DNA of 64,000 nt from Geodermatophilus bullaregiensis. Lineage in GTDB: Bacteria > Actinomycetota > Actinomycetes > Mycobacteriales > Geodermatophilaceae. The notes beneath the pieces are model-generated. The model was not told the DNA's origin. It was given only the letters and a program-made list of their open reading frames with translations, and ran no database searches. The stretch spans positions 248,001-312,000 of the forward strand of contig NZ_JAFBCJ010000001.1 of NCBI RefSeq assembly GCF_016907675.1. The letters are read 5' to 3'. The position numbers were made by a program, and so were the translations under genes. Shown piece by piece: positions 1 to 64,000 of the stretch (its first letter is position 1; each line of letters starts with the position of its first letter).

Positions 1-813
1 GTACGCCCGGTCGATCCGGCCGGGCACGGCGGAGAAGTCGCGGTAGCGCAGGTTGGCGGCCCCCGGCGGGTCCGGGTCCCCGGCGGGCAGCACGTGCACC
101 GTGACCCCGGGTGGCAGCTCGGCCATGTCCGCGGCGAACCGGTGCCGGCGGGCGATCTCGAAGGCGACCGTCGCCACCTCCCACGGCCGGGTCGGTGGCC
201 GCAGCGGACGGTCGATCCGCCCGACGTGCAGCACGTAGATCGTGTCGGCGCCGAGCGCGACCGCCCGGCCGACCGGGATGCTGTGCACCAGCCCCCCGTC
301 GAGGAAGTGCTCGCCGTCGATCTCCACCGCCGGCAGCAGCCCGGGGACGGCGCAGGAGGCGAGCACCGCCTCGACCAGGTCCCCGTGGGTGAACCAGCGC
401 TCGGCGGCCCGCTCGATGCTGGCCGCGACGCACTGGAACGGGACCTGCAGCCCGGCGAAGGTCCGCACCGGCAGGGAGACCTCGAGCAGGTCCCGCAGCG
501 GCTCGCGCGGGTGGATGTGCGTGCGGGTCCGCACCAGGGTGCCCAGGCGGCCCACCACGGACCCGGCGAAGATCCGCTGGGAGGCCATCTCCTCCCACAC
601 GCCGCGCAGCCGGTCCACCGCGCCCGGCGCCGGGTCGGCGGCGACGAGCGCGCCGTTGATCGCGCCCACCGACGTGCCCACGACCAGGTCGGGCCGGACA
701 CCGTGCTCGAACAGCGCCTGCAGCATCCCGACCTCGGCCGCGCCGAGCACTCCCCCGCCGCCGAGGACGAACGCCGTCCCGCCCCGACCGGCCGGCAGCC
801 CTGGCGACGCCAT
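1..813 (-). CDS. Patatin-like phospholipase, partial (3' end outside window)
   Basis: Predicted lipid acyl hydrolase of the bacterial patatin family, which cleaves acyl esters with a Ser-Asp dyad. The reading frame opens at ATG 813 and is still open at base 1, so about 270 N-terminal residues are visible. The glycine-rich oxyanion loop GGGGVLG is at residues 18-24, the nucleophile elbow GTSVG puts the catalytic serine at 48, and the DGG motif puts the catalytic aspartate at about 172. All signature residues are intact. No signal peptide is seen, so it is probably cytosolic. The gene is separated from the SDR gene by a strong hairpin, so they are probably transcribed separately. Substrate unknown. 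Confidence 0.9.
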   Translation of the reverse strand, partial: MASPGLPAGRGGTAFVLGGGGVLGAAEVGMLQALFEHGVRPDLVVGTSVGAINGALVAADPAPGAVDRLRGVWEEMASQRIFAGSVVGRLGTLVRTRTHIHPREPLRDLLEVSLPVRTFAGLQVPFQCVAASIERAAERWFTHGDLVEAVLASCAVPGLLPAVEIDGEHFLDGGLVHSIPVGRAVALGADTIYVLHVGRIDRPLRPPTRPWEVATVAFEIARRHRFAADMAELPPGVTVHVLPAGDPDPPGAANLRYRDFSAVPGRIDRAY

Positions 814-892
814 GGCCGCATCGTGTCACCCGCGGCGGGAGGCGGTCAGCTCGAGGGAGGACCTCTCGGGCCGAGCCGGCGCCCGTCCGGCC

Positions 893-947
893 GGACACCA
901 CGCGGCCCCGCCTGCCCGTGACGGGCAGGCGGGGCCGCGTGGTGTCC
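893..947. terminator. Perfect 27-bp hairpin, terminator of the SDR operon
   Basis: Positions 893-919 and 921-947 are exact reverse complements around one central base, giving a very GC-rich stem that starts 12 bases past the SDR stop codon. There is no U-run, as is common for actinobacterial terminators. It can also shield the patatin gene, whose start lies 80 bases further along the same strand. Confidence 0.8.
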
Positions 948-958
948 TGCGGCTCCGG

Positions 959-1720
959 TCAGTGGATGTGCGAGCCGCCGTTGACGTCGTAGGTCGCGCC
1001 GGTGACGTAGCCGGTCTCCTCCCGGCAGAGATAGGTGATCAGGTCGGCGACGTCGTTGACGTTGCCGTTGCGGCCCACGGGGATGCCGGCGACGAGCTGC
1101 GTCTTGCGCTCGCCCTCCAGCGCCCCGCCGGTGATGTCGGTGTCGATCAGCCCGGGGGCGACGGCGTTGACCGTCACGCCGTTCGGCCCCAGTTCGCGGG
1201 CCAGGGCCCGGGTGAAGCCCAGCTGGGCGGCCTTGGCCGCGGAGTAGGCGACACCGCCGAAGACGCCGCCGCCGCGCTCGGCCGAGACCGACGCCAGGAA
1301 GACGATGCGACCGAAGCCGCGCTCGACCATGCCGGGGGCGACCCGACGGGTGATGTTGTACGCCCCGCGCACGTTGACGGCGAAGATGCGGTCCCACTCC
1401 TCGCCGCTGACCTCGAGGAAGGGGGTCGGCGAGGTGATGCCGGCGTTGTTGACCAGGGCGCCGACCGGGGGCAGCGCGCCGTCCAGGACGGTCAGCGCGG
1501 CCTCCACGGAGGCCTCGTCGGTGACGTCGCAGCCGATGCCGACGGCCTGCACGCCGTGCCGTTCGGCGATCTCGTGGGCGGCGTCCTTGGCGCTGGCCTC
1601 GTCCAGGTCGAGGATGGCGACGTTCCAGCCGGCGGCGGCGAGGGTGTGGGCGGTGGCGCGGCCGATGCCGCGCCTGGAGCCGGCGCCGGTGACGACGGCG
1701 GTCTTGTCGGAGACGGACAC
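959..1720 (-). CDS. SDR-family oxidoreductase (sugar/polyol dehydrogenase-like)
   Basis: Classical short-chain dehydrogenase of 253 residues. The dinucleotide-binding motif TGAGSRRGIG is at residues 11-20, Asp38 ends the second strand and favours NAD over NADP, NNAG is at 91-94, and the catalytic set is Asn116, Ser146, Tyr159 and Lys163. The GTG start at 1720 is chosen because GGAGGA sits 4 bases upstream; no ATG is in reach. It is the last gene of the operon with the split transketolase and the metabolite symporter, 32 bases after the transketolase C half. This context suggests oxidation of a sugar, polyol or hydroxy acid that feeds the transketolase, rather than fatty acid synthesis, although FabG-like enzymes share the fold. 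Substrate is inferred only. Confidence 0.9.
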   Translation of the reverse strand: MSVSDKTAVVTGAGSRRGIGRATAHTLAAAGWNVAILDLDEASAKDAAHEIAERHGVQAVGIGCDVTDEASVEAALTVLDGALPPVGALVNNAGITSPTPFLEVSGEEWDRIFAVNVRGAYNITRRVAPGMVERGFGRIVFLASVSAERGGGVFGGVAYSAAKAAQLGFTRALARELGPNGVTVNAVAPGLIDTDITGGALEGERKTQLVAGIPVGRNGNVNDVADLITYLCREETGYVTGATYDVNGGSHIH

Positions 1721-1752
1721 GGTGTCCTCCAGAGGGTGTCGGGGTTCGGGGG

Positions 1753-2808
1753 TCAGGCGGTTGCAGGGGCGGGGTCGGCGGGCCAGACCGCGGGCGGTCG
1801 GTGCCCGGCGGCGCCGCCGAGCTCGGCGCGGACCCGGGCGACGACGGCGTCGGTCGACAGGCCGTAGCGGTCGTGCAGGGTGGGCAGGGCGCCGGCGGCG
1901 AGGAACTCGTCGGGCAGCGCGATGGGCACCACCCGGGTCCCGACCCCGGCGTAGGCCACCGTGGCGGCGACGGCCTCGGCCAGCCCGCCGATCACCGTGT
2001 GGTTCTCCAGCGTGACCACGAGCCGGTCGGTGCGGGCGGCCCGCAGGACCGCCTCGGTGTCCAGCGGCTTGATCGTGGGCACGTGCAGCACCGCGACGTC
2101 CACGGAGTCGGCCTCCAGCCGGGCGGCGGCCTGCAGCGCCCGCATGGTCATCAGCCCGGTGGAGATGAGGACGACGTCCCGGCCGGTGCGCAGCTCGGCG
2201 GCCTTGCCCAGCTGGAACCGGTAGTCGTACTCGTCGAGCACGGTGGGCACCGCGCCCCGCAGCAGGCGGAGGTAGGTGGGGCCGGGTGCGTCGGCCAGGG
2301 CTGGCACGGCCTGCTCGATGTCGACGGAGTCGCACGGGTCGACGATGGTCAGGTTCGGGCAGCCGCGGAGGATCGCCAGGTCCTCGGTGGCCTGGTGGCT
2401 GGGCCCGTACCCGGTGGTGAGACCGGGCAGCGCGCCGACGACGTTGACGTTGAGGTCCGGCTCGGCGATGTCCAGGCACAGGAAGTCGTAGGCCCGCCGG
2501 GTGGCGAACACCGAGTAGGTGGAGGCGAAGGGCACCAGCCCGACCTCGGCCATCCCGGCCGCCGTCCCGAGCAGCGACTGCTCGGCCATGCCCATCTGGA
2601 AGAAGCGGTCCGGGTGGGCGTCGCGGAACACGTGCATGTCGGTGTACTTGGCGAGGTCCGCCGACAGCCCGACGATCTCCGGGCGCTGCTCGGCCAGCCG
2701 GTTGAGCGCGTGCCCGAACGGCGCGCTGGTGGTGCGCTGACCGGGGTCGGCGAACGAGGCGATCATCGCCGACGTGGTGAGCCGCTTCTTCGGCGCGGTG
2801 CTGGTCAT
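1753..2808 (-). CDS. Transketolase, C-terminal subunit (split enzyme)
   Basis: Carries the pyrimidine-binding and C-terminal domains of a thiamine diphosphate transketolase, 351 residues. The segment around residues 70-160 (the MAEQ helix with the catalytic Glu that activates the cofactor, then the GLTTGYGPSHQATED loop) is typical of the central transketolase domain. The C-terminal third matches the transketolase C domain. The ATG at 2808 overlaps the stop of the N half by four bases (ATGA), so the halves are translationally coupled and probably form an alpha2-beta2 enzyme. Split transketolases of this kind usually sit in peripheral sugar pathways rather than the housekeeping pentose phosphate pathway. 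The donor substrate here is unknown. Confidence 0.92.
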   Translation of the reverse strand: MTSTAPKKRLTTSAMIASFADPGQRTTSAPFGHALNRLAEQRPEIVGLSADLAKYTDMHVFRDAHPDRFFQMGMAEQSLLGTAAGMAEVGLVPFASTYSVFATRRAYDFLCLDIAEPDLNVNVVGALPGLTTGYGPSHQATEDLAILRGCPNLTIVDPCDSVDIEQAVPALADAPGPTYLRLLRGAVPTVLDEYDYRFQLGKAAELRTGRDVVLISTGLMTMRALQAAARLEADSVDVAVLHVPTIKPLDTEAVLRAARTDRLVVTLENHTVIGGLAEAVAATVAYAGVGTRVVPIALPDEFLAAGALPTLHDRYGLSTDAVVARVRAELGGAAGHRPPAVWPADPAPATA

Positions 2809-3680
2809 CGGGTCAGTCCTTCCTCGAGCTGGGTGCGGGCGAGCTGCCACTCGTGCTCCTCGACCCGCATGAAGTGGGCCTTCTCGCGACCCTCGAGCAG
2901 CGGCACCCCGCGGCCGATCCGGGTGTCGCAGATCAGCACCCCGGGCGAGCCGCGGTGCGCGCGCAGTTCGTCGAGGGCCTCGACGAGCGCGGCGACGTCG
3001 TTGCCGTCGACGCGCAGGGCGTGCCAGCCGAAGGCCCGCCACTTGTCGGTGACCGGCTCGGTGCGCAACACCCCGGCGGTGGGGCCGTCGGCCTGCAGCG
3101 CGTTGACGTCGACGATCGCGGTCACGTTGTCCAGGCCGTGGTGGGCGCAGGCCAGTGCCGCCTCCCAGGTCGAGCCCTCGTCCAGCTCCCCGTCGGAGAG
3201 TAGGTCGTAGACACGAGCCCCGTTGCCCTGGTGGCGCAGCCCGAGCGCCATCCCGGTGGCCACGGGGAGCCCGTGGCCGAGCGAGCCGCCGGAGATCTCC
3301 ACGCCCGGGGTGTAGGAGGCCATGGCCGACATCGGCAGCCGGGAGTCATCCGAGCCGTAGGTCTCCAGCTCCGCCGTCGGGATGGTCCCGGCCTCGGCCA
3401 GCGCCGCGTACAGGGCGATGGCGTAGTGGCCGATGGAGAGCAGGAAGCGGTCGCGGTCGGGCCAGTGCGGGTCCTCCGGTCGGAACCGGAGCTGGTCGGT
3501 GTAGACGACGGCCAGGACGTCGGCGACGCCGAGCGCCTGCCCGATGTAGCCCTGCCCCTGCACCTCGCCCATGTCGAGGGCGTTGCGCCGGATGCGGTAG
3601 GCGGCCTGACGGATCCGCTCGATCCGCTCCGTCCGGTCGTCGGTCGACGCCGCTGTCCGCGGTGTGGTCAGTGAGGTCAT
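2805..3680 (-). CDS. Transketolase, N-terminal subunit (split enzyme)
   Basis: Provides the diphosphate-binding domain of the split transketolase, 291 residues. The thiamine diphosphate and Mg motif appears as SDGELDEG followed about 25 residues later by a DVNALQADG segment, and the upstream segment SGGSLGHGLPVATGMALG is the usual cofactor-binding loop. Family members generally have GDGE; here the first residue is Ser, which is tolerated in split forms. The start ATG at 3680 has GAGGAG upstream. It follows the transporter gene with 19 intervening bases and overlaps the C-half gene, so all four genes form one operon. Confidence 0.92.
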   Translation of the reverse strand: MTSLTTPRTAASTDDRTERIERIRQAAYRIRRNALDMGEVQGQGYIGQALGVADVLAVVYTDQLRFRPEDPHWPDRDRFLLSIGHYAIALYAALAEAGTIPTAELETYGSDDSRLPMSAMASYTPGVEISGGSLGHGLPVATGMALGLRHQGNGARVYDLLSDGELDEGSTWEAALACAHHGLDNVTAIVDVNALQADGPTAGVLRTEPVTDKWRAFGWHALRVDGNDVAALVEALDELRAHRGSPGVLICDTRIGRGVPLLEGREKAHFMRVEEHEWQLARTQLEEGLTR

Positions 3681-3699
3681 GACGCTGCTCCTCGGGGGG

Positions 3700-5124
3700 T
3701 CAGTCGGTCGTCGAGTCGGCCGTCGGCCGGCGCTCGGGCGAACCGGTACGGGGGGTGGGGACGGCGGAGGTCGCCCGGAGGGTGCGCTCCAGGGCGGCCA
3801 CCTCCGCGCGCTCGGCCCGACCCCAGGTCTCGCGGGTCGCCAGTGCGGCGAGCAGGCCCAGCAGGCCGTAGCCGCTGAACAGCAGCGCCGGGCCGATCCA
3901 GCCGTAGCCGGCGTAGAGCGCCGTGGTGATGAGCGGGGTGAACCCGGACACGACGGCCGACATCTGGTAGGCCAGGGACGCGCCGGTGGTGCGGGTCTTG
4001 GTGGCGAACAGCTCCGAGAACCAGGCGCCCTGCACCCCGGCCAGCATGTTCTGCAGGAGCGCGTAGCTGACGACGAACGCGACGACGATCGCCACCGCGG
4101 CGCCGGTGTTGACCACGAGGAACAGCGGGATGCCCCACAGCAGGTGCAGCGCGGTGCCCAGCAGGTACACCGGGCGCCGCCCGACGCGGTCGGTGAGCGC
4201 GCCCCAGTACGTGGTGGCGAAGATGCCGATCCCGGCCGCGATCATCGTCGCGGTGAGGGTGACCGACCGGTCGGCCAGCTCCTCGGTGGCGACGTAGGAC
4301 AGCATGAACGTGACCGACACCGCGTAGCCGGCCGTCTCGGTGATCCGCAGGCAGAAGGCGCGCAGGATGATGCGCCAGTCGTCGCGCAGCACCTCGAGCA
4401 GCGGGTTCTTCGAGAGCTCGCCCTCCTCCTTGAGCTCCTCGAACTCGGGCGACTCCTCGACCTTGAGCCGGATCACGATGCCCACGACGATCAGGACGGC
4501 GCTGAGCAGGAACGGCACCCGCCACGCCCACGAGCCGCCCAGCGGGACGCTGGCCAGGAACGCCAGGTTGGCCAGCAGCAGCCCCACCGGGAAGCCGGCC
4601 TGCGTGATGCCGGTGTAGAGGCCCTTCTTCCGCCAGGGGGCGTGCTCGAAGCACATGAGGATCGCGCCGCCCCACTCCGCGCCGAACGCGAGCCCCTGCA
4701 CGACCCGCACGACCACCAGCAGGACCCCGGCCCAGACGCCGACCTGCTGGTAGGTGGGCAGGCAGCCGATGAGCACCGTCGCGATGCCCATGAGCAGCAG
4801 GGAGCCGACGAGGACCGGCTTGCGGCCGATCCGGTCGCCGAGGTAGCCGCCGATGATCCCGCCGAGCGGGCGCACCGCGAAGCCGATGCCCAGCGTGGCG
4901 AAGGACAGCAGCGTGCCCGACAGCGGGTCGTTCGCGGGGAAGAAGGCGGTGTTGAAGTACAGCGCCGCCGCGATGCCGAAACCGATGAAGTCGTAGGTCT
5001 CGATCGTCGCCCCGACGGAGCACCCGATGGCGACCTTCTTCTTGGTCGGGGTGCCCTCGATCGGGTGCCAGGCGGCGACCTCCTCGAGGTGCGGGTCGCG
5101 GACGGGTGGGTGCCGCTCGGTCAC
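3700..5124 (-). CDS. MFS transporter, metabolite:H+ symporter (MHS) type
   Basis: Twelve-segment permease of the MHS branch (ShiA, KgtP and ProP relatives), about 474 residues. The loop after the second membrane segment reads GDRIGRKPVLVGS and a matching motif (DRVGRRPVYLLG) follows the sixth to eighth segments, both family hallmarks. A hydrophilic N terminus of about 30 residues and a charged C-terminal tail flank the membrane core. The GTG at 5124 is preferred because GGAGG lies five bases upstream; a TTG at 5136 is in frame but would overlap that site. As first gene of the split-transketolase operon it probably imports the organic acid or sugar acid that the operon degrades. The GntR operator lies 44 bases upstream. 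Confidence 0.9.
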   Translation of the reverse strand: MTERHPPVRDPHLEEVAAWHPIEGTPTKKKVAIGCSVGATIETYDFIGFGIAAALYFNTAFFPANDPLSGTLLSFATLGIGFAVRPLGGIIGGYLGDRIGRKPVLVGSLLLMGIATVLIGCLPTYQQVGVWAGVLLVVVRVVQGLAFGAEWGGAILMCFEHAPWRKKGLYTGITQAGFPVGLLLANLAFLASVPLGGSWAWRVPFLLSAVLIVVGIVIRLKVEESPEFEELKEEGELSKNPLLEVLRDDWRIILRAFCLRITETAGYAVSVTFMLSYVATEELADRSVTLTATMIAAGIGIFATTYWGALTDRVGRRPVYLLGTALHLLWGIPLFLVVNTGAAVAIVVAFVVSYALLQNMLAGVQGAWFSELFATKTRTTGASLAYQMSAVVSGFTPLITTALYAGYGWIGPALLFSGYGLLGLLAALATRETWGRAERAEVAALERTLRATSAVPTPRTGSPERRPTADSTTD

Positions 5125-5167
5125 GGTGACCTCCAATGGCCAGGGGTGCGTCGGATCCCCGTTGGTC

Positions 5168-5187
5168 GTTGACTGTTAACAGTCAAC
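5168..5187. promoter_or_regulatory. Operator for the GntR regulator, transporter promoter
   Basis: gttgactgttaacagtcaac is a perfect 20-bp palindrome with core GACTGT-TA-ACAGTC. It lies 44 bases upstream of the transporter start and overlaps a TTGACT that could be its -35 box. The same core occurs once more, in front of the GntR gene at 6077-6090. Short even-spaced palindromes of this form are usual for FadR-type GntR proteins. Confidence 0.75.
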
Positions 5188-5310
5188 TGGCGACTAGAGT
5201 GGGTGGTCCGAGTCACGGTGTCAAGGGTCACTTCGCCGCAGGTGCATCCGTGCAGGCCGAGGCGGGAGGTGGCACGACCGGGCGACCGTCGGCGGCCGCC
5301 CCGGCCCCGT

Positions 5311-5360
5311 CCAGAGGCTCGCCGCGAGCCCGCGAGCGGTGGGGGCAGGAGGGCCCTTCC
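5311..5360 (-). repeat. GC-rich 3'-end repeat element, copy C
   Basis: Read on the minus strand directly after the GntR stop codon, this begins GGAAGGGCCCTCCTGCCCCC and continues with ACCGCTCGCGGGCTCGCGGC. It aligns almost base for base with the element that follows the gene ending at 29177. See copies at 15191, 29179, 36613 and 45541. It can fold through its CGCGGGCTCGCG core and may act as terminator or mRNA end signal. Confidence 0.7.
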
Positions 5361-6020
5361 TCAGGCGGAGGCGGTCGCCTCGGCGAAGTGCTGCGCGGCA
5401 GCGGTCATGTGCTCGTCGACGACCTGCACGGCCGCGTCGACGTCCCCGCGCTCGATGGCCTCGACGATCGGGACGTGCCGGTCGCGGGCCATCATCGGCG
5501 CCTGCCAGCTCGCGCCGTTGAGGATGGCGACGCGCATCCGGCCCTCCAGTCGCTGCCAGGCCTCGACCAGCATCGAGTTGCCCGACAGCCGGCACAGCAG
5601 CAGGTGGAAGGCCAGGTCGGCCTCCATCCGCGCGGCGGGCTCGTCCTCGTCGGAGAGCCGTTCCACGGCCGACCGCAGGGTGTCCGCCGCGGCCTCCCGG
5701 CGAGGTGAGGCGATGACCTCGCGCACGGCCAGGCCCTCCAGGGCGGCGCGGACCCGGAACAGCTCGTGCACCTCGGCGGAGGTCAGGCTGTTGACCCGCA
5801 GCATGCCCCGGGTGCCGGCGGTGACCAGCCCCTCCTGCTGCAGGTGCCGCAGGGCCTCGCGCACGGTGCCGCGGCTCACCCCCAGCGAGCCCGCCAGCTC
5901 CACCTCGCCGAGGTGGTCCCCCGGCCGGTACCGGCCGGTGAGGATCGCCGAGCGGAGCGCCTCCAGGGAGCGCTCCCGCAGCGTGCTGCGGTCCAGGGCC
6001 GACAGTGACTCCACGCTCAC
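5361..6020 (-). CDS. GntR-family regulator, FadR subfamily (FCD domain)
   Basis: 219-residue transcription factor. The winged helix-turn-helix spans about residues 20-75, with the recognition segment VSRGTVREALRHLQQEGLV. The all-helical FCD ligand domain covers about 88-212 and keeps the three histidines and aspartate that normally bind a metal (in the HLLL, RDRHVPI and DEHM segments), pointing to a carboxylate or sugar acid ligand. The GTG at 6020 has AGGAGG seven bases upstream. It sits on the same strand as, and just upstream of, the symporter-transketolase operon, and matching operators flank it on both sides. It probably represses both itself and the operon until substrate is present. 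Confidence 0.92.
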   Translation of the reverse strand: MSVESLSALDRSTLRERSLEALRSAILTGRYRPGDHLGEVELAGSLGVSRGTVREALRHLQQEGLVTAGTRGMLRVNSLTSAEVHELFRVRAALEGLAVREVIASPRREAAADTLRSAVERLSDEDEPAARMEADLAFHLLLCRLSGNSMLVEAWQRLEGRMRVAILNGASWQAPMMARDRHVPIVEAIERGDVDAAVQVVDEHMTAAAQHFAEATASA

Positions 6021-6076
6021 GCACCAGCCTCCTCGTCGGCCGTCATCCTAGCCGGGGACGCCGGGGGCGGAGTGAC

Positions 6077-6090
6077 GACTGTCGACAGTC
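6077..6090. promoter_or_regulatory. Second GntR operator, autoregulatory site
   Basis: gactgtcgacagtc is a perfect 14-bp palindrome with core GACTGT-CG-ACAGTC, identical to the 5171-5184 core except for the two central bases. It lies 57 bases upstream of the GntR start, where autorepression would be expected. Confidence 0.7.
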
Positions 6091-6269
6091 ACTCCCCCGT
6101 CCGGGGGCACCCACCGCCCGGCACCCTCGACCGGCTGCCGACCGCGGTGCGGACGGACCCGGCGCCGCGGCCGCGTGGCGCATCCGTCGACGCGGAGCAG
6201 CACGGCGGACGGGTCCGGCGCGCACGTACCGAGGGCCGCGCTCCGGAGGTGACCGGCGGAGGTCCCGGC

Positions 6270-6446
6270 TCAGCCCTCGCCGCCCATCTCCCCGTCGTCG
6301 AGGTCCTGCCTCGTGCGCCGGTCCTCCCGGGTGTCGGCACGCTCGTCCGCGTCCCGCTCGGCGCCGGCGTCGGCGTCGGGAGTCCCGTCGGTCGGCACCT
6401 GCTCTCCGGTCAGGGCGTCGGCGCGCTGCGGTGGGTTCTGGGTCAT
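6270..6446 (-). CDS. Small acidic hydrophilic protein, unknown function
   Basis: A 58-residue frame starting at ATG 6446 with GAGGGGCGAG upstream. The product starts MTQNPPQRADALTGEQVPTD and continues as a string of Asp, Glu, Arg and Ala, with no hydrophobic segment and no cysteine, so it is probably disordered. Composition and a plausible ribosome binding site support it being coding, but I do not recognise the family. Upstream sequence on the same frame is open too, so the start could be earlier. Confidence 0.5.
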   Translation of the reverse strand: MTQNPPQRADALTGEQVPTDGTPDADAGAERDADERADTREDRRTRQDLDDGEMGGEG

Positions 6447-6848
6447 GGTCTCGCCCCTCGGGACGTCGGTGCCGGGGAACCGCTCCTGCGTGCGACACCC
6501 CTCGGCACGGCTCATCCTGGCCCGCCACGGCCCACCGCCGGGCACTCCACACCCCCGCGTCCGGCCACCGGGTCTCGTCGAGACGGACACGGGCCGGGTG
6601 GGGCCGCGGTGCTGGCCGGCGCGTTCGCCGACGACCCGGTGCAAGCAGGGCGAGCCCCTGACGCTCCCCGCGGACGGACCGACGGTCCACCCGATGTGGC
6701 GCGGACCGCAGGGTGCCGGGCCCCGCGGTGGGTCCGGACGGTCCCGGGACGACGGCGCGGACGGCGACCCGGTCCCCGGTCCCCCGGCGAGGCGCGCGCA
6801 CCGGGCGTCCTGGCGGGCCGCGCGACGGCCACCCACCCGGCCGGTCGC
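6447..6848. other. 402-bp gap without a recognised gene
   Basis: This stretch lies between the small acidic protein and the end of the TetR gene, both on the minus strand. Open frames are present on both strands but their translations are low-complexity Arg/Pro/Gly strings typical of GC-rich noncoding or antisense frames. Only a short inverted repeat (ggacc-gac-ggtcc near 6675) was noticed. Nothing else is supported. Confidence 0.5.
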
Positions 6849-7652
6849 TCAGCTCGCCGCGTCGTCCAGGACGTCGACGCTGCGGCCGCTCCCGTCCGCA
6901 CCCACCTCGGGGAACGGACCGACCGTCCTGACGGCACCGCGTCCGCCGTCGAGGTCCTCCGGCACGTCCGTCACCCCCGCGGTGATCCCGTCCAGGACCC
7001 GCCGCAGACCCCACAGGTACTGCTCGGTCGAGATGTAGCCGGCCATGGTCGCCGCCGCCGCCGCGCTCCGCGGGAACCGGTCGGCCGGCGTCGCGGCGAA
7101 GGCCTGGGTGCGCGCGTCGATCCGGTCGGACTCCGGTGGAAGGGGTCCCGGTTCGTGCTGGGCGGCGACCTCCAGGGCGATGGAACCGAAGACGTAGACG
7201 ATCAGCAGGTAGGCGGCCCGCGCGGCTCCGGTGCGGTCGAGCCCGGCATCGGCGAGCAGCTCGAGGAGCCGTTCGTTCAGCCTGAGCGCGTGCGGTCCGT
7301 CCATGGGCCCGCCGATCATGAGGCCGACCGCGCCGGGGTGGGCCGACAGGTGGGCCCGCAGGTCGAGCGCGAGGGCCTCCACGCGTTCGCGCCAGGGGCG
7401 GCTGCGGTCGGCGAAGACGTCGTGGTCGACCTCGCCGAGCAGCCGCTCCACGAGTGCCTTGACGACGGCGGCCTTGTCCGGGAAGTAGGTGTAGACCGCG
7501 TTCGGGGCGACCCCGACCCGCGCGGCGATGCCCCGGACGGACGCCGCGTCGGCGCCGCCGTCGTCCAGCAGGCTCAGCGCCGCGTCGAGGATCTCGTCCT
7601 CGGTGAGGGCCCGGCGCGGACCGGGCCGGCGACGTTCGGCTGGGACGGACAT
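6849..7652 (-). CDS. TetR/AcrR-family regulator
   Basis: 267-residue repressor. The N-terminal helix-turn-helix (about residues 17-65) reads through ILDAALSLLDDGGADAASV and GVAPNAVYTYFPDKAAVVKAL, a textbook TetR DNA-binding domain. The C-terminal helices resemble the TetR_C domains of GC-rich actinobacteria. I prefer ATG 7652; a GTG at 7661 adds three residues. It is divergent from the DUF4386 operon and a 17-bp palindrome lies between them, so it probably controls that operon and itself. The inducer is unknown. Confidence 0.9.
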   Translation of the reverse strand: MSVPAERRRPGPRRALTEDEILDAALSLLDDGGADAASVRGIAARVGVAPNAVYTYFPDKAAVVKALVERLLGEVDHDVFADRSRPWRERVEALALDLRAHLSAHPGAVGLMIGGPMDGPHALRLNERLLELLADAGLDRTGAARAAYLLIVYVFGSIALEVAAQHEPGPLPPESDRIDARTQAFAATPADRFPRSAAAAATMAGYISTEQYLWGLRRVLDGITAGVTDVPEDLDGGRGAVRTVGPFPEVGADGSGRSVDVLDDAAS

Positions 7653-7709
7653 CCACGCCACCTACCCCCTTGACGTCGGCGGCCACACGGTAGGACCGTC
7701 TCTGCACAC

Positions 7710-7726
7710 CGTACAGATTCTGTACG
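7710..7726. promoter_or_regulatory. TetR operator in divergent promoter
   Basis: cgtacagattctgtacg is a perfect 7-3-7 inverted repeat midway between the TetR start (7652) and the DUF4386 start (7744). Its position would block transcription in both directions. Half-site CGTACAG. Confidence 0.75.
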
Positions 7727-7743
7727 CCGTTCAGGGAGTTCTG

Positions 7744-8547
7744 ATGACAGGTGTGCACCAGGCCGACGGCCCCCGCCGCACCACCGGAGGGCTCCTCGTG
7801 GTGGGCGCCCTGGCGTTCGCCGGGGCGGCGACGGCGCTGTCGTCGACGTTCGACTGGCCCGACGTCCTGCGGGAGCCGGCCGGCGTGGTGCTGCCGGCCT
7901 TCGTCGCGGGCGGCCCGAGCCTGGTGTGGACCTGGTTCGCCACCGCCTGGACGTACGCGGTCCTGCTCGTCCCGATCCTGCTGCTCCCCGCGGCCCTCGG
8001 ACGGCGCAGCGACCCGGTGCTGCGGGTGGCCACCCACGTCGGCGCCGTCTCGGTGCTGCTCTCGCTGATCGGGTTCCTCCGCTGGGTGTTCGTCGTCCCG
8101 CCACTGGCCGACTCCTACGTCGCCGGCGACGCCACCACCCGGGCCGCGGTGGAGGCGGCCTGGACCGCGCAGCACCAGTTCGGCGGCGCACTGCTCGGTG
8201 AGCACCTGGGCCAGCTGCTCGCCGTCGCCTGGTCCGTCGCGGTCAGCGTGACCATCCTGCGCAGCCGGGTGCTGCCCCGCTGGCTCGGGGCCGCCGGGCT
8301 CGTCGCGAGCGCGCTGTACCTGACCAACCAGGGCGACGTCCTCGCCACCGCCGTCCCCGGCCTCCCGGTGTGGGACCTGGGCGGCCTCCTCGGCAGCAGC
8401 GCGTGGGGACTGTGGGTCGCCGCCCTGGGCGTGCTGATCCTGCTGCGGCCGACCGGCGCCGACCGCACCACTCGCGGAGGCGGCGTGGACACCGACTCCA
8501 TCGCCCCGTCCCCCCGTCTGCCGGCCGGTGCCGGCGTCAGGAGCTGA
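7744..8547 (+). CDS. DUF4386-type membrane protein
   Basis: 267-residue integral membrane protein with about six hydrophobic segments. The pattern (GGLLVVGALAFAG at the N terminus, a central GGALLGEHLGQLLAVAWSV helix and the RVLPRWLG loop before the fifth helix) resembles DUF4386 proteins, which often follow TetR regulators. GGGAG is 7 bases upstream of ATG 7744. First gene of an operon running to 12410. Molecular role unknown; it could sense or move a small hydrophobic compound, but this is a guess. Confidence 0.8.
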   Translation: MTGVHQADGPRRTTGGLLVVGALAFAGAATALSSTFDWPDVLREPAGVVLPAFVAGGPSLVWTWFATAWTYAVLLVPILLLPAALGRRSDPVLRVATHVGAVSVLLSLIGFLRWVFVVPPLADSYVAGDATTRAAVEAAWTAQHQFGGALLGEHLGQLLAVAWSVAVSVTILRSRVLPRWLGAAGLVASALYLTNQGDVLATAVPGLPVWDLGGLLGSSAWGLWVAALGVLILLRPTGADRTTRGGGVDTDSIAPSPRLPAGAGVRS

Positions 8548-8552
8548 CCACG

Positions 8553-9149
8553 ATGACCGCACCAGCGACCCCCCGGCCGCCCTTCCTGCGTGCCTGGCTG
8601 ACCTGGACGGCCGGGTCCCTGGCCTTCCCGCTGGCCGGCCTGGCCGGCACCGCCGTCGTCGGCCGCGTCGACTCACCCGTGGCCGCCCTGGTCGGCGGCG
8701 CCGTCGCCGGCCTCGGCATCGGCCTGGGACAGACGCTGGCCGGCCGGGGACGACTCGACGTCCGCCGGTGGGTGCCGGCCACCGGCATCGGGATGGGACT
8801 GGGTCTCCTCCTCGGCGCGGTCGTGGTGGGCTACCGGACCTCCCTGCCCGACCTGGCCCTCATGGGCGCGCTCACCGGCCTCGTCCTCGGGCCCGCGCAG
8901 GCCCTGGCCCTGCCCCGCGGCACGCGGCTGCGCTGGCTGTGGGCCGCTGCGGTGCCGGCGCTGTGGGCGCTGGGCTGGACCACGACCACCCTGGGTGGGA
9001 TCGCCGTCGACGAGCAGTTCACCGTCTTCGGCGCCTACGGGGCGATCACCTTCTCCGCGCTGTCCGGACTGCTCCTGCTGCACCTCCTGCCCGGACGCCG
9101 CCCGGCCGGCCCCCCGCCGGCGCCGACACCGGTCGTGGCACGGGCATGA
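8553..9149 (+). CDS. Small polytopic membrane protein, unknown
   Basis: 198 residues with five or six predicted membrane helices and several Gly-rich helices (for example GGAVAGLGIGLGQTLAG near residue 50 and GALTGLVLGPAQALALP near 105). A comparable GxxxGxxQ pattern in both halves suggests an internal repeat. It follows the DUF4386 gene by five bases, with AGGAG nine bases before ATG 8553, and overlaps the next gene by four bases. I do not recognise a named family. Confidence 0.75.
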   Translation: MTAPATPRPPFLRAWLTWTAGSLAFPLAGLAGTAVVGRVDSPVAALVGGAVAGLGIGLGQTLAGRGRLDVRRWVPATGIGMGLGLLLGAVVVGYRTSLPDLALMGALTGLVLGPAQALALPRGTRLRWLWAAAVPALWALGWTTTTLGGIAVDEQFTVFGAYGAITFSALSGLLLLHLLPGRRPAGPPPAPTPVVARA

Positions 9150-10090
9150 GCACCACTCCGCGGCACGTCGTCTTCGGTACCGGCGCCGTCGGCCTGGCCG
9201 TCCTCGACGCGCTGCGCCGCCGCGGCGAGACCGCCCGGCTGGTCAACCGCTCCGGCTCCGCCCGCGTCCCCGACGACGTCGAGGTCGTCGCCGGGGACGC
9301 CCGGGACCCGGCCTTCACCACCGAGGTCGCCCGCGGCGCCGCGGTCGTCTACCAGGCCCTCAACCCGCCCTACGCCGAGTGGACCGCACAGTTCCCGCTG
9401 CTGCAGGCCGGGGTGCTGGCCGCCGCCGAGGCCACCGGGGCCCGGCTGGTCAGCACGGAGAATGTCTACCCGTACGGCCGCCCGGCCGGACGGGTGCTCA
9501 CCGAGGACCTGCCCGACGGCGCGCACACCCGGAAGGGACGGCTGCGCGCCCGGATGGCCCGTGAGCTGCTCGCCGCCCACGACGCCGGCCGGGTCGAGGT
9601 CGCCATCGGCCGCGCGTCGGACTACTTCGGCCCCCGCGGCGGCGCCCAGTCCAACCTGGGCGACCGCGTCTTCCCCGCGGCTCTGGCCGGCAGGACCGCG
9701 ACCGTGCTCGGCGACCCCGACCAGCCGCACACCTACACCTACGTCCCCGACATCGGCGAGGGTCTCGTCGTCCTGGGCGAGCACCCCGACGCGCCGGGAC
9801 GGGTGTGGCACCTGCCCAACGACCCCGACACCCGCACCACCCGGCAGCTGGTCGACGTCGTCTACCGGCAGGCCGGCCGGCCCCGCGGCAGGCTCCGCCG
9901 CCTGCCGCCGGTGCTGCTGCGTGCCCTCGGCCTCGTCAACCCCACGATGCGCGAGCTCGTGGAGATGCAGTACCAGTTCGCCGAACCGTTCGTCGTCGAC
10001 AGCAGCACGACCACCGGCAAGCTCGGCGTCACGGCGACGCCGGTCGAGCAGGCCCTCACCGACACGCTGCAGGAGTACCGCGATGGCTGA
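9146..10090 (+). CDS. NAD(P)-dependent epimerase/dehydratase-like protein (atypical SDR)
   Basis: 314 residues with a Rossmann N terminus. The nucleotide loop reads GTGAVG (about residues 11-16) instead of the usual GxxGxxG with Gly at the end. The usual YxxxK is replaced by a NVYPYG segment (about residue 108), so this belongs with the atypical extended SDRs that may bind NADP without classic dehydrogenase chemistry. The C-terminal part (TYTYVPDIGEGLVVLGEHP) resembles the substrate-binding half of epimerases. ATG 9146 overlaps the previous stop (ATGA). Confidence 0.82.
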   Translation: MSTTPRHVVFGTGAVGLAVLDALRRRGETARLVNRSGSARVPDDVEVVAGDARDPAFTTEVARGAAVVYQALNPPYAEWTAQFPLLQAGVLAAAEATGARLVSTENVYPYGRPAGRVLTEDLPDGAHTRKGRLRARMARELLAAHDAGRVEVAIGRASDYFGPRGGAQSNLGDRVFPAALAGRTATVLGDPDQPHTYTYVPDIGEGLVVLGEHPDAPGRVWHLPNDPDTRTTRQLVDVVYRQAGRPRGRLRRLPPVLLRALGLVNPTMRELVEMQYQFAEPFVVDSSTTTGKLGVTATPVEQALTDTLQEYRDG

Positions 10091-10541
10091 CACCGACGTC
10101 GTCTGGCCGGTGGGCACCACCGACCAGGACCCGGACCTCGCCGACCGCCCGCTCGCCTTCGACCCGACGGGGTTCCTGGTCGCCGTCCTCCCCGGCACGG
10201 TCGAGGCCGAGGAGGCCGCGGCAGCGCTGCGCGCCGCCGGGTTCGCCGACCGGCAGCTGCGGATCTTCACCGGCGAGCAGATCCTCGCCGACCACGCCCG
10301 CTACGTCGCCCGGATGAGTCGGACCCGCCGCGTGGCCGCGGCGGTCACCGACGACCAGGAGACCCTCGAGCTCTACCACGGACACGCCAGGGACGGGCGC
10401 TCCGCCCTCTGGGTGCACACCGCCGACGACGACGTCGCGAAGCGCGCCATCCGCGCACTCGCGGACTCCCCCGCGCTGCACATCCGGCACTACGGGCACC
10501 GCCGGCAGAGCGACTTCTGCGTCCAGCGGCCCACCTCCTGA
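10083..10541 (+). CDS. Orphan soluble protein, 152 residues
   Basis: Starts eight bases inside the end of the epimerase-like gene, so it is translated by coupling. No signal peptide or membrane segment. Two stretches with similar beta-alpha-beta pattern (FLVAVLPGTVEAEEAAAALR around residue 35 and SALWVHTADDDVAKRAIRAL around 105) suggest a ferredoxin-like or ACT-like fold. There are no obvious catalytic motifs and only one cysteine, near the C terminus. I do not recognise the family; the codon usage and operon position support a real gene. Confidence 0.75.
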   Translation: MADTDVVWPVGTTDQDPDLADRPLAFDPTGFLVAVLPGTVEAEEAAAALRAAGFADRQLRIFTGEQILADHARYVARMSRTRRVAAAVTDDQETLELYHGHARDGRSALWVHTADDDVAKRAIRALADSPALHIRHYGHRRQSDFCVQRPTS

Positions 10542-10635
10542 CCACCTCGGTCAACGACGAGAGAAGGTCCTGGTGGCCACCACCCACTTCCACGCGCTCC
10601 GAGGCCCGCCCGGTGGAGCCGGAGGCTCGACGACC

Positions 10636-11652
10636 ATGACCGCGGTCGTGCAGGACCGCTACGGCCCGGCACCCGAGGGCCTCCTCCGGATCGGCCGGAT
10701 CGCGGTGCCTCCCATCGGCGACGCCGAGGTGCTCGTCCGGGTGCACGCGGCCAGCGTCGACCGGGGCACCTGGCACGTCATGGCCGGCCTGCCCTACCCC
10801 GTCCGGCTCGCCGGCTTCGGCCTCCGCAGGCCGAAGTACCTCAACCCCGGCCGGAGCCTCGCCGGAACCGTCGAGGCCGTCGGCCCCGGCGTGACCGGCT
10901 TCGCGCCGGGTGACCAGGTCTACGGCACGTGCAACGGCTCGTTCGCCGAGTACGTGACCGTCGCAGTCGACCGACTGGCCGCGAAGCCGGCCAACCTGAC
11001 CCACGAGCAGGCGGCCGCTGTCCCCATCTCCGGCGTCACCGCCCTGCAGGGCCTCCGTGACCGGGGCCGCGTCCGGACGGGGCAGAAGGTGCTGATCGTC
11101 GGCGCCTCCGGCGGCGTCGGCACGTTCGCCGTGCAGCTCGCCAAGGCGTTCGGCGCGGAGGTCACCGGTGTGTGCAGCACCAGCAAGGTGGACCTGGTCC
11201 GCTCGCTCGGCGCCGACCACGTCATCGACCACACGACCGGCGACGTCGCCGACGGTCAGCGCTTCGACGTCGTCCTCGACACCGGCGGTCATCGCTCCCT
11301 GAGACGGCTGCGCCGCACGCTCACCCGCCGGGGCACGCTGGTCATCGTCGGCTCGGAGACCGGTGGCCGCTGGCTCGGCGGGTTCGACCGGACCATCCGC
11401 GCCATGCTGCTGTCGCCGCTCGTCCGCCAGCGCCTGGCTCCGCTCGCCAGCTCGGAGAACGCCGCCGACCTGGTCGTCCTGACCGGGCTCGTCGAGTCCG
11501 GCCGGGTCACCCCGGTCATCGACCGGACCTATCCGCTCGAGGAAGCGACCGCCGCCATCCGCCACCTGCTGGACGGGAGGGCCCGAGGCAAGCTCGTCGT
11601 CTCCGTCTCCCCCGGCCGGACGCAGACACCAGCCACAGGGAGCACGCCATGA
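10636..11652 (+). CDS. Quinone-oxidoreductase-like MDR enzyme, zinc-free
   Basis: Medium-chain dehydrogenase/reductase of about 338 residues. The N-terminal GroES-like domain has GRSLAGTVEAVGPGVTGFAPGD (about residue 75) and the Rossmann domain has VGASGGVGTFAVQLAKA (about residue 155). The zinc-binding cysteines of alcohol dehydrogenases are absent, which places it with NADPH quinone oxidoreductases and enoyl reductases. ATG 10636 gives the usual family N terminus and has GGAGG upstream; a GTG at 10573 with AGAAGG upstream would add 21 residues. It overlaps the DUF4389 gene by four bases. Substrate unknown; a role in quinone or aldehyde reduction is an inference. Confidence 0.88.
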   Translation: MTAVVQDRYGPAPEGLLRIGRIAVPPIGDAEVLVRVHAASVDRGTWHVMAGLPYPVRLAGFGLRRPKYLNPGRSLAGTVEAVGPGVTGFAPGDQVYGTCNGSFAEYVTVAVDRLAAKPANLTHEQAAAVPISGVTALQGLRDRGRVRTGQKVLIVGASGGVGTFAVQLAKAFGAEVTGVCSTSKVDLVRSLGADHVIDHTTGDVADGQRFDVVLDTGGHRSLRRLRRTLTRRGTLVIVGSETGGRWLGGFDRTIRAMLLSPLVRQRLAPLASSENAADLVVLTGLVESGRVTPVIDRTYPLEEATAAIRHLLDGRARGKLVVSVSPGRTQTPATGSTP

Positions 11653-12410
11653 CCGATCCCCGCACCCCCTATCCCGTCCGCGTCGACGCCGCGCTCGACC
11701 CGTCGCTGTCCCGCTGGCTGTGGCTGGTCAAGTGGGTGCTGCTGATCCCGCACGTCGTCGTGCTGTTCTTCCTGTGGGTGGCGTTCCTCGCCGTCGGCTT
11801 CGTCGCGTTCTTCGCGATCCTGTTCACCGGGCGCTATCCACGGTCGCTGTTCGACTTCAACGTCGGCGTCCTGCGCTGGTCCTGGCGGGTGCACCACTAC
11901 GGCTACTGGGCCCTGGGCACCGACCGCTACCCGCCCTTCACCCTCGCCGAGGTCCCCGACCACCCGGCGCACCTGGACGTCACCTATCCCGAACGGCTGT
12001 CGCGGGGACTCGTCCTCGTCAAGTGGCTGCTGGCCGTCCCGCACTACCTCGTGGTGGCCCTGTTCGTCGGCGGCGGGCTGTGGCTGGGCACCCGAGGCGG
12101 CGACACGGACGACGCCTGGGACGACGCCGCGAACGCCGGCGTCTCCCTGGTCGGCCTGCTCGTGCTCATCGCCGCGCTCGTGCTGCTGTTCACCGGCCGC
12201 TACCCGAAGCCGCTCTACGACTTCGTCATGGGCATGGACCGGTGGGCGCTGCGCGTGGCGGCCTACACCGCGCTCATGACCGACCGCTACCCGCCCTTCC
12301 GGCTCGACCTGGGTGGCACCGATCCCGGCTCGGTGCCCGCCGGCCCGGTCCCGCCGTCGCCCTCCGGGGTGCCGACCCCGCCCCCGCCGACCCCGGCTGC
12401 CGCCCGGTGA
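11649..12410 (+). CDS. DUF4389 membrane protein with internal duplication
   Basis: 253 residues and four membrane helices built from two homologous halves. Both halves repeat the same landmarks: WLVKWxLxxPH, then FTGRYPxxLxDF, then RW..RV..Y, then TDRYPPF (about residues 22-95 and 115-222). The C-terminal tail of about 30 residues is Pro-rich and probably disordered. This is the known architecture of DUF4389. It is the last gene of the operon, overlaps the MDR gene by four bases, and is followed by a 12-bp perfect hairpin. Function unknown. Confidence 0.85.
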   Translation: MTDPRTPYPVRVDAALDPSLSRWLWLVKWVLLIPHVVVLFFLWVAFLAVGFVAFFAILFTGRYPRSLFDFNVGVLRWSWRVHHYGYWALGTDRYPPFTLAEVPDHPAHLDVTYPERLSRGLVLVKWLLAVPHYLVVALFVGGGLWLGTRGGDTDDAWDDAANAGVSLVGLLVLIAALVLLFTGRYPKPLYDFVMGMDRWALRVAAYTALMTDRYPPFRLDLGGTDPGSVPAGPVPPSPSGVPTPPPPTPAAAR

Positions 12411-12416
12411 CCCCTC

Positions 12417-12450
12417 GCCGCCCCGGGGACGACGCAGGCCCCGGGGCGGC
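12417..12450. terminator. Bidirectional terminator hairpin
   Basis: gccgccccgggg (12417-12428) and ccccggggcggc (12439-12450) form a perfect 12-bp stem with a 10-base loop between two convergent genes, ending the DUF4386-DUF4389 operon on one side and the aldehyde dehydrogenase relic on the other. Confidence 0.8.
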
Positions 12451-12482
12451 CAGGAGGACCGACGCGGTGGATAGGAGCCCGG

Positions 12483-13951
12483 TCAGGTCCCGGTCGTGGC
12501 GGGGGTCGCCTCGTGGCCGAGGCGCACGTTGACCTGCTTGGTCTGGGTGGAGCCGGCGATCATCCCCTCCAGGGACACCTCCCGGCCCAGTCCGCTCTGC
12601 TTGTAGCCGCCGTAGGACTGACCGACGACCTGCCCACCGCCCTGGTTGACCTGCACCCAGCCGGCCTCCAGGCGGTGCGCGGTGGTGATCGCCTGGTCGA
12701 TGTCGGAGCTCCAGACGTAGGCCGCCAGTCCGTAGGCGGAGTCGTTGGCCGTGCGGACGACGTCGTCGACGTCGGTCCACGGGATGGCGACGACGACGGG
12801 GCCGAAGATCTCCTCCCGGGCGAGCCGGAAGCCGTTGTCGCCGCCGGAGAACAGCGTCGGCACGTGGAAGAAGCCCTCCGCGAGCGGCCCGGTGGTCGGT
12901 GGCAGCCCGCCCAGCTCGACCTGCATCGCCGGGTTGGCCAGCCCGTCCTCCAGGTAGTCGGTGATGGAGTCGAACTGGGTCTGGTTGATGACCGCGCCGA
13001 TGTCGCTGGCCTCGTCCAGCGGATCACCGACCCGGAGCGCTCCCAGCCGTTCCGTCAGCCGGGCGAGCACCTCGTCGTGCACGTCGCGGTGCAGGTACAG
13101 CCGCGAGTCGGGCGGTGCGGCTCTGGCCCTGCCGGTGGACCCGGGAGGACAGGACCAGGCCGTCGATCAGCTCGTCGGTCACCGCACCGGGGAACACGAT
13201 CGAGGGGTTCTTGCCGCCCAGCTCCAGGGAGACGTGGGCCAGCCGCTCCCCGGCCCGGCCGGCGATGCCGCGGCCGACCTCGGTGGAGCCGGTGAAGGAG
13301 ACCTTGTCCACGCCGGGGTGGTCGACGAGCGCCGCTCCCGCCTCACGGCCGGTGCCGGTCACCACGTTCAGGACACCGGGCGGCAGCACGTCCTGGCAGA
13401 TCTCGGCCAGCAGGAGGATGGACAGCGGGGCGTCCTCCGCGGCCTTGAGCACCAGGGTGTTGCCCGCGGCCAGGGCGGCCGGGACCTTGAAGCCGGCGAT
13501 CATCAGCGGCGAGTTCCACGGCAGGATCGCGCCGACCACACCCAGCGGCTCCTGGCGGGTGTACTGCAGTTGCGATGCCCCGGCCGGCAGCGTCGTCCCC
13601 TTGACCTCCCCGGCGACACCACCGAAGTAGCGGAACAGGTCCACCAGCAGCGCCGCCTCCGGCCGCGCCTGGGTGCCCAGCGCGTTGCCGGTGTCGGCGG
13701 CGGTGACCCGGGCCAGCTCCTCGGCACGGCCCTCGAGCGCGTCGGCGATCCGCAGCAGCAGCCGCTGGCGGGCGGTGCAGTGCTGGTCGCGCCAGGCCGG
13801 GAACGCCGCGCGTGCGGCGGCGACCGCGCGGGCGACGTCCGCGGCGTCGCCCCGGGGGGACGCGGGCGAGGACCTGACCCCGACGGGCCGGGCTGGTGAT
13901 CTCCCGCCACCCGCCGTCGGCGGCCTCGACCCGGTTCCCGCCGATCAGCAT
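12483..13951 (-). pseudogene. Aldehyde dehydrogenase, frameshifted twice and lacking catalytic Cys
   Basis: Homology to the aldehyde dehydrogenase family runs over the whole length but in three frames. Frame 1 (from ATG 13951) carries MLIGGNRVEAADGGWREI and is lost in a C6 run at about 13850-13859. Frame 2 resumes with GDAADVARAVAAARAAF and carries the NAD-binding GAILPWNSPL and FTGSTEVG motifs and the catalytic LELGGKNP segment. It breaks at about 13104-13110. Frame 3 carries the C-terminal EEIFGPVV and GYKQSGLGRE motifs to the stop at 12483. Each break is a one-base excess. In the active-site motif GQSCTAG the Cys codon is CGC (Arg, 13117-13119). Either this gene is decaying or the assembly has clustered errors. 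It lies 38 bases after alanine dehydrogenase and probably oxidised the semialdehyde made by the transaminase. Confidence 0.85.
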
Positions 13952-13989
13952 CAGCCGGGTGGGAGGGGGGCGGCCGACCGGGAGCGACC

Positions 13990-15120
13990 TCAGCGCGCCG
14001 CGAGTAGTTCCGCGGGGTCGGTGGAGGGCAGCTCGTGCGCCTCGGCGACCGGCTGGTTGACCAGGTGCCCGTCGAGCGTGCTCAGGCCGAGACGCAGGGC
14101 GGGATCGGTCCGGGCCGCCCCGGTCACGCCGTGCCGCGCGACCCGGACGAGGTAGGGCAGCGTGGCCGAGGTCAGGGCCAGGGTCGAGGTGCGGGCCACC
14201 GCTCCGGGGATGTTGGCCACGCAGTAGTGGATGACGCCCTCCTCGACGTAGGTGGGCTCCGAGTGGGTGGTCGGCCGGCTCGTCTCGAAGCAGCCGCCCT
14301 GGTCGATGGCGATGTCGACGACCACGCTGCCCGGGCGCATCGCGGCGATCATGTCCCGGCTGACCAGCGTGGGCGCCTTGGCACCGGGCACGAGGACCGC
14401 GCCGATCACGACGTCGGCCTCCGCGACGTAGTCCGCCGTTCGGGCGCGGTTGGGCGTCACCAGGTCCAGCCGCCCGCCGAAGATGTCGGACAGGTAGGCC
14501 AGCCGGCTCGGGTTGGTGTCGAGGACCCGGACGATGGCCCGCATCCCCAGCGCGATCTTGGCCGCCTCGGTGCCGGACACCCCGCCGCCGATGATGAGGA
14601 CCTTCGCCGCGGGGGTGCCGGGGACGCCGCCGAGCAGGATCCCCGCTCCCCCGGCCGGGCTCTCCAGGTGGTGCGCGGCGGCCTGCACGGCCATCCGGCC
14701 GGCGACCTCGCTCATCGGCGTCAGCAGCGGGAGCCTGCGGTCGGCGGTCTGCACGGTCTCGTAGGCGATGGAGTCGATCCGCCGCTCGAGCAGGAACTCC
14801 GTCAGGCCCCGGTCGGCGGCGAGGTGCAGGTAGGTGAACAGCTGCTGTCCGGGGCGGAACCGGTGGTACTCCGCGGGCACCGGCTCCTTGACCTTGACGA
14901 TCAGATCGGCGGCGGCGAACACCTCGTCGGCGGTCGGCACGACCTCGGCGCCGACGGCGGCGTACTCGTCGTCGGCGAACCGGGACCCGGCACCGGCGCC
15001 GGACTGCACGACGACGCGGTGGCCGTCGTGCACCAGCTCCACGACGCCGTCGGGGGTGAGGGCCACCCGCTTCTCGTTGTCCTTGATCTCGCTCGGTACT
15101 CCGACGACGAGCGTGCTCAC
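13990..15120 (-). CDS. ald: Alanine dehydrogenase
   Basis: NAD-dependent interconversion of L-alanine with pyruvate and ammonia, 376 residues, close to the usual 371. The N terminus VGVPSEIKDNEKRVALTP is diagnostic. The substrate lysine is at about 76 (in KVKEP), the histidine at about 99 (YLHLA), and the Rossmann motif GGGVSGTEAAKIALGM starts near residue 177. GTG 15120 has GGAGGGAG upstream. It lies directly downstream of an omega-transaminase that uses pyruvate as amino acceptor, so its likely job here is to recycle the alanine produced and release ammonia. Confidence 0.96.
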   Translation of the reverse strand: MSTLVVGVPSEIKDNEKRVALTPDGVVELVHDGHRVVVQSGAGAGSRFADDEYAAVGAEVVPTADEVFAAADLIVKVKEPVPAEYHRFRPGQQLFTYLHLAADRGLTEFLLERRIDSIAYETVQTADRRLPLLTPMSEVAGRMAVQAAAHHLESPAGGAGILLGGVPGTPAAKVLIIGGGVSGTEAAKIALGMRAIVRVLDTNPSRLAYLSDIFGGRLDLVTPNRARTADYVAEADVVIGAVLVPGAKAPTLVSRDMIAAMRPGSVVVDIAIDQGGCFETSRPTTHSEPTYVEEGVIHYCVANIPGAVARTSTLALTSATLPYLVRVARHGVTGAARTDPALRLGLSTLDGHLVNQPVAEAHELPSTDPAELLAAR

Positions 15121-15190
15121 GGCGTGCTCCCTCCGGTCGGTGCCCGGTGCGGTCGCACCGGAGCGGGTGTCGGGGGCCACGGCGGTCGCG

Positions 15191-15221
15191 GCCCGGTGGG
15201 GCCCTGCAGGGAGGTCCTTCT
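15191..15221 (-). repeat. GC-rich 3'-end repeat element, copy E (partial)
   Basis: Immediately after the aminotransferase stop, read on the minus strand, comes AGAAGGACCTCCCTGCAGGG followed by CCCCACC. This matches the head of the repeat family found after other stop codons in the window (GAAGG-R-CCYTCCTGC...CCCCACC) but lacks the CTCGCG core. Confidence 0.5.
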
Positions 15222-16616
15222 TCAGACGAGGGTCTGGGCCTCGGTCAGCACGTGCCGCAGGACCTGCTCGATCTGGTCGAACTCCGGCTGGCCGCAGATC
15301 AGCGGCGGGGCGACCTGGACGACGACGTCGCCGCGGTCGTCGGGGCGGCAGTACAGGCCGTTGTCGAACAGCGCGCCGGGCAGGAACCCGCGGACGAGCC
15401 GGTCCCGCTCGGCGGCGTCGAAGGTCTGCCGGGTGGCCTTGTCCTTGACCAGCTCGACGGCCCAGAAGTAGCCGTCGCCGCGGACGTCGCCGACGATCGG
15501 CAGGTCCAGCAGCTTGCCGAGGGTGGCGCCCAGCGCCGCCTCGTTGTCCAGCACGCGCTGGTTGAGCCCCTCCCGCTCCATGAGGTCGAGGTTGGCCAGC
15601 GACACCGCCGCCGCGACCGGGTGGCCGCCGAACGTGTAGCCGTGCGGGAACGCCACGCCGGGGCGCAGGAAGGGCTCGACGACCTTCTCGGAGGCGATCA
15701 TCGCGCCGATCGGGCCGTAGCCGGAGCTCATCCCCTTGGCGCAGGTGATCAGGTCGGGGGTGTAACCGAACTTCTCGCAGGCGAACGTCGCGCCGTGCCG
15801 GCCGAACGCGCAGATGACCTCGTCGGACACCAGCAGCACGTCGTACTGGTCGCAGATCTCGCGGACCCGGTCGAAGTAGCCCGGCGGCGGCGTCAGGCAG
15901 CCGCCGGAGTTCTGCACCGGCTCGAGGAAGACGGCGGCAACGGTGTCGGCGCCCTCGAAGAGGATCGCCTCCTCGATCCGGTCGGCGGCCCAGCGGCCGA
16001 AGGCCTTCGGGTCCTCGGCGAACTCGGGGTGGCGGTAGAGGTTGGTGTTGGGCACCCGGAAGCCGCCGGGGGCCAGCGGCTCGAAGTCCTTCTTCATGGC
16101 CGGCAGGCCGGTGATGGCCAGCGCGCCGTGCGGCGTGCCGTGGTAGGCCACCGCGCGGCTGATCACCTTGTGCTTCTGCGGCTTGCCGATCAGCTTGAAG
16201 TACTGCTTGGCGGCCTTCCACGCCGACTCCACGGCCTCTCCGCCACCGGTGGTGAAGAAGACGCGGTTCAGGTCACCGGGCGCGAGGTCGGCGACCCGCT
16301 CGGCCAGCTCGGCCTGCACCGGGGTCGTGTAGCCCCACACCGGGAAGTACGCCAGCTCGGCGGCCTGCCTGGCGGCCGCCTCGGCCAGCTCGCGACGCCC
16401 GTGCCCGACCTGGACGACGAACAGCCCGGACAGCCCGTCGAGGATCCTGCGGCCCCGGTTGTCCCAGATGTAGGCGCCCTCCCCGCGGGTGACGACGGGG
16501 ACGGGCGTCTCGGGGTGGCGCCCCTGGCGGGCGAAGTGCATCCAGAGGTGGTCCGCGGCGCGGGCCGCCGTCGCGTCCGGCACGCCGGCCGGGGGCTGCT
16601 CGATCGAGGTGGTCAT
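15222..16616 (-). CDS. Class III aminotransferase (omega-amino acid:pyruvate type)
   Basis: PLP-dependent transaminase of 464 residues. The N-terminal LWMHFARQG and GRRILDGLSGLFVVQVGHGR segments, the TTGGGEAVESAWKAAKQY cofactor loop (about residue 115), the DEVICAFGR motif (about 255) and the PLP lysine in TCAKGMSSGYGPIGA (about residue 285) all fit the class III family that includes beta-alanine:pyruvate and putrescine:pyruvate transaminases. ATG 16616 has GAGGAG upstream. It precedes ald and the aldehyde dehydrogenase relic on the same strand, giving a transaminate, oxidise and recycle-alanine logic for an omega-amine or beta-amino acid. Exact substrate not determinable. Confidence 0.92.
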   Translation of the reverse strand: MTTSIEQPPAGVPDATAARAADHLWMHFARQGRHPETPVPVVTRGEGAYIWDNRGRRILDGLSGLFVVQVGHGRRELAEAAARQAAELAYFPVWGYTTPVQAELAERVADLAPGDLNRVFFTTGGGEAVESAWKAAKQYFKLIGKPQKHKVISRAVAYHGTPHGALAITGLPAMKKDFEPLAPGGFRVPNTNLYRHPEFAEDPKAFGRWAADRIEEAILFEGADTVAAVFLEPVQNSGGCLTPPPGYFDRVREICDQYDVLLVSDEVICAFGRHGATFACEKFGYTPDLITCAKGMSSGYGPIGAMIASEKVVEPFLRPGVAFPHGYTFGGHPVAAAVSLANLDLMEREGLNQRVLDNEAALGATLGKLLDLPIVGDVRGDGYFWAVELVKDKATRQTFDAAERDRLVRGFLPGALFDNGLYCRPDDRGDVVVQVAPPLICGQPEFDQIEQVLRHVLTEAQTLV

Positions 16617-16731
16617 GCGGGCTCCTCGTGGCTGTCGGTCCGGTGGTGCGGGGCGCGACCCCGAGGCTCCCACGGCGACGGCCGTCGGCGTGACCCGGAC
16701 GTGGAGGCGGGCCCCCTGCGTCGGCGACAGG

Positions 16732-16751
16732 ATTTGGTCGATCGACCTAAT
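16732..16751. promoter_or_regulatory. TetR-type operator upstream of drug exporter
   Basis: atttggtcgatcgacctaat is a 20-bp palindrome with a single mismatched pair and a perfect 12-bp core (ggtcgatcgacc). It is 49 bases upstream of the exporter GTG and is the likely target of the TetR protein encoded downstream at 18350. Confidence 0.7.
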
Positions 16752-16800
16752 CGATGGCAGACTCGTGCGGTCCCCCGCACTCCCCCGTCTCGAGGATCTC

Positions 16801-18345
16801 GTGAGTCCGCTCCGTCGCTGGGCCGCCCTGGCGGTCCTGGCGCTGCCCGTCCTGCTCATCAGCATCGACATGACGGTGCTCGGCATCGCCGTCCCCGCCC
16901 TGACCGCCGACCTCGGCCCGACGTCGACCGAGCTGCTGTGGATCGTCGACGTCTACTCGTTCCTGCTCGCCGGCCTGCTGGTGCTCATGGGGAACCTGGG
17001 GGACCGCATCGGGCGGCGCCGGCTGCTGGTGGCCGGCGCCGTGGCCTTCGGGATCGCCTCGGCGATCGCGGCCTTCGCGACGACGCCGGGGATGCTGATC
17101 GCGGCCCGGGCGCTGCTCGGGCTCGGCGGGGCGACGCTGATGCCCTCGACCCTGGCGCTGCTGCGCTCGGTGTTCCCCGATCCCCGGGAGCGGCGTCTGG
17201 CCATCGCCGTGTGGGCGGCGGCCTTCTCCGGCGGCGCCGCGGTCGGCCCGATCGTCGGGGGCGTCCTGCTCGAGTCCTTCTGGTGGGGCTCGGTGTTCCT
17301 GGTGAACACCCCGGTCATGGTGCTCCTGGTGGTCGGCGCCCTCGCCCTGCTGCCCGAGTCGCGCTCGCGGCCCGCACCGCTCGACGTGCTCTCCGCCGTG
17401 CTGTCGATCGCCGGCGTCCTGCCGGTGGTGTACGCGCTCAAGACGGCGGCGAAGGACGGCCTGGGCGCGCCCGCGGTGGCGTCCCTCGCCGCCGGGGCGG
17501 CGCTGCTGTGGGTCTTCGTGCGCCGGCAGCGCCGCCTCGCCGAGCCGCTGCTGGACCTGGGGCTGTTCCGGCACCGCGCCTTCTCCGTCGCGGTGGGGAC
17601 GAACCTGCTGACGGTCTTCGCCCTGCTGGGGCTGATGTTCTTCCTCCCGCAGTACCTGGTGCTGGTGCTCGGCACGAGCCCGCTGGTCGCCGGCCTGTGG
17701 CTGCTGCCCCTCGCGGTGTCCACCGTCGGCGGGTCGCTGTCCGCGCCCTGGCTGGCCCGCCACCTGGAGCTGCGCTGGGTCATCGGCGGCGGCATGGCGT
17801 TGACCGCGGCCGGGCTGGGGGTCGCCACCCTGCTCGGGGTGGACGGCGACCGCGGCGTGCTGGTCGTGGCGAGCGTGCTCATCGGCGCCGGCGTCGGCGC
17901 GGCCGAGGCCCTGACGAACGACGTCATCCTCGCCACGGCGCCACCGGAGCGGGCCGGCGCGGCGGCCTCGGTGTCCGAGACGGCCTACGAGTTCGGCGGC
18001 GCCATGGGGACCGCGGTGCTGGGCACCGTCGGGCTGTCGGTCTACGCCGCCCACCTCGGCGCGGTCGACGGGGTGCCCGGGGACGCCGTCGACGCCGCCC
18101 GCGAGACCCTGGGCGGGGCGGCGGAGGTCGCCGCGCAGCTGCCACCGGAGACGGCGGCGTCCTTCCTGGCCGAGGCCGGGCGGGCCTTCGTCGCGGGCAT
18201 GGACGTCGTCCTCGTCGTCGCCGCCCTCGTCGCCGCGTACGTGGCGGTGCAGGCCGTCGTCCTCCTCCGCGGCGACGCGGGGGCCGCCGCACCGTCCGCG
18301 TCCGCCGAGCGCCCGGCGGGGACGCGGGAGACGGTGGGACGGTGA
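16801..18345 (+). CDS. MFS drug exporter, DHA2 (14-TMS) family
   Basis: 514-residue proton-coupled efflux pump related to SmvA and QacA. Hallmarks are the first-helix motif SIDMTVLGIAVPALTADL, motif A as GNLGDRIGRRRLLVAG, and motif C as AAFSGGAAVGPIVGG in the fifth helix, followed by the extra central helices of the 14-segment family. The GTG at 16801 has GAGGA upstream. A TetR regulator follows four bases after the stop, and an operator lies in the promoter, the standard layout of substrate-induced efflux. Likely exports cationic or lipophilic toxic compounds. Confidence 0.93.
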   Translation: MSPLRRWAALAVLALPVLLISIDMTVLGIAVPALTADLGPTSTELLWIVDVYSFLLAGLLVLMGNLGDRIGRRRLLVAGAVAFGIASAIAAFATTPGMLIAARALLGLGGATLMPSTLALLRSVFPDPRERRLAIAVWAAAFSGGAAVGPIVGGVLLESFWWGSVFLVNTPVMVLLVVGALALLPESRSRPAPLDVLSAVLSIAGVLPVVYALKTAAKDGLGAPAVASLAAGAALLWVFVRRQRRLAEPLLDLGLFRHRAFSVAVGTNLLTVFALLGLMFFLPQYLVLVLGTSPLVAGLWLLPLAVSTVGGSLSAPWLARHLELRWVIGGGMALTAAGLGVATLLGVDGDRGVLVVASVLIGAGVGAAEALTNDVILATAPPERAGAAASVSETAYEFGGAMGTAVLGTVGLSVYAAHLGAVDGVPGDAVDAARETLGGAAEVAAQLPPETAASFLAEAGRAFVAGMDVVLVVAALVAAYVAVQAVVLLRGDAGAAAPSASAERPAGTRETVGR

Positions 18346-18349
18346 GGCG

Positions 18350-19009
18350 GTGACCAGTGCCAAGCGCGCACACCTGCCCGTCGGGCAGCGCCGGGCCCAA
18401 CTCGTGGCGGCCGCCATGCAGGTCATGCAGCGGGAGGGGGCCTGGGCGCTCACCACGCGGGCGGTCGCGCGGGAGGCCGGCGTCCCGCTCGGCGCCGTGC
18501 ACTACGCGTTCGGGTCCAAGGCCGAGCTGGTGCGTGCGGTCTTCGAGGCCGACCGCGACCGGGCCACCGCGCTGCTCATGCGGGCGGTGGAGGCCGGGGG
18601 GACACCCGCCGAGGTGCTCACCCGCGCCCTGGTGGGCTACGCCGACAGCGTGATCGCCGACCCGGGTGCCGAGATGGTGCTGCAGGAGCTGACCATGATG
18701 GGCGGCCGGGACGACGACCTGCGGGCCGCGGCCCGGGAGTCGACCGAGCAGTACCGCCGTGACGCGCTCGACCTGCTGCACCGGGTGGCCGAGGTGTCCG
18801 GGGGCACGTGGGCCGGGGACGTCGACGTGCTGGCCGAGTCGGTGCTCGGCCTGCTGTTCGGGGCGTCGGTGAACTGGCTGTGCACCGGGGACGACGCGCT
18901 CTTCCGCCGGTGCGCCACGGACGCCGCGCAGGTCCTCGCCGGCCGCCTGGTCACCGGCTCGCCGGGGGGCGCCACGGGACGAGCGGAGGAGCGCCCGGCC
19001 CTAGGGTGA
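18350..19009 (+). CDS. TetR-family regulator of the DHA2 exporter
   Basis: 219 residues. The helix-turn-helix covers about residues 13-60 (ALTTRAVAREAGVPLGAVHY with the following FGSKAELV). The C-terminal ligand domain keeps the helical pattern of TetR repressors of drug pumps. It starts at GTG 18350, four bases after the exporter stop, so both are on one transcript and the protein would autoregulate through the 16732 palindrome. Confidence 0.92.
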   Translation: MTSAKRAHLPVGQRRAQLVAAAMQVMQREGAWALTTRAVAREAGVPLGAVHYAFGSKAELVRAVFEADRDRATALLMRAVEAGGTPAEVLTRALVGYADSVIADPGAEMVLQELTMMGGRDDDLRAAARESTEQYRRDALDLLHRVAEVSGGTWAGDVDVLAESVLGLLFGASVNWLCTGDDALFRRCATDAAQVLAGRLVTGSPGGATGRAEERPALG

Positions 19010-19048
19010 CGGGCGTCACAGGCTGCACCACGAGCAGAGGAGCCCGCC

Positions 19049-19258
19049 GTGAACGACCCCGTCTACCGGTTGAGCGAGATCGTCGGGAGCAGCACGACGG
19101 GCGTGGACGACGCCATCCGCACCGCCATCGCGCGGGCCTCCCGGACGGTCCGCAACATCGAGTGGTTCCAGGTGCAGGAGGTCCGCGGGCACGTGAGCGA
19201 GGGCGTGGTCGCGCACGTGCAGGTGACGCTGAAGGTCGGGTTCCGGGTGGAGGACTGA
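19049..19258 (+). CDS. Dodecin, flavin-binding storage protein
   Basis: 69-residue dodecin, which forms a hollow dodecamer that stores and protects riboflavin, FMN or coenzyme A. The whole chain matches the family, with VYRLSEIVGSS at the start, AIARASRTVRNIEWFQV in the helix with the flavin-stacking Trp39, and the final strand QVTLKVGFRVED. The GTG start has AGAGGAG upstream. Monocistronic. Confidence 0.95.
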   Translation: MNDPVYRLSEIVGSSTTGVDDAIRTAIARASRTVRNIEWFQVQEVRGHVSEGVVAHVQVTLKVGFRVED

Positions 19259-19309
19259 CCTGCGCCCGTCCGGCCGCGCACCGGCGCCCCGGGCGGTCCC
19301 GGCGCCTCG

Positions 19310-20851
19310 TCAGCCGGCCACGGCGGCGTAGCGGGCCTTCAGCTTGTGCTTCTGCAGCTTGCCGGTGGGCGTGCGCGGCAGCTCGGTGACGAAGTCGACG
19401 CTGCGCGGTGCCTTGAAGTGGGCGATGCGGGAGCGCACGAAGTCGATCAGCTCCCGCTCCAGCGCGGGGCCGCCCTCGACGCCCTCGGGCAGCTGCACCA
19501 CGGCCTTGACCACCTCACCCATGTCGGGGTCGGGCACGCCGATGACGGCGACGTCGTAGACGGCCGGGTGCAGGGTCAGGACGTCCTCGACCTCCTGCGG
19601 GTAGACGTTCGTCCCGCCGGTGATGACCGTGAACGCCTTGCGGTCGGTGAGGAACAGGTAGCCCTCGTCGTCGACGTACCCGACGTCCCCGACCGTCGAC
19701 CAGGTCGGGTGCGCGGGGTGCTGCGCCTGCGCCGTCCTCGCGGGGTCCCCGTGGTAGGCGAAGGGCATCTCGTCGCGCTCGAACCAGATGGTCCCCACCT
19801 CGCCGGCCGGCAGCTCGCGCCCCTCGTCGTCGCAGACGTGGACGACCCCGAGGCCGGCCCTCCCGACCGAGCCGGGTCGCTGCAGCCACTCCTCCGGTCC
19901 GATGAGGGTGACGCCGTTGGCCTCGGTGGAGGAGTAGTACTCGTGGAGGACGGGTCCCCACCAGTCCATCATCTGCTGCTTGACCTCGACGGGACACGGC
20001 GCCGCGGCGTGCACCGCGACCCGCAGCGAGGAGACGTCGTAGGAGTTCCGCACCTCGGGCGGCAGCTTGAGCATCCGGACGAACATCGTCGGCACGAACT
20101 GCCCGTGCGTGACCCGGTACCGCTCGATCGCGGCGAGGGCGGCCTCGGCGTCGAACCGGGAGGCGAGGACGAGGGTGCCGCCGTACCGGTGCACCATGCC
20201 GCCGAAGCGCAGCGGCGCCGCGTGGTAGACCGGTGCGGGCGAGTAGTAGACGGTGTCCGGGCCGAAGCCGTACAGGGGGCCGAAGACGCCGGCCACCGTG
20301 TCGCCGGGCTCGTCCACCTGCCGCTGGGGCAGCGCCGGCTCGACGCCCTTGGGCCGGCCGGTGGTGCCCGAGGAGTAGAGCATGTCCGCGCCGCACGGCT
20401 GGTCGCCCAGCGGCTCCGCGGACACCGACGCCAGCGCGTCCTCGTAGGAGTCGAACCCGGGCACCGCTCCGCCGAGGGCCAGCCGCAGTTCCAGCGCGGG
20501 GACGCGCCCGGCCACCGCGGCGGCCAGGTCGGCCACCGCCGCGGAGACGACGAGCACGCGGGCGCCGCAGTCCTCGACGACGTAGGCGGCCTCGTCCGGC
20601 GAGAGGTGCTGGTTTACCCCGGTGACGTAGAGGCCCGAGCGCAGCGCCGCCCAGTAGACCTCGAAGACCTCGGGCCGGTTGTCCGACAGGAAGGCGACGT
20701 GGTCCCCCGGGCGCAGGCCGGCCTCGCGGAACACCCGCGCCAGGCGGGTGGAGCGCTCGTCGAGCCGGGCATAGGAGACGACGTCCCCGGTCTCGGCGAC
20801 GACGATCGCCGCCTTCTCCGGCGTGGTCCGCGCGTGGGTACCCGGGAACAC
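19310..20851 (-). CDS. Acyl-CoA synthetase (AMP-forming, ANL superfamily)
   Basis: Activates a carboxylic acid to its acyl-CoA through an acyl-adenylate; 513 residues from GTG 20851 (GGGGAG five bases upstream). The ATP loop reads YSSGTTGRPKG (about residue 160), the adenylate motif YYSSTEANG (about 300), the TGD-type motif appears as VGDVGYVDDEGYLFLTDR, and the catalytic lysine is in PTGKLQKHKLK near the C terminus. All key residues are present. It is convergent with dodecin and isolated from other lipid genes. Substrate is probably a medium or long chain fatty acid. Confidence 0.92.
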   Translation of the reverse strand: MFPGTHARTTPEKAAIVVAETGDVVSYARLDERSTRLARVFREAGLRPGDHVAFLSDNRPEVFEVYWAALRSGLYVTGVNQHLSPDEAAYVVEDCGARVLVVSAAVADLAAAVAGRVPALELRLALGGAVPGFDSYEDALASVSAEPLGDQPCGADMLYSSGTTGRPKGVEPALPQRQVDEPGDTVAGVFGPLYGFGPDTVYYSPAPVYHAAPLRFGGMVHRYGGTLVLASRFDAEAALAAIERYRVTHGQFVPTMFVRMLKLPPEVRNSYDVSSLRVAVHAAAPCPVEVKQQMMDWWGPVLHEYYSSTEANGVTLIGPEEWLQRPGSVGRAGLGVVHVCDDEGRELPAGEVGTIWFERDEMPFAYHGDPARTAQAQHPAHPTWSTVGDVGYVDDEGYLFLTDRKAFTVITGGTNVYPQEVEDVLTLHPAVYDVAVIGVPDPDMGEVVKAVVQLPEGVEGGPALERELIDFVRSRIAHFKAPRSVDFVTELPRTPTGKLQKHKLKARYAAVAG

Positions 20852-21132
20852 CGGCGCTCCCCTCTCGGTGTCGGCTGTGCCGCGCCTCACAGTAGGGCGG
20901 GGGCGGGCAACGGGAGTGGTCGCACCGGTCCGGCAGGGACACGGGAGCGGCACTCGACGCCTCCGGGGCCGTCGGCGTCGAGAGGACGGCGCCTCCCCTC
21001 CCGTCACCGGCAGCGCGCAGCTGCACCGGGCCTCACCCACGGGGCCGGGCACCCGTGGTCCGATGCTCCCCGTTCCACGCCGACGGCGTGCGGGACCGTC
21101 ATCGACCCCCACGGGGAGGATCGGGGAACCGC

Positions 21133-21966
21133 GTGTCCCGCCAGAACAGGCTCCTCAGCGCTGCGGTCGCGCTGGCCGCCACGGGTGCCGCACTCGTGGC
21201 CGGCGCGGGCACCGCCTCCGCGGCGGTCATCGCGACCAACCCCAACGTCACGGCCACGGCGAACGACGCCAACGTGTCGGACGTCAGCGTCAGCTGCGTG
21301 CGGTCGTCGGGTGACTTCGGCACCTACGCCGTCGGGTTCCGGCTGCCGGCGCTCAGGGCGGGCGAGAGCCACGACATCGCCCTGCGGGAGAAGCTCTCGG
21401 GCGTCCTCCGCGACTCGCTGGTGGTCACGACCGGCCAGTCGACGGACAGGATCACCCTCGAGGCCGCCTCCGACGGCCACCTCCGCGTGCCGGCGCTGCG
21501 GGCGACCGTCACCGAGCTCGCCGGCGGTGTCGCCACGGCGACCTGGGCGGTGAGCACCACGGGGCAGTGCGGCTGGAACGACCCGGCCGACCTGCCCGTC
21601 GTCGAGGACACGTGGTACCACGAGGAGAACGCGGGCCGGCAGTCCTACCGGATCACCAACACGTCCGACTTCGTGGAGGACGTCAACGTGCTCGCCACCG
21701 GCACCTTCTACGGCACCGGCGGCCACGTCGGCTCGACCGGTGAACTCGTGCGGCAGACCGTCGCCCTCCAGCCGCGCAGCTCCGTCCAGGTCGAGAGCAC
21801 GGGTCTGCTGCCCTACGGCCCCTGCGGCGTGTACACCGCCTGGACCGCTGCCGGCGGCGGCCTGGACGCGGCCTCGCACACGTGGACGAGCCCGCCCCGC
21901 ACCGAGGAGTGGGACCTCCGCGACGGGCACAACGGGGGGCTGGACTGCTCCCCGGACGAGGACTGA
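21133..21966 (+). CDS. Secreted protein of unknown function
   Basis: 277 residues from GTG 21133. Residues 1-31 form a Sec signal peptide: charged RQNR, a hydrophobic run rich in Ala, Val and Leu, then an AxA cleavage site (TASA). The mature part has four cysteines in well-spaced positions (in SVSCV, GQCGW, GPCGV and LDCSP), probably two disulfides, and alternating Thr/Val strands that suggest beta-sandwich repeats. It ends in an acidic tail. No family recognised. Convergent with the hydrolase gene, 24 bases apart. Confidence 0.8.
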   Translation: MSRQNRLLSAAVALAATGAALVAGAGTASAAVIATNPNVTATANDANVSDVSVSCVRSSGDFGTYAVGFRLPALRAGESHDIALREKLSGVLRDSLVVTTGQSTDRITLEAASDGHLRVPALRATVTELAGGVATATWAVSTTGQCGWNDPADLPVVEDTWYHEENAGRQSYRITNTSDFVEDVNVLATGTFYGTGGHVGSTGELVRQTVALQPRSSVQVESTGLLPYGPCGVYTAWTAAGGGLDAASHTWTSPPRTEEWDLRDGHNGGLDCSPDED

Positions 21967-21990
21967 CCGTCGGCGGCACCCACGCTCCGC

Positions 21991-22860
21991 TCAGACGCGC
22001 AGGGCCCGCGTCGCGGTGAGCCGGCGCACCTCGTCCAGCATCGCCCTCGGTGCCTCCAGCGGCAGGAAGTGCGTCGCCGCGAACTCGCGGTAACGGGCCC
22101 CGGGCACCGCGGCGGCCGCGGCCCGGACGTCCGCGACGTCGACGAGCGTGTCGTACCGGCCCGCCAGGAAGGTCACCGGGCACGACAGCGGTGACAGGTC
22201 GAGCGGAGCGTGGTCGGCGACGGCCACCGCGAGGTGCCGGAACCAGCCCCAGTCGTGCCGGGCGAACTCGCCGACCACCGCGGCCAGCGCCTGCAGGCGC
22301 GCCGCCTCCGCGGTCGACCGTCCGGCGACCGCCGGCGCGAGCACGGTCTGCCAGGGCTGCAGGCCGCGGGTGAGGACCGGCAGCAGCGGCCCGACGACCG
22401 GCAGCAGCCGGCTGCTCAGCCGCCCCACCGGGGCCCGCAGGCGGCGCGGGACCCCGAACGGCCCGAACAGCGAGGAGAAGCTGCCCCCCGGCACGCCCGC
22501 GACGGCCAGGACACCGTCCACCCGCCCCGGGTCCTCCAGCGCCAGCTCGAACGCGACGTTGACCCCTAGCGACCAGCCCACGACGGTCACGGCCGGCAGG
22601 CCGAAGGCGTCGAGGACCGCGCGGGCGTCGCCCACGTGGTCCTCGACCTGCACCGCGCCGGGGTCCCGCGGACGGCGGGACGCCCCGAGGCCGCGGTGGT
22701 CCCAGCCGACGACCTGGAAGCCGCTGTCCTCGGACACGAGGGCCGGCCAGGCCGACGGCGAGGCGCCCAACCCGTTGCACAGCAGGACGGGCGTCCCCCT
22801 GCCGGCCGACCACGCCCGGATGGGCGTCCCGTCCGGAGCGGTGACCTGCAGGGACCTCAC
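21991..22860 (-). CDS. Alpha/beta hydrolase
   Basis: About 289 residues from GTG 22860. The fold is recognised from VLLCNGLGASPSAWP (oxyanion loop), GWDHRGLGAS, the nucleophile elbow GWSLG (Ser97), a late aspartate in GRYDTLVDV and the terminal histidine in ATHFLPLEAP, giving an intact catalytic triad. The start is uncertain: no ribosome binding site fits the GTG, and the frame is open to 22977. Likely an esterase or C-C hydrolase of the haloperoxidase-like branch; substrate unknown. Confidence 0.85.
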   Translation of the reverse strand: MRSLQVTAPDGTPIRAWSAGRGTPVLLCNGLGASPSAWPALVSEDSGFQVVGWDHRGLGASRRPRDPGAVQVEDHVGDARAVLDAFGLPAVTVVGWSLGVNVAFELALEDPGRVDGVLAVAGVPGGSFSSLFGPFGVPRRLRAPVGRLSSRLLPVVGPLLPVLTRGLQPWQTVLAPAVAGRSTAEAARLQALAAVVGEFARHDWGWFRHLAVAVADHAPLDLSPLSCPVTFLAGRYDTLVDVADVRAAAAAVPGARYREFAATHFLPLEAPRAMLDEVRRLTATRALRV

Positions 22861-23065
22861 CCGGGGCGCACGGCGACTGATCGGATCCTCCTCGACACGG
22901 GTGGTGGTGGTGGGCCGGCGCCGACGGCCCCACCCGTGGCACGGGCTCGTGGCACGCGCTCGTGGCACGGGGAGCACGGCGTGCCACCGAGGCTAGGGGG
23001 CAGGACTCCCCCACGACCGGGCAGCGGCGCGATGTGACGAAGCGGACAGGGCCGGCCGGCGGCGC

Positions 23066-24259
23066 TCAGGAGCGGGTGCGGTCCGGCCGGCGGCGCGCCG
23101 TCGGGGCGCGGAGGACACCGACGCTGAGCCCGGCGCCGACCGCCGCCACGACCCCGGCGAGGACGAACGGGACGAGGAACCCGCCGGCCGTCTCGGCGAG
23201 GAACCCCCCGAGCGGGGGGCCGCACAGCTGCGCCAGGCCGAAGGCCAGGGTGCAGCGGCCGAAGGCCCCGGCGAACTCCCGCGGGGTCAGGGAGTCCGAC
23301 AGGTGGGCGGCGATGACCGCCGGCAGCCCCGACATCGTCAGGCCGAACAGCAGGGCCGAGGCCGAGGCCAGGGGCTCCACGCCCAGCGGCACGAGCAGGA
23401 TCGCCGCGGCCATGGCCAGGTAGCCGCCGATCAGCGTGCCGCCGCGGCCCCACCGGTCCGACAGCGGCCCGAGCACGACCCCGCCGGCGGTCAGGCCGAC
23501 GCCCACCAGCGTGTAGACCGCCGAGGCGTGTCCGGCCGAGAAGCCCGCGTCGTCCTCGAGCGCGGTCACCAGGTAGCTGGTGTAGACGGAGTACGCCAGG
23601 CCGTAGGCGGCGTACCCGCCGGTGAGACCGATCCAGCCGGGGACCCGGCGCAGGGCGCCGGCGCGCACGGGGGCGTCGTCGTCGCGGTGCCGCGCCGGCC
23701 GCAGCAGGAGCAGGCACAGGACGAGCGCGACCAGCGCGACCGCCGTCTCCACCAGGTAGACCGTGCGCCAGGAGGCGTCGCCGCCCCGGGCCTGCAGCGC
23801 CCACGTCAGGGCGCTGGCGAACACGATCCCCCCGCCGATGCCCGAGCCGGCGACGCCGATCGCGGCGCCGCGGCGCGACGGGCGGACGACGGAGCCCGCG
23901 AGCCCGGGAGCCGGCACCCAGATGAACGCGCCGCCGACGCCGGTCAGGGTGAGGCCGACGGCCAGCCCCCCGGCGCCGCCGGCACGGGTGAGCAGCGCGA
24001 GGCCCAGGGCACTGCAGGCCAGCCCGGCCTGGATCAGCGCGGCCGGCCGGGCCCGGCGGGAGAGCGCGCTGACCGCCACGGTCCCGAGCAGGTAGGCGGT
24101 GACGTTGGCGGTGGCGACCAGCCCGGCCAGCGCGTAGGAGTCCAGCAGGTCGCGGTTGATCGCCGGCAGCAGCAACGCGTACGAGAAGCGGCCGAAGGCC
24201 TGGGCGACGGCGGAGGCCATCGCCACGAGCAGGACGAGCGCGCGGGGCCGCACCTGCAC
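23066..24259 (-). CDS. MFS transporter, YbfB/YjiJ-like
   Basis: 397-residue permease with 12 hydrophobic segments. The N-terminal FGRFSYALLLPAINRDL segment is typical of the YbfB/YjiJ group of MFS proteins, and the linker SDRWGRGGTLIGGYLAM after helix eight is an MFS motif A variant. GTG 24259 has GGAGG seven bases upstream. The N-terminal half has many glycine-rich helices (GVAGSGIGGGIVFA). Substrate of this group is not well defined. Monocistronic. Confidence 0.87.
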   Translation of the reverse strand: MQVRPRALVLLVAMASAVAQAFGRFSYALLLPAINRDLLDSYALAGLVATANVTAYLLGTVAVSALSRRARPAALIQAGLACSALGLALLTRAGGAGGLAVGLTLTGVGGAFIWVPAPGLAGSVVRPSRRGAAIGVAGSGIGGGIVFASALTWALQARGGDASWRTVYLVETAVALVALVLCLLLLRPARHRDDDAPVRAGALRRVPGWIGLTGGYAAYGLAYSVYTSYLVTALEDDAGFSAGHASAVYTLVGVGLTAGGVVLGPLSDRWGRGGTLIGGYLAMAAAILLVPLGVEPLASASALLFGLTMSGLPAVIAAHLSDSLTPREFAGAFGRCTLAFGLAQLCGPPLGGFLAETAGGFLVPFVLAGVVAAVGAGLSVGVLRAPTARRRPDRTRS

Positions 24260-24420
24260 GACGCCACCTCCGCACCGGTCCACGGACGACGCCGCACCGT
24301 GGCCGCCCGACGGGGCGAGTCCACCACCTCGGCGCCCGCCCCGCCGACCCCGACGCGGTCGCCGCCGGCGCCGGGGCGGTCGCCGACGCCCGGGGGGACC
24401 TGCGCAGGGTGGCGGGGTAC

Positions 24421-25359
24421 CTACCGGTGGCCGGCCCGGGGAGCCCCCTCGCCCAGGAGACCGCACAGCTCCCCGGCCAGCTCGGGCCGGTCGACGAGGG
24501 GGTTGCGGTTGCCCTGGCGCTCGGCGATCGCGGCGTTGCGGTGTCGTTCCCAGTCGGTCACCGGGTCGGCCTCGTGCCAGCGCACCAGCACCTCCCGGCG
24601 TTCCGGCGGCATCTCACCGGGCTGCACCTCGCCGGGGTAGCGCAGCAGGAAGTAGAGGACGGCCCGGGCGGCGGCGCCCTTGCCGTGGGTCGGCTCGAAC
24701 CCCTCGCCCTCGCTCTTGCCGCACTCGCCGCGCACCACCCGGGGCGCCGGGCCCGCCGTCGCCGGCGGGGGGAAGTCGGCGAACTCCTCGAAGGGGGTGT
24801 TGCCGCGGAAGCTGTTGCAGCGGGCCTCGCACGCGAACAGGTGGTGCAGGTCCCCGCGCATCGGCTCCCTCCTGGCGAACCAGCTCTGCGGCACCACGTG
24901 CTCGCAGTTGAACGGCAACGCCGCCTCTACCTCGGCCGCCAGCGCGGCCTCCGCCCCGGCGTCGGCCCGGGCCCCCGGCCCGCCGGACCGGGCGGCCAGC
25001 TCCCGGGTGCGGGCCTCGGCGACGGCGAGGTCGGCGCGGATCAGCTCCTCCGGGTCCCACTCGTGGCCGGTGTACAGGCTCCGCAGCACCCCGGTGGGCT
25101 GCAGGTCCACCCACGGGTACAGCTCCCTGGACGGCCGGTACCCCGGCATCCGCACGTGCGTGCGCCTCAGCAGCTCCGCGAACCCCTCGGGGGCGACCCC
25201 CCGGTAGTAGGCGTCGGCGGCCGCGCGGTCGGCCTCCGCGTCGTGGTAGACGCGGTCCCGGGCCGCGGCCAGCTCGGCCAGCGCAGCGTCCACGTCCACC
25301 GTCGCCGGTGCACTCGACCGGGGTACCGCCTCGGTGCTCACGCGGGAAGAGCTACTCAC
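24421..25359 (-). CDS. Endonuclease I family nuclease
   Basis: 312 residues. The metal-finger catalytic core is clear: CEHVVPQSWF with the general base His154, DLHHLFACEARCNSFRGNTPF, a GKG segment, and a C-terminal RNxxIxxxQGNRNPLVDRPEL motif typical of EndA/Vvn-type nucleases, which cut DNA and RNA non-specifically. Most family members are secreted, but no signal peptide is visible even when the longest start (GTG 25359) is used. It may therefore be exported by another route or act inside the cell. Four cysteines could support a disulfide or metal site. Confidence 0.88.
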   Translation of the reverse strand: MSSSSRVSTEAVPRSSAPATVDVDAALAELAAARDRVYHDAEADRAAADAYYRGVAPEGFAELLRRTHVRMPGYRPSRELYPWVDLQPTGVLRSLYTGHEWDPEELIRADLAVAEARTRELAARSGGPGARADAGAEAALAAEVEAALPFNCEHVVPQSWFARREPMRGDLHHLFACEARCNSFRGNTPFEEFADFPPPATAGPAPRVVRGECGKSEGEGFEPTHGKGAAARAVLYFLLRYPGEVQPGEMPPERREVLVRWHEADPVTDWERHRNAAIAERQGNRNPLVDRPELAGELCGLLGEGAPRAGHR

Positions 25360-25596
25360 TCCCCGTCACCCGGGCGTCAACGGACATCCCGCAACTGCTC
25401 GTGCTCGTGAGGACCGGCCCGGAACGGGGTGCGCCAGTGGACGGTCGCGGCACGGCCGGTCGCCGTCGCCGTCGGCCTGCACCTGCGCCGCGCCGGTCGC
25501 GGACGGGGTAGCTTGCAGCCGCCCAGGGCGTCCTCGGTCGTCGGCCTCGCGCCTCGAGACCGGGCGCCCACCCGTCACAGGACGAGGAGGTGGGAC

Positions 25597-25857
25597 GTGC
25601 CGAGGCGATCGAGGAACGGGGTGCAGGAGGAGCTCCTCCGCCTCCTGCGGCCACCGGCGCCCCGGCGGGCCGAGCTGCTCAGCGAGCGCGTGGCCCCCAC
25701 GCTGGCCGGGATCGGCGACAGCATGGCCGGCCGGCCGGCGGACGAGGTCCTCGCCGCGCTGGACGCCGCGGTGCGGGACGCCGGCGGCAGTCCGGACCGG
25801 GCGGCGCTGCGGGAGTTCGCGGCCGAGATCGAGGCCGGTGAGAACCCCTTCACCTGA
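25597..25857 (+). CDS. Small helical protein, unknown
   Basis: 86 residues from GTG 25597, which has an excellent AGGAGGT site six bases upstream. The sequence is mostly amphipathic helix (QEELLRLLRPPAPRRAELL, later DEVLAALDAAVRDAG and ALREFAAEIEAGENPFT). No cysteine or membrane segment. Not recognised. It ends before a perfect 10-bp hairpin shared with the convergent small gene. Confidence 0.6.
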   Translation: MPRRSRNGVQEELLRLLRPPAPRRAELLSERVAPTLAGIGDSMAGRPADEVLAALDAAVRDAGGSPDRAALREFAAEIEAGENPFT

Positions 25858-25884
25858 GGAGGGGCCCTCCAGGCCCACCGAGCC

Positions 25885-25907
25885 GGTGAGGGGAGGGTCC
25901 CCTCACC
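25885..25907. terminator. Bidirectional terminator hairpin
   Basis: ggtgagggga (25885-25894) and tcccctcacc (25898-25907) are perfect complements around a 3-base loop, between two convergent small genes. Confidence 0.75.
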
Positions 25908-25908
25908 C

Positions 25909-26205
25909 TCAGCGGGCGCGGAAGAGATCGCGGCGGGCCTGGGCGACGAGGACGCTGGCCGCGGCGCTGTCGGTGTCCCCACGGCCGGCGATCAGGGCGG
26001 CGAGGTCGTCCCGGTCGCTGACGGTGGCGTAGTCGGCGAGCTCGCGCTCGAGCGCGCGACGAGCCCGGCGCTCGGCGCGGCGGCGGCGCAGCGCGTTCAG
26101 GAAGCCCAGGTCGGGCGTGGTGTCGGCGATGGCGAAGGCAGTGCCCTGCATGGTGGTCTCCATGGTCTCGGTCGTCGTGCTCTCGGTCGGTGTCTCCTCC
26201 TCCAT
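25909..26205 (-). CDS. Small Arg-rich protein, unknown
   Basis: 98 residues from ATG 26205, with alternative ATG starts at 26163 and 26148. After a Thr/Glu-rich N terminus, the central segment FLNALRRRRAERRARRALER is a strongly basic helix, followed by an acidic helix (ELADYATVSDRDDLAALIAG). This suggests a short coiled-coil or nucleic-acid-binding protein. Start is uncertain because no clear ribosome binding site was found. Not recognised. Confidence 0.5.
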   Translation of the reverse strand: MEEETPTESTTTETMETTMQGTAFAIADTTPDLGFLNALRRRRAERRARRALERELADYATVSDRDDLAALIAGRGDTDSAAASVLVAQARRDLFRAR

Positions 26206-26345
26206 GGTCGACCACCGGGCTTGGCACATGTCGCCGGAACACTGTGAGTGTGCCCACCACGAGTGAGCAGATGTGGCCGAGACCACCGGAGGCCGGACCG
26301 GAAACGAGGCACAGGTCATGCCGAAGTCCCGACGCGCCGGGGGGG

Positions 26346-27074
26346 TCAGCGACCGACCAGCGTGGTCTCGAAGTCGTAGCGGGACGCGCGGTAGACGTGC
26401 CGGCCGTACTCGACGGCCCCGCCCTGGTCGTCGAAGGCGGTCCGCTGCATCGTGAGGAGGGCAGAGCGCGGCGGCTCGTCGAGCAGGCGGGCCTCCTCGG
26501 CGCGAGCCAACCGCGCACCGATGCGCTGGTGGGCCACCCGCAGGTGCACGCCCTGAGCGCGTAGGTACTGGTAGAGGCCCCGCTCGGTCAGCTGCTCCAC
26601 GGTCGGCTCGAAGCGCCCCGGCAGGTGGTTGGTCAGCAGTGCCAGTGGTTCCCCGTGCGAGCGCCGCAGGCGGCGCACCACGACGATCTCGTCGCCCTCG
26701 GTCACGTCCAGCTCCTTGGCCACGTCGGCCGGCGCCGGGACCCGGTCCAGTGACAACACCTCGGTCGTCGGCGCATCGCCGGCCCTGGAGAGGTCGTCGT
26801 ACAGGCTGGTGAGCTCCACCGAGCGGCGCACGTGCGGCTGGATGACCTGGGTGCCGACCCCCCGCTTGCGCACCAGCAGCCCCTTGTCGACCAGCTCCTG
26901 CACCGCCCGGCGCACGGTCGGGCGGGAGAGCCCGTACCGCTGGGCGAGGAGGACCTCGTTCTCCAGCCGCGAGCCGGCCGGCAGGGCGCCCCCGGTGATC
27001 GCGCCCTCGATCGCCTGGGCGAGCTGGAAGTACAGCGGGGTCGGGCTGGAGCGGTCGATGTCGAACGTGAGCAC
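26346..27074 (-). CDS. iolR: GntR-family regulator with UTRA domain, IolR-like
   Basis: 242 residues. The GntR winged helix (about residues 10-75) has PLYFQLAQAIEGAITGGALP and GLSRPTVRRAVQELVDKGLL. The UTRA ligand domain follows (about 95-238), ending GRHVYRASRYDFETTLV. GTG 27074 has GGAGGG upstream. It is divergent from the inositol operon, the position held by iolR in actinobacterial iol clusters, and it most likely represses that operon until inositol or a pathway intermediate is present. Candidate binding half-sites TGTC/GACA are in the shared promoter and recur at distant promoters in the window. The symbol is by context. Confidence 0.88.
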   Translation of the reverse strand: MLTFDIDRSSPTPLYFQLAQAIEGAITGGALPAGSRLENEVLLAQRYGLSRPTVRRAVQELVDKGLLVRKRGVGTQVIQPHVRRSVELTSLYDDLSRAGDAPTTEVLSLDRVPAPADVAKELDVTEGDEIVVVRRLRRSHGEPLALLTNHLPGRFEPTVEQLTERGLYQYLRAQGVHLRVAHQRIGARLARAEEARLLDEPPRSALLTMQRTAFDDQGGAVEYGRHVYRASRYDFETTLVGR

Positions 27075-27211
27075 AGGCCCTCCTCGGCTGCAGGCACCGC
27101 ATCGGTCCGGCCGGCGACTCGGCACAACCGCCACGTCATGATCGCACCTCTGCACCTCCTGTCGTCCTCACTCGTTCGTGGTGGTCAACATCTAGAAGTC
27201 CTGTTGGCTTC

Positions 27212-27234
27212 ATGTCCTTACAAAGTCTTGACAT
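27212..27234. promoter_or_regulatory. IolR-like sites in iolR/iolC divergent promoter
   Basis: Two overlapping 12-mers 11 bases apart: atgtccttacaa (27212-27223) and aagtcttgacat (27223-27234). Both fit the pattern TGTC-NN-GACA with mismatches, and the outer halves (catgtc at 27211 and gacatg at 27230) are complementary. From memory, the corynebacterial IolR motif has the form KGWCHTRACA; each 10-mer core matches 9 of 10 positions. Confidence 0.6.
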
Positions 27235-27298
27235 GAGCGTGTGTCCCGGAGCACAGTCCCAGGGGCAGGCGGACCGGCGAGCAGGGGGACGGAGCACC

Positions 27299-28261
27299 GT
27301 GGGAAACGCCCGGGAGATGGTCGTGATGGGCCGCAGTGGGGTCGACGTCTACCCCCTGCAGGTCGGCGTCGGACTCGAGGACGTCGAGACGTTCGGCAAG
27401 TTCCTCGGCGGCAGTGCCGCGAACGTGTCGGTCGCCGCGGCCCGGCTGGGCCACGCCACCGCCCTGGTCACCGGCGTCGGCGACGACCCGTTCGGCCGGT
27501 TCGTGCGGCGGGCCCTGCGCGAGCTGGGCGTCGACGACGGCCTCGTGGTGGTCGACCCGGCCCACCCGACGCCGGTCACCTTCTGCGAGATCTTCCCTCC
27601 CGACGACTTCCCGCTGTACTTCTACCGCCGGCCCACCGCCCCGGACCTGCAGATCCGTCCCGAGGACCTGGACACCTCGGCCATCCGGGACGCCGGCCTG
27701 TTCTGGGCGACGGTGACCGGCCTGTCCGAGGAGCCGAGCCGGTCGGCCCACCACGCCGCGTGGGAGGCCCGGGGACGGCGCCGGCACACCGTGCTCGACC
27801 TGGACTACCGGCCGATGTTCTGGACGTCGCGGGAGGAGGCCACGGCGCAGGTGCGCGCGGCCCTCCCCCACGTCACGGTCGCCGTCGGCAACCGCGAGGA
27901 GTGCGAGGTCGCGGTCGGGGAGACCGACCCCGACCGCGCCGCCGACGCGCTGCTCGACGCCGGGGTGGAGCTGGCGATCGTCAAGCAGGGCCCCCGCGGG
28001 GTCCTGGGCAAGACCCGCACCGAGCGGGTCGTCGTCCCGCCCACGCCGGTCGAGGTGGTCAACGGCCTCGGCGCCGGTGACGCCTTCGGCGGGTCACTGG
28101 CCCACGGCCTGCTCACCGGCCTCCCGCTGGAGCAGGTGCTGCGCAACGCCAACGCCGCCGGCGCCATCGTCGCCTCCCGGCTGGAGTGCTCCACCGCGAT
28201 GCCGACCGCCGCCGAGATCGAGTCCCACGTCACCGTCTCCCTGGAGGGCACCCGTGTCTGA
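27299..28261 (+). CDS. iolC: 5-dehydro-2-deoxygluconokinase
   Basis: PfkB/ribokinase-family kinase that phosphorylates 5-dehydro-2-deoxy-D-gluconate (DKG), the fifth step of myo-inositol degradation. 320 residues from GTG 27299 (GGAG upstream). The N-terminal MGRSGVDVYPLQVG and KFLGGSAANVSVAAARLG segments bind sugar, and NGLGAGDAFGG near the C terminus holds the catalytic base Asp261 and anion hole. First gene of an eight-gene operon, overlapping the aldolase-like gene by eight bases. Confidence 0.95.
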   Translation: MGNAREMVVMGRSGVDVYPLQVGVGLEDVETFGKFLGGSAANVSVAAARLGHATALVTGVGDDPFGRFVRRALRELGVDDGLVVVDPAHPTPVTFCEIFPPDDFPLYFYRRPTAPDLQIRPEDLDTSAIRDAGLFWATVTGLSEEPSRSAHHAAWEARGRRRHTVLDLDYRPMFWTSREEATAQVRAALPHVTVAVGNREECEVAVGETDPDRAADALLDAGVELAIVKQGPRGVLGKTRTERVVVPPTPVEVVNGLGAGDAFGGSLAHGLLTGLPLEQVLRNANAAGAIVASRLECSTAMPTAAEIESHVTVSLEGTRV

Positions 28262-29177
28262 CACCGCCCTGGCCCCCACCGAGGTGCTCGGCGCCCCGCC
28301 GGTGTGCACCACCTACGCCGAGGTCACCGAGCTGCGCAGCCGGGACCCGCAGGCCATCGGCCGGGCCCTGGCCGCGCGCCGCCGGCGGCCGGCGTTCCTC
28401 CCCGAGGACGGTCGGCTCATGCTCGTCGCCGCCGACCACCCGGCCCGCGGCGCCCTGTCCGCCCAGGGGCGGCCGACGGCGATGAACAGCCGCACCGACA
28501 TGCTCGACCGGCTCCGGACCGCGCTCGCCCGCCCCGGCGTCGACGGCCTGCTCGCCACCGCGGACGTCGCCGAGGACCTGCTGCTGCTCGGTGCGCTCGA
28601 GGAGAAGGTCGTGGTGGCCTCGATGAACCGTGGCGGGCTGGCCGGTGCCAGCTTCGAGCTCGACGACCGGATGACCGGTTACGACGTCGCCGGCGTGGTC
28701 GAGGCCCGGTTCGACGCGGCCAAGATGCTCAACCGGATCGACCTCGACGACCCCGGCACGGTCGGGATGCTGGAGCGGTCCGGGAGCGCGGTCACCGAGC
28801 TCGCCCGGGCCGGGGTCGTGGCCATGCTCGAGCCCTTCCTGTCGCGGCGCGTCGACGGGCGGGTCGCCAACGACCTCAGCCCCGACGGGGTGATCAAGTC
28901 GGTGCACATCGCCCAGGGGCTCGGCGCCACCTCGGCCTACACCTGGCTCAAGCTGCCGGTGGTCGCCGAGATGGAGCGGGTCATGGACGCCACCACCCTC
29001 CCCACCCTGCTGCTCGGCGGGGACCCCTCCCGCCGGCCCGAGGAGACCTACGCCAGCTGGCGCGACGCCCTGGCGCTGCCCGCGGTCCGGGGCCTCGTCG
29101 TCGGCCGCACGCTGCTCTACCCGCCGGACGACGACGTCGCCGCCGCCGTGGACACCGCGGTCTCCTTGGTGCACTGA
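28254..29177 (+). CDS. (beta/alpha)8 aldolase-like protein of the inositol cluster (Cgl0159 family)
   Basis: 307 residues, GTG 28254 with GGAGG upstream, overlapping iolC by eight bases. Conserved segments are MLVAADHPARGAL, MNRGGLAGASFELDDRMTGYD and the MLEPFLS and YTWLKLP strands; the lysine in the last one is in place for a Schiff-base (class I) aldolase. Proteins of this family occur in the iol clusters of corynebacteria and streptomycetes. No iolJ-type class II aldolase is present, so this protein probably cleaves DKG phosphate to dihydroxyacetone phosphate and malonate semialdehyde. Family membership is fairly sure; the reaction is inferred. Confidence 0.82.
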   Translation: MSDTALAPTEVLGAPPVCTTYAEVTELRSRDPQAIGRALAARRRRPAFLPEDGRLMLVAADHPARGALSAQGRPTAMNSRTDMLDRLRTALARPGVDGLLATADVAEDLLLLGALEEKVVVASMNRGGLAGASFELDDRMTGYDVAGVVEARFDAAKMLNRIDLDDPGTVGMLERSGSAVTELARAGVVAMLEPFLSRRVDGRVANDLSPDGVIKSVHIAQGLGATSAYTWLKLPVVAEMERVMDATTLPTLLLGGDPSRRPEETYASWRDALALPAVRGLVVGRTLLYPPDDDVAAAVDTAVSLVH

Positions 29178-29178
29178 C

Positions 29179-29236
29179 GAAGGGCCCTCGTGCCCCCCAC
29201 CGCTCGCGAGCTCGCGGCGGGCCCCTGCAGGAGGGC
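29179..29236 (+). repeat. GC-rich 3'-end repeat element, copy A
   Basis: Starts two bases after the aldolase-like stop with gaagggccctcgtgcccccc, followed by accgctcgcgagctcgcggc and gggcccctgcaggagggcc. The core cgcgagctcgcg (29205-29216) is a perfect palindrome and the outer arms ggccctcgtgc and gcaggagggcc pair with one mismatch, so the whole can fold into a long hairpin. Nearly identical to the element after the GntR gene (5311-5360). Inside the iol operon it could weaken readthrough between the first two genes and iolB. Confidence 0.7.
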
Positions 29237-29286
29237 CGGGGCCGCCTCGGCAAGCCGCCGTCCTCCCCATCGCAGAGGAGCAGCAC

Positions 29287-30192
29287 ATGACCGCGACCAC
29301 CGAGTCGCTGCACCTGCCCGCCGGCACCGCCGCCACCGGCCCGTACGCCCTCGAGGTGACGCCGGAGTCCGCCGGCTGGGGGCACTCGAGCCTGCGGGTG
29401 CTCGGGCTGGCCGCCGGAGGCCGCCACACGCTGGAGACCGGCCCCGACGAGGTCGTCGTCGTCCCGCTGGAAGGCGGTCTGGGCATCGAGTGCGACGGGG
29501 AGGTCCTGACCCTCGCCGGCCGCAGCGACGTCTTCGCCGGGCCGACCGACTTCGCCTACCTCCCGCGGGAGGCCACCGCGACACTGTCCAGCCCCGGCGG
29601 CGGGCGCTTCGCCCTCTGCGGCGCCCGCGCCCGCCGGCGGCTGCCGGTCCGCTACGGCCCGGCCGCCGACGTGCCGGTCGAGCTGCGCGGGGCCGGCCGG
29701 TGCAGCCGCCAGGTGAACAACTTCGCGACCGCGGACGTCTTCGAGGCCGACGCGATCATCGCCTGCGAGGTGATCACCCCCGGCGGCAACTGGTCGTCGT
29801 ACCCGCCGCACAAGCACGACGAGTCCTCCGAGGTGGAGACCGAGCTCGAGGAGATCTACTACTTCGAGGTGGCGCCCGGGCCGGGAGGGCAGCCGGGCCT
29901 GGCCTACCAGCGGGTCTACGGCACACCCGATCGGCCGATCGACGTGCTGGCCGAGGTGCGCGACCGCGACGTGGTCCTCATCCCGCACGGCTGGCACGGT
30001 CCGTCGATCGCCGCCCCCGGCCACGACCTCTACTACCTCAACGTCATGGCCGGTCCCGGGGCCGAGCGCGCCTGGCGGATCGTCGACGACCCCGAGCACG
30101 CCTGGATCCGCGGCACCTGGGCCGCCGAGCCGATCGACCCCCGCCTCCCCCTGCACGACCCTGCGACCCCGAACGGAGAGTCCCGACCGTGA
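29287..30192 (+). CDS. iolB: 5-deoxy-glucuronate isomerase
   Basis: Bicupin isomerase of myo-inositol degradation that converts 5-deoxy-glucuronate to DKG. 301 residues, ATG 29287 with GAGGAG upstream. The metal-binding motif PPHKHDE places histidines at about 175 and 177 in the second cupin, with the matching glutamate in EEIYYFEV and the last histidine in GWHGPSIA. Overlaps iolD by four bases (GTGA). Confidence 0.96.
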   Translation: MTATTESLHLPAGTAATGPYALEVTPESAGWGHSSLRVLGLAAGGRHTLETGPDEVVVVPLEGGLGIECDGEVLTLAGRSDVFAGPTDFAYLPREATATLSSPGGGRFALCGARARRRLPVRYGPAADVPVELRGAGRCSRQVNNFATADVFEADAIIACEVITPGGNWSSYPPHKHDESSEVETELEEIYYFEVAPGPGGQPGLAYQRVYGTPDRPIDVLAEVRDRDVVLIPHGWHGPSIAAPGHDLYYLNVMAGPGAERAWRIVDDPEHAWIRGTWAAEPIDPRLPLHDPATPNGESRP

Positions 30193-32120
30193 GCGAGTTC
30201 CCGCCGCCGGCCGACCTGGAGACGGTGCGGCTGACCGTCTCCCAGGCCGTGGTGCGCTTCCTGGCGCAGCAGTACACCGAGCGCGACGGGCAGCGGCAGC
30301 GGCTGTTCGCCGGTTGCTTCGGCATCTTCGGGCACGGCAACGTCGCCGGGCTCGGCCAGGCGCTGCTGCAGGCCGAGGTCGACACCCCCGGCACCCTCCC
30401 CTACGTGCTCGGGCGCAACGAGCAGGCCGTCGTGCACACCGCCGTGGCCTACGCCCGGGCCAAGGACCGGCTGCAGACCTGGGCGGTGTCCACCAGCGTC
30501 GGCCCGGGCTCGACGAACACGCTCACCGGCGCGGCACTGGCGACCATCAACCGGCTGCCGGTGCTGCTGCTCCCGGCCGACACCTTCGCCACCCGCTCGG
30601 CCGGCTCCCTGCTGCAGGAGCTGGAGCGGCCCGACAGCGGCGACGTGACCGTCAACGACGCGTTCCGGCCGGTGTCGCGGTACTTCGACCGCATCTGGCG
30701 GCCCGAGCAGCTGCCCGGCGCGCTGCTGGGCGCGATGCGGGTGCTCACCGACCCGGCCGAGACCGGTGCGGTCACCCTCTGCTTCCCGCAGGACGTGCAG
30801 GCCGAGGCGTTCGACTGGCCGGTCGAGCTGTTCGCCGAGCGCACCTGGCACGTCGGCCGGCCGCTGCCCGAGCCGGCCGCCCTGCAGCGCGCCGTCGACG
30901 TCATCCGCTCGGCCCGCCGGCCGCTGGTCGTCGCCGGCGGCGGGGTCGTCTACTCGCAGGCCACCGAGGCGCTGGACGCCTTCGCGACCGCCACCGGCAT
31001 CCCGGTCGGGCAGACCCAGGCCGGCAAGGGTGCCCTGCCCTACGACCACCCGCAGTCGGTGGGCGCGATCGGCTCCACCGGGACGACGGCGGCCAACGCG
31101 CTGGCCCGCGAGGCCGACGTCGTCATCGGGATCGGCACCCGCTACCAGGACTTCACCACCGCCTCGCGCACCGCCTTCAACGACCCCGGCGTGCGGTTCG
31201 TCAACGTCAACGTCGCCGCGATGGACGCCGCCAAGCACGCCGGCGTGACCGTGCAGGCCGACGCGCGGGAGACCCTCACCGCGCTCACCGACGCGCTGGC
31301 CGGCTGGTCGGTCGACGACGCCTACCGGGCCCGCACCGCGGAGCTCGCCGCCGAGTGGGAGGCCACCGTCGAGGCCGCGTACCACCCGGAGGTGCCCAGC
31401 GCCGGCGAGGGCGGCCGGCTGACCCAGAACGAGGTCATCGGGGTCGTCAACGAGGTCTCCGCCCCACGCGACGTCGTGGTCTGCGCAGCGGGGTCCATGC
31501 CCGGGGACCTGCACAAGATGTGGCGGGTCCGCGACCGCAAGGGCTACCACGTCGAGTACGGCTACTCGACCATGGGTTATGAGATCCCCGGTGGCATCGG
31601 CATCCGGATGGCCAGCCCCGACCGCGACGTGTTCGTCATGATCGGCGACGGCTCCTACCTGATGATGCCGACCGAGCTGGTCACCGCCGTCCAGGAGGGC
31701 GTCAAGATCGTCGTCGTCCTGGTCCAGAACCACGGCTTCGCCTCGATCGGCGCCCTGTCGGAGCAGCTGGGGTCCCAGCGCTTCGGCACCCGCTACCGCT
31801 ACCGCGCGGCCAACGGCCGGCTGGAGGGCGATGTGCTGCCGGTGGACCTGGCCGCCAACGCCGCGAGCCTCGGCGTCGACGTCCTCATCGCCCAGGACGG
31901 GCCCAGCCTCGAGGCGGCGCTGCGCAAGGCCAAGGCGAGCGACCGGACGACGGTCGTGCACGTCGAGACCGACCCGCTCATCGACGCGCCCTCCAGCCAG
32001 TCGTGGTGGGACGTGCCGGTCAGCGAGGTCTCGACGCTGTCGAGCACGCAGGAGGCCCGCGCCGTCTACGACCGCTGGAAGGCCGTCCAGCGTCCCTTCC
32101 TCGGTCCGTCCCAGCCGTGA
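30189..32120 (+). CDS. iolD: 3D-trihydroxycyclohexane-1,2-dione acylhydrolase
   Basis: Thiamine diphosphate enzyme that hydrolyses the ring C-C bond of 3D-(3,5/4)-trihydroxycyclohexane-1,2-dione to 5-deoxy-glucuronate, the ring-opening step. 643 residues, the usual length. Cofactor-activating Glu78 is in GRNEQAV, and the diphosphate motif runs from GDGSYLMMPTELVTA (about 486) to Asn514 in NHGF. Domain order is pyrimidine-binding, central and diphosphate-binding, as in acetohydroxyacid synthase relatives. GTG 30189 overlaps the iolB stop. Confidence 0.97.
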   Translation: MSEFPPPADLETVRLTVSQAVVRFLAQQYTERDGQRQRLFAGCFGIFGHGNVAGLGQALLQAEVDTPGTLPYVLGRNEQAVVHTAVAYARAKDRLQTWAVSTSVGPGSTNTLTGAALATINRLPVLLLPADTFATRSAGSLLQELERPDSGDVTVNDAFRPVSRYFDRIWRPEQLPGALLGAMRVLTDPAETGAVTLCFPQDVQAEAFDWPVELFAERTWHVGRPLPEPAALQRAVDVIRSARRPLVVAGGGVVYSQATEALDAFATATGIPVGQTQAGKGALPYDHPQSVGAIGSTGTTAANALAREADVVIGIGTRYQDFTTASRTAFNDPGVRFVNVNVAAMDAAKHAGVTVQADARETLTALTDALAGWSVDDAYRARTAELAAEWEATVEAAYHPEVPSAGEGGRLTQNEVIGVVNEVSAPRDVVVCAAGSMPGDLHKMWRVRDRKGYHVEYGYSTMGYEIPGGIGIRMASPDRDVFVMIGDGSYLMMPTELVTAVQEGVKIVVVLVQNHGFASIGALSEQLGSQRFGTRYRYRAANGRLEGDVLPVDLAANAASLGVDVLIAQDGPSLEAALRKAKASDRTTVVHVETDPLIDAPSSQSWWDVPVSEVSTLSSTQEARAVYDRWKAVQRPFLGPSQP

Positions 32121-32166
32121 CCCACCCGCACCCCGCCGTGAACCACCCGTCCCAGAGGAGGACCGC

Positions 32167-33159
32167 ATGAGCGCGGACAGCCAGGTCGCGCCGGCACCGC
32201 AGCAGCAGACCGGCAGGAGCCGGATCAGGGTCGGGTCGGCGCCCGACTCGTGGGGCGTCTGGTTCCCCGACGACCCGGCACAGGTGCCGTGGCAGCGCTT
32301 CCTCGACGAGGTCAGCGCCTGCGGCTACGAGTGGATCGAGCTGGGGCCCTACGGCTACCTGCCCACCGAACCGGCGCAGCTGTCCGACGAGCTCGCCGCG
32401 CGCGGCCTGCAGGTGTCGGCCGGCACGGTGTTCGAGCACCTGCACCGTCCCGACTCCTGGGAGGCGGTGTGGGGTCAGGTGAGGGACGTCGCCGCGCTGA
32501 CCCAGGCCATGGGCGGCACCCACGTCGTCGTCATCCCCGACACCTTCCGCGACCAGAAGACCGGCGCCGACGTCGAGTCCCGCGACCTCACCCCCGACCA
32601 GTGGCGGGCGAAGACGACCGGCGTGACGCAGCTGGGGAAGGCGGTGCAGGAGGAGTACGGCCTGTCCATCGCCTTCCACCCGCACGCGGAGACGCACGTG
32701 GGCTGGCAGCGCGACATCGAGCGGTTCCTCGCCGACACCGACCCGCAGTACGTGCCGCTGTGCCTGGACACCGGGCACGTCAGCTACTACCGCGGTGACA
32801 ACCTGGACCTGATCCGCCGCTACCCCGAGCGGATCGGCTACCTCCACCTCAAGCAGGTCGACCCTGCGGTGATCGACCGGGTGCTGGCGGAGGACATCAC
32901 CTGGGCGGCTGCGGTGCCGATGGGCGCCATGACCGAGCCGCCGAACGGTGTCCCGGCGTACCCGCCGCTGTTCGAGGCGATCGAGGAGCACGGGCTGGAC
33001 GTGTTCGCGATCGTCGAGCACGACCTCTACCCCTGTCCGCCGGACGTGCCCTTCCCGATCGCGCAGCGGACCCACCGCTACATCGGCAGCTGCGGGTTCC
33101 CCTCGCTGCAGCTCGGCTCCCCGAGGACCCCCACCACCGGATCGGAGACCCAGGCGTGA
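32167..33159 (+). CDS. iolE: Myo-inosose-2 dehydratase
   Basis: TIM-barrel dehydratase that removes water from 2-keto-myo-inositol. 330 residues from ATG 32167 with GAGGAGGA upstream. Barrel landmarks are [52 protein letters not shown] and the terminal [10 protein letters not shown], supplying the conserved Glu, Asp and His metal ligands. The GTGA overlap couples it to the dehydrogenase that makes its substrate. Confidence 0.94.
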
Positions 33160-34229
33160 CCACCGCCGAGACCCGCGCCGGGGCGCTCCCGGACCTCGCC
33201 GACGTCCCCGCGCGCGACCTGCGGGTCGCTGTGCTCGGTGTCGGGATGATGGGCGCCGACCACGTCGCCCGCCTCTACAGCCGCATCTCCGGGGCGCAGG
33301 TCGTCGCGGTCAGCGACGCCTTCGCCGACAAGGCCGAGCAGGTGGCCGCCGGCGTGCCCGGCTGCCGGGTGATCGGCGACCCGCTGGCCGCTATCGCCGA
33401 CGACGACGTCGACGCCGTCCTCATCGCCACCCCCGGCCAGTACCACCAGGAGCAGGTGCTGGCGTGCATCGAGCGCGGCATCCCGGTGCTGTGCGAGAAG
33501 CCGCTGACCATGGAGGCCGAGAGCTCACTGGCGCTCGTGCGGGCCGAGGACGCCCACGCCGCCCGCACCGGCCGTCGGCTGGTCACGGTGGGCTTCATGC
33601 GGCGCTTCGACCCCGAGTACGCCGAGCTGAAGGCGCTGCTCGACTCCGGCGGGCTCGGGGAACCGCTGGTCGTGCACTGCGCACACCGCAACGCCGCCGT
33701 CCCGCCGCACTTCACCAGCGAGATGATGGTCAGCGACTCGGTGGTGCACGAGGTCGACGTCGCCCGGTTCCTGCTGGACGAGGAGGTCGCCGCGGTCACG
33801 GTGCTCCGGCCGCGGGCGACCCGGCACGCCGTCGCCGGCCAGTCCGACCCGCTGCTGGTGCTGTTCGAGACCACCGGTGGCCGGATGGTCGACGTCGAGT
33901 GCTTCGTCAGCACCGGCGTCGGCTACGAGGTGCGCACCGAGGTGGTCGGCGAGGACGGCAGCGCGATGATCGGCCTGGACGCCGGCCTGGTCCGCACCTC
34001 CGGGAGCCCGTCGGGTGCGGCCCGGTCGACGAGCATCGCCCCGGACTTCCGGCAGCGGTTCGGCCGCGCCTACGACATCGAGCTGCAGCGGTGGGTCGAC
34101 GCCGCCCGCCGCGGTGAGGTCGACGGCCCGGGCGCGTGGGACGGCTACGCCGCCCAGGCCGTCTGTGCCGCCGGCATCGAGGCGCTGCACAGCGGGCAGC
34201 GCACCGAGGTCCGGCTGGAGCCACGATGA
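33156..34229 (+). CDS. iolG: Inositol 2-dehydrogenase (Gfo/Idh/MocA family)
   Basis: Oxidises myo-inositol to 2-keto-myo-inositol with NAD. 357 residues, the GTG start overlapping iolE by four bases. The Rossmann motif GVGMMGADH is at about residue 28, EKPL holds the catalytic Lys115, and the substrate domain has [14 protein letters not shown] and a VHEVDVARF segment with the catalytic histidine. A close paralog lies at 52446-53453 with the same HCAHRN-VPPH signature. Confidence 0.92.
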
Positions 34230-35101
34230 GGATCGCGCTGGACCCGCAGATGCTGCGCGACGTCCCGCTGCTCGAGCTGCCCGACGTGGTGGCCGGCATG
34301 GGCTACGAGTGGATCGAGCTCTCGCCCCGCGAGGACTTCATCCCGTTCTTCAAGCACCCGCGGGTGGACACCGCCACGGTGCGGGCCCTCCGCTCCAGGC
34401 TGGCCGACGCCGGCGTCGGCGTCACCTCGCTGCTGCCGGTGATGCGCTGGTCGGGCCCGGGCGAGGTGGAGCGGCAGGCCGCCGTCCGCTACTGGAAGCG
34501 GGCGATCGAGATCTGCGTCGAGCTCGGCGTGGACACGCTCAACTCGGAGTTCAACGGCCGGCCCGAGGCGCCGGAGCTCGCCGAGGCGATGTTCTGGCGG
34601 TCGATGGAGGAGCTGCTGCCGACCTTCGAGCGCGAGGGCGTCAAGCTCGCACTCGAGCCGCACCCCGACGACTTCATCGAGCTCGGCCACCCGGCGGTCG
34701 ACATGGTGCGCGGTATCGACTCGCCGTGCGTCAGCTTCCTGTACTGCATGCCGCACACGTTCCACCAGGGTGACGACGCGGCCGGGATCATCGCCTCCGC
34801 CGGCGACCTGCTCACCCACGTGCACGTCGCCGACTCGATGGACCACCGTGCCTCGGACGGGCTGCGCTACATCACCAACCCCCCGGGCAACACCGTCCGC
34901 GTCCACCAGCACATGGAGCTCGGCCGCGGTGACGTGGACGCCGACGAGGCCTTCGCCGCGTTGGCGGGGATCGGCTTCGACGGCGTCCTCACGACCTGCG
35001 TCTTCGGCTGGGACGACGAGGCCCGCGAGTCCGGCACCCGGATGCTCTCCGCCATCCGCGAGCTGGTCACCAAGCACTTCCCCGACGGAACCACCCCCTG
35101 A
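34226..35101 (+). CDS. iolH: Sugar phosphate isomerase/epimerase of the iol cluster (IolH-like)
   Basis: 291-residue AP-endonuclease-2-fold TIM barrel. It starts [20 protein letters not shown] and has [34 protein letters not shown] and [13 protein letters not shown], the last ones supplying metal ligands. This sequence type accompanies actinobacterial iol operons. The reaction is unsettled: isomerisation between inosose isomers or a role in minor inositols has been proposed for relatives. ATGA overlap with iolG indicates coupled translation. Confidence 0.85.
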
Positions 35102-35118
35102 ACCGAGAGAGGCACCCC

Positions 35119-36612
35119 ATGCCCACCTCCATCCCGCACTGGATCGACGGCGCCCGCCGCGAGGGCACCAGCGGCCGCACCGCAGAGGTGACCGACTCCG
35201 CGACCGGCGAGGTCTCCGGCGAGGTCGCCCTCGCCTCGGTCGAGGACGTCGACGCGGCCGTGGCCGCCGCGACCGCGGCGTTCCCGGCCTGGCGTGACAC
35301 CTCGCTGGCCAAGCGCACCGCCGTGCTGTTCCGCTTCCGGGAGCTGCTCAACGACCGCAAGCCCGAGCTGGCCGCGATCATCACCGCCGAGCACGGCAAG
35401 GTCCTCGACGACGCCCTCGGTGAGGTCTCCCGCGGCCAGGAGGTCGTGGAGTACGCCTGCGGCGTCCCGTCGCTGGTGCGCGGCGGGTTCACCGAGAACG
35501 CCTCGACCAACGTCGACGTCTACTCGATCCGCCAGCCGCTCGGCCCGGTGGCGATCATCAGCCCGTTCAACTTCCCGGCGATGGTCCCGATGTGGTTCTT
35601 CCCCATCGCGATCGCGACCGGCAACACCGTCGTCCTCAAGCCCAGTGAGCAGGACCCGTCGGCCTCGCTGTGGGTCGCCGAGCTGTGGAAGGAGGCCGGT
35701 TTGCCCGACGGCGTGTTCAACGTCGCCCAGGGCGACAAGGTCGCCGTCGACCGGCTGCTGGAGCACCCCGACGTCCGGTCGGTGTCCTTCGTCGGGTCCA
35801 CGGCGATCGCCCGCTACGTCTACGAGACCGGTACCCGGAACGGCAAGCGGGTCCAGGCCCTGGGCGGGGCGAAGAACCACATGGTCGTGCTGCCCGACGC
35901 CGACCTCGACCTGGCCGCCGACGCGGCGGTGAACTCCGGGTTCGGGTCGGCCGGCGAGCGCTGCATGGCGATCAGCGCGATCGTCGCCGTCGGCGGGATC
36001 GGCGACGACCTGGTCGCCCGGATCGCCGAGCGCACCGCCACGCTGCGCACCGGCGACGGCCGCAAGGGCGCCGACATGGGCCCGCTGATCAGCAAGCGGC
36101 ACCGCGACCGCGTCGCCTCCTACGTGGAGGCCGGTGAGAAGGAGGGCGCCAAGCTCGTCGTCGACGGCCGCGAGGTGACCCCCGACGGCGGGGAGAACGG
36201 CTTCTGGCTCGGCCCCACCCTGGTCGACCACGTCGAGCCACCGATGAGCGTCTACACCGACGAGATCTTCGGCCCGGTGCTCTCGGTGCTGCGCGTGGAC
36301 ACCTACGAGCACGCCGTCGAGCTGATCAACCGCAACGAGTACGGCAACGGCACCGCCATCTTCACCAACGACGGCGGCGCGGCCCGGCGCTTCCAGCACG
36401 AGGTCGAGGTCGGGATGATCGGCATCAACGTGCCCATCCCGGTGCCCATGGCCTACTACTCGTTCGGCGGGTGGAAGAACAGCCTGTTCGGCGACTCGCA
36501 CGCGCACGGCGCCGAGGGCGTGCACTTCTTCACCCGCGGCAAGGTCGTCACCAGCCGCTGGCTGGACCCCAGCCACGGCGGCCTGAACCTCGGCTTCCCG
36601 CAGAACGCCTGA
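35119..36612 (+). CDS. iolA: Methylmalonate-semialdehyde dehydrogenase (CoA-acylating)
   Basis: Last step of the pathway: converts malonate semialdehyde to acetyl-CoA and CO2 with NAD and CoA. 497 residues. Signature segments are ISPFNFPAMVPMWFFPIAIA, the nicotinamide loop FVGSTAIARYVY, and the catalytic Cys282 in GSAGERCMA; the Glu of ordinary aldehyde dehydrogenases is replaced, as usual for the CoA-dependent branch (LGGAKNHMVV). It may also act in valine degradation (mmsA). It follows iolH by 17 bases and ends the operon; a repeat element and a hairpin follow. Confidence 0.96.
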   Translation: MPTSIPHWIDGARREGTSGRTAEVTDSATGEVSGEVALASVEDVDAAVAAATAAFPAWRDTSLAKRTAVLFRFRELLNDRKPELAAIITAEHGKVLDDALGEVSRGQEVVEYACGVPSLVRGGFTENASTNVDVYSIRQPLGPVAIISPFNFPAMVPMWFFPIAIATGNTVVLKPSEQDPSASLWVAELWKEAGLPDGVFNVAQGDKVAVDRLLEHPDVRSVSFVGSTAIARYVYETGTRNGKRVQALGGAKNHMVVLPDADLDLAADAAVNSGFGSAGERCMAISAIVAVGGIGDDLVARIAERTATLRTGDGRKGADMGPLISKRHRDRVASYVEAGEKEGAKLVVDGREVTPDGGENGFWLGPTLVDHVEPPMSVYTDEIFGPVLSVLRVDTYEHAVELINRNEYGNGTAIFTNDGGAARRFQHEVEVGMIGINVPIPVPMAYYSFGGWKNSLFGDSHAHGAEGVHFFTRGKVVTSRWLDPSHGGLNLGFPQNA

Positions 36613-36668
36613 GGTGAGGTCCCTCCTGTCCCCCGCCGCTCGCGCGCTCGCGGCGGGGGGTGGGGACC
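36613..36668 (+). repeat. GC-rich 3'-end repeat element, copy B
   Basis: Directly after the iolA stop: ggtgaggtccctcctgtccc, then cccgccgctcgcgcgctcgc and ggcggggggtgggg. The cccccgccgc and gcggcggggg arms pair around the cgcgcgctcg core. It aligns with copies A and C, with a similar layout but different flanks. Confidence 0.65.
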
Positions 36669-36670
36669 GC

Positions 36671-36714
36671 GGCGCGGGCACCACTCCCGGACTCCGGACA
36701 GTGGTCCCCGCGCC
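36671..36714. terminator. Hairpin ending the iol operon
   Basis: ggcgcgggcaccact (36671-36685) and agtggtccccgcgcc (36700-36714) form a 15-bp stem with one mismatch and a 14-base loop, 58 bases after iolA. Confidence 0.65.
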
Positions 36715-36831
36715 GTGACCATCGCCGTACGGGACCCGCAGGAGGTGCTGGACGTGTTCGCCGCCGGTGACGCCCGGGAGGACGGGTCCTCCTGTCCCGA
36801 CCGGGCCGGGTCCCGCGAGGTCCGGCCCTGA
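36715..36831 (+). CDS. Possible 38-residue ORF, doubtful
   Basis: A short GTG-initiated frame that starts at the foot of the hairpin and reads VTIAVRDPQEVLDVFAAGDA before a Cys/Ser/Arg-rich tail. The first 20 residues look protein-like, but there is no ribosome binding site and the tail overlaps a GGTCCTCCTGTCCC stretch that resembles the 3'-end repeat. It may be the remnant of a truncated gene. Not recognised. Confidence 0.2.
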   Translation: MTIAVRDPQEVLDVFAAGDAREDGSSCPDRAGSREVRP

Positions 36832-36881
36832 CCCCCTCGGCCGGCCCGCGGGGCGGCGCGGACGCGCTCGTCGCCGGGCGG

Positions 36882-37874
36882 ATGGCGACGGCGGCGACGG
36901 CGTGGCTGGCCTCGCTCGACCCCGCACAGCACGGCCTGGCGCAGCGGCCCGGGCCGGCGGGCGGCGCCGAGGCGGAGGGCGAGCGGCTGCGCTGGCACTA
37001 CGTCCCCACCGACCACGGCGGCCTGCCCCTGGGCGCCCAGCGGCCGGTGCAGCAGTCGCTGGCCATGGCCCTGCTGGCCACCGGCCTCTCCGTCGCCGGC
37101 TACGTCACCGTCTGCGGCGTCATGGGCCTGGAGAACGTGCTCGACCGCGCCGAGGGCTTCCCGCGCGGCGGGGACCGGGAGCGCTACCGCGACCCCGGGC
37201 TGTACTACCTGCGGGTCTTCGGCGAGCCGGGGAGCGGCACCCCGTGGGGGTGGCGGTTCGGCGGCCACCACGTCTCCCTGAACAACCTCGTGGTCGACGG
37301 CCGGGTCCGGGCGGTCACGCCCTGCTTCATCGGGGCCAACCCGGCCGCGGCACCGTTGCTCGGCGCCGGGACCCTGCGGCTGCTCGGCGCGACCGAGGAC
37401 CTGGCTCGCGACCTGGTGCGGTCACTGTCTCCCACCCTGCGGGCCCGGGCGGTCCTGCTCGACCGGGCGCCGTCGGACATCCTCAGCGGCAACCGCCCGC
37501 GGCTCCCCGCCGCCGGCGGCCCCCGGCGCGACGACGGGCGCCTGTCGCTGACGGCGCAGCCGCTGGGACTCCCCTCGGGTGAGCTGGGCGAGGAGCAGCA
37601 CAGGCTGCTCGAGGCGCTGGTGTCCGCCTACGTGGACCGTGTGCCGGACGGCGTCGTCCCGCCGGTGGACGTCGACGGCCTCCACGTGGCGTGGGCCGGT
37701 TCCACCGACCCCGGGCAGCCGCACTACTACCGGCTGCAGGGTCCCCGGCTGCTCGTGGAGTGGGACAACACCCAGCAGGGCGGCAACCACGCACACTCGG
37801 TGTGGCGCGACCGGGAGGCCGACTTCGGCCTGGACGCCCTCGCCGCCCACCGTGCGGAGCACCACCGGAGCTGA
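36882..37874 (+). CDS. DUF3500 family protein
   Basis: 330 residues, without signal peptide. The family signature is the GWRFGGHHVSLNNLVVDGR segment (about residue 125), followed by TPCFIGANPA, and a C-terminal HYYRLQGPRLLVEWDNTQQGGNHAHSVWRD block with three histidines and acidic residues that could bind metal. DUF3500 is uncharacterised; the HHxS and NHxHS blocks suggest a hydrolase or oxidase. ATG 36882 lacks a good ribosome binding site. The position after the iol operon, with a terminator between, makes a link to inositol possible but not required. Confidence 0.82.
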   Translation: MATAATAWLASLDPAQHGLAQRPGPAGGAEAEGERLRWHYVPTDHGGLPLGAQRPVQQSLAMALLATGLSVAGYVTVCGVMGLENVLDRAEGFPRGGDRERYRDPGLYYLRVFGEPGSGTPWGWRFGGHHVSLNNLVVDGRVRAVTPCFIGANPAAAPLLGAGTLRLLGATEDLARDLVRSLSPTLRARAVLLDRAPSDILSGNRPRLPAAGGPRRDDGRLSLTAQPLGLPSGELGEEQHRLLEALVSAYVDRVPDGVVPPVDVDGLHVAWAGSTDPGQPHYYRLQGPRLLVEWDNTQQGGNHAHSVWRDREADFGLDALAAHRAEHHRS

Positions 37875-38036
37875 GCCGGTGCCGCGGACGGCGGGTCCGC
37901 CCGGTCGTGCGCGCAGGCCGGTGTCCGCCGGACGCCGGCCGCGTCGCTGGCCCTCCGGCGCGATCCCGGTCCCGTGGGCACGCAGGCACGCCCGTCTGCT
38001 CCTGCTCGTCGGTCGGCGACGGTCCCCGCACGTGCC

Positions 38037-38077
38037 GGCGCCCGCCATCCCCGGCAGGACCGGTGATGGCGGGCGCC
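38037..38077. terminator. Terminator hairpin after the sugar porter
   Basis: ggcgcccgccatc (38037-38049) and gatggcgggcgcc (38065-38077) form a perfect 13-bp stem 17 bases past the transporter stop on the minus strand, also serving the convergent DUF3500 gene. Confidence 0.85.
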
Positions 38078-38093
38078 TGTGGGGCCGGGGTGC

Positions 38094-39569
38094 TCAGCCG
38101 CCCCGGACGCCGGCCGGGGCCTCGTGGACGAGGTGTGCGGCGTCGTGCGTCCGGAAGTCGTCCTCGAGCTCCTCGAGCGAGCGACCACGGGTCTCGGGCG
38201 CGAACTTCTTGACGAAGAACCACGAGCCGACGTTGATCAGCGCGAAGAGCCCGAAGGTCGGGGTCGCACCCAGTGCCTCGACCAGGGGCGGGAACGCGAA
38301 GGAGATCGCCGCGTTGACCGTCCAGAGCACGAACACCGCGATGCCCATGGCGAAGCCCCGGATCGTCATCGGGAAGATCTCCGAGAGCAGCAACCACACC
38401 AGTGTGCCGATGAACGTCTGCACGAAGAAGACGACCAGCAGCATCGCGGCCAGGATGAGGTAGCTCCGGAACGCCGACTCGGGGAGCAGGAACGACAGAG
38501 CGAGGACGGCGTGCCCGGCCGCGACACCGGTGAACCCGGTGAGCAGCAGCGGCCTGCGGTTGCGCCGGCCGATCAGCCAGATCCCGAGGACGGTGCCGAT
38601 GATCGCGACCACGCCGACGGTGATGGTCAGGATCAGCGACGCGCTCGCGCCGAGGCCGGTCGACTCCAGGATGGTCGGTGCGTAGTAGTTGACCGTGTTG
38701 ATGCCGGTCGCCTGCTGCACCGTCGCGAGCCCGCAGCCGATCCACAAGATCCGGCGCATCCACGGGAACTCGCGCAGGTCGCGCAACGCCGCACCCTTGT
38801 CCTCCGAGACGTCGCGCCGGGCGTGCTCGGCGATGACGTTGTACTCCTCGGCCGCCTCTGCCGGGTCCCGGCTGAGGCCGAGGACCCGCCGGGTGTCCTC
38901 GAGCCGCCCGCGGACGGCGTACCAGCGGGGCGAGTCCGGCAGGAAGAACATGCCGACGAACAGCGCCACCGCGGGGATGGTGGCGATGCCCAGCATCCAC
39001 CGCCACACGTTCGCGTCCTCGATGACGGCATCCAGCAGTGCGTTCATGGCGAAGGCGAGGAACTGCCCGGTCACGATCATCAGCTCGTTGATGGTGACCA
39101 TGCGCCCGCGCCGGTCCGCGGGTGCCATCTCGGCGAGGTAGAGCGGGCACGTCACCGCGGCCGCGCCGACGCCGAAGCCGAGCAGGATCCGGCCGGCCGT
39201 CATGATGGCCACGTTGGGCGCGACCGCACAGATCAGCGCCCCGAAGAGGAACAGCCCCGCGCAGACGAGGAGGCTGCCCTTCCGGCCGAGGACGTCGGCG
39301 AGCTTGCCGCCGAGGAGAGCACCGAACGCCGCGCCGGGGAAGAGCAGCGAGCTGACCACCACCGCCTCGGTCAGCGAGGTCAGGGCGAGGTCGTCGCGCA
39401 TGTACAGCAGCGCACCGGAGATGACACCGGTGTCGTAGCCGAACAGCAGACCTCCGAGCGTGGAGATCACCGTGAGTTTGACGAGGAAGCGGTTGTGCGC
39501 GGGGGAACGCCGCGCGCCGGCGGACGTCCCGCCGGAGTGGCCGCCGTGGGAGGAGTGCATCGCCGACAT
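38094..39569 (-). CDS. iolT: Sugar porter MFS transporter, probable myo-inositol:H+ symporter
   Basis: 491 residues, 12 membrane segments. Sugar porter signatures are LGGLLFGYDTGVISGALLY, the GKLADVLGRKGSLL loop, PLYLAEMAPADRRGRM, the QQATGINTVNYYAPTI segment in helix seven and PETRGRSLEELE at the end. The His/Gly/Ser-rich N terminus is not unusual. ATG 39569 has AGAGG upstream. Together with the adjacent iol operon this suggests myo-inositol as substrate, as for IolT1/IolT2 of corynebacteria, but a related cyclitol or sugar is possible. It follows a DeoR-type regulator on the same strand and has its own upstream repeats. Confidence 0.9.
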   Translation of the reverse strand: MSAMHSSHGGHSGGTSAGARRSPAHNRFLVKLTVISTLGGLLFGYDTGVISGALLYMRDDLALTSLTEAVVVSSLLFPGAAFGALLGGKLADVLGRKGSLLVCAGLFLFGALICAVAPNVAIMTAGRILLGFGVGAAAVTCPLYLAEMAPADRRGRMVTINELMIVTGQFLAFAMNALLDAVIEDANVWRWMLGIATIPAVALFVGMFFLPDSPRWYAVRGRLEDTRRVLGLSRDPAEAAEEYNVIAEHARRDVSEDKGAALRDLREFPWMRRILWIGCGLATVQQATGINTVNYYAPTILESTGLGASASLILTITVGVVAIIGTVLGIWLIGRRNRRPLLLTGFTGVAAGHAVLALSFLLPESAFRSYLILAAMLLVVFFVQTFIGTLVWLLLSEIFPMTIRGFAMGIAVFVLWTVNAAISFAFPPLVEALGATPTFGLFALINVGSWFFVKKFAPETRGRSLEELEDDFRTHDAAHLVHEAPAGVRGG

Positions 39570-39719
39570 TGGCGCCTCTTCTCGGGGACAGGCCGTGTCC
39601 GGGCCTGGAATGCGGGAATGGACTGGGCGGAGCGGTCTGGCCCGCGACTCTCGTCCGTTTCTCGGGACGGGACGCTAGGTGGGCTGAATGGCAGGAGCAA
39701 GGTGGAGTCGTGTTCGGCA

Positions 39720-39749
39720 CCGCACATCTGCGGATCATTTCCGCACATC
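39720..39749. promoter_or_regulatory. Repeat-rich operator upstream of iolT
   Basis: The 9-mer ccgcacatc occurs twice, 21 bases apart (39720 and 39741), and tgcgga-tcatt-tccgca (39729-39745) forms a perfect inverted repeat between them. The two-turn spacing and local symmetry fit a regulator site in the 244-base gap between the DeoR gene and iolT. Confidence 0.55.
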
Positions 39750-39813
39750 CCGAGGTCAGGGCCCACGACGACGGATGGGGAGCCGGGGGCGGAGGGACAC
39801 CACGCGGCCGGGC

Positions 39814-40617
39814 TCAGGGACCGACGACACGGAGAGCCACCCCCGCCCGGTCCAGGGCAGCCGCGAGCCCGGCAGGTGGCCGCCGGTCGCAGACCACCGC
39901 CGTCACCCGGTCCACTGGTCCGACCAGGGCCGTTGCCGACGTCTCGAACGCCTCGTGCGTGCCGACGAGGACGACGTCGTCGGCGATGTCCATGAGCCGG
40001 CGCTGGACGCTGGCCTCGGCCGGCGACTGCGCGTACAGGCCGCGGGAGTCGACGGCGGGCGGCGACACGAAGAAGGTCCGCGTCCGGAGCTGGGCGATCG
40101 CCCCCTCCGTCGTCGGCCCGACGAAGGCGGCGCGGGACGGGAGGAACTCACCGCCCAGCGCGACGACCCGGCCCGCGCGCTCCCGCGTGAGGAATGCCAA
40201 CGCGGGCATCGAGTGGGTGATCACGCAGCCGGTGAAGGACGCCGGCAGTGCGCGGGCGATCGCGAGGCCGGTCGCGCCGGCGTCGATGGCGACGGTGTCC
40301 CGGGAACCGACCAGCTCCGCCGCGTGCTGCGCGACCCGCTGCTGGGCCTCGGTGTCCTCCCCGTCCGGGAAGGCGGTCCGCCGCAGTTCCCGCGGGACGA
40401 GGCTCGCTCCGCCGTGGACCAGTCGCACCCTGCCGGTCGCCCGCAGGGTGTGCAGGTCGCGCCGGATGGTCATCTGCGAGACCGCCAGCTGGCGGGCCAG
40501 GTCGGTGACGGACAGGAAACCGACGGCGCACAGCGTGGACAGGATCCAGGCCTGCCGGCCCGCCGCTCCGCCGCCCGGTCGCGGGCCGGTCACGGCCTGG
40601 CCCCGCGGTGCGGTCAC
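39814..40617 (-). CDS. DeoR/GlpR-family regulator
   Basis: 267 residues from GTG 40617 (GGGAGG upstream). The N-terminal helix-turn-helix reads GFLSVTDLARQLAVSQMTIRR followed by DLHTLRATGRVRLVHGGAS. The C-terminal DeoR effector domain has IDAGATGLAIARALP and FVSPPAVDSRGLYAQSP, where the D-G-T type loop binds a sugar phosphate. It lies upstream of iolT on the same strand with 244 bases between, so it probably controls iolT through the sites near 39720-39749. Confidence 0.9.
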   Translation of the reverse strand: MTAPRGQAVTGPRPGGGAAGRQAWILSTLCAVGFLSVTDLARQLAVSQMTIRRDLHTLRATGRVRLVHGGASLVPRELRRTAFPDGEDTEAQQRVAQHAAELVGSRDTVAIDAGATGLAIARALPASFTGCVITHSMPALAFLTRERAGRVVALGGEFLPSRAAFVGPTTEGAIAQLRTRTFFVSPPAVDSRGLYAQSPAEASVQRRLMDIADDVVLVGTHEAFETSATALVGPVDRVTAVVCDRRPPAGLAAALDRAGVALRVVGP

Positions 40618-40703
40618 GGCCGAGCCTCCCGGTGCGGGTGCGGAGCGGTCCCCGCGCGGCGAGCCGGGCACCGGCGGCGCCGGGGATCGCCGAGGATGAC
40701 GGG

Positions 40704-41987
40704 GTGACTGCACGCCGCCGGCGGATCGGCGTCCACGCCGCCGCGTGGGTGCTCCTCGTGCGCCAGCGGGGCCGATCGGCGGCCTTCCGCGCGGCCCGCA
40801 TGACGGGGGCGACGGTCGCCGCCTTCCTCGTCGCCCAGGGCGTGGGGCTGCACACCCCGCCGCCCCTGATCGCCGCACTCACCGCCCTGCTCGTGGTGCA
40901 GGCGACCCTCAGCAGCACCCTCCTCAACGGCGTCCAGCGGGTGCTCAGCGTCGTGGCGGGAGTGGCCCTGGCCGTGCTGTTCACCGCCGTGGTCGGGCTC
41001 ACCTGGTGGAGCCTCGCGGCGCTGGTCGCCGCGTCGATCCTGGCCGGTCAGCTGCTCCGGCTCGGTCCGCACCTGGTGGAGGTCCCGATCAGCGCCATGC
41101 TCGTGCTGGGCGCGTCGGGCGCCGAGGACGTCGGGGGTGGGCGCGTCGTCGAGACGCTCATCGGTGCGGCGGTCGGCGTGCTGGTCAACGTCGCCTTCCC
41201 ACCGGCGGTGCAGACCCGGTTCGCGACGCAGGCGCTGGAGAGGTTCGCCGACGAGATCGCCTGCCTCCTGCACGACGCGGCGTCGGCCCTGCGCGCCGGT
41301 CCCGTCACCGTGGAGCAGTCGACCCGGTGGCTGGAGGACGCCCGTCGCCTCAACCGACACGCCCCGCGGGTCGACCGCGCGTTGGCCCACGCCGAGGAGA
41401 GCCGCCGGCTCAACCTCAGGGCCCTGCGGGTCCCGCCGGTCGGCAGGACGGCGCGGACCGGCCTGGACGCCCTGGAGCACGCCTCGGTGTCGCTGCGCAC
41501 CCTGTTCCGGGCCGTCGACGACGCCACCCGTGAACGGACCGGCGTCCAGGAGGACGCCGGCTACGCCGACGTCGTCCGGCGGACCGTCGCGAGTCTCCTC
41601 GAACGGATGGGCACCGTCGTCCTCGAGTTCGGTCGCGTGCTCGTCGCCGACGCCCGGGCCGCCGCCGGGACCGGGCAGGGCCGGATGGCCGGGGCGCTCC
41701 AGGCGCTCCGCAGTGGCCGGGCCCTGGTGCAGGACCTCCTGATCGGCGATCCGCGCAGCCACTCCGGCCTCTGGGAGGTCAACTCGACCCTGCTGGCGAC
41801 CATCGACCGGGTGCTGGACGAGTTCGACACGGTCGGCGACCCGCCGGCGCAGCGACCCGCCGGCGACCCGTCCCGGACGCGCTGGGCCGCCACCACGGCG
41901 GGACAGCGGCTGCGCGCGGCGCGCCGGTCGCCGACCCGCCACGGCAGCGGGGCCGTTCCCGGGCGCCCGGCCGGAGAGGACGCCTGA
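40704..41987 (+). CDS. Aromatic acid exporter family protein (FUSC/ArAE-like)
   Basis: 427 residues. The N-terminal half (to about residue 165) has six closely spaced membrane helices with the PPPLIAALTALLVVQATLSSTL segment characteristic of the FUSC/ArAE superfamily. The rest is a soluble helical domain. GTG 40704 has GAGGA upstream. Divergent from the DeoR gene. The family exports hydroxylated aromatic acids in some bacteria, but many members have no assigned substrate. Its placement between two inositol modules may be accidental. Confidence 0.82.
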   Translation: MTARRRRIGVHAAAWVLLVRQRGRSAAFRAARMTGATVAAFLVAQGVGLHTPPPLIAALTALLVVQATLSSTLLNGVQRVLSVVAGVALAVLFTAVVGLTWWSLAALVAASILAGQLLRLGPHLVEVPISAMLVLGASGAEDVGGGRVVETLIGAAVGVLVNVAFPPAVQTRFATQALERFADEIACLLHDAASALRAGPVTVEQSTRWLEDARRLNRHAPRVDRALAHAEESRRLNLRALRVPPVGRTARTGLDALEHASVSLRTLFRAVDDATRERTGVQEDAGYADVVRRTVASLLERMGTVVLEFGRVLVADARAAAGTGQGRMAGALQALRSGRALVQDLLIGDPRSHSGLWEVNSTLLATIDRVLDEFDTVGDPPAQRPAGDPSRTRWAATTAGQRLRAARRSPTRHGSGAVPGRPAGEDA

Positions 41988-42064
41988 CGTCAGGTCGCTC
42001 GACGGCGCCCGTGCGGACACGTGCTCCTCCAGTGGGACGGGACGGCGGTGACGGACGAGGGTGC

Positions 42065-42457
42065 TCAGAGATCGCCCTCGAGGAACTGGGCGCGCCCCAG
42101 GCCGAAGGACCAGTCCTCGCGGGTGTTGGCGGCGACGGAGACGATCAGGTCGCTGGGCGACAGGCCGGTGGCCTGCTCCAGTCGTCGCGCCAGGCCGGCG
42201 TAGAGGGCCCGCTTCTGCTCTTCCGAGCGCCCCTGCTGGAACACCTGGAGGACCACGAGGTCGTCGGTGCGCTCGATGCCCAGGCCGGTGTCCTCGCAGA
42301 TCAGCTGCCCCGGACGGTGCTCGGTGACCACCTGGTACCGGTCCCCGGGGGGTGCTGCGAAGACGTCGAGCATGACCTCCTGGACGGTGTCGGCCAGCAG
42401 GCGCAGCTCCTCGGGGGTGCGTCGTGCCTCGACGACGTCGATGCGGACGAGCGGCAT
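42065..42457 (-). CDS. Tautomerase family protein (4-oxalocrotonate tautomerase-like)
   Basis: 130 residues from ATG 42457 (GGAGG upstream). The chain begins MPLVRIDVVEAR, giving the N-terminal proline catalytic base after Met removal. It is about twice the length of classical 4-OT and has two related beta-alpha-beta halves (VVLQVFQQGRSEEQKRALYAG in the second). Enzymes of this branch isomerise keto-enols or act as dehalogenases. A TGTC-NN-GACA site 41 bases upstream ties it to the inositol regulon, where keto-enol intermediates occur. The specific reaction is not known. Confidence 0.88.
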   Translation of the reverse strand: MPLVRIDVVEARRTPEELRLLADTVQEVMLDVFAAPPGDRYQVVTEHRPGQLICEDTGLGIERTDDLVVLQVFQQGRSEEQKRALYAGLARRLEQATGLSPSDLIVSVAANTREDWSFGLGRAQFLEGDL

Positions 42458-42497
42458 GGCGGACCTCCGGTGCAGGGTGGCCTCGGTCACGCCAACT

Positions 42498-42509
42498 ATG
42501 TCAGGACAT
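42498..42509. promoter_or_regulatory. IolR-like site, tautomerase promoter
   Basis: atgtcaggacat is a 5-2-5 inverted repeat, perfect in both half-sites, located 41 bases before the tautomerase ATG. Its 10-base core TGTCAGGACA is identical to the core before the P450 fusion gene (47970-47979). Confidence 0.65.
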
Positions 42510-42561
42510 TAGGACTTAGTCGAGAGCCATGGGCGAACTCCCGGCCGGCGCACGCCGAGAG

Positions 42562-42586
42562 GCCCCGCGGTCGTCGACCGCGGGGC
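42562..42586. terminator. Hairpin terminator
   Basis: gccccgcggtcg (42562-42573) and cgaccgcggggc (42575-42586) pair perfectly around one base, 17 bases past the isomerase stop on the minus strand and upstream of the tautomerase promoter. Confidence 0.75.
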
Positions 42587-42602
42587 TGTCCGGCGTGCTG
42601 GG

Positions 42603-43376
42603 TCAGGAGTAGGCGGTGCGGAACCCCTCGAGGGCCTGCTCGGGGTCGCCGGAGGCCCAGCCCTCCAGGGCGACGACGCCGGTGTAGCCGAGCCGGTGGA
42701 GTGCGGCGGCGATCGCCGGGTGGTGGATCTCCCCCGTGCCCGGCTCGCACCGGCCGGGGACGTCGGCCACCTGGATCTCGCCCACCAGCGGCAGAGCCCG
42801 CTCCACCAGCGCGACGAGGTTCCCCTCGCCGATCTGCGCGTGGTAGAGGTCCAGGTTGAGCCGCAGGTGCGGGCTGTCCACGGTCTCGACCAGCGCGATC
42901 GTGTCGGCGGCGCGGGCGAAGGGCGTGCCGGGGTGGTCGACGGCGGTGTTGAGGTTCTCCAGCGTGAAGACCCGCCCGGCCCGCTCCCCCAGTGCCGCCA
43001 GCCGCTCCAGCGTCCGGGCGGCGGTGAGCCACATCGCGGGGGTCACCGTCTCGGTGGGGACGACGGGCAGTCCGCGGCCGTCGAGCCCGGTCCCGTGCAC
43101 GTTGAGCCGCGGGCAGTCCAGCCGCTCGGCGACGGCCAGGGACCGCTCGGCGGTCCGCAGCAGCTCTCCGGCGCCGTCGGGGTCGGCCAGCGTGCCGGTG
43201 ACGTAGCCGGTCATCGACGAGAACGTCGCGCCGGTCCCGACGAGCTCGTCGACGTCCTTCGCCGTCCAGTCCCAGATCTCCACCTCGAACCCGAGGCCGG
43301 CGAGGCGCCGCACGCGCTCGGCGAACGGCAGGTCGAGGAAGAGCATCTCGGCCGAGGCGGCCAGGCGGTAGCTCAC
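42603..43376 (-). CDS. Hydroxypyruvate isomerase-like TIM-barrel protein
   Basis: 257 residues. Barrel segments typical of the Hyi/OtnI branch are AASAEMLFLDLPFAERVRRL, FEVEIWDWTAKD, LNVHGTG, FTLENLNTAVDHPG, LRLNLDLYHAQI and VALEGW, supplying Glu, Asp and Glu metal ligands. GTG 43376 overlaps the stop of the upstream dehydrogenase (GTGA), so product and substrate are probably shared: the dehydrogenase would make a keto sugar or inosose and this protein would isomerise it. A hairpin follows. Confidence 0.88.
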   Translation of the reverse strand: MSYRLAASAEMLFLDLPFAERVRRLAGLGFEVEIWDWTAKDVDELVGTGATFSSMTGYVTGTLADPDGAGELLRTAERSLAVAERLDCPRLNVHGTGLDGRGLPVVPTETVTPAMWLTAARTLERLAALGERAGRVFTLENLNTAVDHPGTPFARAADTIALVETVDSPHLRLNLDLYHAQIGEGNLVALVERALPLVGEIQVADVPGRCEPGTGEIHHPAIAAALHRLGYTGVVALEGWASGDPEQALEGFRTAYS

Positions 43377-44383
43377 TTCCCGACCCGCACCGGGCCGCCG
43401 GTGCGCACCGACTCCGCCGCGGCCAGCGCGATGGCCAGCGCCGCGCGGGCGTCCTCGCCGGTCACCGGGGCCGGGCGCCCCTCCCGGACCGCCTCGACGA
43501 AGGCGGCCAGCTCGGCGGTGTAGGCGTCGGGGAACAGCTCCTGGTCCCCGCGGACGGTCTCGACGAGCCGACCGGCCGGGCCGGAGAAGGCCATCCCGTT
43601 GCGGCGGCCGTCGCCCATCGTCGCCATGCCGGCGGAGCCGAGCACCTCGCCGCGGACGTCGTAGCCGTAGGCCGCCTCGAAGCACGCCTCGGCCACCGCC
43701 ATCGCGCCGTTGTCGAACCGCACGGTGACCACCGCGGTGTCCATCAGCCCGCGGTCCCGCCACGCCGGCTCGACGAGCGCGTCGGCGACGGCGTGCACCT
43801 CCACGGCCTCCGCGCCGGGGTTGAGGAAACGCAGGGTGTCGAAGTCGTGGATCAGCGTCTCGAGGAAGATCGTGTCCGGCAGGACGCGGGAGGGATCGAA
43901 GCCGCCCGGGTCGCGGGTCAGCGAGCGCAGCAGCCGCGGGGTGCCCAGCATCCCGGCGTCGAGCAGGGCACGGGCGGCCCGCCAGTCGGCCGCGAACCGC
44001 CGGTTGAACCCGACCTGCAGGACGACGCCCGCGGCGCGGGCGGCGTCGACGGCCCGGTCGGCGTCCGGGAGCGTGACCGCCATCGGCTTCTCGCAGAACA
44101 CGTGCTTCCCGGCGGCCGCGGCGGCGACCACCAGGTCGGCGTGCGACCGGGCCGGCGCCGCGATCACGACCGCGTCGACCGCGGAGTCGTCCCACAGCTG
44201 CGCCGCGTCGGTGTGCGCCCGGTCCGCACCCAGTGCGCCGGCCAGCCGTTCCGCGGCTCCTGGGGCCGCGTCGGCCACCGCGGCCAACCGCGCACCGGGG
44301 ACCCGCCGCGCCAGCGTCTCGGCGTGGAAGGCGCCCATCCGCCCCGCCCCGATGAGGGCCACTCCGACGGTCCCGTTCGTCAT
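43373..44383 (-). CDS. Gfo/Idh/MocA dehydrogenase, inositol 2-dehydrogenase-like
   Basis: 336 residues from ATG 44383 (GAGGAG upstream). GAGRMGAFHAE is the Rossmann loop, EKPM holds Lys99, and SLTRDPGGF with ETLIHDFDTLRF carries the Asp/His pair found in IolG enzymes. It heads a two-gene unit with the isomerase-like gene and is divergent from a LacI gene; two LacI-type palindromes lie between. Probably oxidises an inositol isomer or a related sugar. Confidence 0.9.
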   Translation of the reverse strand: MTNGTVGVALIGAGRMGAFHAETLARRVPGARLAAVADAAPGAAERLAGALGADRAHTDAAQLWDDSAVDAVVIAAPARSHADLVVAAAAAGKHVFCEKPMAVTLPDADRAVDAARAAGVVLQVGFNRRFAADWRAARALLDAGMLGTPRLLRSLTRDPGGFDPSRVLPDTIFLETLIHDFDTLRFLNPGAEAVEVHAVADALVEPAWRDRGLMDTAVVTVRFDNGAMAVAEACFEAAYGYDVRGEVLGSAGMATMGDGRRNGMAFSGPAGRLVETVRGDQELFPDAYTAELAAFVEAVREGRPAPVTGEDARAALAIALAAAESVRTGGPVRVGK

Positions 44384-44396
44384 GCCGACTCCTCGT

Positions 44397-44410
44397 CTAG
44401 AACGTTCTAG
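44397..44410. promoter_or_regulatory. LacI-type operator O1
   Basis: ctagaacgttctag is a perfect 14-bp palindrome with the central CG step typical of LacI operators, 14 bases upstream of the dehydrogenase start. Confidence 0.8.
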
Positions 44411-44457
44411 TCAGACCAGGGTGACGCTGGTGACCCTGACCCGTCAAGGGGATCCGG

Positions 44458-44471
44458 CTATAACGTTCTAG
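44458..44471. promoter_or_regulatory. LacI-type operator O2
   Basis: ctataacgttctag differs from O1 at one base and lies 61 bases away, 23 bases before the LacI start. The pair can serve both divergent genes and might allow a repression loop. Confidence 0.75.
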
Positions 44472-44493
44472 GCCATCGGGCTACGCTCGCCCG

Positions 44494-45495
44494 GTGACGC
44501 GGACGGGCCCCGAGCGGAGGCCGACCCTGGCCGACGTCGCCGCCCGTGCCGGGGTCTCCACCGCCCTCGTGTCGATCGTCATGCGCGAGGCACCCGGGGC
44601 CAGCGCGGCGACCCGGGAGCGGGTGCGCCGAGCCGCCGACGAGATCGGCTACCGGCCGGACAGCCGCGCCCGTCTCCTGCGCAGCTCCCGCAGCCGGCTG
44701 CTCGGCGTGGTCTTCGGCGTGCAGCACGCCTTCCACGGCGACCTGCTGACCGGGCTCTACGACGCGGCCGAGCGGGCCGGGTACGAGCTGGCGCTGAGCG
44801 CCGTCACGCCGGGACGCGGCGAGCAGCCGGCGGTCGACAGTCTGCTGCGGGACCGCTGCGAAGCGCTGGTCCTGCTCGGCCCCCAGTCCCCCGCGGCCAC
44901 CCTCACCGACCTGGCGACGCGTCTGCCGGTCGTCGTCCTCGCCCGCCCGGTGCGGTCCGCCACGGTGGACGTCGTCCGCACCGCCGACGACGAGGGCATG
45001 CGCCTGGCCGTCGACCACCTGGTGGCGCTCGGGCACCGCGACGTCGTCCACGTCGACGGCGGACGGGCTCCCGGCGCGGCGGAACGGCGCCGGGGGTACC
45101 GGGAGGCGCTGCAGCGGCACGGGCTCCCGGCGCGGGTCCTCGCCGGCGGGCTCACCGAGGACGACGGTGCCGCCGCTGCACGGAGGCTGCTCGAGGGGCC
45201 GCTGCCGAGCGCCGTCACCGTGTTCAACGACCGCTGCGCTCTGGGCGTGCTCGACGTCCTCCGCCGGGCGGGCCGGACCGTGCCCGGGGAGGTGAGCGTC
45301 GTGGGCTACGACGACAGCCGGATCGCCCGGCTCTCCTCGGTCGACCTCACGTCCGTCGCCCAGGACGTCGAACAGCTGACCACGCTCGCCGTCGGGCGCG
45401 CCCTCGCCCGGCTCGACGGCACCCCCGTCGACCGGCGCGAGCTCGTCGTCCCGCCCCGTCTGGTCGTGCGGAGCAGCACCGCCCCGCCCTCGTGA
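44494..45495 (+). CDS. LacI-family regulator
   Basis: 333 residues. The DNA-binding domain reads TLADVAARAGVSTALVSIVM followed by a hinge helix (RARLLRSSRSRLLG) and the two-lobed sugar-binding domain. GTG 44494 has no clear ribosome binding site, so it may be leaderless. It probably represses the divergent dehydrogenase-isomerase pair and itself. It resembles the LacI protein at 48015-49058 throughout (ALVLLGP, DVVR-ADDEG, VVGYDDS), so the two are paralogs. Confidence 0.92.
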   Translation: MTRTGPERRPTLADVAARAGVSTALVSIVMREAPGASAATRERVRRAADEIGYRPDSRARLLRSSRSRLLGVVFGVQHAFHGDLLTGLYDAAERAGYELALSAVTPGRGEQPAVDSLLRDRCEALVLLGPQSPAATLTDLATRLPVVVLARPVRSATVDVVRTADDEGMRLAVDHLVALGHRDVVHVDGGRAPGAAERRRGYREALQRHGLPARVLAGGLTEDDGAAAARRLLEGPLPSAVTVFNDRCALGVLDVLRRAGRTVPGEVSVVGYDDSRIARLSSVDLTSVAQDVEQLTTLAVGRALARLDGTPVDRRELVVPPRLVVRSSTAPPS

Positions 45496-45540
45496 CGTGA
45501 TGGAACGGCCACCCTCCAGGGCCCGCCGGCCCCGTCCCGG

Positions 45541-45615
45541 GTCCCGCTCCGAGCCTGCGAGGCGTGGGGAGGACGGGGTCCTTCGACGAGGCGTGGGGGG
45601 AAGGGTCGCCCTTCT
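45541..45615 (-). repeat. GC-rich 3'-end repeat element, copy D (tandem)
   Basis: After the P450 fusion stop, read on the minus strand, come two related blocks: AGAAGGGCGACCCTTCCCCC with CACGCCTCGTC, then GAAGGACCCCGTCCTCCCCA with CGCCTCGCAGGCTCGGAGCG. Each matches the GAAGGGCCC-TC-CCCCAC-GC-TCGC pattern of copies A and C, so this is a diverged tandem copy between convergent genes. Confidence 0.55.
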
Positions 45616-47889
45616 TCAGAGGTCGAGCACCAGTCGGTCCGTGCTGGCACGGGACACGCAGATCATCATGCAGTCGTTCGCCTCTCTCTCGTCCGGGCCG
45701 AGGACCGAGTCCCGGTGGTCCGGCACGCCGCCGAGGACGCCGGTCTCGCAGGTGCCACAGGTGCCCTCGGCGCACGAGGAGAGGACGCCGACCCCCGCCT
45801 CCTCGACCACCGACAGGATCGACCGGTCCGGCGGGACGGTCAGGGTGAGCTCGCTGCGCGCCAGCTCGACCTCGAACGACTCCGTGCGCGCCGGCTCGCC
45901 CTGGGGACGGGGCGCGAACCGCTCCACGTGCAGCGCCCCGCGCGGCCAGCCGGCGCAGTGCTCCTCGACCGCCGCCAGCAGCGGCTCGGGGCCGCAGCAG
46001 TAGACCAGCGTGTCCGGCTGCGGGGTGCCGAGCAGGGCCTCGAGGTCCAGCAGTCCCGTCTCGTCCTGCGGGCGCACCGACACCCGGTCGCCGTACACCG
46101 CGAGCTCGTCGAGGAACGCCATCGACGCCCGGTGCCGGCCGCCGTAGACCAGCCGCCAGTCGGCGCCCGCGGCCTCGGCGGCCCGGATCATGGCCAGGAT
46201 CGGAGTGATGCCGATGCCCCCGGCGATGAACAGGTACCGGGGCGAGTCGACCAGGGGGAAGTTGTTGCGCGGGCCGCGCACGCGCACGGTGTCGCCGGCC
46301 TGCAGCCGGTGGTGGACGAAGAGGGAGCTGCCGCGGCCGTCCGGGTCGCGCAGGACGCCCAGGCGGTACTCGGAGTGGTCGGTGGGGTCACCACAGAGCG
46401 AGTACTGCCGGGTCGGCGTCCCGTCGAGGACGAGGTCGACGTGCGCCCCCGGCTCCCAGGCGGGCAGCGGGCGGTCACCGGCCTCGCGCAGGGTCAGGGC
46501 GACGACGCCGTCGGCGACCTCCTGCTTGGCGGCCACCCGGGCCTCCGCCTCGAACTCCGAGGTGGCGAGGGTGACGGTCGTCGTCCGGTGGGAGACGGCC
46601 TCGACGTGCGGACGTCGCGTGGACCGGCCGAAGGTGACCGGCAGGTTCTTCCAGACGTACATGTTGGGCGAGCTGGGGTAGAAGGTCGGTGGGCCGGCCG
46701 GCTCGTAGTCGCCCAGCACGGGCAGGGCCTCCTCGAGGGCGATCCGCGCCTCCAGGCGGGCCAGCGGTGCACCCAGGCACCCGTGCACGCCCTCGCCGAA
46801 GCCCAGGTGCCGGCCCCGGGGCCGGGTGACGTCGAAGCGGTCGGGGTCGGGGAACTGGCGCTCGTCCCGGTTGGCGGCCCCCATCACCAGCACCACGCGG
46901 CCGCCGGCCGGGATCGTCACCCCGTGCAGCGTGACCTCGCGCGACGTCGTCCGGGCGGTGAGCTGCAGGGGCGTGATGAGGCGCATGGCCTCCTCGACGG
47001 CGGCCGGGATGAGCGAGGGATCGGCCTGCAGCAGGGCCCGCTGGTCGGGGTTCTCGGCGAGGAGCCTGAACAGCGTGCCGGTCAGCCCGGCGGTGGACTC
47101 CACCCCGCCGAGGAAGAGGATCATCATCAGGCCGCTGACCTCGGAGTCAGGGGTGACCTGCGCATCGACGAACGGCACCCCGTCGATGTCGGCCTCCACG
47201 AACGCCGTGACCAGGTCGTCCCGCGCGGCCCGACGACGGTCCTCGAGCAGGTCGATGAAGAACTGCTGGACGCCGGCCGTCGCCGCCCGCGCCACCGGGG
47301 TCAGGTGCGGGGTGCCGGGCACCCGGTCCTTGAGCTCGTGGGTCCAGTGCTCCAGCTGCTCGCGCCGCGCGCGGTCCAGCGGGTCGTCGGCGTGCCGGCT
47401 GGGCAGGCCCATCAGGTGGAAGAAGACGTCGAACGGCATCGGCCAGGCCAGCTCCTGGGCCAGGTCCACCGTCGCACGGCCCCCCGTGGCGCGGTCCCGC
47501 CAGGTGCCGACCAGGTCGCGCACGACGGCGCGGATGCCGTCCTCGAGCTGGGCGATCCGGCGCGGCAGGAAGTACGGCTGCACCACCGAGCGGACCTGGT
47601 CGTGCCGGGGGTTGTCCATGCTGCCGATGGAGCCGGGCGGGACCTGCTCCAGGCGGCTGTCGTCGATGTCCATCCCCTCGAAGCTGCGGAACGTGTCCGC
47701 GTCCAGCGCGGCCGCCCGCACGTCCTCGAAGCGGGTCAGGACCCACCAGCCCCACCGCTCGTTGTAGGCGACGGGCGCCTCGTTGCGCAGCCGGCGGTAC
47801 ACGCCGAACGGGTCGGACGTGTAGAAGTCCGGCCGGAACGGGTCGTAGTCCTCGGCGGTGGCGGGGGCAGCGGTGGCGGTCTGGGCCAT
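45616..47889 (-). CDS. Self-sufficient cytochrome P450 fused to a phthalate dioxygenase reductase-type domain
   Basis: 757-residue fusion. Residues 1 to about 415 are a P450: the I-helix motif is FLGGVESTAGL and the heme ligand is Cys371 in FGEGVHGCLGAP. A linker leads to a reductase with FMN motif RQYSLCGDP, NAD-binding GGIGITPILAMI and a C-terminal 2Fe-2S domain with ligands Cys706, Cys711, Cys714 and Cys744 (C-x4-C-x2-C-x29-C). This is the class VII, P450RhF/CYP116B-like layout, which needs only NAD(P)H and O2. ATG 47889 has GGAG upstream. It lies among cyclitol genes with an IolR-like site in its promoter. Known relatives do O-dealkylation and hydroxylation; the physiological substrate is inferred only. 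Confidence 0.95.
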   Translation of the reverse strand: MAQTATAAPATAEDYDPFRPDFYTSDPFGVYRRLRNEAPVAYNERWGWWVLTRFEDVRAAALDADTFRSFEGMDIDDSRLEQVPPGSIGSMDNPRHDQVRSVVQPYFLPRRIAQLEDGIRAVVRDLVGTWRDRATGGRATVDLAQELAWPMPFDVFFHLMGLPSRHADDPLDRARREQLEHWTHELKDRVPGTPHLTPVARAATAGVQQFFIDLLEDRRRAARDDLVTAFVEADIDGVPFVDAQVTPDSEVSGLMMILFLGGVESTAGLTGTLFRLLAENPDQRALLQADPSLIPAAVEEAMRLITPLQLTARTTSREVTLHGVTIPAGGRVVLVMGAANRDERQFPDPDRFDVTRPRGRHLGFGEGVHGCLGAPLARLEARIALEEALPVLGDYEPAGPPTFYPSSPNMYVWKNLPVTFGRSTRRPHVEAVSHRTTTVTLATSEFEAEARVAAKQEVADGVVALTLREAGDRPLPAWEPGAHVDLVLDGTPTRQYSLCGDPTDHSEYRLGVLRDPDGRGSSLFVHHRLQAGDTVRVRGPRNNFPLVDSPRYLFIAGGIGITPILAMIRAAEAAGADWRLVYGGRHRASMAFLDELAVYGDRVSVRPQDETGLLDLEALLGTPQPDTLVYCCGPEPLLAAVEEHCAGWPRGALHVERFAPRPQGEPARTESFEVELARSELTLTVPPDRSILSVVEEAGVGVLSSCAEGTCGTCETGVLGGVPDHRDSVLGPDEREANDCMMICVSRASTDRLVLDL

Positions 47890-47962
47890 GTGCGTCTCCG
47901 TGCTCAGGGACGACTCGTGTCGTGAAGCGCTCGAAGAGTCGCGGGTGACTCACGCCACTGTC

Positions 47963-47980
47963 AACCGGTTGTCAGGACAA
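47963..47980. promoter_or_regulatory. Overlapping LacI-like and IolR-like sites, P450 fusion promoter
   Basis: aaccggtt (47963-47970, widening to caaccggttg) is a LacI-style palindrome. It abuts ttgtcaggacaa (47969-47980), a perfect palindrome whose core TGTCAGGACA equals the tautomerase site. Both are 70-90 bases upstream of the P450 start and would let two repressors share the promoter. Confidence 0.55.
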
Positions 47981-48014
47981 AGTCCGGTTCCCTGACCGTG
48001 CGGCGGTGCCGACC

Positions 48015-49058
48015 TCAGACCCCTGCGGGCGCCGGACCGGTCGTCCCCCGCACCACGAGGCGCGGCGGGACGACGACCTCGCGGTGCGCGGTGCGGCCGC
48101 CCTCGAGCCGCTCGACCACGGCGGCCACCGCGTGCCGCATCAGCTGTCCGGAGTCCTGGCTGACCGTGGTCAGGTCGATGTGCGCCAGCCGGGACAGCGG
48201 GCTGTCGTCGTAGCCGACGACGGAGACCGCCCCCGGGACGTCGACCCCGCCGCGCAGCAGGGTGTCGAGCACCCCCACCGCCGAGCGGTCGTTGTAGGTG
48301 ATCACGGCCGTCGGGGGCAGGTCGGACGCGAACAGCTCCCGCGCGGCGCGCGCCCCCGACTCCTCGCCGTGGTCCCCGGCGACGACCTGCAGGTGCCCGC
48401 CGAGCCGGTGCCGGCGCATCGCCCGCTGGTATCCCCGGTGCCGGCCGGCGGGGATGACCCCGGGGCCGCCGTCGACGTAGGCGATCCGGCGGTGGCCGAG
48501 GCCGACCAGGTGGTCGACGGCCTGCCCGACGCCCTCGTCGTCGGCCGCGCGGACGACGTCCACACCGGCCGACGGCACCGGGCGGCCGACGGCCACCACG
48601 GGCAGCTGCCGGTCCAGCGCGCTCAACCGGGAGGCGGGGGCCTCCGGGCCGAGGAGGACCAGCGCCTCGCAGCGCGAGTCGAGCAGCGTCTCGACCGCCC
48701 GCCCCTCGTCCCGGGTGCGGGTCACCGTGCTGAGCACCAGGTCGTACCCGTGCTCCTCGGCCGCCTCGTGGACGTCCTCGACGAGCTGGGCGTGGAAGCT
48801 GCTGCGGACGTCCATCACGACGCCGATCAGCCTGCTGCGCCGGCGGGCCAGCAGGCTGGCGGCGCGGTCGGGCCGGTACCCGAGCCGGGCGGCGGCGTCG
48901 AGCACCCGCTCGCGGGTGGCGCTGCTGGGTCCGGCGACGCCGCGCAGCACCAGCGACACCGACGCCGTCGAGACGCCGGCCTCGGCCGCGACGTCCTGCA
49001 GTCGCGGACGACGCAGCGACTCCTCTGCACTCAGGACGACCACCTCCTGCCTTGACAC
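48015..49058 (-). CDS. LacI-family regulator
   Basis: 347 residues from GTG 49058. The DNA-binding domain is RLQDVAAEAGVSTASVSLVL (about residues 19-38) and the sugar-binding domain ends VVGYDDSPLSRLAHIDLTTV. The start is uncertain, as AGGAG is directly before a GTG at 49043 and not at a proper distance from either. It is divergent from the dehydrogenase at 49198 and precedes the P450 fusion on its own strand by 125 bases, so either could be a target. A TTAAAGCGCTTTAA operator lies 23 bases upstream. Confidence 0.9.
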   Translation of the reverse strand: MSRQEVVVLSAEESLRRPRLQDVAAEAGVSTASVSLVLRGVAGPSSATRERVLDAAARLGYRPDRAASLLARRRSRLIGVVMDVRSSFHAQLVEDVHEAAEEHGYDLVLSTVTRTRDEGRAVETLLDSRCEALVLLGPEAPASRLSALDRQLPVVAVGRPVPSAGVDVVRAADDEGVGQAVDHLVGLGHRRIAYVDGGPGVIPAGRHRGYQRAMRRHRLGGHLQVVAGDHGEESGARAARELFASDLPPTAVITYNDRSAVGVLDTLLRGGVDVPGAVSVVGYDDSPLSRLAHIDLTTVSQDSGQLMRHAVAAVVERLEGGRTAHREVVVPPRLVVRGTTGPAPAGV

Positions 49059-49080
49059 CGAGCCGAGAGCGGCATCACCA

Positions 49081-49094
49081 TTAAAGCGCTTTAA
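49081..49094. promoter_or_regulatory. LacI-type operator
   Basis: ttaaagcgctttaa is a perfect 14-bp palindrome with central GC, unusually AT-rich for this DNA. It is 23 bases before the LacI start and 104 before the divergent dehydrogenase gene. Confidence 0.8.
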
Positions 49095-49197
49095 GCGCCT
49101 CGGGACCCACCGGTGCCACCCGCGGGGAGCGGGTCACGTCCGCAGCGACGCCCGCGCACCGCCGGGACCCCGTCCACCCCAGGAGAGGGGAACAGCC

Positions 49198-50385
49198 ATG
49201 TCGCAGCGACCACTGTCCGTGGCGGTGATCGGGGCCGGGATGGCCGGCCGCAGCCACGCCGCCGGCTACCGCTCGGTGGACACCGTCTTCGGGGAGGGGC
49301 TCCCGCCCGTCCGGCTCGCGGCGATCGCCGACGCCAACGAGCAGCTGGCCCGCGACACGGCCCGCCGCTACGGCTTCGAGAAGGCGGTGTTCAGCTGGGA
49401 GGAGGTCGTCGAGGACCGCACGATCGACGCGATCAGCATCGTCGTCGGCAACGCCCTGCACCGGCCGATCGCCGAGGCCGCCATCGCCGCCGGCAAGCAC
49501 GTGCTGTGCGAGAAGCCGCTGGCCGGCTCGCTGGAGGACGCCCAGGCCATGGTCGCCGCCGAGCGGGCCACGGACGTCGTCACCGCGGTCGGCTACACGT
49601 ACCGCCGCTCCCCCGCCATCGCCGCGATCCGCGGCCACGTGCAGGACCGCGAGCTGGGCGAGCTGACCCTGTTCGACGGCCGCTACTGGTGCGACTACGC
49701 CTGCGACCCCCGCGGCCCGCTCACCTGGCGGTACGAGGGTGGACCCGGCAGTGGTGCCCTCGGCGACATCGGCGCGCACGTCATCGACGCCGGGCAGTTC
49801 GTCTGCGGGCCGGTCGTGTCGGTGTCCGGGGCGGTGCTCACCACCCAGATCGCCAAGCGGCCGCTGCCCCTCGGCCCCACGGTGGGCCACGACGCCGCGC
49901 CGGTGAGCGAGGAGGTGGGCGAGGTGCAGAACGAGGACACCGCCGTGTTCTCGGCCCGGTTCGAGTCGGGGCTGTCCGCGTCGTTCTCGGTGTCCCGGAC
50001 CGCCTTCGGCATGCCGAACGGGCTGGCCTTCGACGTGTACGGGCTGGGCGGCCGCGCCTCCTTCGACTGGCACCGGCCCTCGGAGTACCTCTTCGACGAC
50101 CCCCAGCCCGAGGCCCGCACCCGCGGCGCGCGGCAGGTCATCGTCGGCCCGCAGATGCCGTACTTCGCCGGCGGGTACCCGATGGAGGCCCCGGGCGTGG
50201 GCGGCGGGAACGCCGAGATGTTCGTCTACCAGTGCCGCGCGTTCCTCGACCAGATCGTCGGCACCCCCGACCCGCTGCCGCCGAACGCCACCTTCGTCGA
50301 CGGGCTGCACACCATGCAGGTCATCCAGGCCGTCGTCGAGTCCGCGCAGTCCGACGGCGCCGCCGTCGCCGTACCCACCCACTGA
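49198..50385 (+). CDS. Gfo/Idh/MocA dehydrogenase
   Basis: 395 residues, ATG 49198 with AGGAG upstream. Rossmann motif GAGMAGRSHAAGY, catalytic Lys106 in EKPL, and the substrate segment WRYEGGPGSGALGDIGAHVIDAGQF carrying the conserved Asp and His. This longer branch with a WRYE signature includes levoglucosan and scyllo-inositol dehydrogenases. Its TIM-barrel partner follows after 17 bases. The same WRYE signature is in the protein at 60194-61384. Substrate likely a cyclitol or anhydrosugar. Confidence 0.9.
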   Translation: MSQRPLSVAVIGAGMAGRSHAAGYRSVDTVFGEGLPPVRLAAIADANEQLARDTARRYGFEKAVFSWEEVVEDRTIDAISIVVGNALHRPIAEAAIAAGKHVLCEKPLAGSLEDAQAMVAAERATDVVTAVGYTYRRSPAIAAIRGHVQDRELGELTLFDGRYWCDYACDPRGPLTWRYEGGPGSGALGDIGAHVIDAGQFVCGPVVSVSGAVLTTQIAKRPLPLGPTVGHDAAPVSEEVGEVQNEDTAVFSARFESGLSASFSVSRTAFGMPNGLAFDVYGLGGRASFDWHRPSEYLFDDPQPEARTRGARQVIVGPQMPYFAGGYPMEAPGVGGGNAEMFVYQCRAFLDQIVGTPDPLPPNATFVDGLHTMQVIQAVVESAQSDGAAVAVPTH

Positions 50386-50402
50386 ACGGGAGCCGATCCC
50401 CG

Positions 50403-51401
50403 ATGTCCCTCAAGCTGGGCGCCTACACCGCCTGCCTGCACGACCGCCCGCTGACCGAGGCCCTCGACGTGCTGCAGGCCAACGGCCTGACCTCCGTCGA
50501 GGTCAACACCGGCGGCTTCATCCCCTCCCCGCACTGCCACGTCGACCTGCTGCTCTCCTCCGAGCAGGCCCGGCGGGACTACCTGGAGACGTTCTCCTCC
50601 CGCGGGATGGAGCTGACCGGGCTCAACTGCAACGGCAACCCGCTCAACCCGCTGCCCGGCGTCGGCCCCAAGCACGCCGACGACCTCCGGCGCACCATCG
50701 AGCTCGCCGGTCTGCTCGGGGTGCGCAACGTCGTGACGATGTCGGGCACGCCCGGCTCGGACCCCGACGCCAGGTACCCGTCCTGGGTCGTCAACCCCTG
50801 GGACGGCGTCTACCTGGACGTCCTGGACTACCAGTGGGGCATCGCGGCGGAGTTCTGGACCGAGATCGACGCCCTGGCCCGCGCCCACGACGTCCGGGTG
50901 GCCATCGAGATGCACCCGCACAACCTGGTGTTCTCCCCGGTGACCCTGCGCAGGCTGGTCGACCTGATCGACGCGACCAACGTCGGTGCCGAGATGGACC
51001 CCTCGCACCTGATGTGGCAGGGCATGGACGTCGTCGCCTGCATCCGCGACCTCGGCCCGCTGGTGTTCCACGCGGCGGCGAAGGACGCGGCGATCACCCC
51101 GGGGGTCGACATCCGGGGCGTGCTCGACACCTCGTTCACCCGGGTGCCGGCCGACGCGCCGGACAAGGTCCCCACCGGCTACGGCTCCTGGTGCGCCGCG
51201 TGGCCGGAGGACCCGGCGTGGCGGTTCGTGGCCGTGGGCGTCGGCCACGACGTCGGGTACTGGACCGAGTTCCTGCGCGCCCTCGCCGAGGTCGACCCGG
51301 ACATGGCGGTGAACATCGAGCACGAGGACGCCGCCTACGACCGCCTCGACGGCCTCACCCTCGCCGCCGAGAACCTGCGCGCCGCGGCCGAGAAGCTGTA
51401 G
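50403..51401 (+). CDS. Sugar phosphate isomerase/epimerase (TIM barrel)
   Basis: 332 residues. N-terminal KLGAYTACLHDRPLTEALDV, then EVNTGGFIPSPHCHVD, GLNCNGNPLNP, AIEMHPHNLVFSP, NVGAEMDPSHLMWQG and FHAAAKDA give a full AP-endonuclease-2 barrel with His, Glu, Asp and His metal ligands. It lacks the iolE signature, so it is probably an isomerase or epimerase acting on the product of the upstream dehydrogenase. GGGAG lies 11 bases before the ATG. Confidence 0.88.
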   Translation: MSLKLGAYTACLHDRPLTEALDVLQANGLTSVEVNTGGFIPSPHCHVDLLLSSEQARRDYLETFSSRGMELTGLNCNGNPLNPLPGVGPKHADDLRRTIELAGLLGVRNVVTMSGTPGSDPDARYPSWVVNPWDGVYLDVLDYQWGIAAEFWTEIDALARAHDVRVAIEMHPHNLVFSPVTLRRLVDLIDATNVGAEMDPSHLMWQGMDVVACIRDLGPLVFHAAAKDAAITPGVDIRGVLDTSFTRVPADAPDKVPTGYGSWCAAWPEDPAWRFVAVGVGHDVGYWTEFLRALAEVDPDMAVNIEHEDAAYDRLDGLTLAAENLRAAAEKL

Positions 51402-51411
51402 CGCCGGCGGG

Positions 51412-52449
51412 TCAGGCCCCGGCCCGGCGCGGCTCGACCGCCGCCCGCGGCCGGGGCGGCAGCCCGGCGAGCCGGTAGCACCGGTCGATCAGCGTCATGG
51501 TCGCGACCGCGTCGTCCGGGCCGGTGGGGACCGGGGACCCGTGCCGCAGCGCCGCGATCAGCGCCTCCAGCTGGTACGTGTACGACGTCCGGGTACCGCA
51601 GTGCTCGGTCCGCTCGCCGGCCGGGGTGCGCACCAGCACGCGGTCGTCCCGGTTCGGCTCGACGAACGCCGGCGCCGTGGCCTCGCCGCGCGTGCCCACG
51701 ATCCGCAGCGAGAAGTCCCTGTCCCGGTGCACCATGCTGCAGCGCACCGTGGCCGTGGCCCCGGACGGGAAGTGCAGCTCGGCGTCGAGCCACTCGTCGA
51801 CGCCCGGGGATCCCGCGCGCTCCCCGGCCCGGGCGGTGACCGGCTCCGGCTCCCCGCCGGTCCACGGCGCCAGGGTGCGCAGCACGTGCAGCCCGTAGCA
51901 GCCGAGGTCCATGAGCGCCCCGCCGGACAGGTCGAGGGACCACCGCGGGTCACCCGCGTCGGGCGGGGGCATGGCGATCGTCGCCTCGACGCGGACGACG
52001 TCGCCGAGCTCGCCCGAGCCCACCATCTCCAGCACGCGGCGCACGACCGGGTGGTGGAGGTGGTGGAACCCCTCCACCACCGTGACGCCTGCCCGTCGTG
52101 CGGCGTCGCGGACGTCGGCGGCCTCCGCGGCGTTCGAGGCGAACGGCTTCTCGGACAGCACGTGCTTGCCGGCCGCGACGGCGGCCAGGTTCCACGGACC
52201 GTGCAGCGCGTTGGGCAGCGGGTTGTAGACGACCTCCACCTCGGGGTCGGTGACGACGTCCGCGTAGGAGGCCAGCACGCGCTCGACGCCGTGCGTGCGG
52301 GCGAAGTCCTCGGCCCGGGCCCGGTCCCGGGCGGCGACCGCGACCAGCCGGCTGCCGGTGTCCCGCGCGGGGACGGCGATGGCCCGCTCGGCGATGCGGG
52401 CGGCGCCCAGGACCCCGATCCGCAGGGGCTCGACCGGGCCTGTCGTCAC
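51412..52449 (-). CDS. Gfo/Idh/MocA dehydrogenase (xylose/dihydrodiol dehydrogenase-like)
   Basis: 345 residues. GVLGAARIAERAIAVPARD is the nucleotide loop, Lys101 is in EKPF, and HHLHHPVVRRVLEMV with DLSGGALMDLGCYGLHVLR resembles D-xylose dehydrogenase and trans-dihydrodiol dehydrogenase types rather than IolG. GTG 52449 overlaps the stop of the upstream paralog (GTGA), so the two dehydrogenases are co-translated and may act in series or on each other's product. Confidence 0.88.
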   Translation of the reverse strand: MTTGPVEPLRIGVLGAARIAERAIAVPARDTGSRLVAVAARDRARAEDFARTHGVERVLASYADVVTDPEVEVVYNPLPNALHGPWNLAAVAAGKHVLSEKPFASNAAEAADVRDAARRAGVTVVEGFHHLHHPVVRRVLEMVGSGELGDVVRVEATIAMPPPDAGDPRWSLDLSGGALMDLGCYGLHVLRTLAPWTGGEPEPVTARAGERAGSPGVDEWLDAELHFPSGATATVRCSMVHRDRDFSLRIVGTRGEATAPAFVEPNRDDRVLVRTPAGERTEHCGTRTSYTYQLEALIAALRHGSPVPTGPDDAVATMTLIDRCYRLAGLPPRPRAAVEPRRAGA

Positions 52450-53453
52450 CGGTACAGCTCGGGCTGCGCGGGGAGCTCGACGGACACCCGTCCGCCGGAG
52501 TGCAGGGAGCGCAGCGCCGCGTCGGAGACCACCTGCGCGACGTGGCCGTCCCAGGCGCTGGGGCCCTGCGGCGGCCGCCCGGCGACGACCGTGTCGACCC
52601 ACTCCCGCAGCTCGACGTCGTAGGAGAGCGCGAACCGCTCCCGCCAGTCGGCCGGGACGAGACCGGCGACGGTGCCCGCGCGGCGGATGGTCACCGGGGC
52701 GGGGTCGGCCAGCTCGACGGTGCCGGTCTCGCCGGACACCTCGCAGCGGATCTCGTAGCCGTAGTGGACGTTGACCGACACCTCGAGGTCGACGAGGACG
52801 CCGTCGGCCATCTCGAAGAGCACGAGCAGCGGGTCCTGCAGCTCACCCCCGCGACTGCTCTTCCGCGGGGTGAGGACCTGGACGGCGACGATCTCCTGGC
52901 CGAACAGCCAGCGCAGCTCGTCGATCTCGTGGATCGCGGTGTCGGCGATGGACATGTCGCGGGTGTAGTGCGGCGGCACCGAGGCGTTGCGGTGCGCGCA
53001 GTGCACGAGCAGCGGGGCGCCGACGGCGCCGCCGCCGACCGCCTGCTTGAGGGCCCGGTGCGCGGGGTCGTAGCGGCGGTTGAACCCGACCTGCACCAGC
53101 CGCCGGCCGGCCGCGACCTCGGCATCGACGATCCGGCGGCACGCCTCCTGCGTGGGAGCCAGCGGCTTCTCGCAGAACACCGGCTTGCCCGCCGCGATGC
53201 AGGCCAGCACGTAGGGCTCGTGCGTCGCCCCCCAGGAGGTGACGACGACGGCGTCCACCGCGTCCGACGCGATCAGCTCCTCACCGCTGGGCATGACCTT
53301 CGCGGCGGGCAGCTGCCCGGCCACGGTCGCGGCGCGCTCGGCGTCGGCGTCGGCCACCGCGACCACCCGGCTGCCCCCGGGCCCGCCGTCCAGCCGGCGG
53401 ACGTGCTCCTGGCCGATCGTGCCGACCCCGACGACCCCCACGTCCAGCGCCAC
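52446..53453 (-). CDS. Inositol 2-dehydrogenase-like Gfo/Idh/MocA enzyme (second IolG paralog)
   Basis: 335 residues from GTG 53453 (GAGGAGGA upstream). GVGTIGQEHVRRL is the Rossmann loop, Lys96 lies in EKPL, and HCAHRNASVPPHYTRDM with IHEIDELRWLF closely match the iolG product (33156), including the catalytic histidine. A likely second inositol dehydrogenase, perhaps for a different stereoisomer. It heads a two-gene unit and lies 108 bases upstream of the end of a LacI-like gene on the same strand. Confidence 0.9.
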   Translation of the reverse strand: MALDVGVVGVGTIGQEHVRRLDGGPGGSRVVAVADADAERAATVAGQLPAAKVMPSGEELIASDAVDAVVVTSWGATHEPYVLACIAAGKPVFCEKPLAPTQEACRRIVDAEVAAGRRLVQVGFNRRYDPAHRALKQAVGGGAVGAPLLVHCAHRNASVPPHYTRDMSIADTAIHEIDELRWLFGQEIVAVQVLTPRKSSRGGELQDPLLVLFEMADGVLVDLEVSVNVHYGYEIRCEVSGETGTVELADPAPVTIRRAGTVAGLVPADWRERFALSYDVELREWVDTVVAGRPPQGPSAWDGHVAQVVSDAALRSLHSGGRVSVELPAQPELYR

Positions 53454-53560
53454 GACGTCCTCCTCGGCTCCGTGCAGCCCGCCGGGTGCGGGTCGCGCCG
53501 GGACCGAGGCTGTGGTCGGCACCACAGCGGGGTCAACGCCGGGGGACCCTCAAAAAGCCG

Positions 53561-54601
53561 TCAGGACGCGGACAGGGCCTCGGGGGGGAGGTTGTACGGG
53601 GTGACGACCTGCACCCGCGAGTGCCAGGAGCGCGGTGTGCCCGGCAGTGCGCCGTGTGCCTGCATCACCACGTGGCAGGCGCGGCGCAGGTCCAGCGCGA
53701 GGTCGTGGTGCAGCACCGCGGACAGCCGCCCCTCCCGCAGCAGCGCGAGGTTCTCGGCGTCCAGGTCGTGGGCGACGAACGCGCGGCAGGTGTGCCCGGC
53801 GTCGGCGAAGGCCGCGACGGTCGCGGCGTTGCCGCCGGCGGCGTACATCGAGTAGACCGCCGCGATGCCCGGGTCGGCGGCGAGGGCGTCCCGGACGAGC
53901 CCGCGCAGCACGTCGTCGTCCCCGGTCGCGTCCACCAGGTCGACCTGCCGCCGGCCCGGACGCAGCGCGCGGGTCGTCGCCCGGAAGCCCATCTCCCGGT
54001 CGTCCTCGCCCCGGAAGGTGCCGGTGCCGCGGGTGACGAGGACGGCGGCGTCGTCCGGCAGCCACTGGTCGAGCAGGTAGGCCGCGGTCGCACCGGCCGC
54101 CCGGTTGTCCAGGCCGACGTAGGCGATCCGGCGGCTGGTCGGCAGGTCGGTCGCGAGCGTGATGACGGGGATCCCGGCCTCGGCCAGCCGCTCGACCGCA
54201 CCGACGACCAGCGGGTGGTCGGGGGCCTTGAGCACGACACCCTGCGACCCGCGCCGGGCGATGCCGTCGAGGGTGGCCGCCAGCTCGGTCACCGCAGGGG
54301 CCTCGGCGAGGTGGAACCGCGCCCGGAACGTCGCCGGCCGGACCAGCGGCAGCTGCGACTCCAGGGCCGCGCGCACCGCGGAGGAGAAGCGGTCGGGCGC
54401 GTCGACCACCAGGTCGAGGAAGAACGTCCGCCCGGTCAGCCGCACCTGCGAGCGCTGACGGTCCAGATCCGCGATGGCGCGGTGCACCTCGTGCACGGTG
54501 CTCTGCCGTACCCCGCCGCGTCGGTTGAGGACGCGGTCGACGGTCGCCTCGGACAGGCCGGCCTGGCGGGCGATCTCGCGGATCGGGTAGGGGTGCGGCA
54601 C
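53561..54601 (-). CDS. LacI-type regulator with periplasmic-binding-protein-like domain
   Basis: 346 residues from GTG 54601. The helix-turn-helix reads PIREIARQAGLSEATVDRVL, then a hinge, then a type 1 periplasmic binding fold (GVVLKAPDHPLVVGAVERL, VGLDNRAAGATAAYLLDQWL, AVYSMYAAGGNAATVAAF) similar to CUT2 sugar-binding proteins. No ribosome binding site precedes the GTG, so the mRNA may be leaderless. It is divergent from the aldo/keto reductase and upstream of two dehydrogenases on its own strand. Ligand probably a sugar or cyclitol. Confidence 0.9.
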   Translation of the reverse strand: MPHPYPIREIARQAGLSEATVDRVLNRRGGVRQSTVHEVHRAIADLDRQRSQVRLTGRTFFLDLVVDAPDRFSSAVRAALESQLPLVRPATFRARFHLAEAPAVTELAATLDGIARRGSQGVVLKAPDHPLVVGAVERLAEAGIPVITLATDLPTSRRIAYVGLDNRAAGATAAYLLDQWLPDDAAVLVTRGTGTFRGEDDREMGFRATTRALRPGRRQVDLVDATGDDDVLRGLVRDALAADPGIAAVYSMYAAGGNAATVAAFADAGHTCRAFVAHDLDAENLALLREGRLSAVLHHDLALDLRRACHVVMQAHGALPGTPRSWHSRVQVVTPYNLPPEALSAS

Positions 54602-54642
54602 GGGACCAGTCTGAGGGGTCCCTGAGGGATCGCCGAGGTTGC

Positions 54643-54652
54643 CGGGTACCCG
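54643..54652. promoter_or_regulatory. Possible operator between LacI-type and AKR genes
   Basis: cgggtacccg is a perfect 10-bp palindrome within the 72-base divergent promoter. Short and GC-rich, so chance is possible. Confidence 0.35.
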
Positions 54653-54673
54653 TGGGCTCACGAGGCTGGCGGG

Positions 54674-55510
54674 ATGACCACGGTCCCGGACGTCCAGCTC
54701 GCCGACGGTGTAGCGATCCCCCAGCTCGGTCTGGGCACCGCCCGGCTCCCCGACGAGGAGACGCGGCGGATCGTCCGCGAGGCGCTCGAGGTCGGCTACC
54801 GGTTCGTCGACACCGCCGCCAGCTACGAGAACGAGCGCGGTGTCGGGCAGGCCGTCGCCGACTCGGGACTCCCGCGCGAGGAGGTGTTCGTCTCCACCAA
54901 GCTGCGCGGCAGGGAGCAGGGGTTCGACTCGGCGAAGCAGGCACTGCGGGCCAGCCTCGACCGGCTCGGACTGGAGTACGTGGACCTCTACCTCATCCAC
55001 TGGCCGCTCCCCCGGCTCGACCGCTACGTCGAGTCGTGGCTGGCGATGGAGGAGCTCCTCGCGGAGGGGCTCACCCGCGCCATCGGCGTCTCCAACTTCC
55101 TGCCCGAGCACCTCGACCGGCTCGCCGCCGCCTCCTCGACGGTGCCGGCGGTCAACCAGATCGAGTGCCACCCGCGCGACCCGCAGCTCGATCAGCGCGC
55201 TGATGACGCCCGCCGCGGGATCGTCACCGAGTCGTGGTCGCCGCTGGCCAACGGCGGGCAGCTGCTGCGGCAGCCGGTGCTCGCCGGGATCGGCGAACGG
55301 CACGGCCGGACGCCGGCGCAGGTGGTCCTGCGTTGGCACGTGCAGCAGCAGCTGGTGACCTTCCCGAAGGCGTCGTCCCGCGGCCGGCTGGTCGAGAACC
55401 TCGACGTCTTCGACTTCGGGCTGACCGACGAGGACCTGGCCGGCATCGCCACGCTCGCCGACGGCACCCGCGTCAACGGCCAGTACCCCGACGTCTGGGA
55501 GGAGTTCTGA
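54674..55510 (+). CDS. Aldo/keto reductase
   Basis: 278-residue NADPH-dependent carbonyl reductase of the AKR5-like branch. The catalytic tetrad is intact: Asp46, Tyr51, Lys76 and His109 (in DLYLIHWP). The substrate loop and cofactor segment VTFPKASSRGRLVENLDVFDF are normal. One segment (HPRDPQLDQRADDARRGI) is slightly shorter than in relatives. It probably reduces a keto sugar or inosose. A cccgtc-gggat-gacggg hairpin follows the stop and precedes the PhyH gene by about 100 bases. Confidence 0.92.
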   Translation: MTTVPDVQLADGVAIPQLGLGTARLPDEETRRIVREALEVGYRFVDTAASYENERGVGQAVADSGLPREEVFVSTKLRGREQGFDSAKQALRASLDRLGLEYVDLYLIHWPLPRLDRYVESWLAMEELLAEGLTRAIGVSNFLPEHLDRLAAASSTVPAVNQIECHPRDPQLDQRADDARRGIVTESWSPLANGGQLLRQPVLAGIGERHGRTPAQVVLRWHVQQQLVTFPKASSRGRLVENLDVFDFGLTDEDLAGIATLADGTRVNGQYPDVWEEF

Positions 55511-55512
55511 GG

Positions 55513-55529
55513 CCCGTCGGGATGACGGG
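55513..55529. terminator. Weak hairpin after the aldo/keto reductase
   Basis: cccgtc (55513-55518) and gacggg (55524-55529) pair around a 5-base loop, followed by ttctt, two bases past the stop. A modest terminator that may let some transcripts continue into the dioxygenase gene. Confidence 0.45.
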
Positions 55530-55614
55530 TTCTTGACGGGTCGGCGGCCTTGTCGGCCTCGCACCGGCCCGGCAGGCTCGACGGCACTCCACCCCGCACA
55601 GACAGGACGAGGCC

Positions 55615-56814
55615 ATGACCGCACCCGTCACCGCCCGGACCACCCCCGGCTGGTTCACCGCGGACGACTGCCGCCTGGAGGACTTCCGCGCGGTCGTCGA
55701 GACGACCACCGACCTCGCCGCCTATCCGCACGCCGACGAGGTGCGGGAGAACGTCCTGGTCTACGGCTCGCGGCTGCGCGACTCCGTCGCCACCCCCGAG
55801 GGGCGCCGGGACGTGCAGACCGAGCTGGCCCGCGCGCTCGCCGACGGGCCGGGGATCGTCGTCTTCGCCGGCGCCTTCCCCGACACCGGCGTCGTCGACC
55901 GGGCCACGGCCGTCTTCGAGGCGCTGATCGCCGAGCAGCAGGCCGCCGGTGTGACGGCCGGGGACCACTTCGCCAAGCCGGGCGCGAACGACCGGGTGTG
56001 GGGCGCGCTGGACAAGTTCGCCGTCCGGGACCCGGAGGCCTTCGCCGCCTACTACGGCAACGACGTGACCGCGCTGGTCTCGGAGGCGTGGCTGGGCCGC
56101 GGCTACCAGCTCACCAGCCAGGTCAACGTGGTCAACCCCGGCGGCCAGGCCCAGGTCGCCCACCGCGACTACCACCTCGGCTTCATGTCCGAGGAGCAGG
56201 CCCTGGCCTACCCGGCCCACGTGCACCAGCTCTCCCCCGTCATGACCCTGCAGGGGGCGGTGGCCCACTGCGACATGCCGGTGGAGACCGGGCCGACGAT
56301 GTACCTGCCGCACTCGCAGAAGTACGCCCCTGGCTACGTCGCCTTCCACCGGTCGGAGTTCACCGCGTACTTCGACGAGCACTTCGTCCAGCTGCCGCTG
56401 CGCACGGGCGACGCCGCCTTCTTCAACCCGGCGCTGTTCCACGGCGCCGGCACCAACCGGTCGTCCGGCGTCCGGCGCATGGCCAACCTGCTGCAGGTCT
56501 CCTCCGCCTTCGGCCGGGCGATGGAGACCGTCGACCGCGACGCGATGTGCCGCGCCCTGTACCCGGTCCTGCTCGCGCAGCGGGCCGCCGGCGTCGACGA
56601 GCGCACGCTGCGCACCGTCCTCGCCGCCTCGGCCGAGGGCTACGCCTTCCCGACCAACCTCGACCGCGACCAGCCGATCGGCGGCCTGGCCCCGGAGACC
56701 CAGGCCGAGCTGGTCTGGCGAGCCCTGCAGGAGGAGTGGACGCCCGACGCCCTGGACGCCGAACTCACCGCCCAGGCCGGACGGCACGCCAGCGGGCTCG
56801 GCCCGGACGACTGA
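55615..56814 (+). CDS. Phytanoyl-CoA dioxygenase (PhyH) family protein
   Basis: 399-residue Fe(II)/2-oxoglutarate oxygenase-like protein. The facial triad is present: His183 and Asp185 in HRDYHLGF and His276 in ALFHGAGTNRS, with Arg282 placed to bind 2-oxoglutarate. An N-terminal helical region of about 130 residues is longer than in typical PhyH. ATG 55615 has GGACGAGG upstream. Proteins of this group hydroxylate or demethylate many small molecules. The neighbourhood of aldo/keto reductase and cyclitol dehydrogenases suggests a sugar-like substrate, but this is unproven. Confidence 0.88.
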   Translation: MTAPVTARTTPGWFTADDCRLEDFRAVVETTTDLAAYPHADEVRENVLVYGSRLRDSVATPEGRRDVQTELARALADGPGIVVFAGAFPDTGVVDRATAVFEALIAEQQAAGVTAGDHFAKPGANDRVWGALDKFAVRDPEAFAAYYGNDVTALVSEAWLGRGYQLTSQVNVVNPGGQAQVAHRDYHLGFMSEEQALAYPAHVHQLSPVMTLQGAVAHCDMPVETGPTMYLPHSQKYAPGYVAFHRSEFTAYFDEHFVQLPLRTGDAAFFNPALFHGAGTNRSSGVRRMANLLQVSSAFGRAMETVDRDAMCRALYPVLLAQRAAGVDERTLRTVLAASAEGYAFPTNLDRDQPIGGLAPETQAELVWRALQEEWTPDALDAELTAQAGRHASGLGPDD

Positions 56815-56974
56815 CACCGCGCCCCGGGGGATCCCGGGCGGCACTCCCGGCCGACCACGCCACGGCGGCGGCGACACGCGGGCCGGCCGCGGCGTGTCAC
56901 CACGCCGGCTCCGTGGCCGTCGCGGACGGGGTCCCGTGACCCACGCGCACGGGGTGCGGCCGGAGCCCCGGACA

Positions 56975-57018
56975 CGGCTCCGCCGGCCGGGTCCACGGGG
57001 ACCCGGCCGGCGGAGCCG
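56975..57018. terminator. Strong bidirectional terminator hairpin
   Basis: cggctccgccggccgggt (56975-56992) and acccggccggcggagccg (57001-57018) form a perfect 18-bp stem with an 8-base loop between the convergent PhyH gene and the ABC transporter operon. Confidence 0.85.
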
Positions 57019-57053
57019 GTGACGGGAGGCGGAGTCCGAGGGCGCTGGAGGAC

Positions 57054-57869
57054 TCAGCGCTTCAGCTCGTGCTGGAGCTCGGCGAGCTCCTGGCCACCGG
57101 CCATCTCGGCGGTGAGCTCCTCGAGCGTGACCTCCGAGCGCTTCTTGTCCAGCACCCGGCGACCGAGCTTCAGGATGATGAAGTGGTCGCCCACCAGGTA
57201 GGCGTGGTGCGGGTTGTGGGTGATGAACACGACGCCGAGGCCGGCGTCACGGGCCGCGGCCGTGTACTTGAGCACCACACCGGACTGCTTGACACCCAGC
57301 GCGGCGGTCGGCTCGTCGAGGATCAGCACCCGGGCACCGAAGTAGACCGCGCGGGCGATCGCGACGCACTGCCGCTGACCGCCGGAGAGGGTCCCGATCG
57401 GCTGGTTGATGTCCTTGACCGTGATGCCCATCTTCTTGAGCTCGGTGTCGGCGATCTCGCGCATCGACTTGATGTCCAGCGGGGCCAGGGGGTACCTGCC
57501 CTTCCGGAGCTCCGAGCCGAGGAAGAAGTTCCGCCACACCTCCATGAGCCCGACGACGGCGAGGTCCTGGTAGACCGTGGCGATCCCGGTGTCGAGGGAC
57601 TCGCGGGGCGAGGAGAAGTGCCGGTCCTCCCCGTGGACCTTCAGGGTGCCCTCGCTGTGCGGGTGCAGGCCTGAGATGATCTTGATCAGGGTGGACTTGC
57701 CGGCGCCGTTGTCCCCCAGGACGCAGGTGACCTCGCCGGCGTTGACCGTCAGGTTGACGCCCTCCAGCGCGCGGATCGCGCCGTAGGCCTTGCCCACGCC
57801 CTGCATCTCGACGAGGGGTGTGCCCTTCGTCAGATCGGACGCAGCGTGCTCGGCGATGGTGTCGGTCAT
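57054..57869 (-). CDS. Sugar ABC transporter ATP-binding protein (CUT2, single domain)
   Basis: 271 residues. Walker A GDNGAGKST is at 52-60, the Q-loop is in ATVYQDLAVV, the signature LSGGQRQ is at about 164, and Walker B with DEPTAAL at about 187 precedes the H-loop. Most ribose-type importers use a fused two-domain ATPase of about 500 residues; this one has one domain, as in the FrcA fructose importer branch, and would dimerise. One base separates it from the permease stop. A terminator follows. Probably powers uptake of an inositol or a sugar. Confidence 0.93.
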   Translation of the reverse strand: MTDTIAEHAASDLTKGTPLVEMQGVGKAYGAIRALEGVNLTVNAGEVTCVLGDNGAGKSTLIKIISGLHPHSEGTLKVHGEDRHFSSPRESLDTGIATVYQDLAVVGLMEVWRNFFLGSELRKGRYPLAPLDIKSMREIADTELKKMGITVKDINQPIGTLSGGQRQCVAIARAVYFGARVLILDEPTAALGVKQSGVVLKYTAAARDAGLGVVFITHNPHHAYLVGDHFIILKLGRRVLDKKRSEVTLEELTAEMAGGQELAELQHELKR

Positions 57870-57870
57870 G

Positions 57871-58944
57871 TCACTTCCTCTGTGCCGCGTAGTTCTTGAT
57901 GTACAGGTTGACCAGGACGGCGAGCAGCAACATCACGCCCAGGAAGGTGCGGAACCAGTTCGGGTCCCAGCCGGCGAAGACGATCCCCTGGGTGGTCATG
58001 CCGAAGATGACCGCGCCGAGGGCCGAGCCGACCGCCGAGCCGTACCCGCCGGTGAGCAGCGCGCCGCCGACGACCGCGGCGATGATGTAGACGAACTCGT
58101 TCCCGACGCCGATGCCGGCCTGGACGGAGCTGAAGTTCATCAGCAGGTGCATCCCGAGGAACCAGGCGAGGAAGCCGACGGCCATGAACAGGCCGATCTT
58201 CACCTTCTTGACCGGTACACCGACCGCCCGGGCGCTGGCCTCGTTCCCGCCGGAGGCGAAGATCCAGTTGCCGACGCGGGTGCGCAGGAGCACCCAGGTG
58301 CCGATGGCCACGAACAGCACCCACCACAGCACCGTGATCTTCAGCGTGATGATGCCGAGGTCCACGTCGGAGGCGAAGACCGCCCGGGCCGAGGAGAAGC
58401 CGTCGAGCCGGCTCACGTTCGGGGAGGCGACCGCTCCGGTGATCAGCTTGGTCACGCCCAGGTTGATCCCCTGCAGGACGAAGAACGTGCTGAGTGTGAC
58501 CAGGAAGCTCGGGATCCCGGTGCGCACCACCAGGTACCCGTTGAGGAAGCCGATCGCCAGCGCCACGACGAGGCTGACGATCACGCCGACCCACACGTTG
58601 AGACTCAACTGGTAGCAGAACATCGCCGCGGTCAACGCCGCGGTCGTCACTGCCACACCGGAGGAGAGGTCGAACTCGCCGCCGATCATCAGCAGTGCCA
58701 CCCCGACCGCCACGATCCCGATCGTGGAGCTGGCGTAGAGGTAGGTCGACGCCGCCGGGAGGGTCCGGAACGTGGGCGCGACCGCGTAGAAGAAGGCGAA
58801 GATCGCGACGGCGGCGGCAAGGGCGCCGACCTCGGGTCGGGCGAGGACGCGGGAGAGCAATGACTTCTGGACCCGCGCCGGGCCGGCCGAGCCCGGCGGT
58901 GGGGCGGACGGTGCGGAGGGCTGTGTCGCCACGGACGAGCTCAT
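57871..58944 (-). CDS. Sugar ABC transporter permease (CUT2)
   Basis: 357 residues from ATG 58944 (GGAG upstream). A Ser/Pro/Ala-rich N terminus precedes about nine or ten membrane helices. The CUT2 hallmarks are GIVAVGVALLMIGGEFDLSSG, VVRTGIPSFLVTLSTFFVLQG and the cytoplasmic loop IFASGGNEASARAVGVPVKKVK that couples to the ATPase. Relatives transport ribose, inositol and other small sugars. Middle gene of a binding protein-permease-ATPase operon. Confidence 0.93.
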   Translation of the reverse strand: MSSSVATQPSAPSAPPPGSAGPARVQKSLLSRVLARPEVGALAAAVAIFAFFYAVAPTFRTLPAASTYLYASSTIGIVAVGVALLMIGGEFDLSSGVAVTTAALTAAMFCYQLSLNVWVGVIVSLVVALAIGFLNGYLVVRTGIPSFLVTLSTFFVLQGINLGVTKLITGAVASPNVSRLDGFSSARAVFASDVDLGIITLKITVLWWVLFVAIGTWVLLRTRVGNWIFASGGNEASARAVGVPVKKVKIGLFMAVGFLAWFLGMHLLMNFSSVQAGIGVGNEFVYIIAAVVGGALLTGGYGSAVGSALGAVIFGMTTQGIVFAGWDPNWFRTFLGVMLLLAVLVNLYIKNYAAQRK

Positions 58945-59014
58945 GTGCCTGCTCCAGGGGGCGTGAGGGGAGGAGGGGGAGCCGGGCACTGACCCGGCTC
59001 CCCCGCGAGCGGGA

Positions 59015-59995
59015 CTACCGGGTGTTGTTCTCGGTGTAGGGCTGGATCGCGTCGATGTTGCTCGAGTCGACGATCGACGGACCGGTCAGGACCGGACCGC
59101 CACCGCCGATGTCGTTGCCGTTGGTCAGGTTCAGCCACAGCGAGGTGACGGCCATGTAGCCCTGCACGTAGGGCTGCTGGTCGACCGAGAACGCGATGCC
59201 GCCGTCGGCGATCTGCTGGGCGACGTCGGCGTTCAGGTCGAACGTGGCCACCTGGGCCTGGCTGCCGGCGTCGGCGATGGACTGCTGCGCGGCCAGGGCG
59301 ATGTCGGCACCCAGGGCCACGACGTTGGCCACCGACGGGTCCTGCTGCAGCTTGGCGCCGATGGTCTGCTGCACCGACGGCAGGTCGCGGCCGTTGACGT
59401 AGAGGACCTCGGTGCCGGGGCTGGTCTTCGCCACCCCGGCGCAGCGCGTCTCCAGCTGGACCTGCCCCTGCTCCTGGATGACGCACACGGTCTTACCGGG
59501 GTTGTCCTGGCTGATCTTCGCGCCCACGGCCTGGCCGGCGAGGTCCTCGTTCGAGCCGAAGTACATGAGCAGGCCGTAGTCGAGGTACGCGTCGCCGCCG
59601 GCGTTGAACGCCACGGTCGGGATGCCTGCCTCGACCGCGGCCTGGGCGGCCGGCCCGATGGCGTCGGGGTTGGGCATGGTCACCGCCAGGCCGTCGACCT
59701 CGCTGCTCACCTGGTTCTGGATCAGGGTCGCCTGGTTGCCGGCGTCGGGGTCCTGCGAGTAGTTCAGCGTGATGTTGTGGTTCGCCGCGGCCGCTTCCGC
59801 GCCGTTGCGGATCTTGTCCCAGAACGTGTCGCCGGGGGCCTCGTGGGTGATCATCGCGATGGTGTACTCCTCGCCCGCGGCGGCACCCTCGCTCCCCTCG
59901 TCCTGAGCACCTCCCCCACTGCTGCACGCGGCGAGCGCCGTGGCGGCGGCGGTCACGGCCACCACCACCTGGAGCGATCTACGGGTGGTCCTCAT
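59015..59995 (-). CDS. Sugar ABC transporter substrate-binding lipoprotein (CUT2)
   Basis: 326 residues from ATG 59995 (GAGGAG upstream). Residues 1-24 form a lipoprotein signal with lipobox LAAC, followed by a flexible GSEGAAAGEE linker. The mature domain is a type 1 periplasmic binding fold (IAMITHEAPGDTFWDKIRNG, SSEVDGLAVTMPNPDAI, VAFNAGGDAY, VVALGADIALAAQ). Inositol- and ribose-binding proteins belong here. An IolR-like operator 87 bases upstream supports induction with the inositol genes; no direct ligand evidence exists. First gene of the transporter operon. Confidence 0.94.
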   Translation of the reverse strand: MRTTRRSLQVVVAVTAAATALAACSSGGGAQDEGSEGAAAGEEYTIAMITHEAPGDTFWDKIRNGAEAAAANHNITLNYSQDPDAGNQATLIQNQVSSEVDGLAVTMPNPDAIGPAAQAAVEAGIPTVAFNAGGDAYLDYGLLMYFGSNEDLAGQAVGAKISQDNPGKTVCVIQEQGQVQLETRCAGVAKTSPGTEVLYVNGRDLPSVQQTIGAKLQQDPSVANVVALGADIALAAQQSIADAGSQAQVATFDLNADVAQQIADGGIAFSVDQQPYVQGYMAVTSLWLNLTNGNDIGGGGPVLTGPSIVDSSNIDAIQPYTENNTR

Positions 59996-60081
59996 CAGCG
60001 TCTCCTCGTCCGGGTGGCCACCCCGCCGGCGGCCGCGGGCCTGCCCAGTCACCGGACGCCGACCCCGACGGCGCGATCCTC

Positions 60082-60093
60082 ATGTCTGGACAT
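60082..60093. promoter_or_regulatory. IolR-like site, ABC transporter promoter
   Basis: atgtctggacat is a perfect 5-2-5 inverted repeat, 87 bases upstream of the binding protein start. It differs from the 42498 site only in the two spacer bases. Extra half-sites (catg at 60098, atgtgaca near 60107) cluster beside it. Confidence 0.65.
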
Positions 60094-60193
60094 ATGAACA
60101 TGAGGAATGTGACACGGCCCACCATGGTCGTCAAGGGTCCTCCTCGTCCGCCGTGGCGCCCAGCCCCGGGAGGAACCCAGGTGGGACGCCTGT

Positions 60194-61384
60194 TCAGCCG
60201 GCCGGGACGTCGACCCGGACCCCGGCGGTCCGGGATGCCTCCAGCGCGTCGAGGACCGTCGCCGCGCGCACGGCATCGAGCAGGCCGGCGCCGTGCCGCT
60301 CGCCCGTCGCGACCGAGATCAGCGCGTCGCGGGCCTCCACGACCTTGAGGTCGTCGTAGCTCATCGCGTTGCCGGGGCCGGGCTGGAAGGCGGCGTAGTC
60401 CCCGGCCCCTGGCCCGACCAGGACGGTGCTGACCGCCTGGTCCTGCGGAGCCGACCCGGAGCTGACCTGCAGCTCCCCCATCCGGCGGAAGTCCCACGCC
60501 AGGCGCCCTGCGCTGCCGTGCACCTCGAACCCGTAGGCGTTCTGCTCCCCGACCGCCACCCGGCTGGCCTCGAGCACCACCCGCGCCCCGGAGGACAGCC
60601 GCAGGAGCGCGGACACGTAGTCGTCGTTCTCGACCTGCGCGGGGACCCCGGCGGTCACCAGCTCGTGCCCGGACGTGGGTCCGGTCGGCCGCAGCCGCTC
60701 GGGGACGAAGACGGCCGTGTCGGCGAGCACGGAGGTGACCTCCGCGCCCAGCACGTGCCGGACCAGGTCCACCGCGTGCGAGGCCAGGTCCCCGAGGACG
60801 CCGCTGCCACCGCGGGCCCGTTCGTACCGCCAGGTGAACGCGCCTCCCGGCGCTGCGGCGTAGTCGCTGAGGAAGGCGAACCGGGCGTGGGTGACGCGCC
60901 CGACCTCCCCGGCCGCGACCAGCCGGCGGGCCAGGGCGACCGCGGGCACGTGGCGGTAGTTGAACCCCACGGTGCCCTGGACCCCGGCCGTGGCGACGGC
61001 GGCCGCCACCGCCCGGGCGTCCTCGGCGGTGGTCCCCACCGGCTTCTCGATCCACAGGTGGCGGCCGGCCTCGGCGACGGCGACGCCGAGTTCCCGGTGC
61101 AGCCAGTTCGGGGCGGTGACCGACACGAGCTCCACCCGGGGATCGGCGAGCAGCCGACGCCAGTCCGTCGTCGCCGAGGCGAACCCGAACTGCTCGGCGG
61201 CCTGCTCGGCCCGGCCGGGCACGTCGTCGGCGACCGCCACCAGCTGCGGGACGACGCCGAGATCCGGGAAGTGGTGACGCACCCGCGCGTAGGCCTGGGC
61301 GTGCACCCGGCCCATCCAGCCGAAACCGACGACGCCCACCCCGACGGGACGCGCGCTGCCCGGTCCTGACCCGCTACCGCCCAC
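60194..61384 (-). CDS. Gfo/Idh/MocA dehydrogenase
   Basis: 396 residues from GTG 61384 with GGAGG upstream. GVVGFGWMGRVHAQAYAR is the Rossmann loop, Lys114 is in EKPV, and the substrate side has FNYRHVPAVALARRLV and FTWRYERARGGSGVLGDLASHAVDLVRHV, the WRYE signature shared with the 49198 protein. It precedes the ABC operon on the same strand with 198 bases between, and follows an alpha/beta hydrolase gene by 77 bases. A probable cyclitol or aldose oxidising enzyme. Confidence 0.9.
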   Translation of the reverse strand: MGGSGSGPGSARPVGVGVVGFGWMGRVHAQAYARVRHHFPDLGVVPQLVAVADDVPGRAEQAAEQFGFASATTDWRRLLADPRVELVSVTAPNWLHRELGVAVAEAGRHLWIEKPVGTTAEDARAVAAAVATAGVQGTVGFNYRHVPAVALARRLVAAGEVGRVTHARFAFLSDYAAAPGGAFTWRYERARGGSGVLGDLASHAVDLVRHVLGAEVTSVLADTAVFVPERLRPTGPTSGHELVTAGVPAQVENDDYVSALLRLSSGARVVLEASRVAVGEQNAYGFEVHGSAGRLAWDFRRMGELQVSSGSAPQDQAVSTVLVGPGAGDYAAFQPGPGNAMSYDDLKVVEARDALISVATGERHGAGLLDAVRAATVLDALEASRTAGVRVDVPAG

Positions 61385-61461
61385 ATCAGCCTCCTCGGCC
61401 CGTGCGGGCGGAGTCTGGTTCCGCCCCTCTCCTCGGCCAGCCCGCGCGACCGACTCCCGCG

Positions 61462-62349
61462 CTACCTCCAGCGGTCGATGAACCCGATCGTCGCGGTGTC
61501 GACCTCGGCGGGGTGCGAGGCGCTGAGGAAGTGCCGGCCGCCGTCGACGACGCGCAGCTCGGCGTCGGGGCTGTTGACGAAGAGCCCGATCTCCTCCTCG
61601 GCGTTGGCGACGGAGTAGACCGGGTCGGCGGTGCCGTGCATCCACAGGACCGGGCACCGCACGCCGTCCAGCCGGCCGTGCAGGCCGTCGCGGTCCCGCA
61701 GGTTGACCGCGCAGAGCCGGAGGCGCTGCCGCCCCGCGTCGCCGGCGTAGTTCTGCCGGTGGGTCGCGTGCCAGAACGCGCGCTCCTCGGGCGGCACGTC
61801 CTCGCCGAGGCCCTCGGTCAGGACGGCGTCGACGAGCCCGGCCGGGACCACCCAGTCCTCGCCGACCTCCTCGGCGAGGGCGTCGATGGCCGGCGTGTTG
61901 AAGCCGATCCCGTCCCAGCACCCCAGGTCGCGGCTGCGCTGGCTCTCGTAGTCCATCGACGTGCCGAGCAGGATGATGCCCGTCACCCGCTGGGGGGCGA
62001 GCACCGCCATGCGGGCCGCCACCCACCCGCCCTGCGACGTGCCCAGGACGAACGCCTCGGGGATGCCCAGCGCGTCGAGGACCTGCAGGCCGGCGATGGC
62101 CGAGTCCCAGTAGGTGAACTGCTCGTACGAGGCCCGGGTCCGGCCGTGGCCGTAGGGCTCGAGGGCGAGCAGGTTGGCGGCGGCGCCGAGCTGCTCGTCG
62201 GCGAACTGGGGCCGGTACAGCTCGGCGGAGGTGCTGAACGAGTTGACCATGACCAGCGTCGGGAGCGAGGCGTCGTAGGGCCCGCCGAGCCGGTAGCCGA
62301 TGGTCGAGGTGCCGAGATGGGGCACCGTGATCGTGTCGACGCCGCTCAT
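61462..62349 (-). CDS. Alpha/beta hydrolase (carboxylesterase/lactonase-like)
   Basis: 295 residues. Oxyanion segment VMVNSFSTSAELYRP, elbow GTSQGG with Ser105, acid in MHGTADPVYS and histidine in GGRHFLSASHP make a complete triad. Similar to enol-lactonase-type hydrolases in general layout, which would suit opening of a sugar lactone made by a nearby dehydrogenase; this is an inference. Same strand as the downstream dehydrogenase. Confidence 0.88.
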   Translation of the reverse strand: MSGVDTITVPHLGTSTIGYRLGGPYDASLPTLVMVNSFSTSAELYRPQFADEQLGAAANLLALEPYGHGRTRASYEQFTYWDSAIAGLQVLDALGIPEAFVLGTSQGGWVAARMAVLAPQRVTGIILLGTSMDYESQRSRDLGCWDGIGFNTPAIDALAEEVGEDWVVPAGLVDAVLTEGLGEDVPPEERAFWHATHRQNYAGDAGRQRLRLCAVNLRDRDGLHGRLDGVRCPVLWMHGTADPVYSVANAEEEIGLFVNSPDAELRVVDGGRHFLSASHPAEVDTATIGFIDRWR

Positions 62350-62547
62350 GATCTCCCCGTCGTCAGGGACCGGCGGACCGCGGGCCGGCCGCAGCCGTGG
62401 TGGCCCTGGTCATCGTGGTCCCGCGCCCGTCACCGGTCAATCGCCCGCTGAGGACGCGGCCACCGGGCCGGCGAGGACCGGCACCCGCCCGGCGACGCGG
62501 CTGTCACGCTGGACTCCGCGCCCCGGTGTGGGGAGGGAGGTGCCGGC

Positions 62548-63525
62548 ATGCCGCTCCCGGACCCGCCGCGCTCCCGGGCGCTGGGCTGGGCGGACGTGCC
62601 CGGGCCGGTGCGCGAGGCGATCACCGACTCGGTCGGGGCGCCCGTCGTGTCCGCCCAGTCGCCGCCGGGTGGCTTCACCCCCGGCGTCGCCGCCCGGCTG
62701 CTGCTGGCCGACGGACGGCGCTGCTTCGTCAAGGCCGCCTGCGCCTCGTACGGGGACTGGGTGCCGACGGCCTACCGGCACGAGGCCGCGGTCAACGTGC
62801 ACCTGCCACCCGCGGTCCCGGCGCCGCGGATGTGGACGCACCTCGAGGACGGGGACTGGGTGTGCCTGGTCTTCGACGACGTGGCCGGGCGCTTCCCGTC
62901 GCCGTCGTGGGACGGCGGGGACCTGACCCGCGTCCTGGACGCCCTCGACCGCAGCGCCCGGGCCCTGACGCCCAACCCGGTGCCGGCCGCCGCTCCGGTC
63001 CGGGACGCCTTCGCCGCGGTCCTCGGTGGCGCCTGGGAACGGCTCGGGGAGGACCCCGGGCTCCCGGACGCCGATCCCTGGGCCGCCGCGCACCTCCCGG
63101 CCCTGGTCGCCCGGGAACCGCACTGGGCCGACGGCGTCGACGGTCCGACGCTGCTGCACCTGGACCTGCGCCGGGACAACATCCTGCTCACGCCGACCGA
63201 GGCGGTGTTCGTGGACTGGGCGTGGCCGGCCGTCGGGGCGGCCTGGCTGGACCTGGTGTGCTTCCTGCCGACCGTGGCCGCGACGACCGCCCGCCACGAC
63301 CTCGACGCCGTCCTCTCCTCCCGCGCCGCGGGCCGGGCGGCACCGCCGGCGGCGGTCGACGCCTTCCTGGTCGCTCTCGCCGGCTACTGGCGGGCCGGCT
63401 CCCTGCTGCCCGCCCCCGACCACGCCCCGCTGCTGCGCCGCGAACAGCGGCTCGCCGCCGACGGCGCCGTCCGGTGGCTGCGGGCACGGGCCTCCGGCTG
63501 GTCCTCACCGCCCGTGTCCCGGTGA
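62548..63525 (+). CDS. Aminoglycoside phosphotransferase-fold kinase
   Basis: 325 residues. The kinase motifs are RCFVKAACAS (ATP-binding lysine, about residue 60), HLDLRRDN with His204, the catalytic Asp206 and Asn211, and FVDWAWP as the magnesium-binding DxD-like motif. Family members phosphorylate antibiotics, choline, macrolides or cell metabolites; this one is not close to a known resistance enzyme by eye. It is divergent from the hydrolase and followed by an IclR-type gene. Confidence 0.88.
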   Translation: MPLPDPPRSRALGWADVPGPVREAITDSVGAPVVSAQSPPGGFTPGVAARLLLADGRRCFVKAACASYGDWVPTAYRHEAAVNVHLPPAVPAPRMWTHLEDGDWVCLVFDDVAGRFPSPSWDGGDLTRVLDALDRSARALTPNPVPAAAPVRDAFAAVLGGAWERLGEDPGLPDADPWAAAHLPALVAREPHWADGVDGPTLLHLDLRRDNILLTPTEAVFVDWAWPAVGAAWLDLVCFLPTVAATTARHDLDAVLSSRAAGRAAPPAAVDAFLVALAGYWRAGSLLPAPDHAPLLRREQRLAADGAVRWLRARASGWSSPPVSR

Positions 63526-63648
63526 CACCTGCCCGGCGCGGCCTCGGGGGACGGCGAGGAGGCCCCGCCCTGCCGCAGCGGCCGACCGCCGGGCGCGCTC
63601 ACGCGGCGACCGTAGGCTGGGATCACCGGACCGAGGAGGCGACAGGGG

Positions 63649-64000
63649 ATGGCGGCCGACGACGGCGCGGACGCGCCGCAGTCCCAGACGCTCGACCGCG
63701 GGCTGCGCATCCTCGAGCACCTGGCCACGGTCGCCGCCGCCCAGCCGGTCGCCGAGGTCGCCCAGTCCGTGGGCCTGCACCGCTCGATCGCCTACCGCCT
63801 GCTGCGCACCCTGGAGGACCACCAGCTCGTCGAGCGGGACCCCGCCGGGCACTACCGCCTCGGCCTGGGCATGGCCGCGCTGGCCCGCGGCGTGCGCACC
63901 GACCTGCAGACCGCGGCACTCCCCCAGCTCGACGCGCTCGCCGCCGACCTCGGGATGACCGCGTTCCTCGTCGTCCGCGCCGGGGACGAGGCCGTCACGG
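63649..64000 (+). CDS. IclR-family regulator, partial (3' end outside window)
   Basis: At least 117 residues are visible from ATG 63649 (GGAGG upstream). The winged helix reads TLDRGLRILEHLATVAAAQP and EVAQSVGLHRSIAYRLLRTLEDHQLV, followed by GHYRLGLGMAALARGVRTDL and the beginning of the IclR effector domain (LDALAADLGMTAFLVV). It controls a target beyond the window. Confidence 0.92.
   Translation, partial: MAADDGADAPQSQTLDRGLRILEHLATVAAAQPVAEVAQSVGLHRSIAYRLLRTLEDHQLVERDPAGHYRLGLGMAALARGVRTDLQTAALPQLDALAADLGMTAFLVVRAGDEAVT

Follow-up and report, generated by a model that had tools for sequence, protein, structure and literature searches.

A predicted operator of an IolR-like regulator joins inositol genes to a malonate semialdehyde decarboxylase homologue and, in part of the lineage, to a P450-reductase fusion

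The 64,000-nt stretch of soil-bacterium DNA analysed here (the window) contains an iol operon, a divergently oriented gene for a GntR/UTRA regulator, an ABC importer and an island of genes around a P450-reductase fusion (Table 1). The island also holds a PhyH oxygenase gene, an AKR gene and several of the Gfo/Idh type.

Table 1. Coordinates of the genes and predicted sites in the window.
Feature	Position	Strand	Basis
GntR/UTRA (HutC-type) regulator, IolR-like	26346..27074	-	Pfam GntR 3.5e-13, UTRA 1.8e-37; divergent from iolC
Putative iolR/iolC operator, ATGTCCTTACAA (27212-27223) overlapping AAGTCTTGACAT (27223-27234)	27212..27234	.	9/10 copies
iolC, 5-dehydro-2-deoxygluconokinase	27299..28261	+	GTG start inferred; TIGR04382 388 bits, cut-off 300, ORF 27212-28261
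Rest of iol operon	28257..36612	+	NCBIfam
iol operon gene	28257-29177	+	no NCBIfam match at 1e-15
iolB	29287-30192	+	NCBIfam over cut-off
iolD	30210-32120	+	NCBIfam over cut-off
iolE-like	32119-33159	+	NCBIfam below cut-off
iolG-like	33156-34229	+	NCBIfam below cut-off
iol operon gene	34226-35101	+	no NCBIfam match at 1e-15
iolA/MMSDH	35119-36612	+	NCBIfam MMSDH over cut-off
Malonate semialdehyde decarboxylase (MSAD) homologue	42065..42457	-	PDB 2aag 3.1e-33, 3mjz 8.6e-28; Pfam Tautomerase_2
Predicted exact operator ATGTCAGGACAT	42498..42509	.	exact motif match
TIM-barrel isomerase, AP_endonuc_2 family	42603..43367	-	AP_endonuc_2 2.1e-26; TIGR03234 hydroxypyruvate isomerase 114.7 bits, below cut-off
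Inositol-dehydrogenase-like Gfo/Idh/MocA enzyme	43373..44383	-	TIGR04380 302 bits, below cut-off 355; PDB 4hkt 1.8e-45
Putative separate LacI-type operator CTAGAACGTTCTAG	44397..44410	.	LacI/IolG-like divergent promoter
LacI-family regulator 1	44494..45495	+	family match
P450-FMN/Fe2S reductase fusion, 757 aa, inositol-linked heme clade	45616..47889	-	domain matches
Predicted exact operator TTGTCAGGACAA	47969..47980	.	exact motif match
LacI-family regulator 2	48015..49058	-	12/26 same-genus genomes at 1e-70
Putative separate LacI-type operator TTAAAGCGCTTTAA	49081..49094	.	conserved palindrome
ABC importer ATPase	57054..57869	-	family match
ABC importer permease	57871..58989	-	family match
ABC importer SBP, probably inositol-binding	59015..59995	-	PDB 4ru1 4.9e-98, 331.7 bits
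Predicted exact operator ATGTCTGGACAT	60082..60093	.	ATGT half-site 8 bp upstream

We found three exact matches to the inverted repeat TGTCNNGACA in the window, at 42499, 47970 and 60083. This agrees with the initial annotation, which had placed three such repeats 40 to 90 bases before start codons: the distances are 40 bp for the MSAD homologue (ATG at 42457), 79 bp for the P450 fusion and, if the ATG at 59995 is used, 86 bp for the SBP gene. The two looser copies that it had described in the iolR/iolC promoter were likewise present as overlapping one-mismatch (9/10) copies at 27213 (TGTCCTTACA) and 27224 (AGTCTTGACA), the latter 64 bp from the GTG at 27299. The second of these elements, AAGTCTTGACAT, holds TTGACA, a -35-like hexamer. 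The corynebacterial IolR consensus, if it reads KGWCHTRACA, would fit TGTCCTGACA. The three window copies exceed chance only weakly, because 6 of 100 shuffled windows contained at least three exact matches (mean 0.79), and allowing one mismatch gave no enrichment there (12 places with the three exact ones counted, compared with 23.8 expected).

In the whole 5.2-Mb genome, the exact 10-mer occurred 16 times compared with 5 for the reversed controls, and its A/T-flanked form WTGTCNNGACAW occurred five times compared with none. All five flanked copies lie at inositol loci: three are the window copies, and the other two belong to a second, partly decayed iol locus built of copies of the same genes; an exact 10-mer at 5124838 lacks the A/T flanks. 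Places with up to one mismatch numbered 26 against 13 in the control, an excess of only two-fold. The 21 one-mismatch places comprise two at iolC, 17 that were fetched and whose neighbouring genes were judged by gene calls and first residues, one at 2151668 that falls inside a coding frame, and one at 924023 that precedes a Gfo/Idh-like gene and is the sole credible addition. Extension of the regulon through one-mismatch copies was rejected as mostly noise.

Comparison of orthologous promoters demonstrated conservation of the site before iolC, MSAD and SBP genes, with a patchier pattern before the P450 gene. In all 22 loci fetched from the family, the best match at the iolR/iolC promoter was 9/10 or better (84% identity or more, six more distant members being left out; one of the 22, a contig-edge fragment, has its site in another place), and a site of this quality was found at 6 of the 8 loci fetched from outside it. 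The MSAD promoter carries a 10/10 site in all 14 full-length copies from the genus, and an exact site also lies upstream of a partial same-genus copy (G021) left out of the 14. Outside the genus a 9/10 site was found in only one of five cases, the five including a site-less 4.1-kb contig (L103) from a MAG of another family; a Frankineae MAG (L196) has an exact site at its MSAD gene. The MSAD gene is absent at 1e-20 from five GntR-positive genomes of the genus. Among the SBP orthologues fetched from the family, the 14 with an identity of 68% or higher all have a site of at least 9/10 (second SBP copies in G003, at 75%, and G031, at 64%, lie outside this count), and 7 of 7 homologues of 44–50% identity in the same family have none.

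The presence of the motif also follows that of the regulator gene. The regulator possesses both a GntR HTH and a UTRA effector domain, is matched at E<=1e-40 in 43 of the 98 genomes searched (its own included), and its gene adjoins iol genes in relatives. Within the genus, all 20 genomes with the GntR gene have a site centred on AG, CT, CA, TG or CG and none of the six without it does, a count that omits the centres GC, TC, AC, GA, GT, AA and AT; with any centre allowed, two of the six also have a site. The Fisher value for this co-occurrence (4e-6) overstates independence because the genomes are related. The recognition helix of the regulator is kept, and in 36 of 37 other loci conservation is higher in the HTH than in the UTRA domain. 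The iolC footprint in a 20-bp version, drawn up after the iolC promoters had been seen, gave 38 matches in 298 genomes compared with none in the control, 8 of the 38 places receiving no locus of their own. All 30 fetched footprint loci hold inositol genes, 19 of them newly seen and 11 being promoters already seen. The window's own iolC promoter has no exact match to the 20-bp form. These data support the longer footprint as a marker of inositol genes across the order. A chance origin of the palindromes, to which the shuffled windows lend some colour, is refuted by the orthologous promoters, the 38 to 0 footprint count and the inositol genes at the footprint loci.

Another candidate for the protein that binds TGTCNNGACA is one of the two LacI regulators of the island. 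The P450 gene lies between the two LacI genes; the P450, if split forms are counted, shares its set of 12 same-genus genomes with LacI regulator 2; and a third LacI gene follows a site at 919030 at a distance of 20 bp. However, eight genomes that lack these LacI genes at 1e-70 (G001, G002, G004–G007, G010 and G023) retain the exact site at MSAD and one of 9/10 or better at iolC, and the LacI promoters have conserved palindromes of their own: an AACGTT core in the LacI/IolG-like promoter (8 of 8 fetched orthologues) and a AAGCGCTT core before LacI regulator 2 (10 of 12 orthologues), the window's own copy included in both counts. We therefore rejected the LacI proteins as binders of the motif, a role that we regard as very improbable for them.

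The preferred reading is that the GntR/UTRA protein, acting as an IolR-type repressor of an inositol regulon, recognises A/T-flanked TGTCNNGACA as its operator, and to this prediction we assign a probability of roughly 80%. The earlier proposal that this protein governs a dispersed regulon is supported computationally, by the tracking of the GntR gene and by the orthologous iolC, MSAD and SBP promoters. In the absence of inducer, the repressor would occupy or adjoin the -35 region at the promoters of the iol operon, the ABC importer for inositol, the MSAD gene and, in part of the lineage, the P450 fusion; an inositol-derived inducer would free it from these operators. IolR of Corynebacterium glutamicum is described, in the available text of two papers, as a repressor of the GntR type that acts on genes for inositol transport and degradation (PMC9603128, PMC8634428). 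The regulator here is likened to it by this description, and the regulon here differs in its ABC importer, MSAD homologue and P450 fusion. With the operator as a query, the genomes of related actinobacteria may be scanned in a simple way for inositol regulons.

The importer SBP probably binds inositol, judging from its match to 4ru1, which we take to be a myo-inositol-bound SBP. Against the rhizopine SBP family NF052284 it scored 145.5 bits, below the curated cut-off of 420. The available text of one report has mocDEF as part of rhizopine (moc) catabolism and an O-methylated inositol amine among the rhizopines (PMC10107442); that system also differs in its regulator, MocR there and GntR here.

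The gene annotated as a tautomerase encodes an MSAD homologue. In a full-length alignment it keeps the residues aligned to P1, D37 and R75, the N-terminal proline included, for which we assume the roles they have in MSADs. Arg73 of the Pseudomonas enzyme is replaced by Gln, as in FG41 MSAD, the compared proteins presumably being those of Pseudomonas pavonaceae and strain FG41; because of this replacement we class the protein as an MSAD homologue only. Known MSADs stem mainly from haloacrylate degradation, whereas the homologue here sits in an inositol regulon. The initial annotation had counted the tautomerase as a regulon member not known to belong to inositol catabolism. The conserved exact site supports its predicted membership, and an MSAD homologue fits inositol catabolism by its chemistry, since that pathway yields malonate semialdehyde. 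The protein probably disposes of this breakdown product: the iol pathway would cleave its last sugar phosphate to malonate semialdehyde, which the homologue would convert to acetaldehyde and CO2, bypassing IolA. Such a link suggests a natural role for the decarboxylase family and corrects the "tautomerase" annotation. In the available text of one Bacillus subtilis study, an expression table includes yodA, "similar to malonate semialdehyde decarboxylase", and also lists iol genes, the two being unlinked (PMC11656851).

The P450 fusion has the order heme–FMN/NADH reductase–2Fe2S of the CYP116B (class VII) layout, and it matches 6kbh, which we take to be CYP116B46, with 431 bits overall. With the heme domain alone, 6kbh was absent among the best 60 of 88 PDB matches, and the heme domain is 26–32% identical to those of nine other fused P450-reductases. 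Membership of CYP116B requires a heme domain over 40% identical, and on this domain we rejected the assignment; in contrast to CYP116B, the heme domain belongs to a separate clade, which is tied to inositol genes and in several members split from the reductase. Homologues of the island's genes were found at 32 of 33 heme-clade loci, from four actinobacterial families, compared with 1 of 40 other P450-reductase loci, the two groups being divided post hoc by heme identity (53% or more versus 34% or less, or no heme domain seen). L192, the clade locus without such homologues, is a contig of 3.4 kb; L228, the locus among the 40 that has them, is truncated by a contig end and probably belongs to the clade. 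Of the 33, 20 have a core iol gene; L176, L178 and L198 have none, and their accessory homologues number one or two.

An exact site precedes the P450 gene in this genome, but conservation is patchy: of 12 full-length orthologues, six have the exact site, one has a 9/10 and one an 8/10 match, and the remaining four are at a chance-like 7/10. At 12 of 15 more distant loci (Phycicoccus, Nostocoides, Pseudonocardia, Marmoricola and MAGs) no site of at least 9/10 lies within 400 bp upstream; the other three, all from Actinomycetospora, have exact or 9/10 sites. Predicted IolR control of the P450 is thus patchy and confined to part of the lineage. This patchiness could mean that the P450 is an island passenger of unrelated chemistry, such as aromatic or alkane oxidation, lying near inositol genes by accident, and the available text of one paper proposes 2-hydroxyphenylacetate or alkane oxidation for CYP116B enzymes (PMC11889516), whose fusion layout the P450 shares. 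The low heme identity to other fusions, the 32/33 linkage compared with 1/40, and the recurrence of the site in 3 of 3 Actinomycetospora make a passenger unlikely.

The operator common to the iol genes, importer, MSAD homologue and P450 suggests that the P450 prepares plant inositol derivatives as food. Our favoured role, held tentatively and at somewhat under even odds, is oxidative O-demethylation: the P450 would demethylate O-methylated plant inositols such as pinitol and ononitol, and the neighbouring IolG-like dehydrogenase and TIM-barrel isomerase would pass the freed inositol isomer into the iol pathway. A P450 that demethylates 6-O-methyl-galactose in marine bacteria, as given in the available text of its report, offers a precedent by description for the proposed reaction type in sugar catabolism, and differs from the fusion in having separate redox partners and an algal galactose substrate (PMC10033563). 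A serious competitor, itself short of an even chance, is that the P450 serves cyclitol use through other chemistry, either ring hydroxylation or C-N/C-O oxidation of an aminocyclitol or glycosylated inositol, and that PhyH is the demethylase or its partner. The PhyH, AKR and Gfo/Idh genes of the island are consistent with such chemistry, as is an exact site 71 bp upstream of the Actinomycetospora PhyH gene.

Structure offers little guidance on substrate. The P450s of closest structure are binders of steroids, fatty acids, terpenes or macrolides; a structure search with the heme domain returned ordinary bacterial P450s and no substrate hint, and the heme-domain model is moderate (pLDDT 76) and uninformative on the pocket. 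Physiological substrates of CYP116-type self-sufficient P450s are hard to determine, according to the available text of PMC11889516; here, the gene neighbourhood of the clade points to one compound class, which makes the question testable with a few methyl-inositols.

Taken as a whole, it is possible, if rather doubtful, that an unnoticed Actinomycetota P450 clade with fused or adjacent reductase demethylates plant methyl-inositols under IolR control in some lineages, with the MSAD homologue giving the iol pathway an acetaldehyde bypass. Among the open-licence PMC papers returned by literature searches, no title or abstract beginning linked inositol catabolism to a P450 or MSAD, which is not proof of absence. 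Among 11 islands inspected by eye no formaldehyde gene was recognised; the genome encodes a mycothiol-dependent formaldehyde dehydrogenase (670 bits, cut-off 512.9) 1.9 Mb from the island.

The three exact TGTC-type palindromes reported in the initial annotation were confirmed at their positions in the window, and the two looser copies were found in the iolR/iolC promoter. Three exact copies is weakly above chance for the window, at least three being reached in 6 of 100 shuffles. Over the 5.2-Mb genome, of which the window is G000:C1:248001-312000, the exact pattern TGTCNNGACA occurs 16 times, compared to 5 for the reversed pattern. When A/T was required on both flanks, 5 exact sites were found genome-wide and none for the control; three of them lie in the window, and the others, at 919030 and 920350, in a second locus holding copies or fragments of window genes. 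Allowing up to one mismatch gives 26 places against 13 for the control, which is near noise. This second iol locus (L098, G000:C1:912001-932000, at about 3300-9600 and 12023) is partly decayed and contains the two exact operators, with a 9/10 site upstream of a Gfo/Idh-like gene at 12175.

Features of the window and contents of the second iol locus
Feature	Position	Remark
IolR-like GntR/UTRA regulator	26346..27074 (-)	divergent from iolC
Malonate semialdehyde decarboxylase (MSAD) homologue	42065..42457 (-)	
LacI-type palindrome CTAGAACGTTCTAG	44397-44410	conserved
P450-FMN/Fe2S reductase fusion	45616..47889 (-)	
LacI-type palindrome TTAAAGCGCTTTAA	49081-49094	conserved
PhyH-family oxygenase	55615-56814	
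Importer substrate-binding protein (SBP)	59015..59995 (-)	
Second locus: MFS		90% identity to window
Second locus: FUSC-like		73% identity to window
Second locus: TIM-barrel gene		98.5% identity to window
Second locus: MSAD		fragment, 30 residues
Second locus: IolC		fragment, 61 residues
Second locus: LacI		paralogue

Co-occurrence, conserved promoters, the footprint of the site across the order, and a conserved DNA-binding domain support the proposal that the GntR protein would govern a dispersed regulon. A GntR orthologue (E<=1e-40) is present in 20 of 26 same-genus genomes, and sites centred on AG, CT, CA, TG or CG were found in all 20 of these but in none of the 6 genomes without one, 2 of which have sites when any centre is allowed. 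Palindromes of the TTGTCGCGACAA type, with a GC centre, number 7 in G004 and 4 in G014, both of the same genus; because G014 lacks the GntR gene, this is perhaps the site of another regulator. All 22 family iolR/iolC loci that were fetched (at least 84% identity) have a promoter site matching at 9/10 or better, as do 6 of the 8 fetched from outside the family. MSAD promoters carry a 10/10 site in all 14 full-length same-genus loci, and a 9/10 site in only one of five outside the genus. For the SBP, a site of at least 9/10 precedes 14 of 14 family orthologues of at least 68% identity and 0 of 7 homologues of 44-50% identity in the same family. Across the order, TGTCNNGACAAASTNTTGAC has 38 occurrences, spread over 31 of 298 genomes, against 0 for the reversed control, and every one of the 30 loci fetched, 19 of them still unseen when the pattern was written, contained at least one of the GntR gene, the iol genes and the importer. 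In 36 of the 37 other loci, all but L029, the GntR protein shows stronger conservation in its DNA-binding domain than in UTRA, and the helix reads [SA]RPTxR in 38 of 38.

The island's two LacI regulators are both absent, at 1e-70, from eight of the MSAD genomes. The LacI promoters have palindromes of their own: all 8 orthologues of one carry an AACGTT core (CTAGAACGTTCTAG type), and 10 of 12 orthologues of the other a AAGCGCTT core (TTAAAGCGCTTTAA type). These two further conserved LacI-type palindromes indicate that three or more distinct regulators probably act in the island. MSAD and SBP promoters also have a second half-site 8 bp upstream of the operator; its GT core is present in 13 of 14 of the former and 14 of 14 of the latter. 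The iolC promoters have a AAAGTNTTGACA-like stretch just downstream of the operator. Because TTGACA within the site resembles a -35 element, repression would likely operate by blocking RNA polymerase.

The identity of the gene initially annotated as a tautomerase is amended to an MSAD homologue, based on full-length matches to malonate semialdehyde decarboxylase (2aag, 3.1e-33; 3mjz, 8.6e-28). The Pro beside the initiator Met is conserved, as are the residues that align with Asp37 and Arg75, and Gln replaces Arg73 as in the FG41 enzyme; these positions have assigned roles in the known decarboxylases. Malonate semialdehyde is produced at the aldolase step in inositol breakdown and is oxidised by IolA, also encoded in the window, and the putative decarboxylase could provide a cofactor-free bypass of IolA. 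Its gene is absent from five GntR-positive same-genus genomes. The SBP matches 4ru1, which we take to be a myo-inositol-bound SBP, with 331.7 bits, and scores under the cut-off of the rhizopine SBP family.

The IolR-type GntR repressor is already known; what is new is the composition of the regulon and a P450 clade. Neither P450 nor MSAD was found joined to inositol catabolism in the titles, abstract starts and passages seen of the open-licence literature. The P450 fusion keeps its heme (FGEGVHGCLG), flavin/NADH and plant-type 2Fe2S motifs in the layout of 6kbh, presumably CYP116B46; with the heme domain alone, 6kbh was absent among the best 60 PDB matches listed. Heme identity among fetched P450 loci is either at least 53% or at most 34%, with a gap between. 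The inositol-linked heme domains, fused and split, form one clade (support 100/99), and at 32 of its 33 loci the fetched DNA includes homologues of iol or island genes from the window (core iol genes at 20), compared to 1 of 40 other P450-reductase loci, a truncated probable clade member. Exact operators number 23 in 594 kb around the 33 loci and 0 in 753 kb around the other 40. Hosts belong to Geodermatophilaceae, Pseudonocardiaceae, Intrasporangiaceae and Nocardioidaceae (Geodermatophilus, Blastococcus, Modestobacter, Pseudonocardia, Actinomycetospora, Phycicoccus, Nostocoides and Nocardioidaceae MAGs). Most of the closest named P450 matches are from Geodermatophilus, probably also the genus of the window's host. 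Some genomes have P450 and reductase fused, others have them as neighbouring genes (L205-L207, L194, L196, L197, L200), a natural series within one clade for studies of P450 fusion. L186 (JAVEDU010000014.1), a short MAG contig whose assignment is outside the family, has P450, IolG-like, isomerase and MSAD genes 84-90% identical to those of the window, which is misbinning or recent transfer.

Membership of the P450 fusion in the regulon held in part. Of 12 full-length orthologues, 6 have an exact promoter site, one a 9/10 site and one an 8/10 site, and the match in the remaining four is chance-like; an exact site also precedes each of the two split orthologues that were checked. Among 15 more distant loci, the three from Actinomycetospora have the site (one exact, two 9/10), and the other 12 have none of at least 9/10 within 400 bp before the P450. 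This patchy distribution suggests that IolR likely controls the P450 in some lineages, control elsewhere being lost, absent or replaced. In Geodermatophilus ruber, P450, reductase, IolG-like and isomerase genes follow one another on one strand. To use a methyl-inositol, a cell needs a demethylase along with a dehydrogenase and an inosose isomerase; this need and the gene order lead us to favour O-demethylation as the putative role of the P450. Demethylation of a methyl sugar by a P450 has a precedent (PMC10033563). A mycothiol-dependent formaldehyde dehydrogenase gene lies elsewhere in the genome. The PhyH-family oxygenase, with no sequence relative in the PDB at 1e-5, recurs in the same islands, and its Actinomycetospora counterparts (L181, L184, L187) have an exact operator 71 bp upstream.
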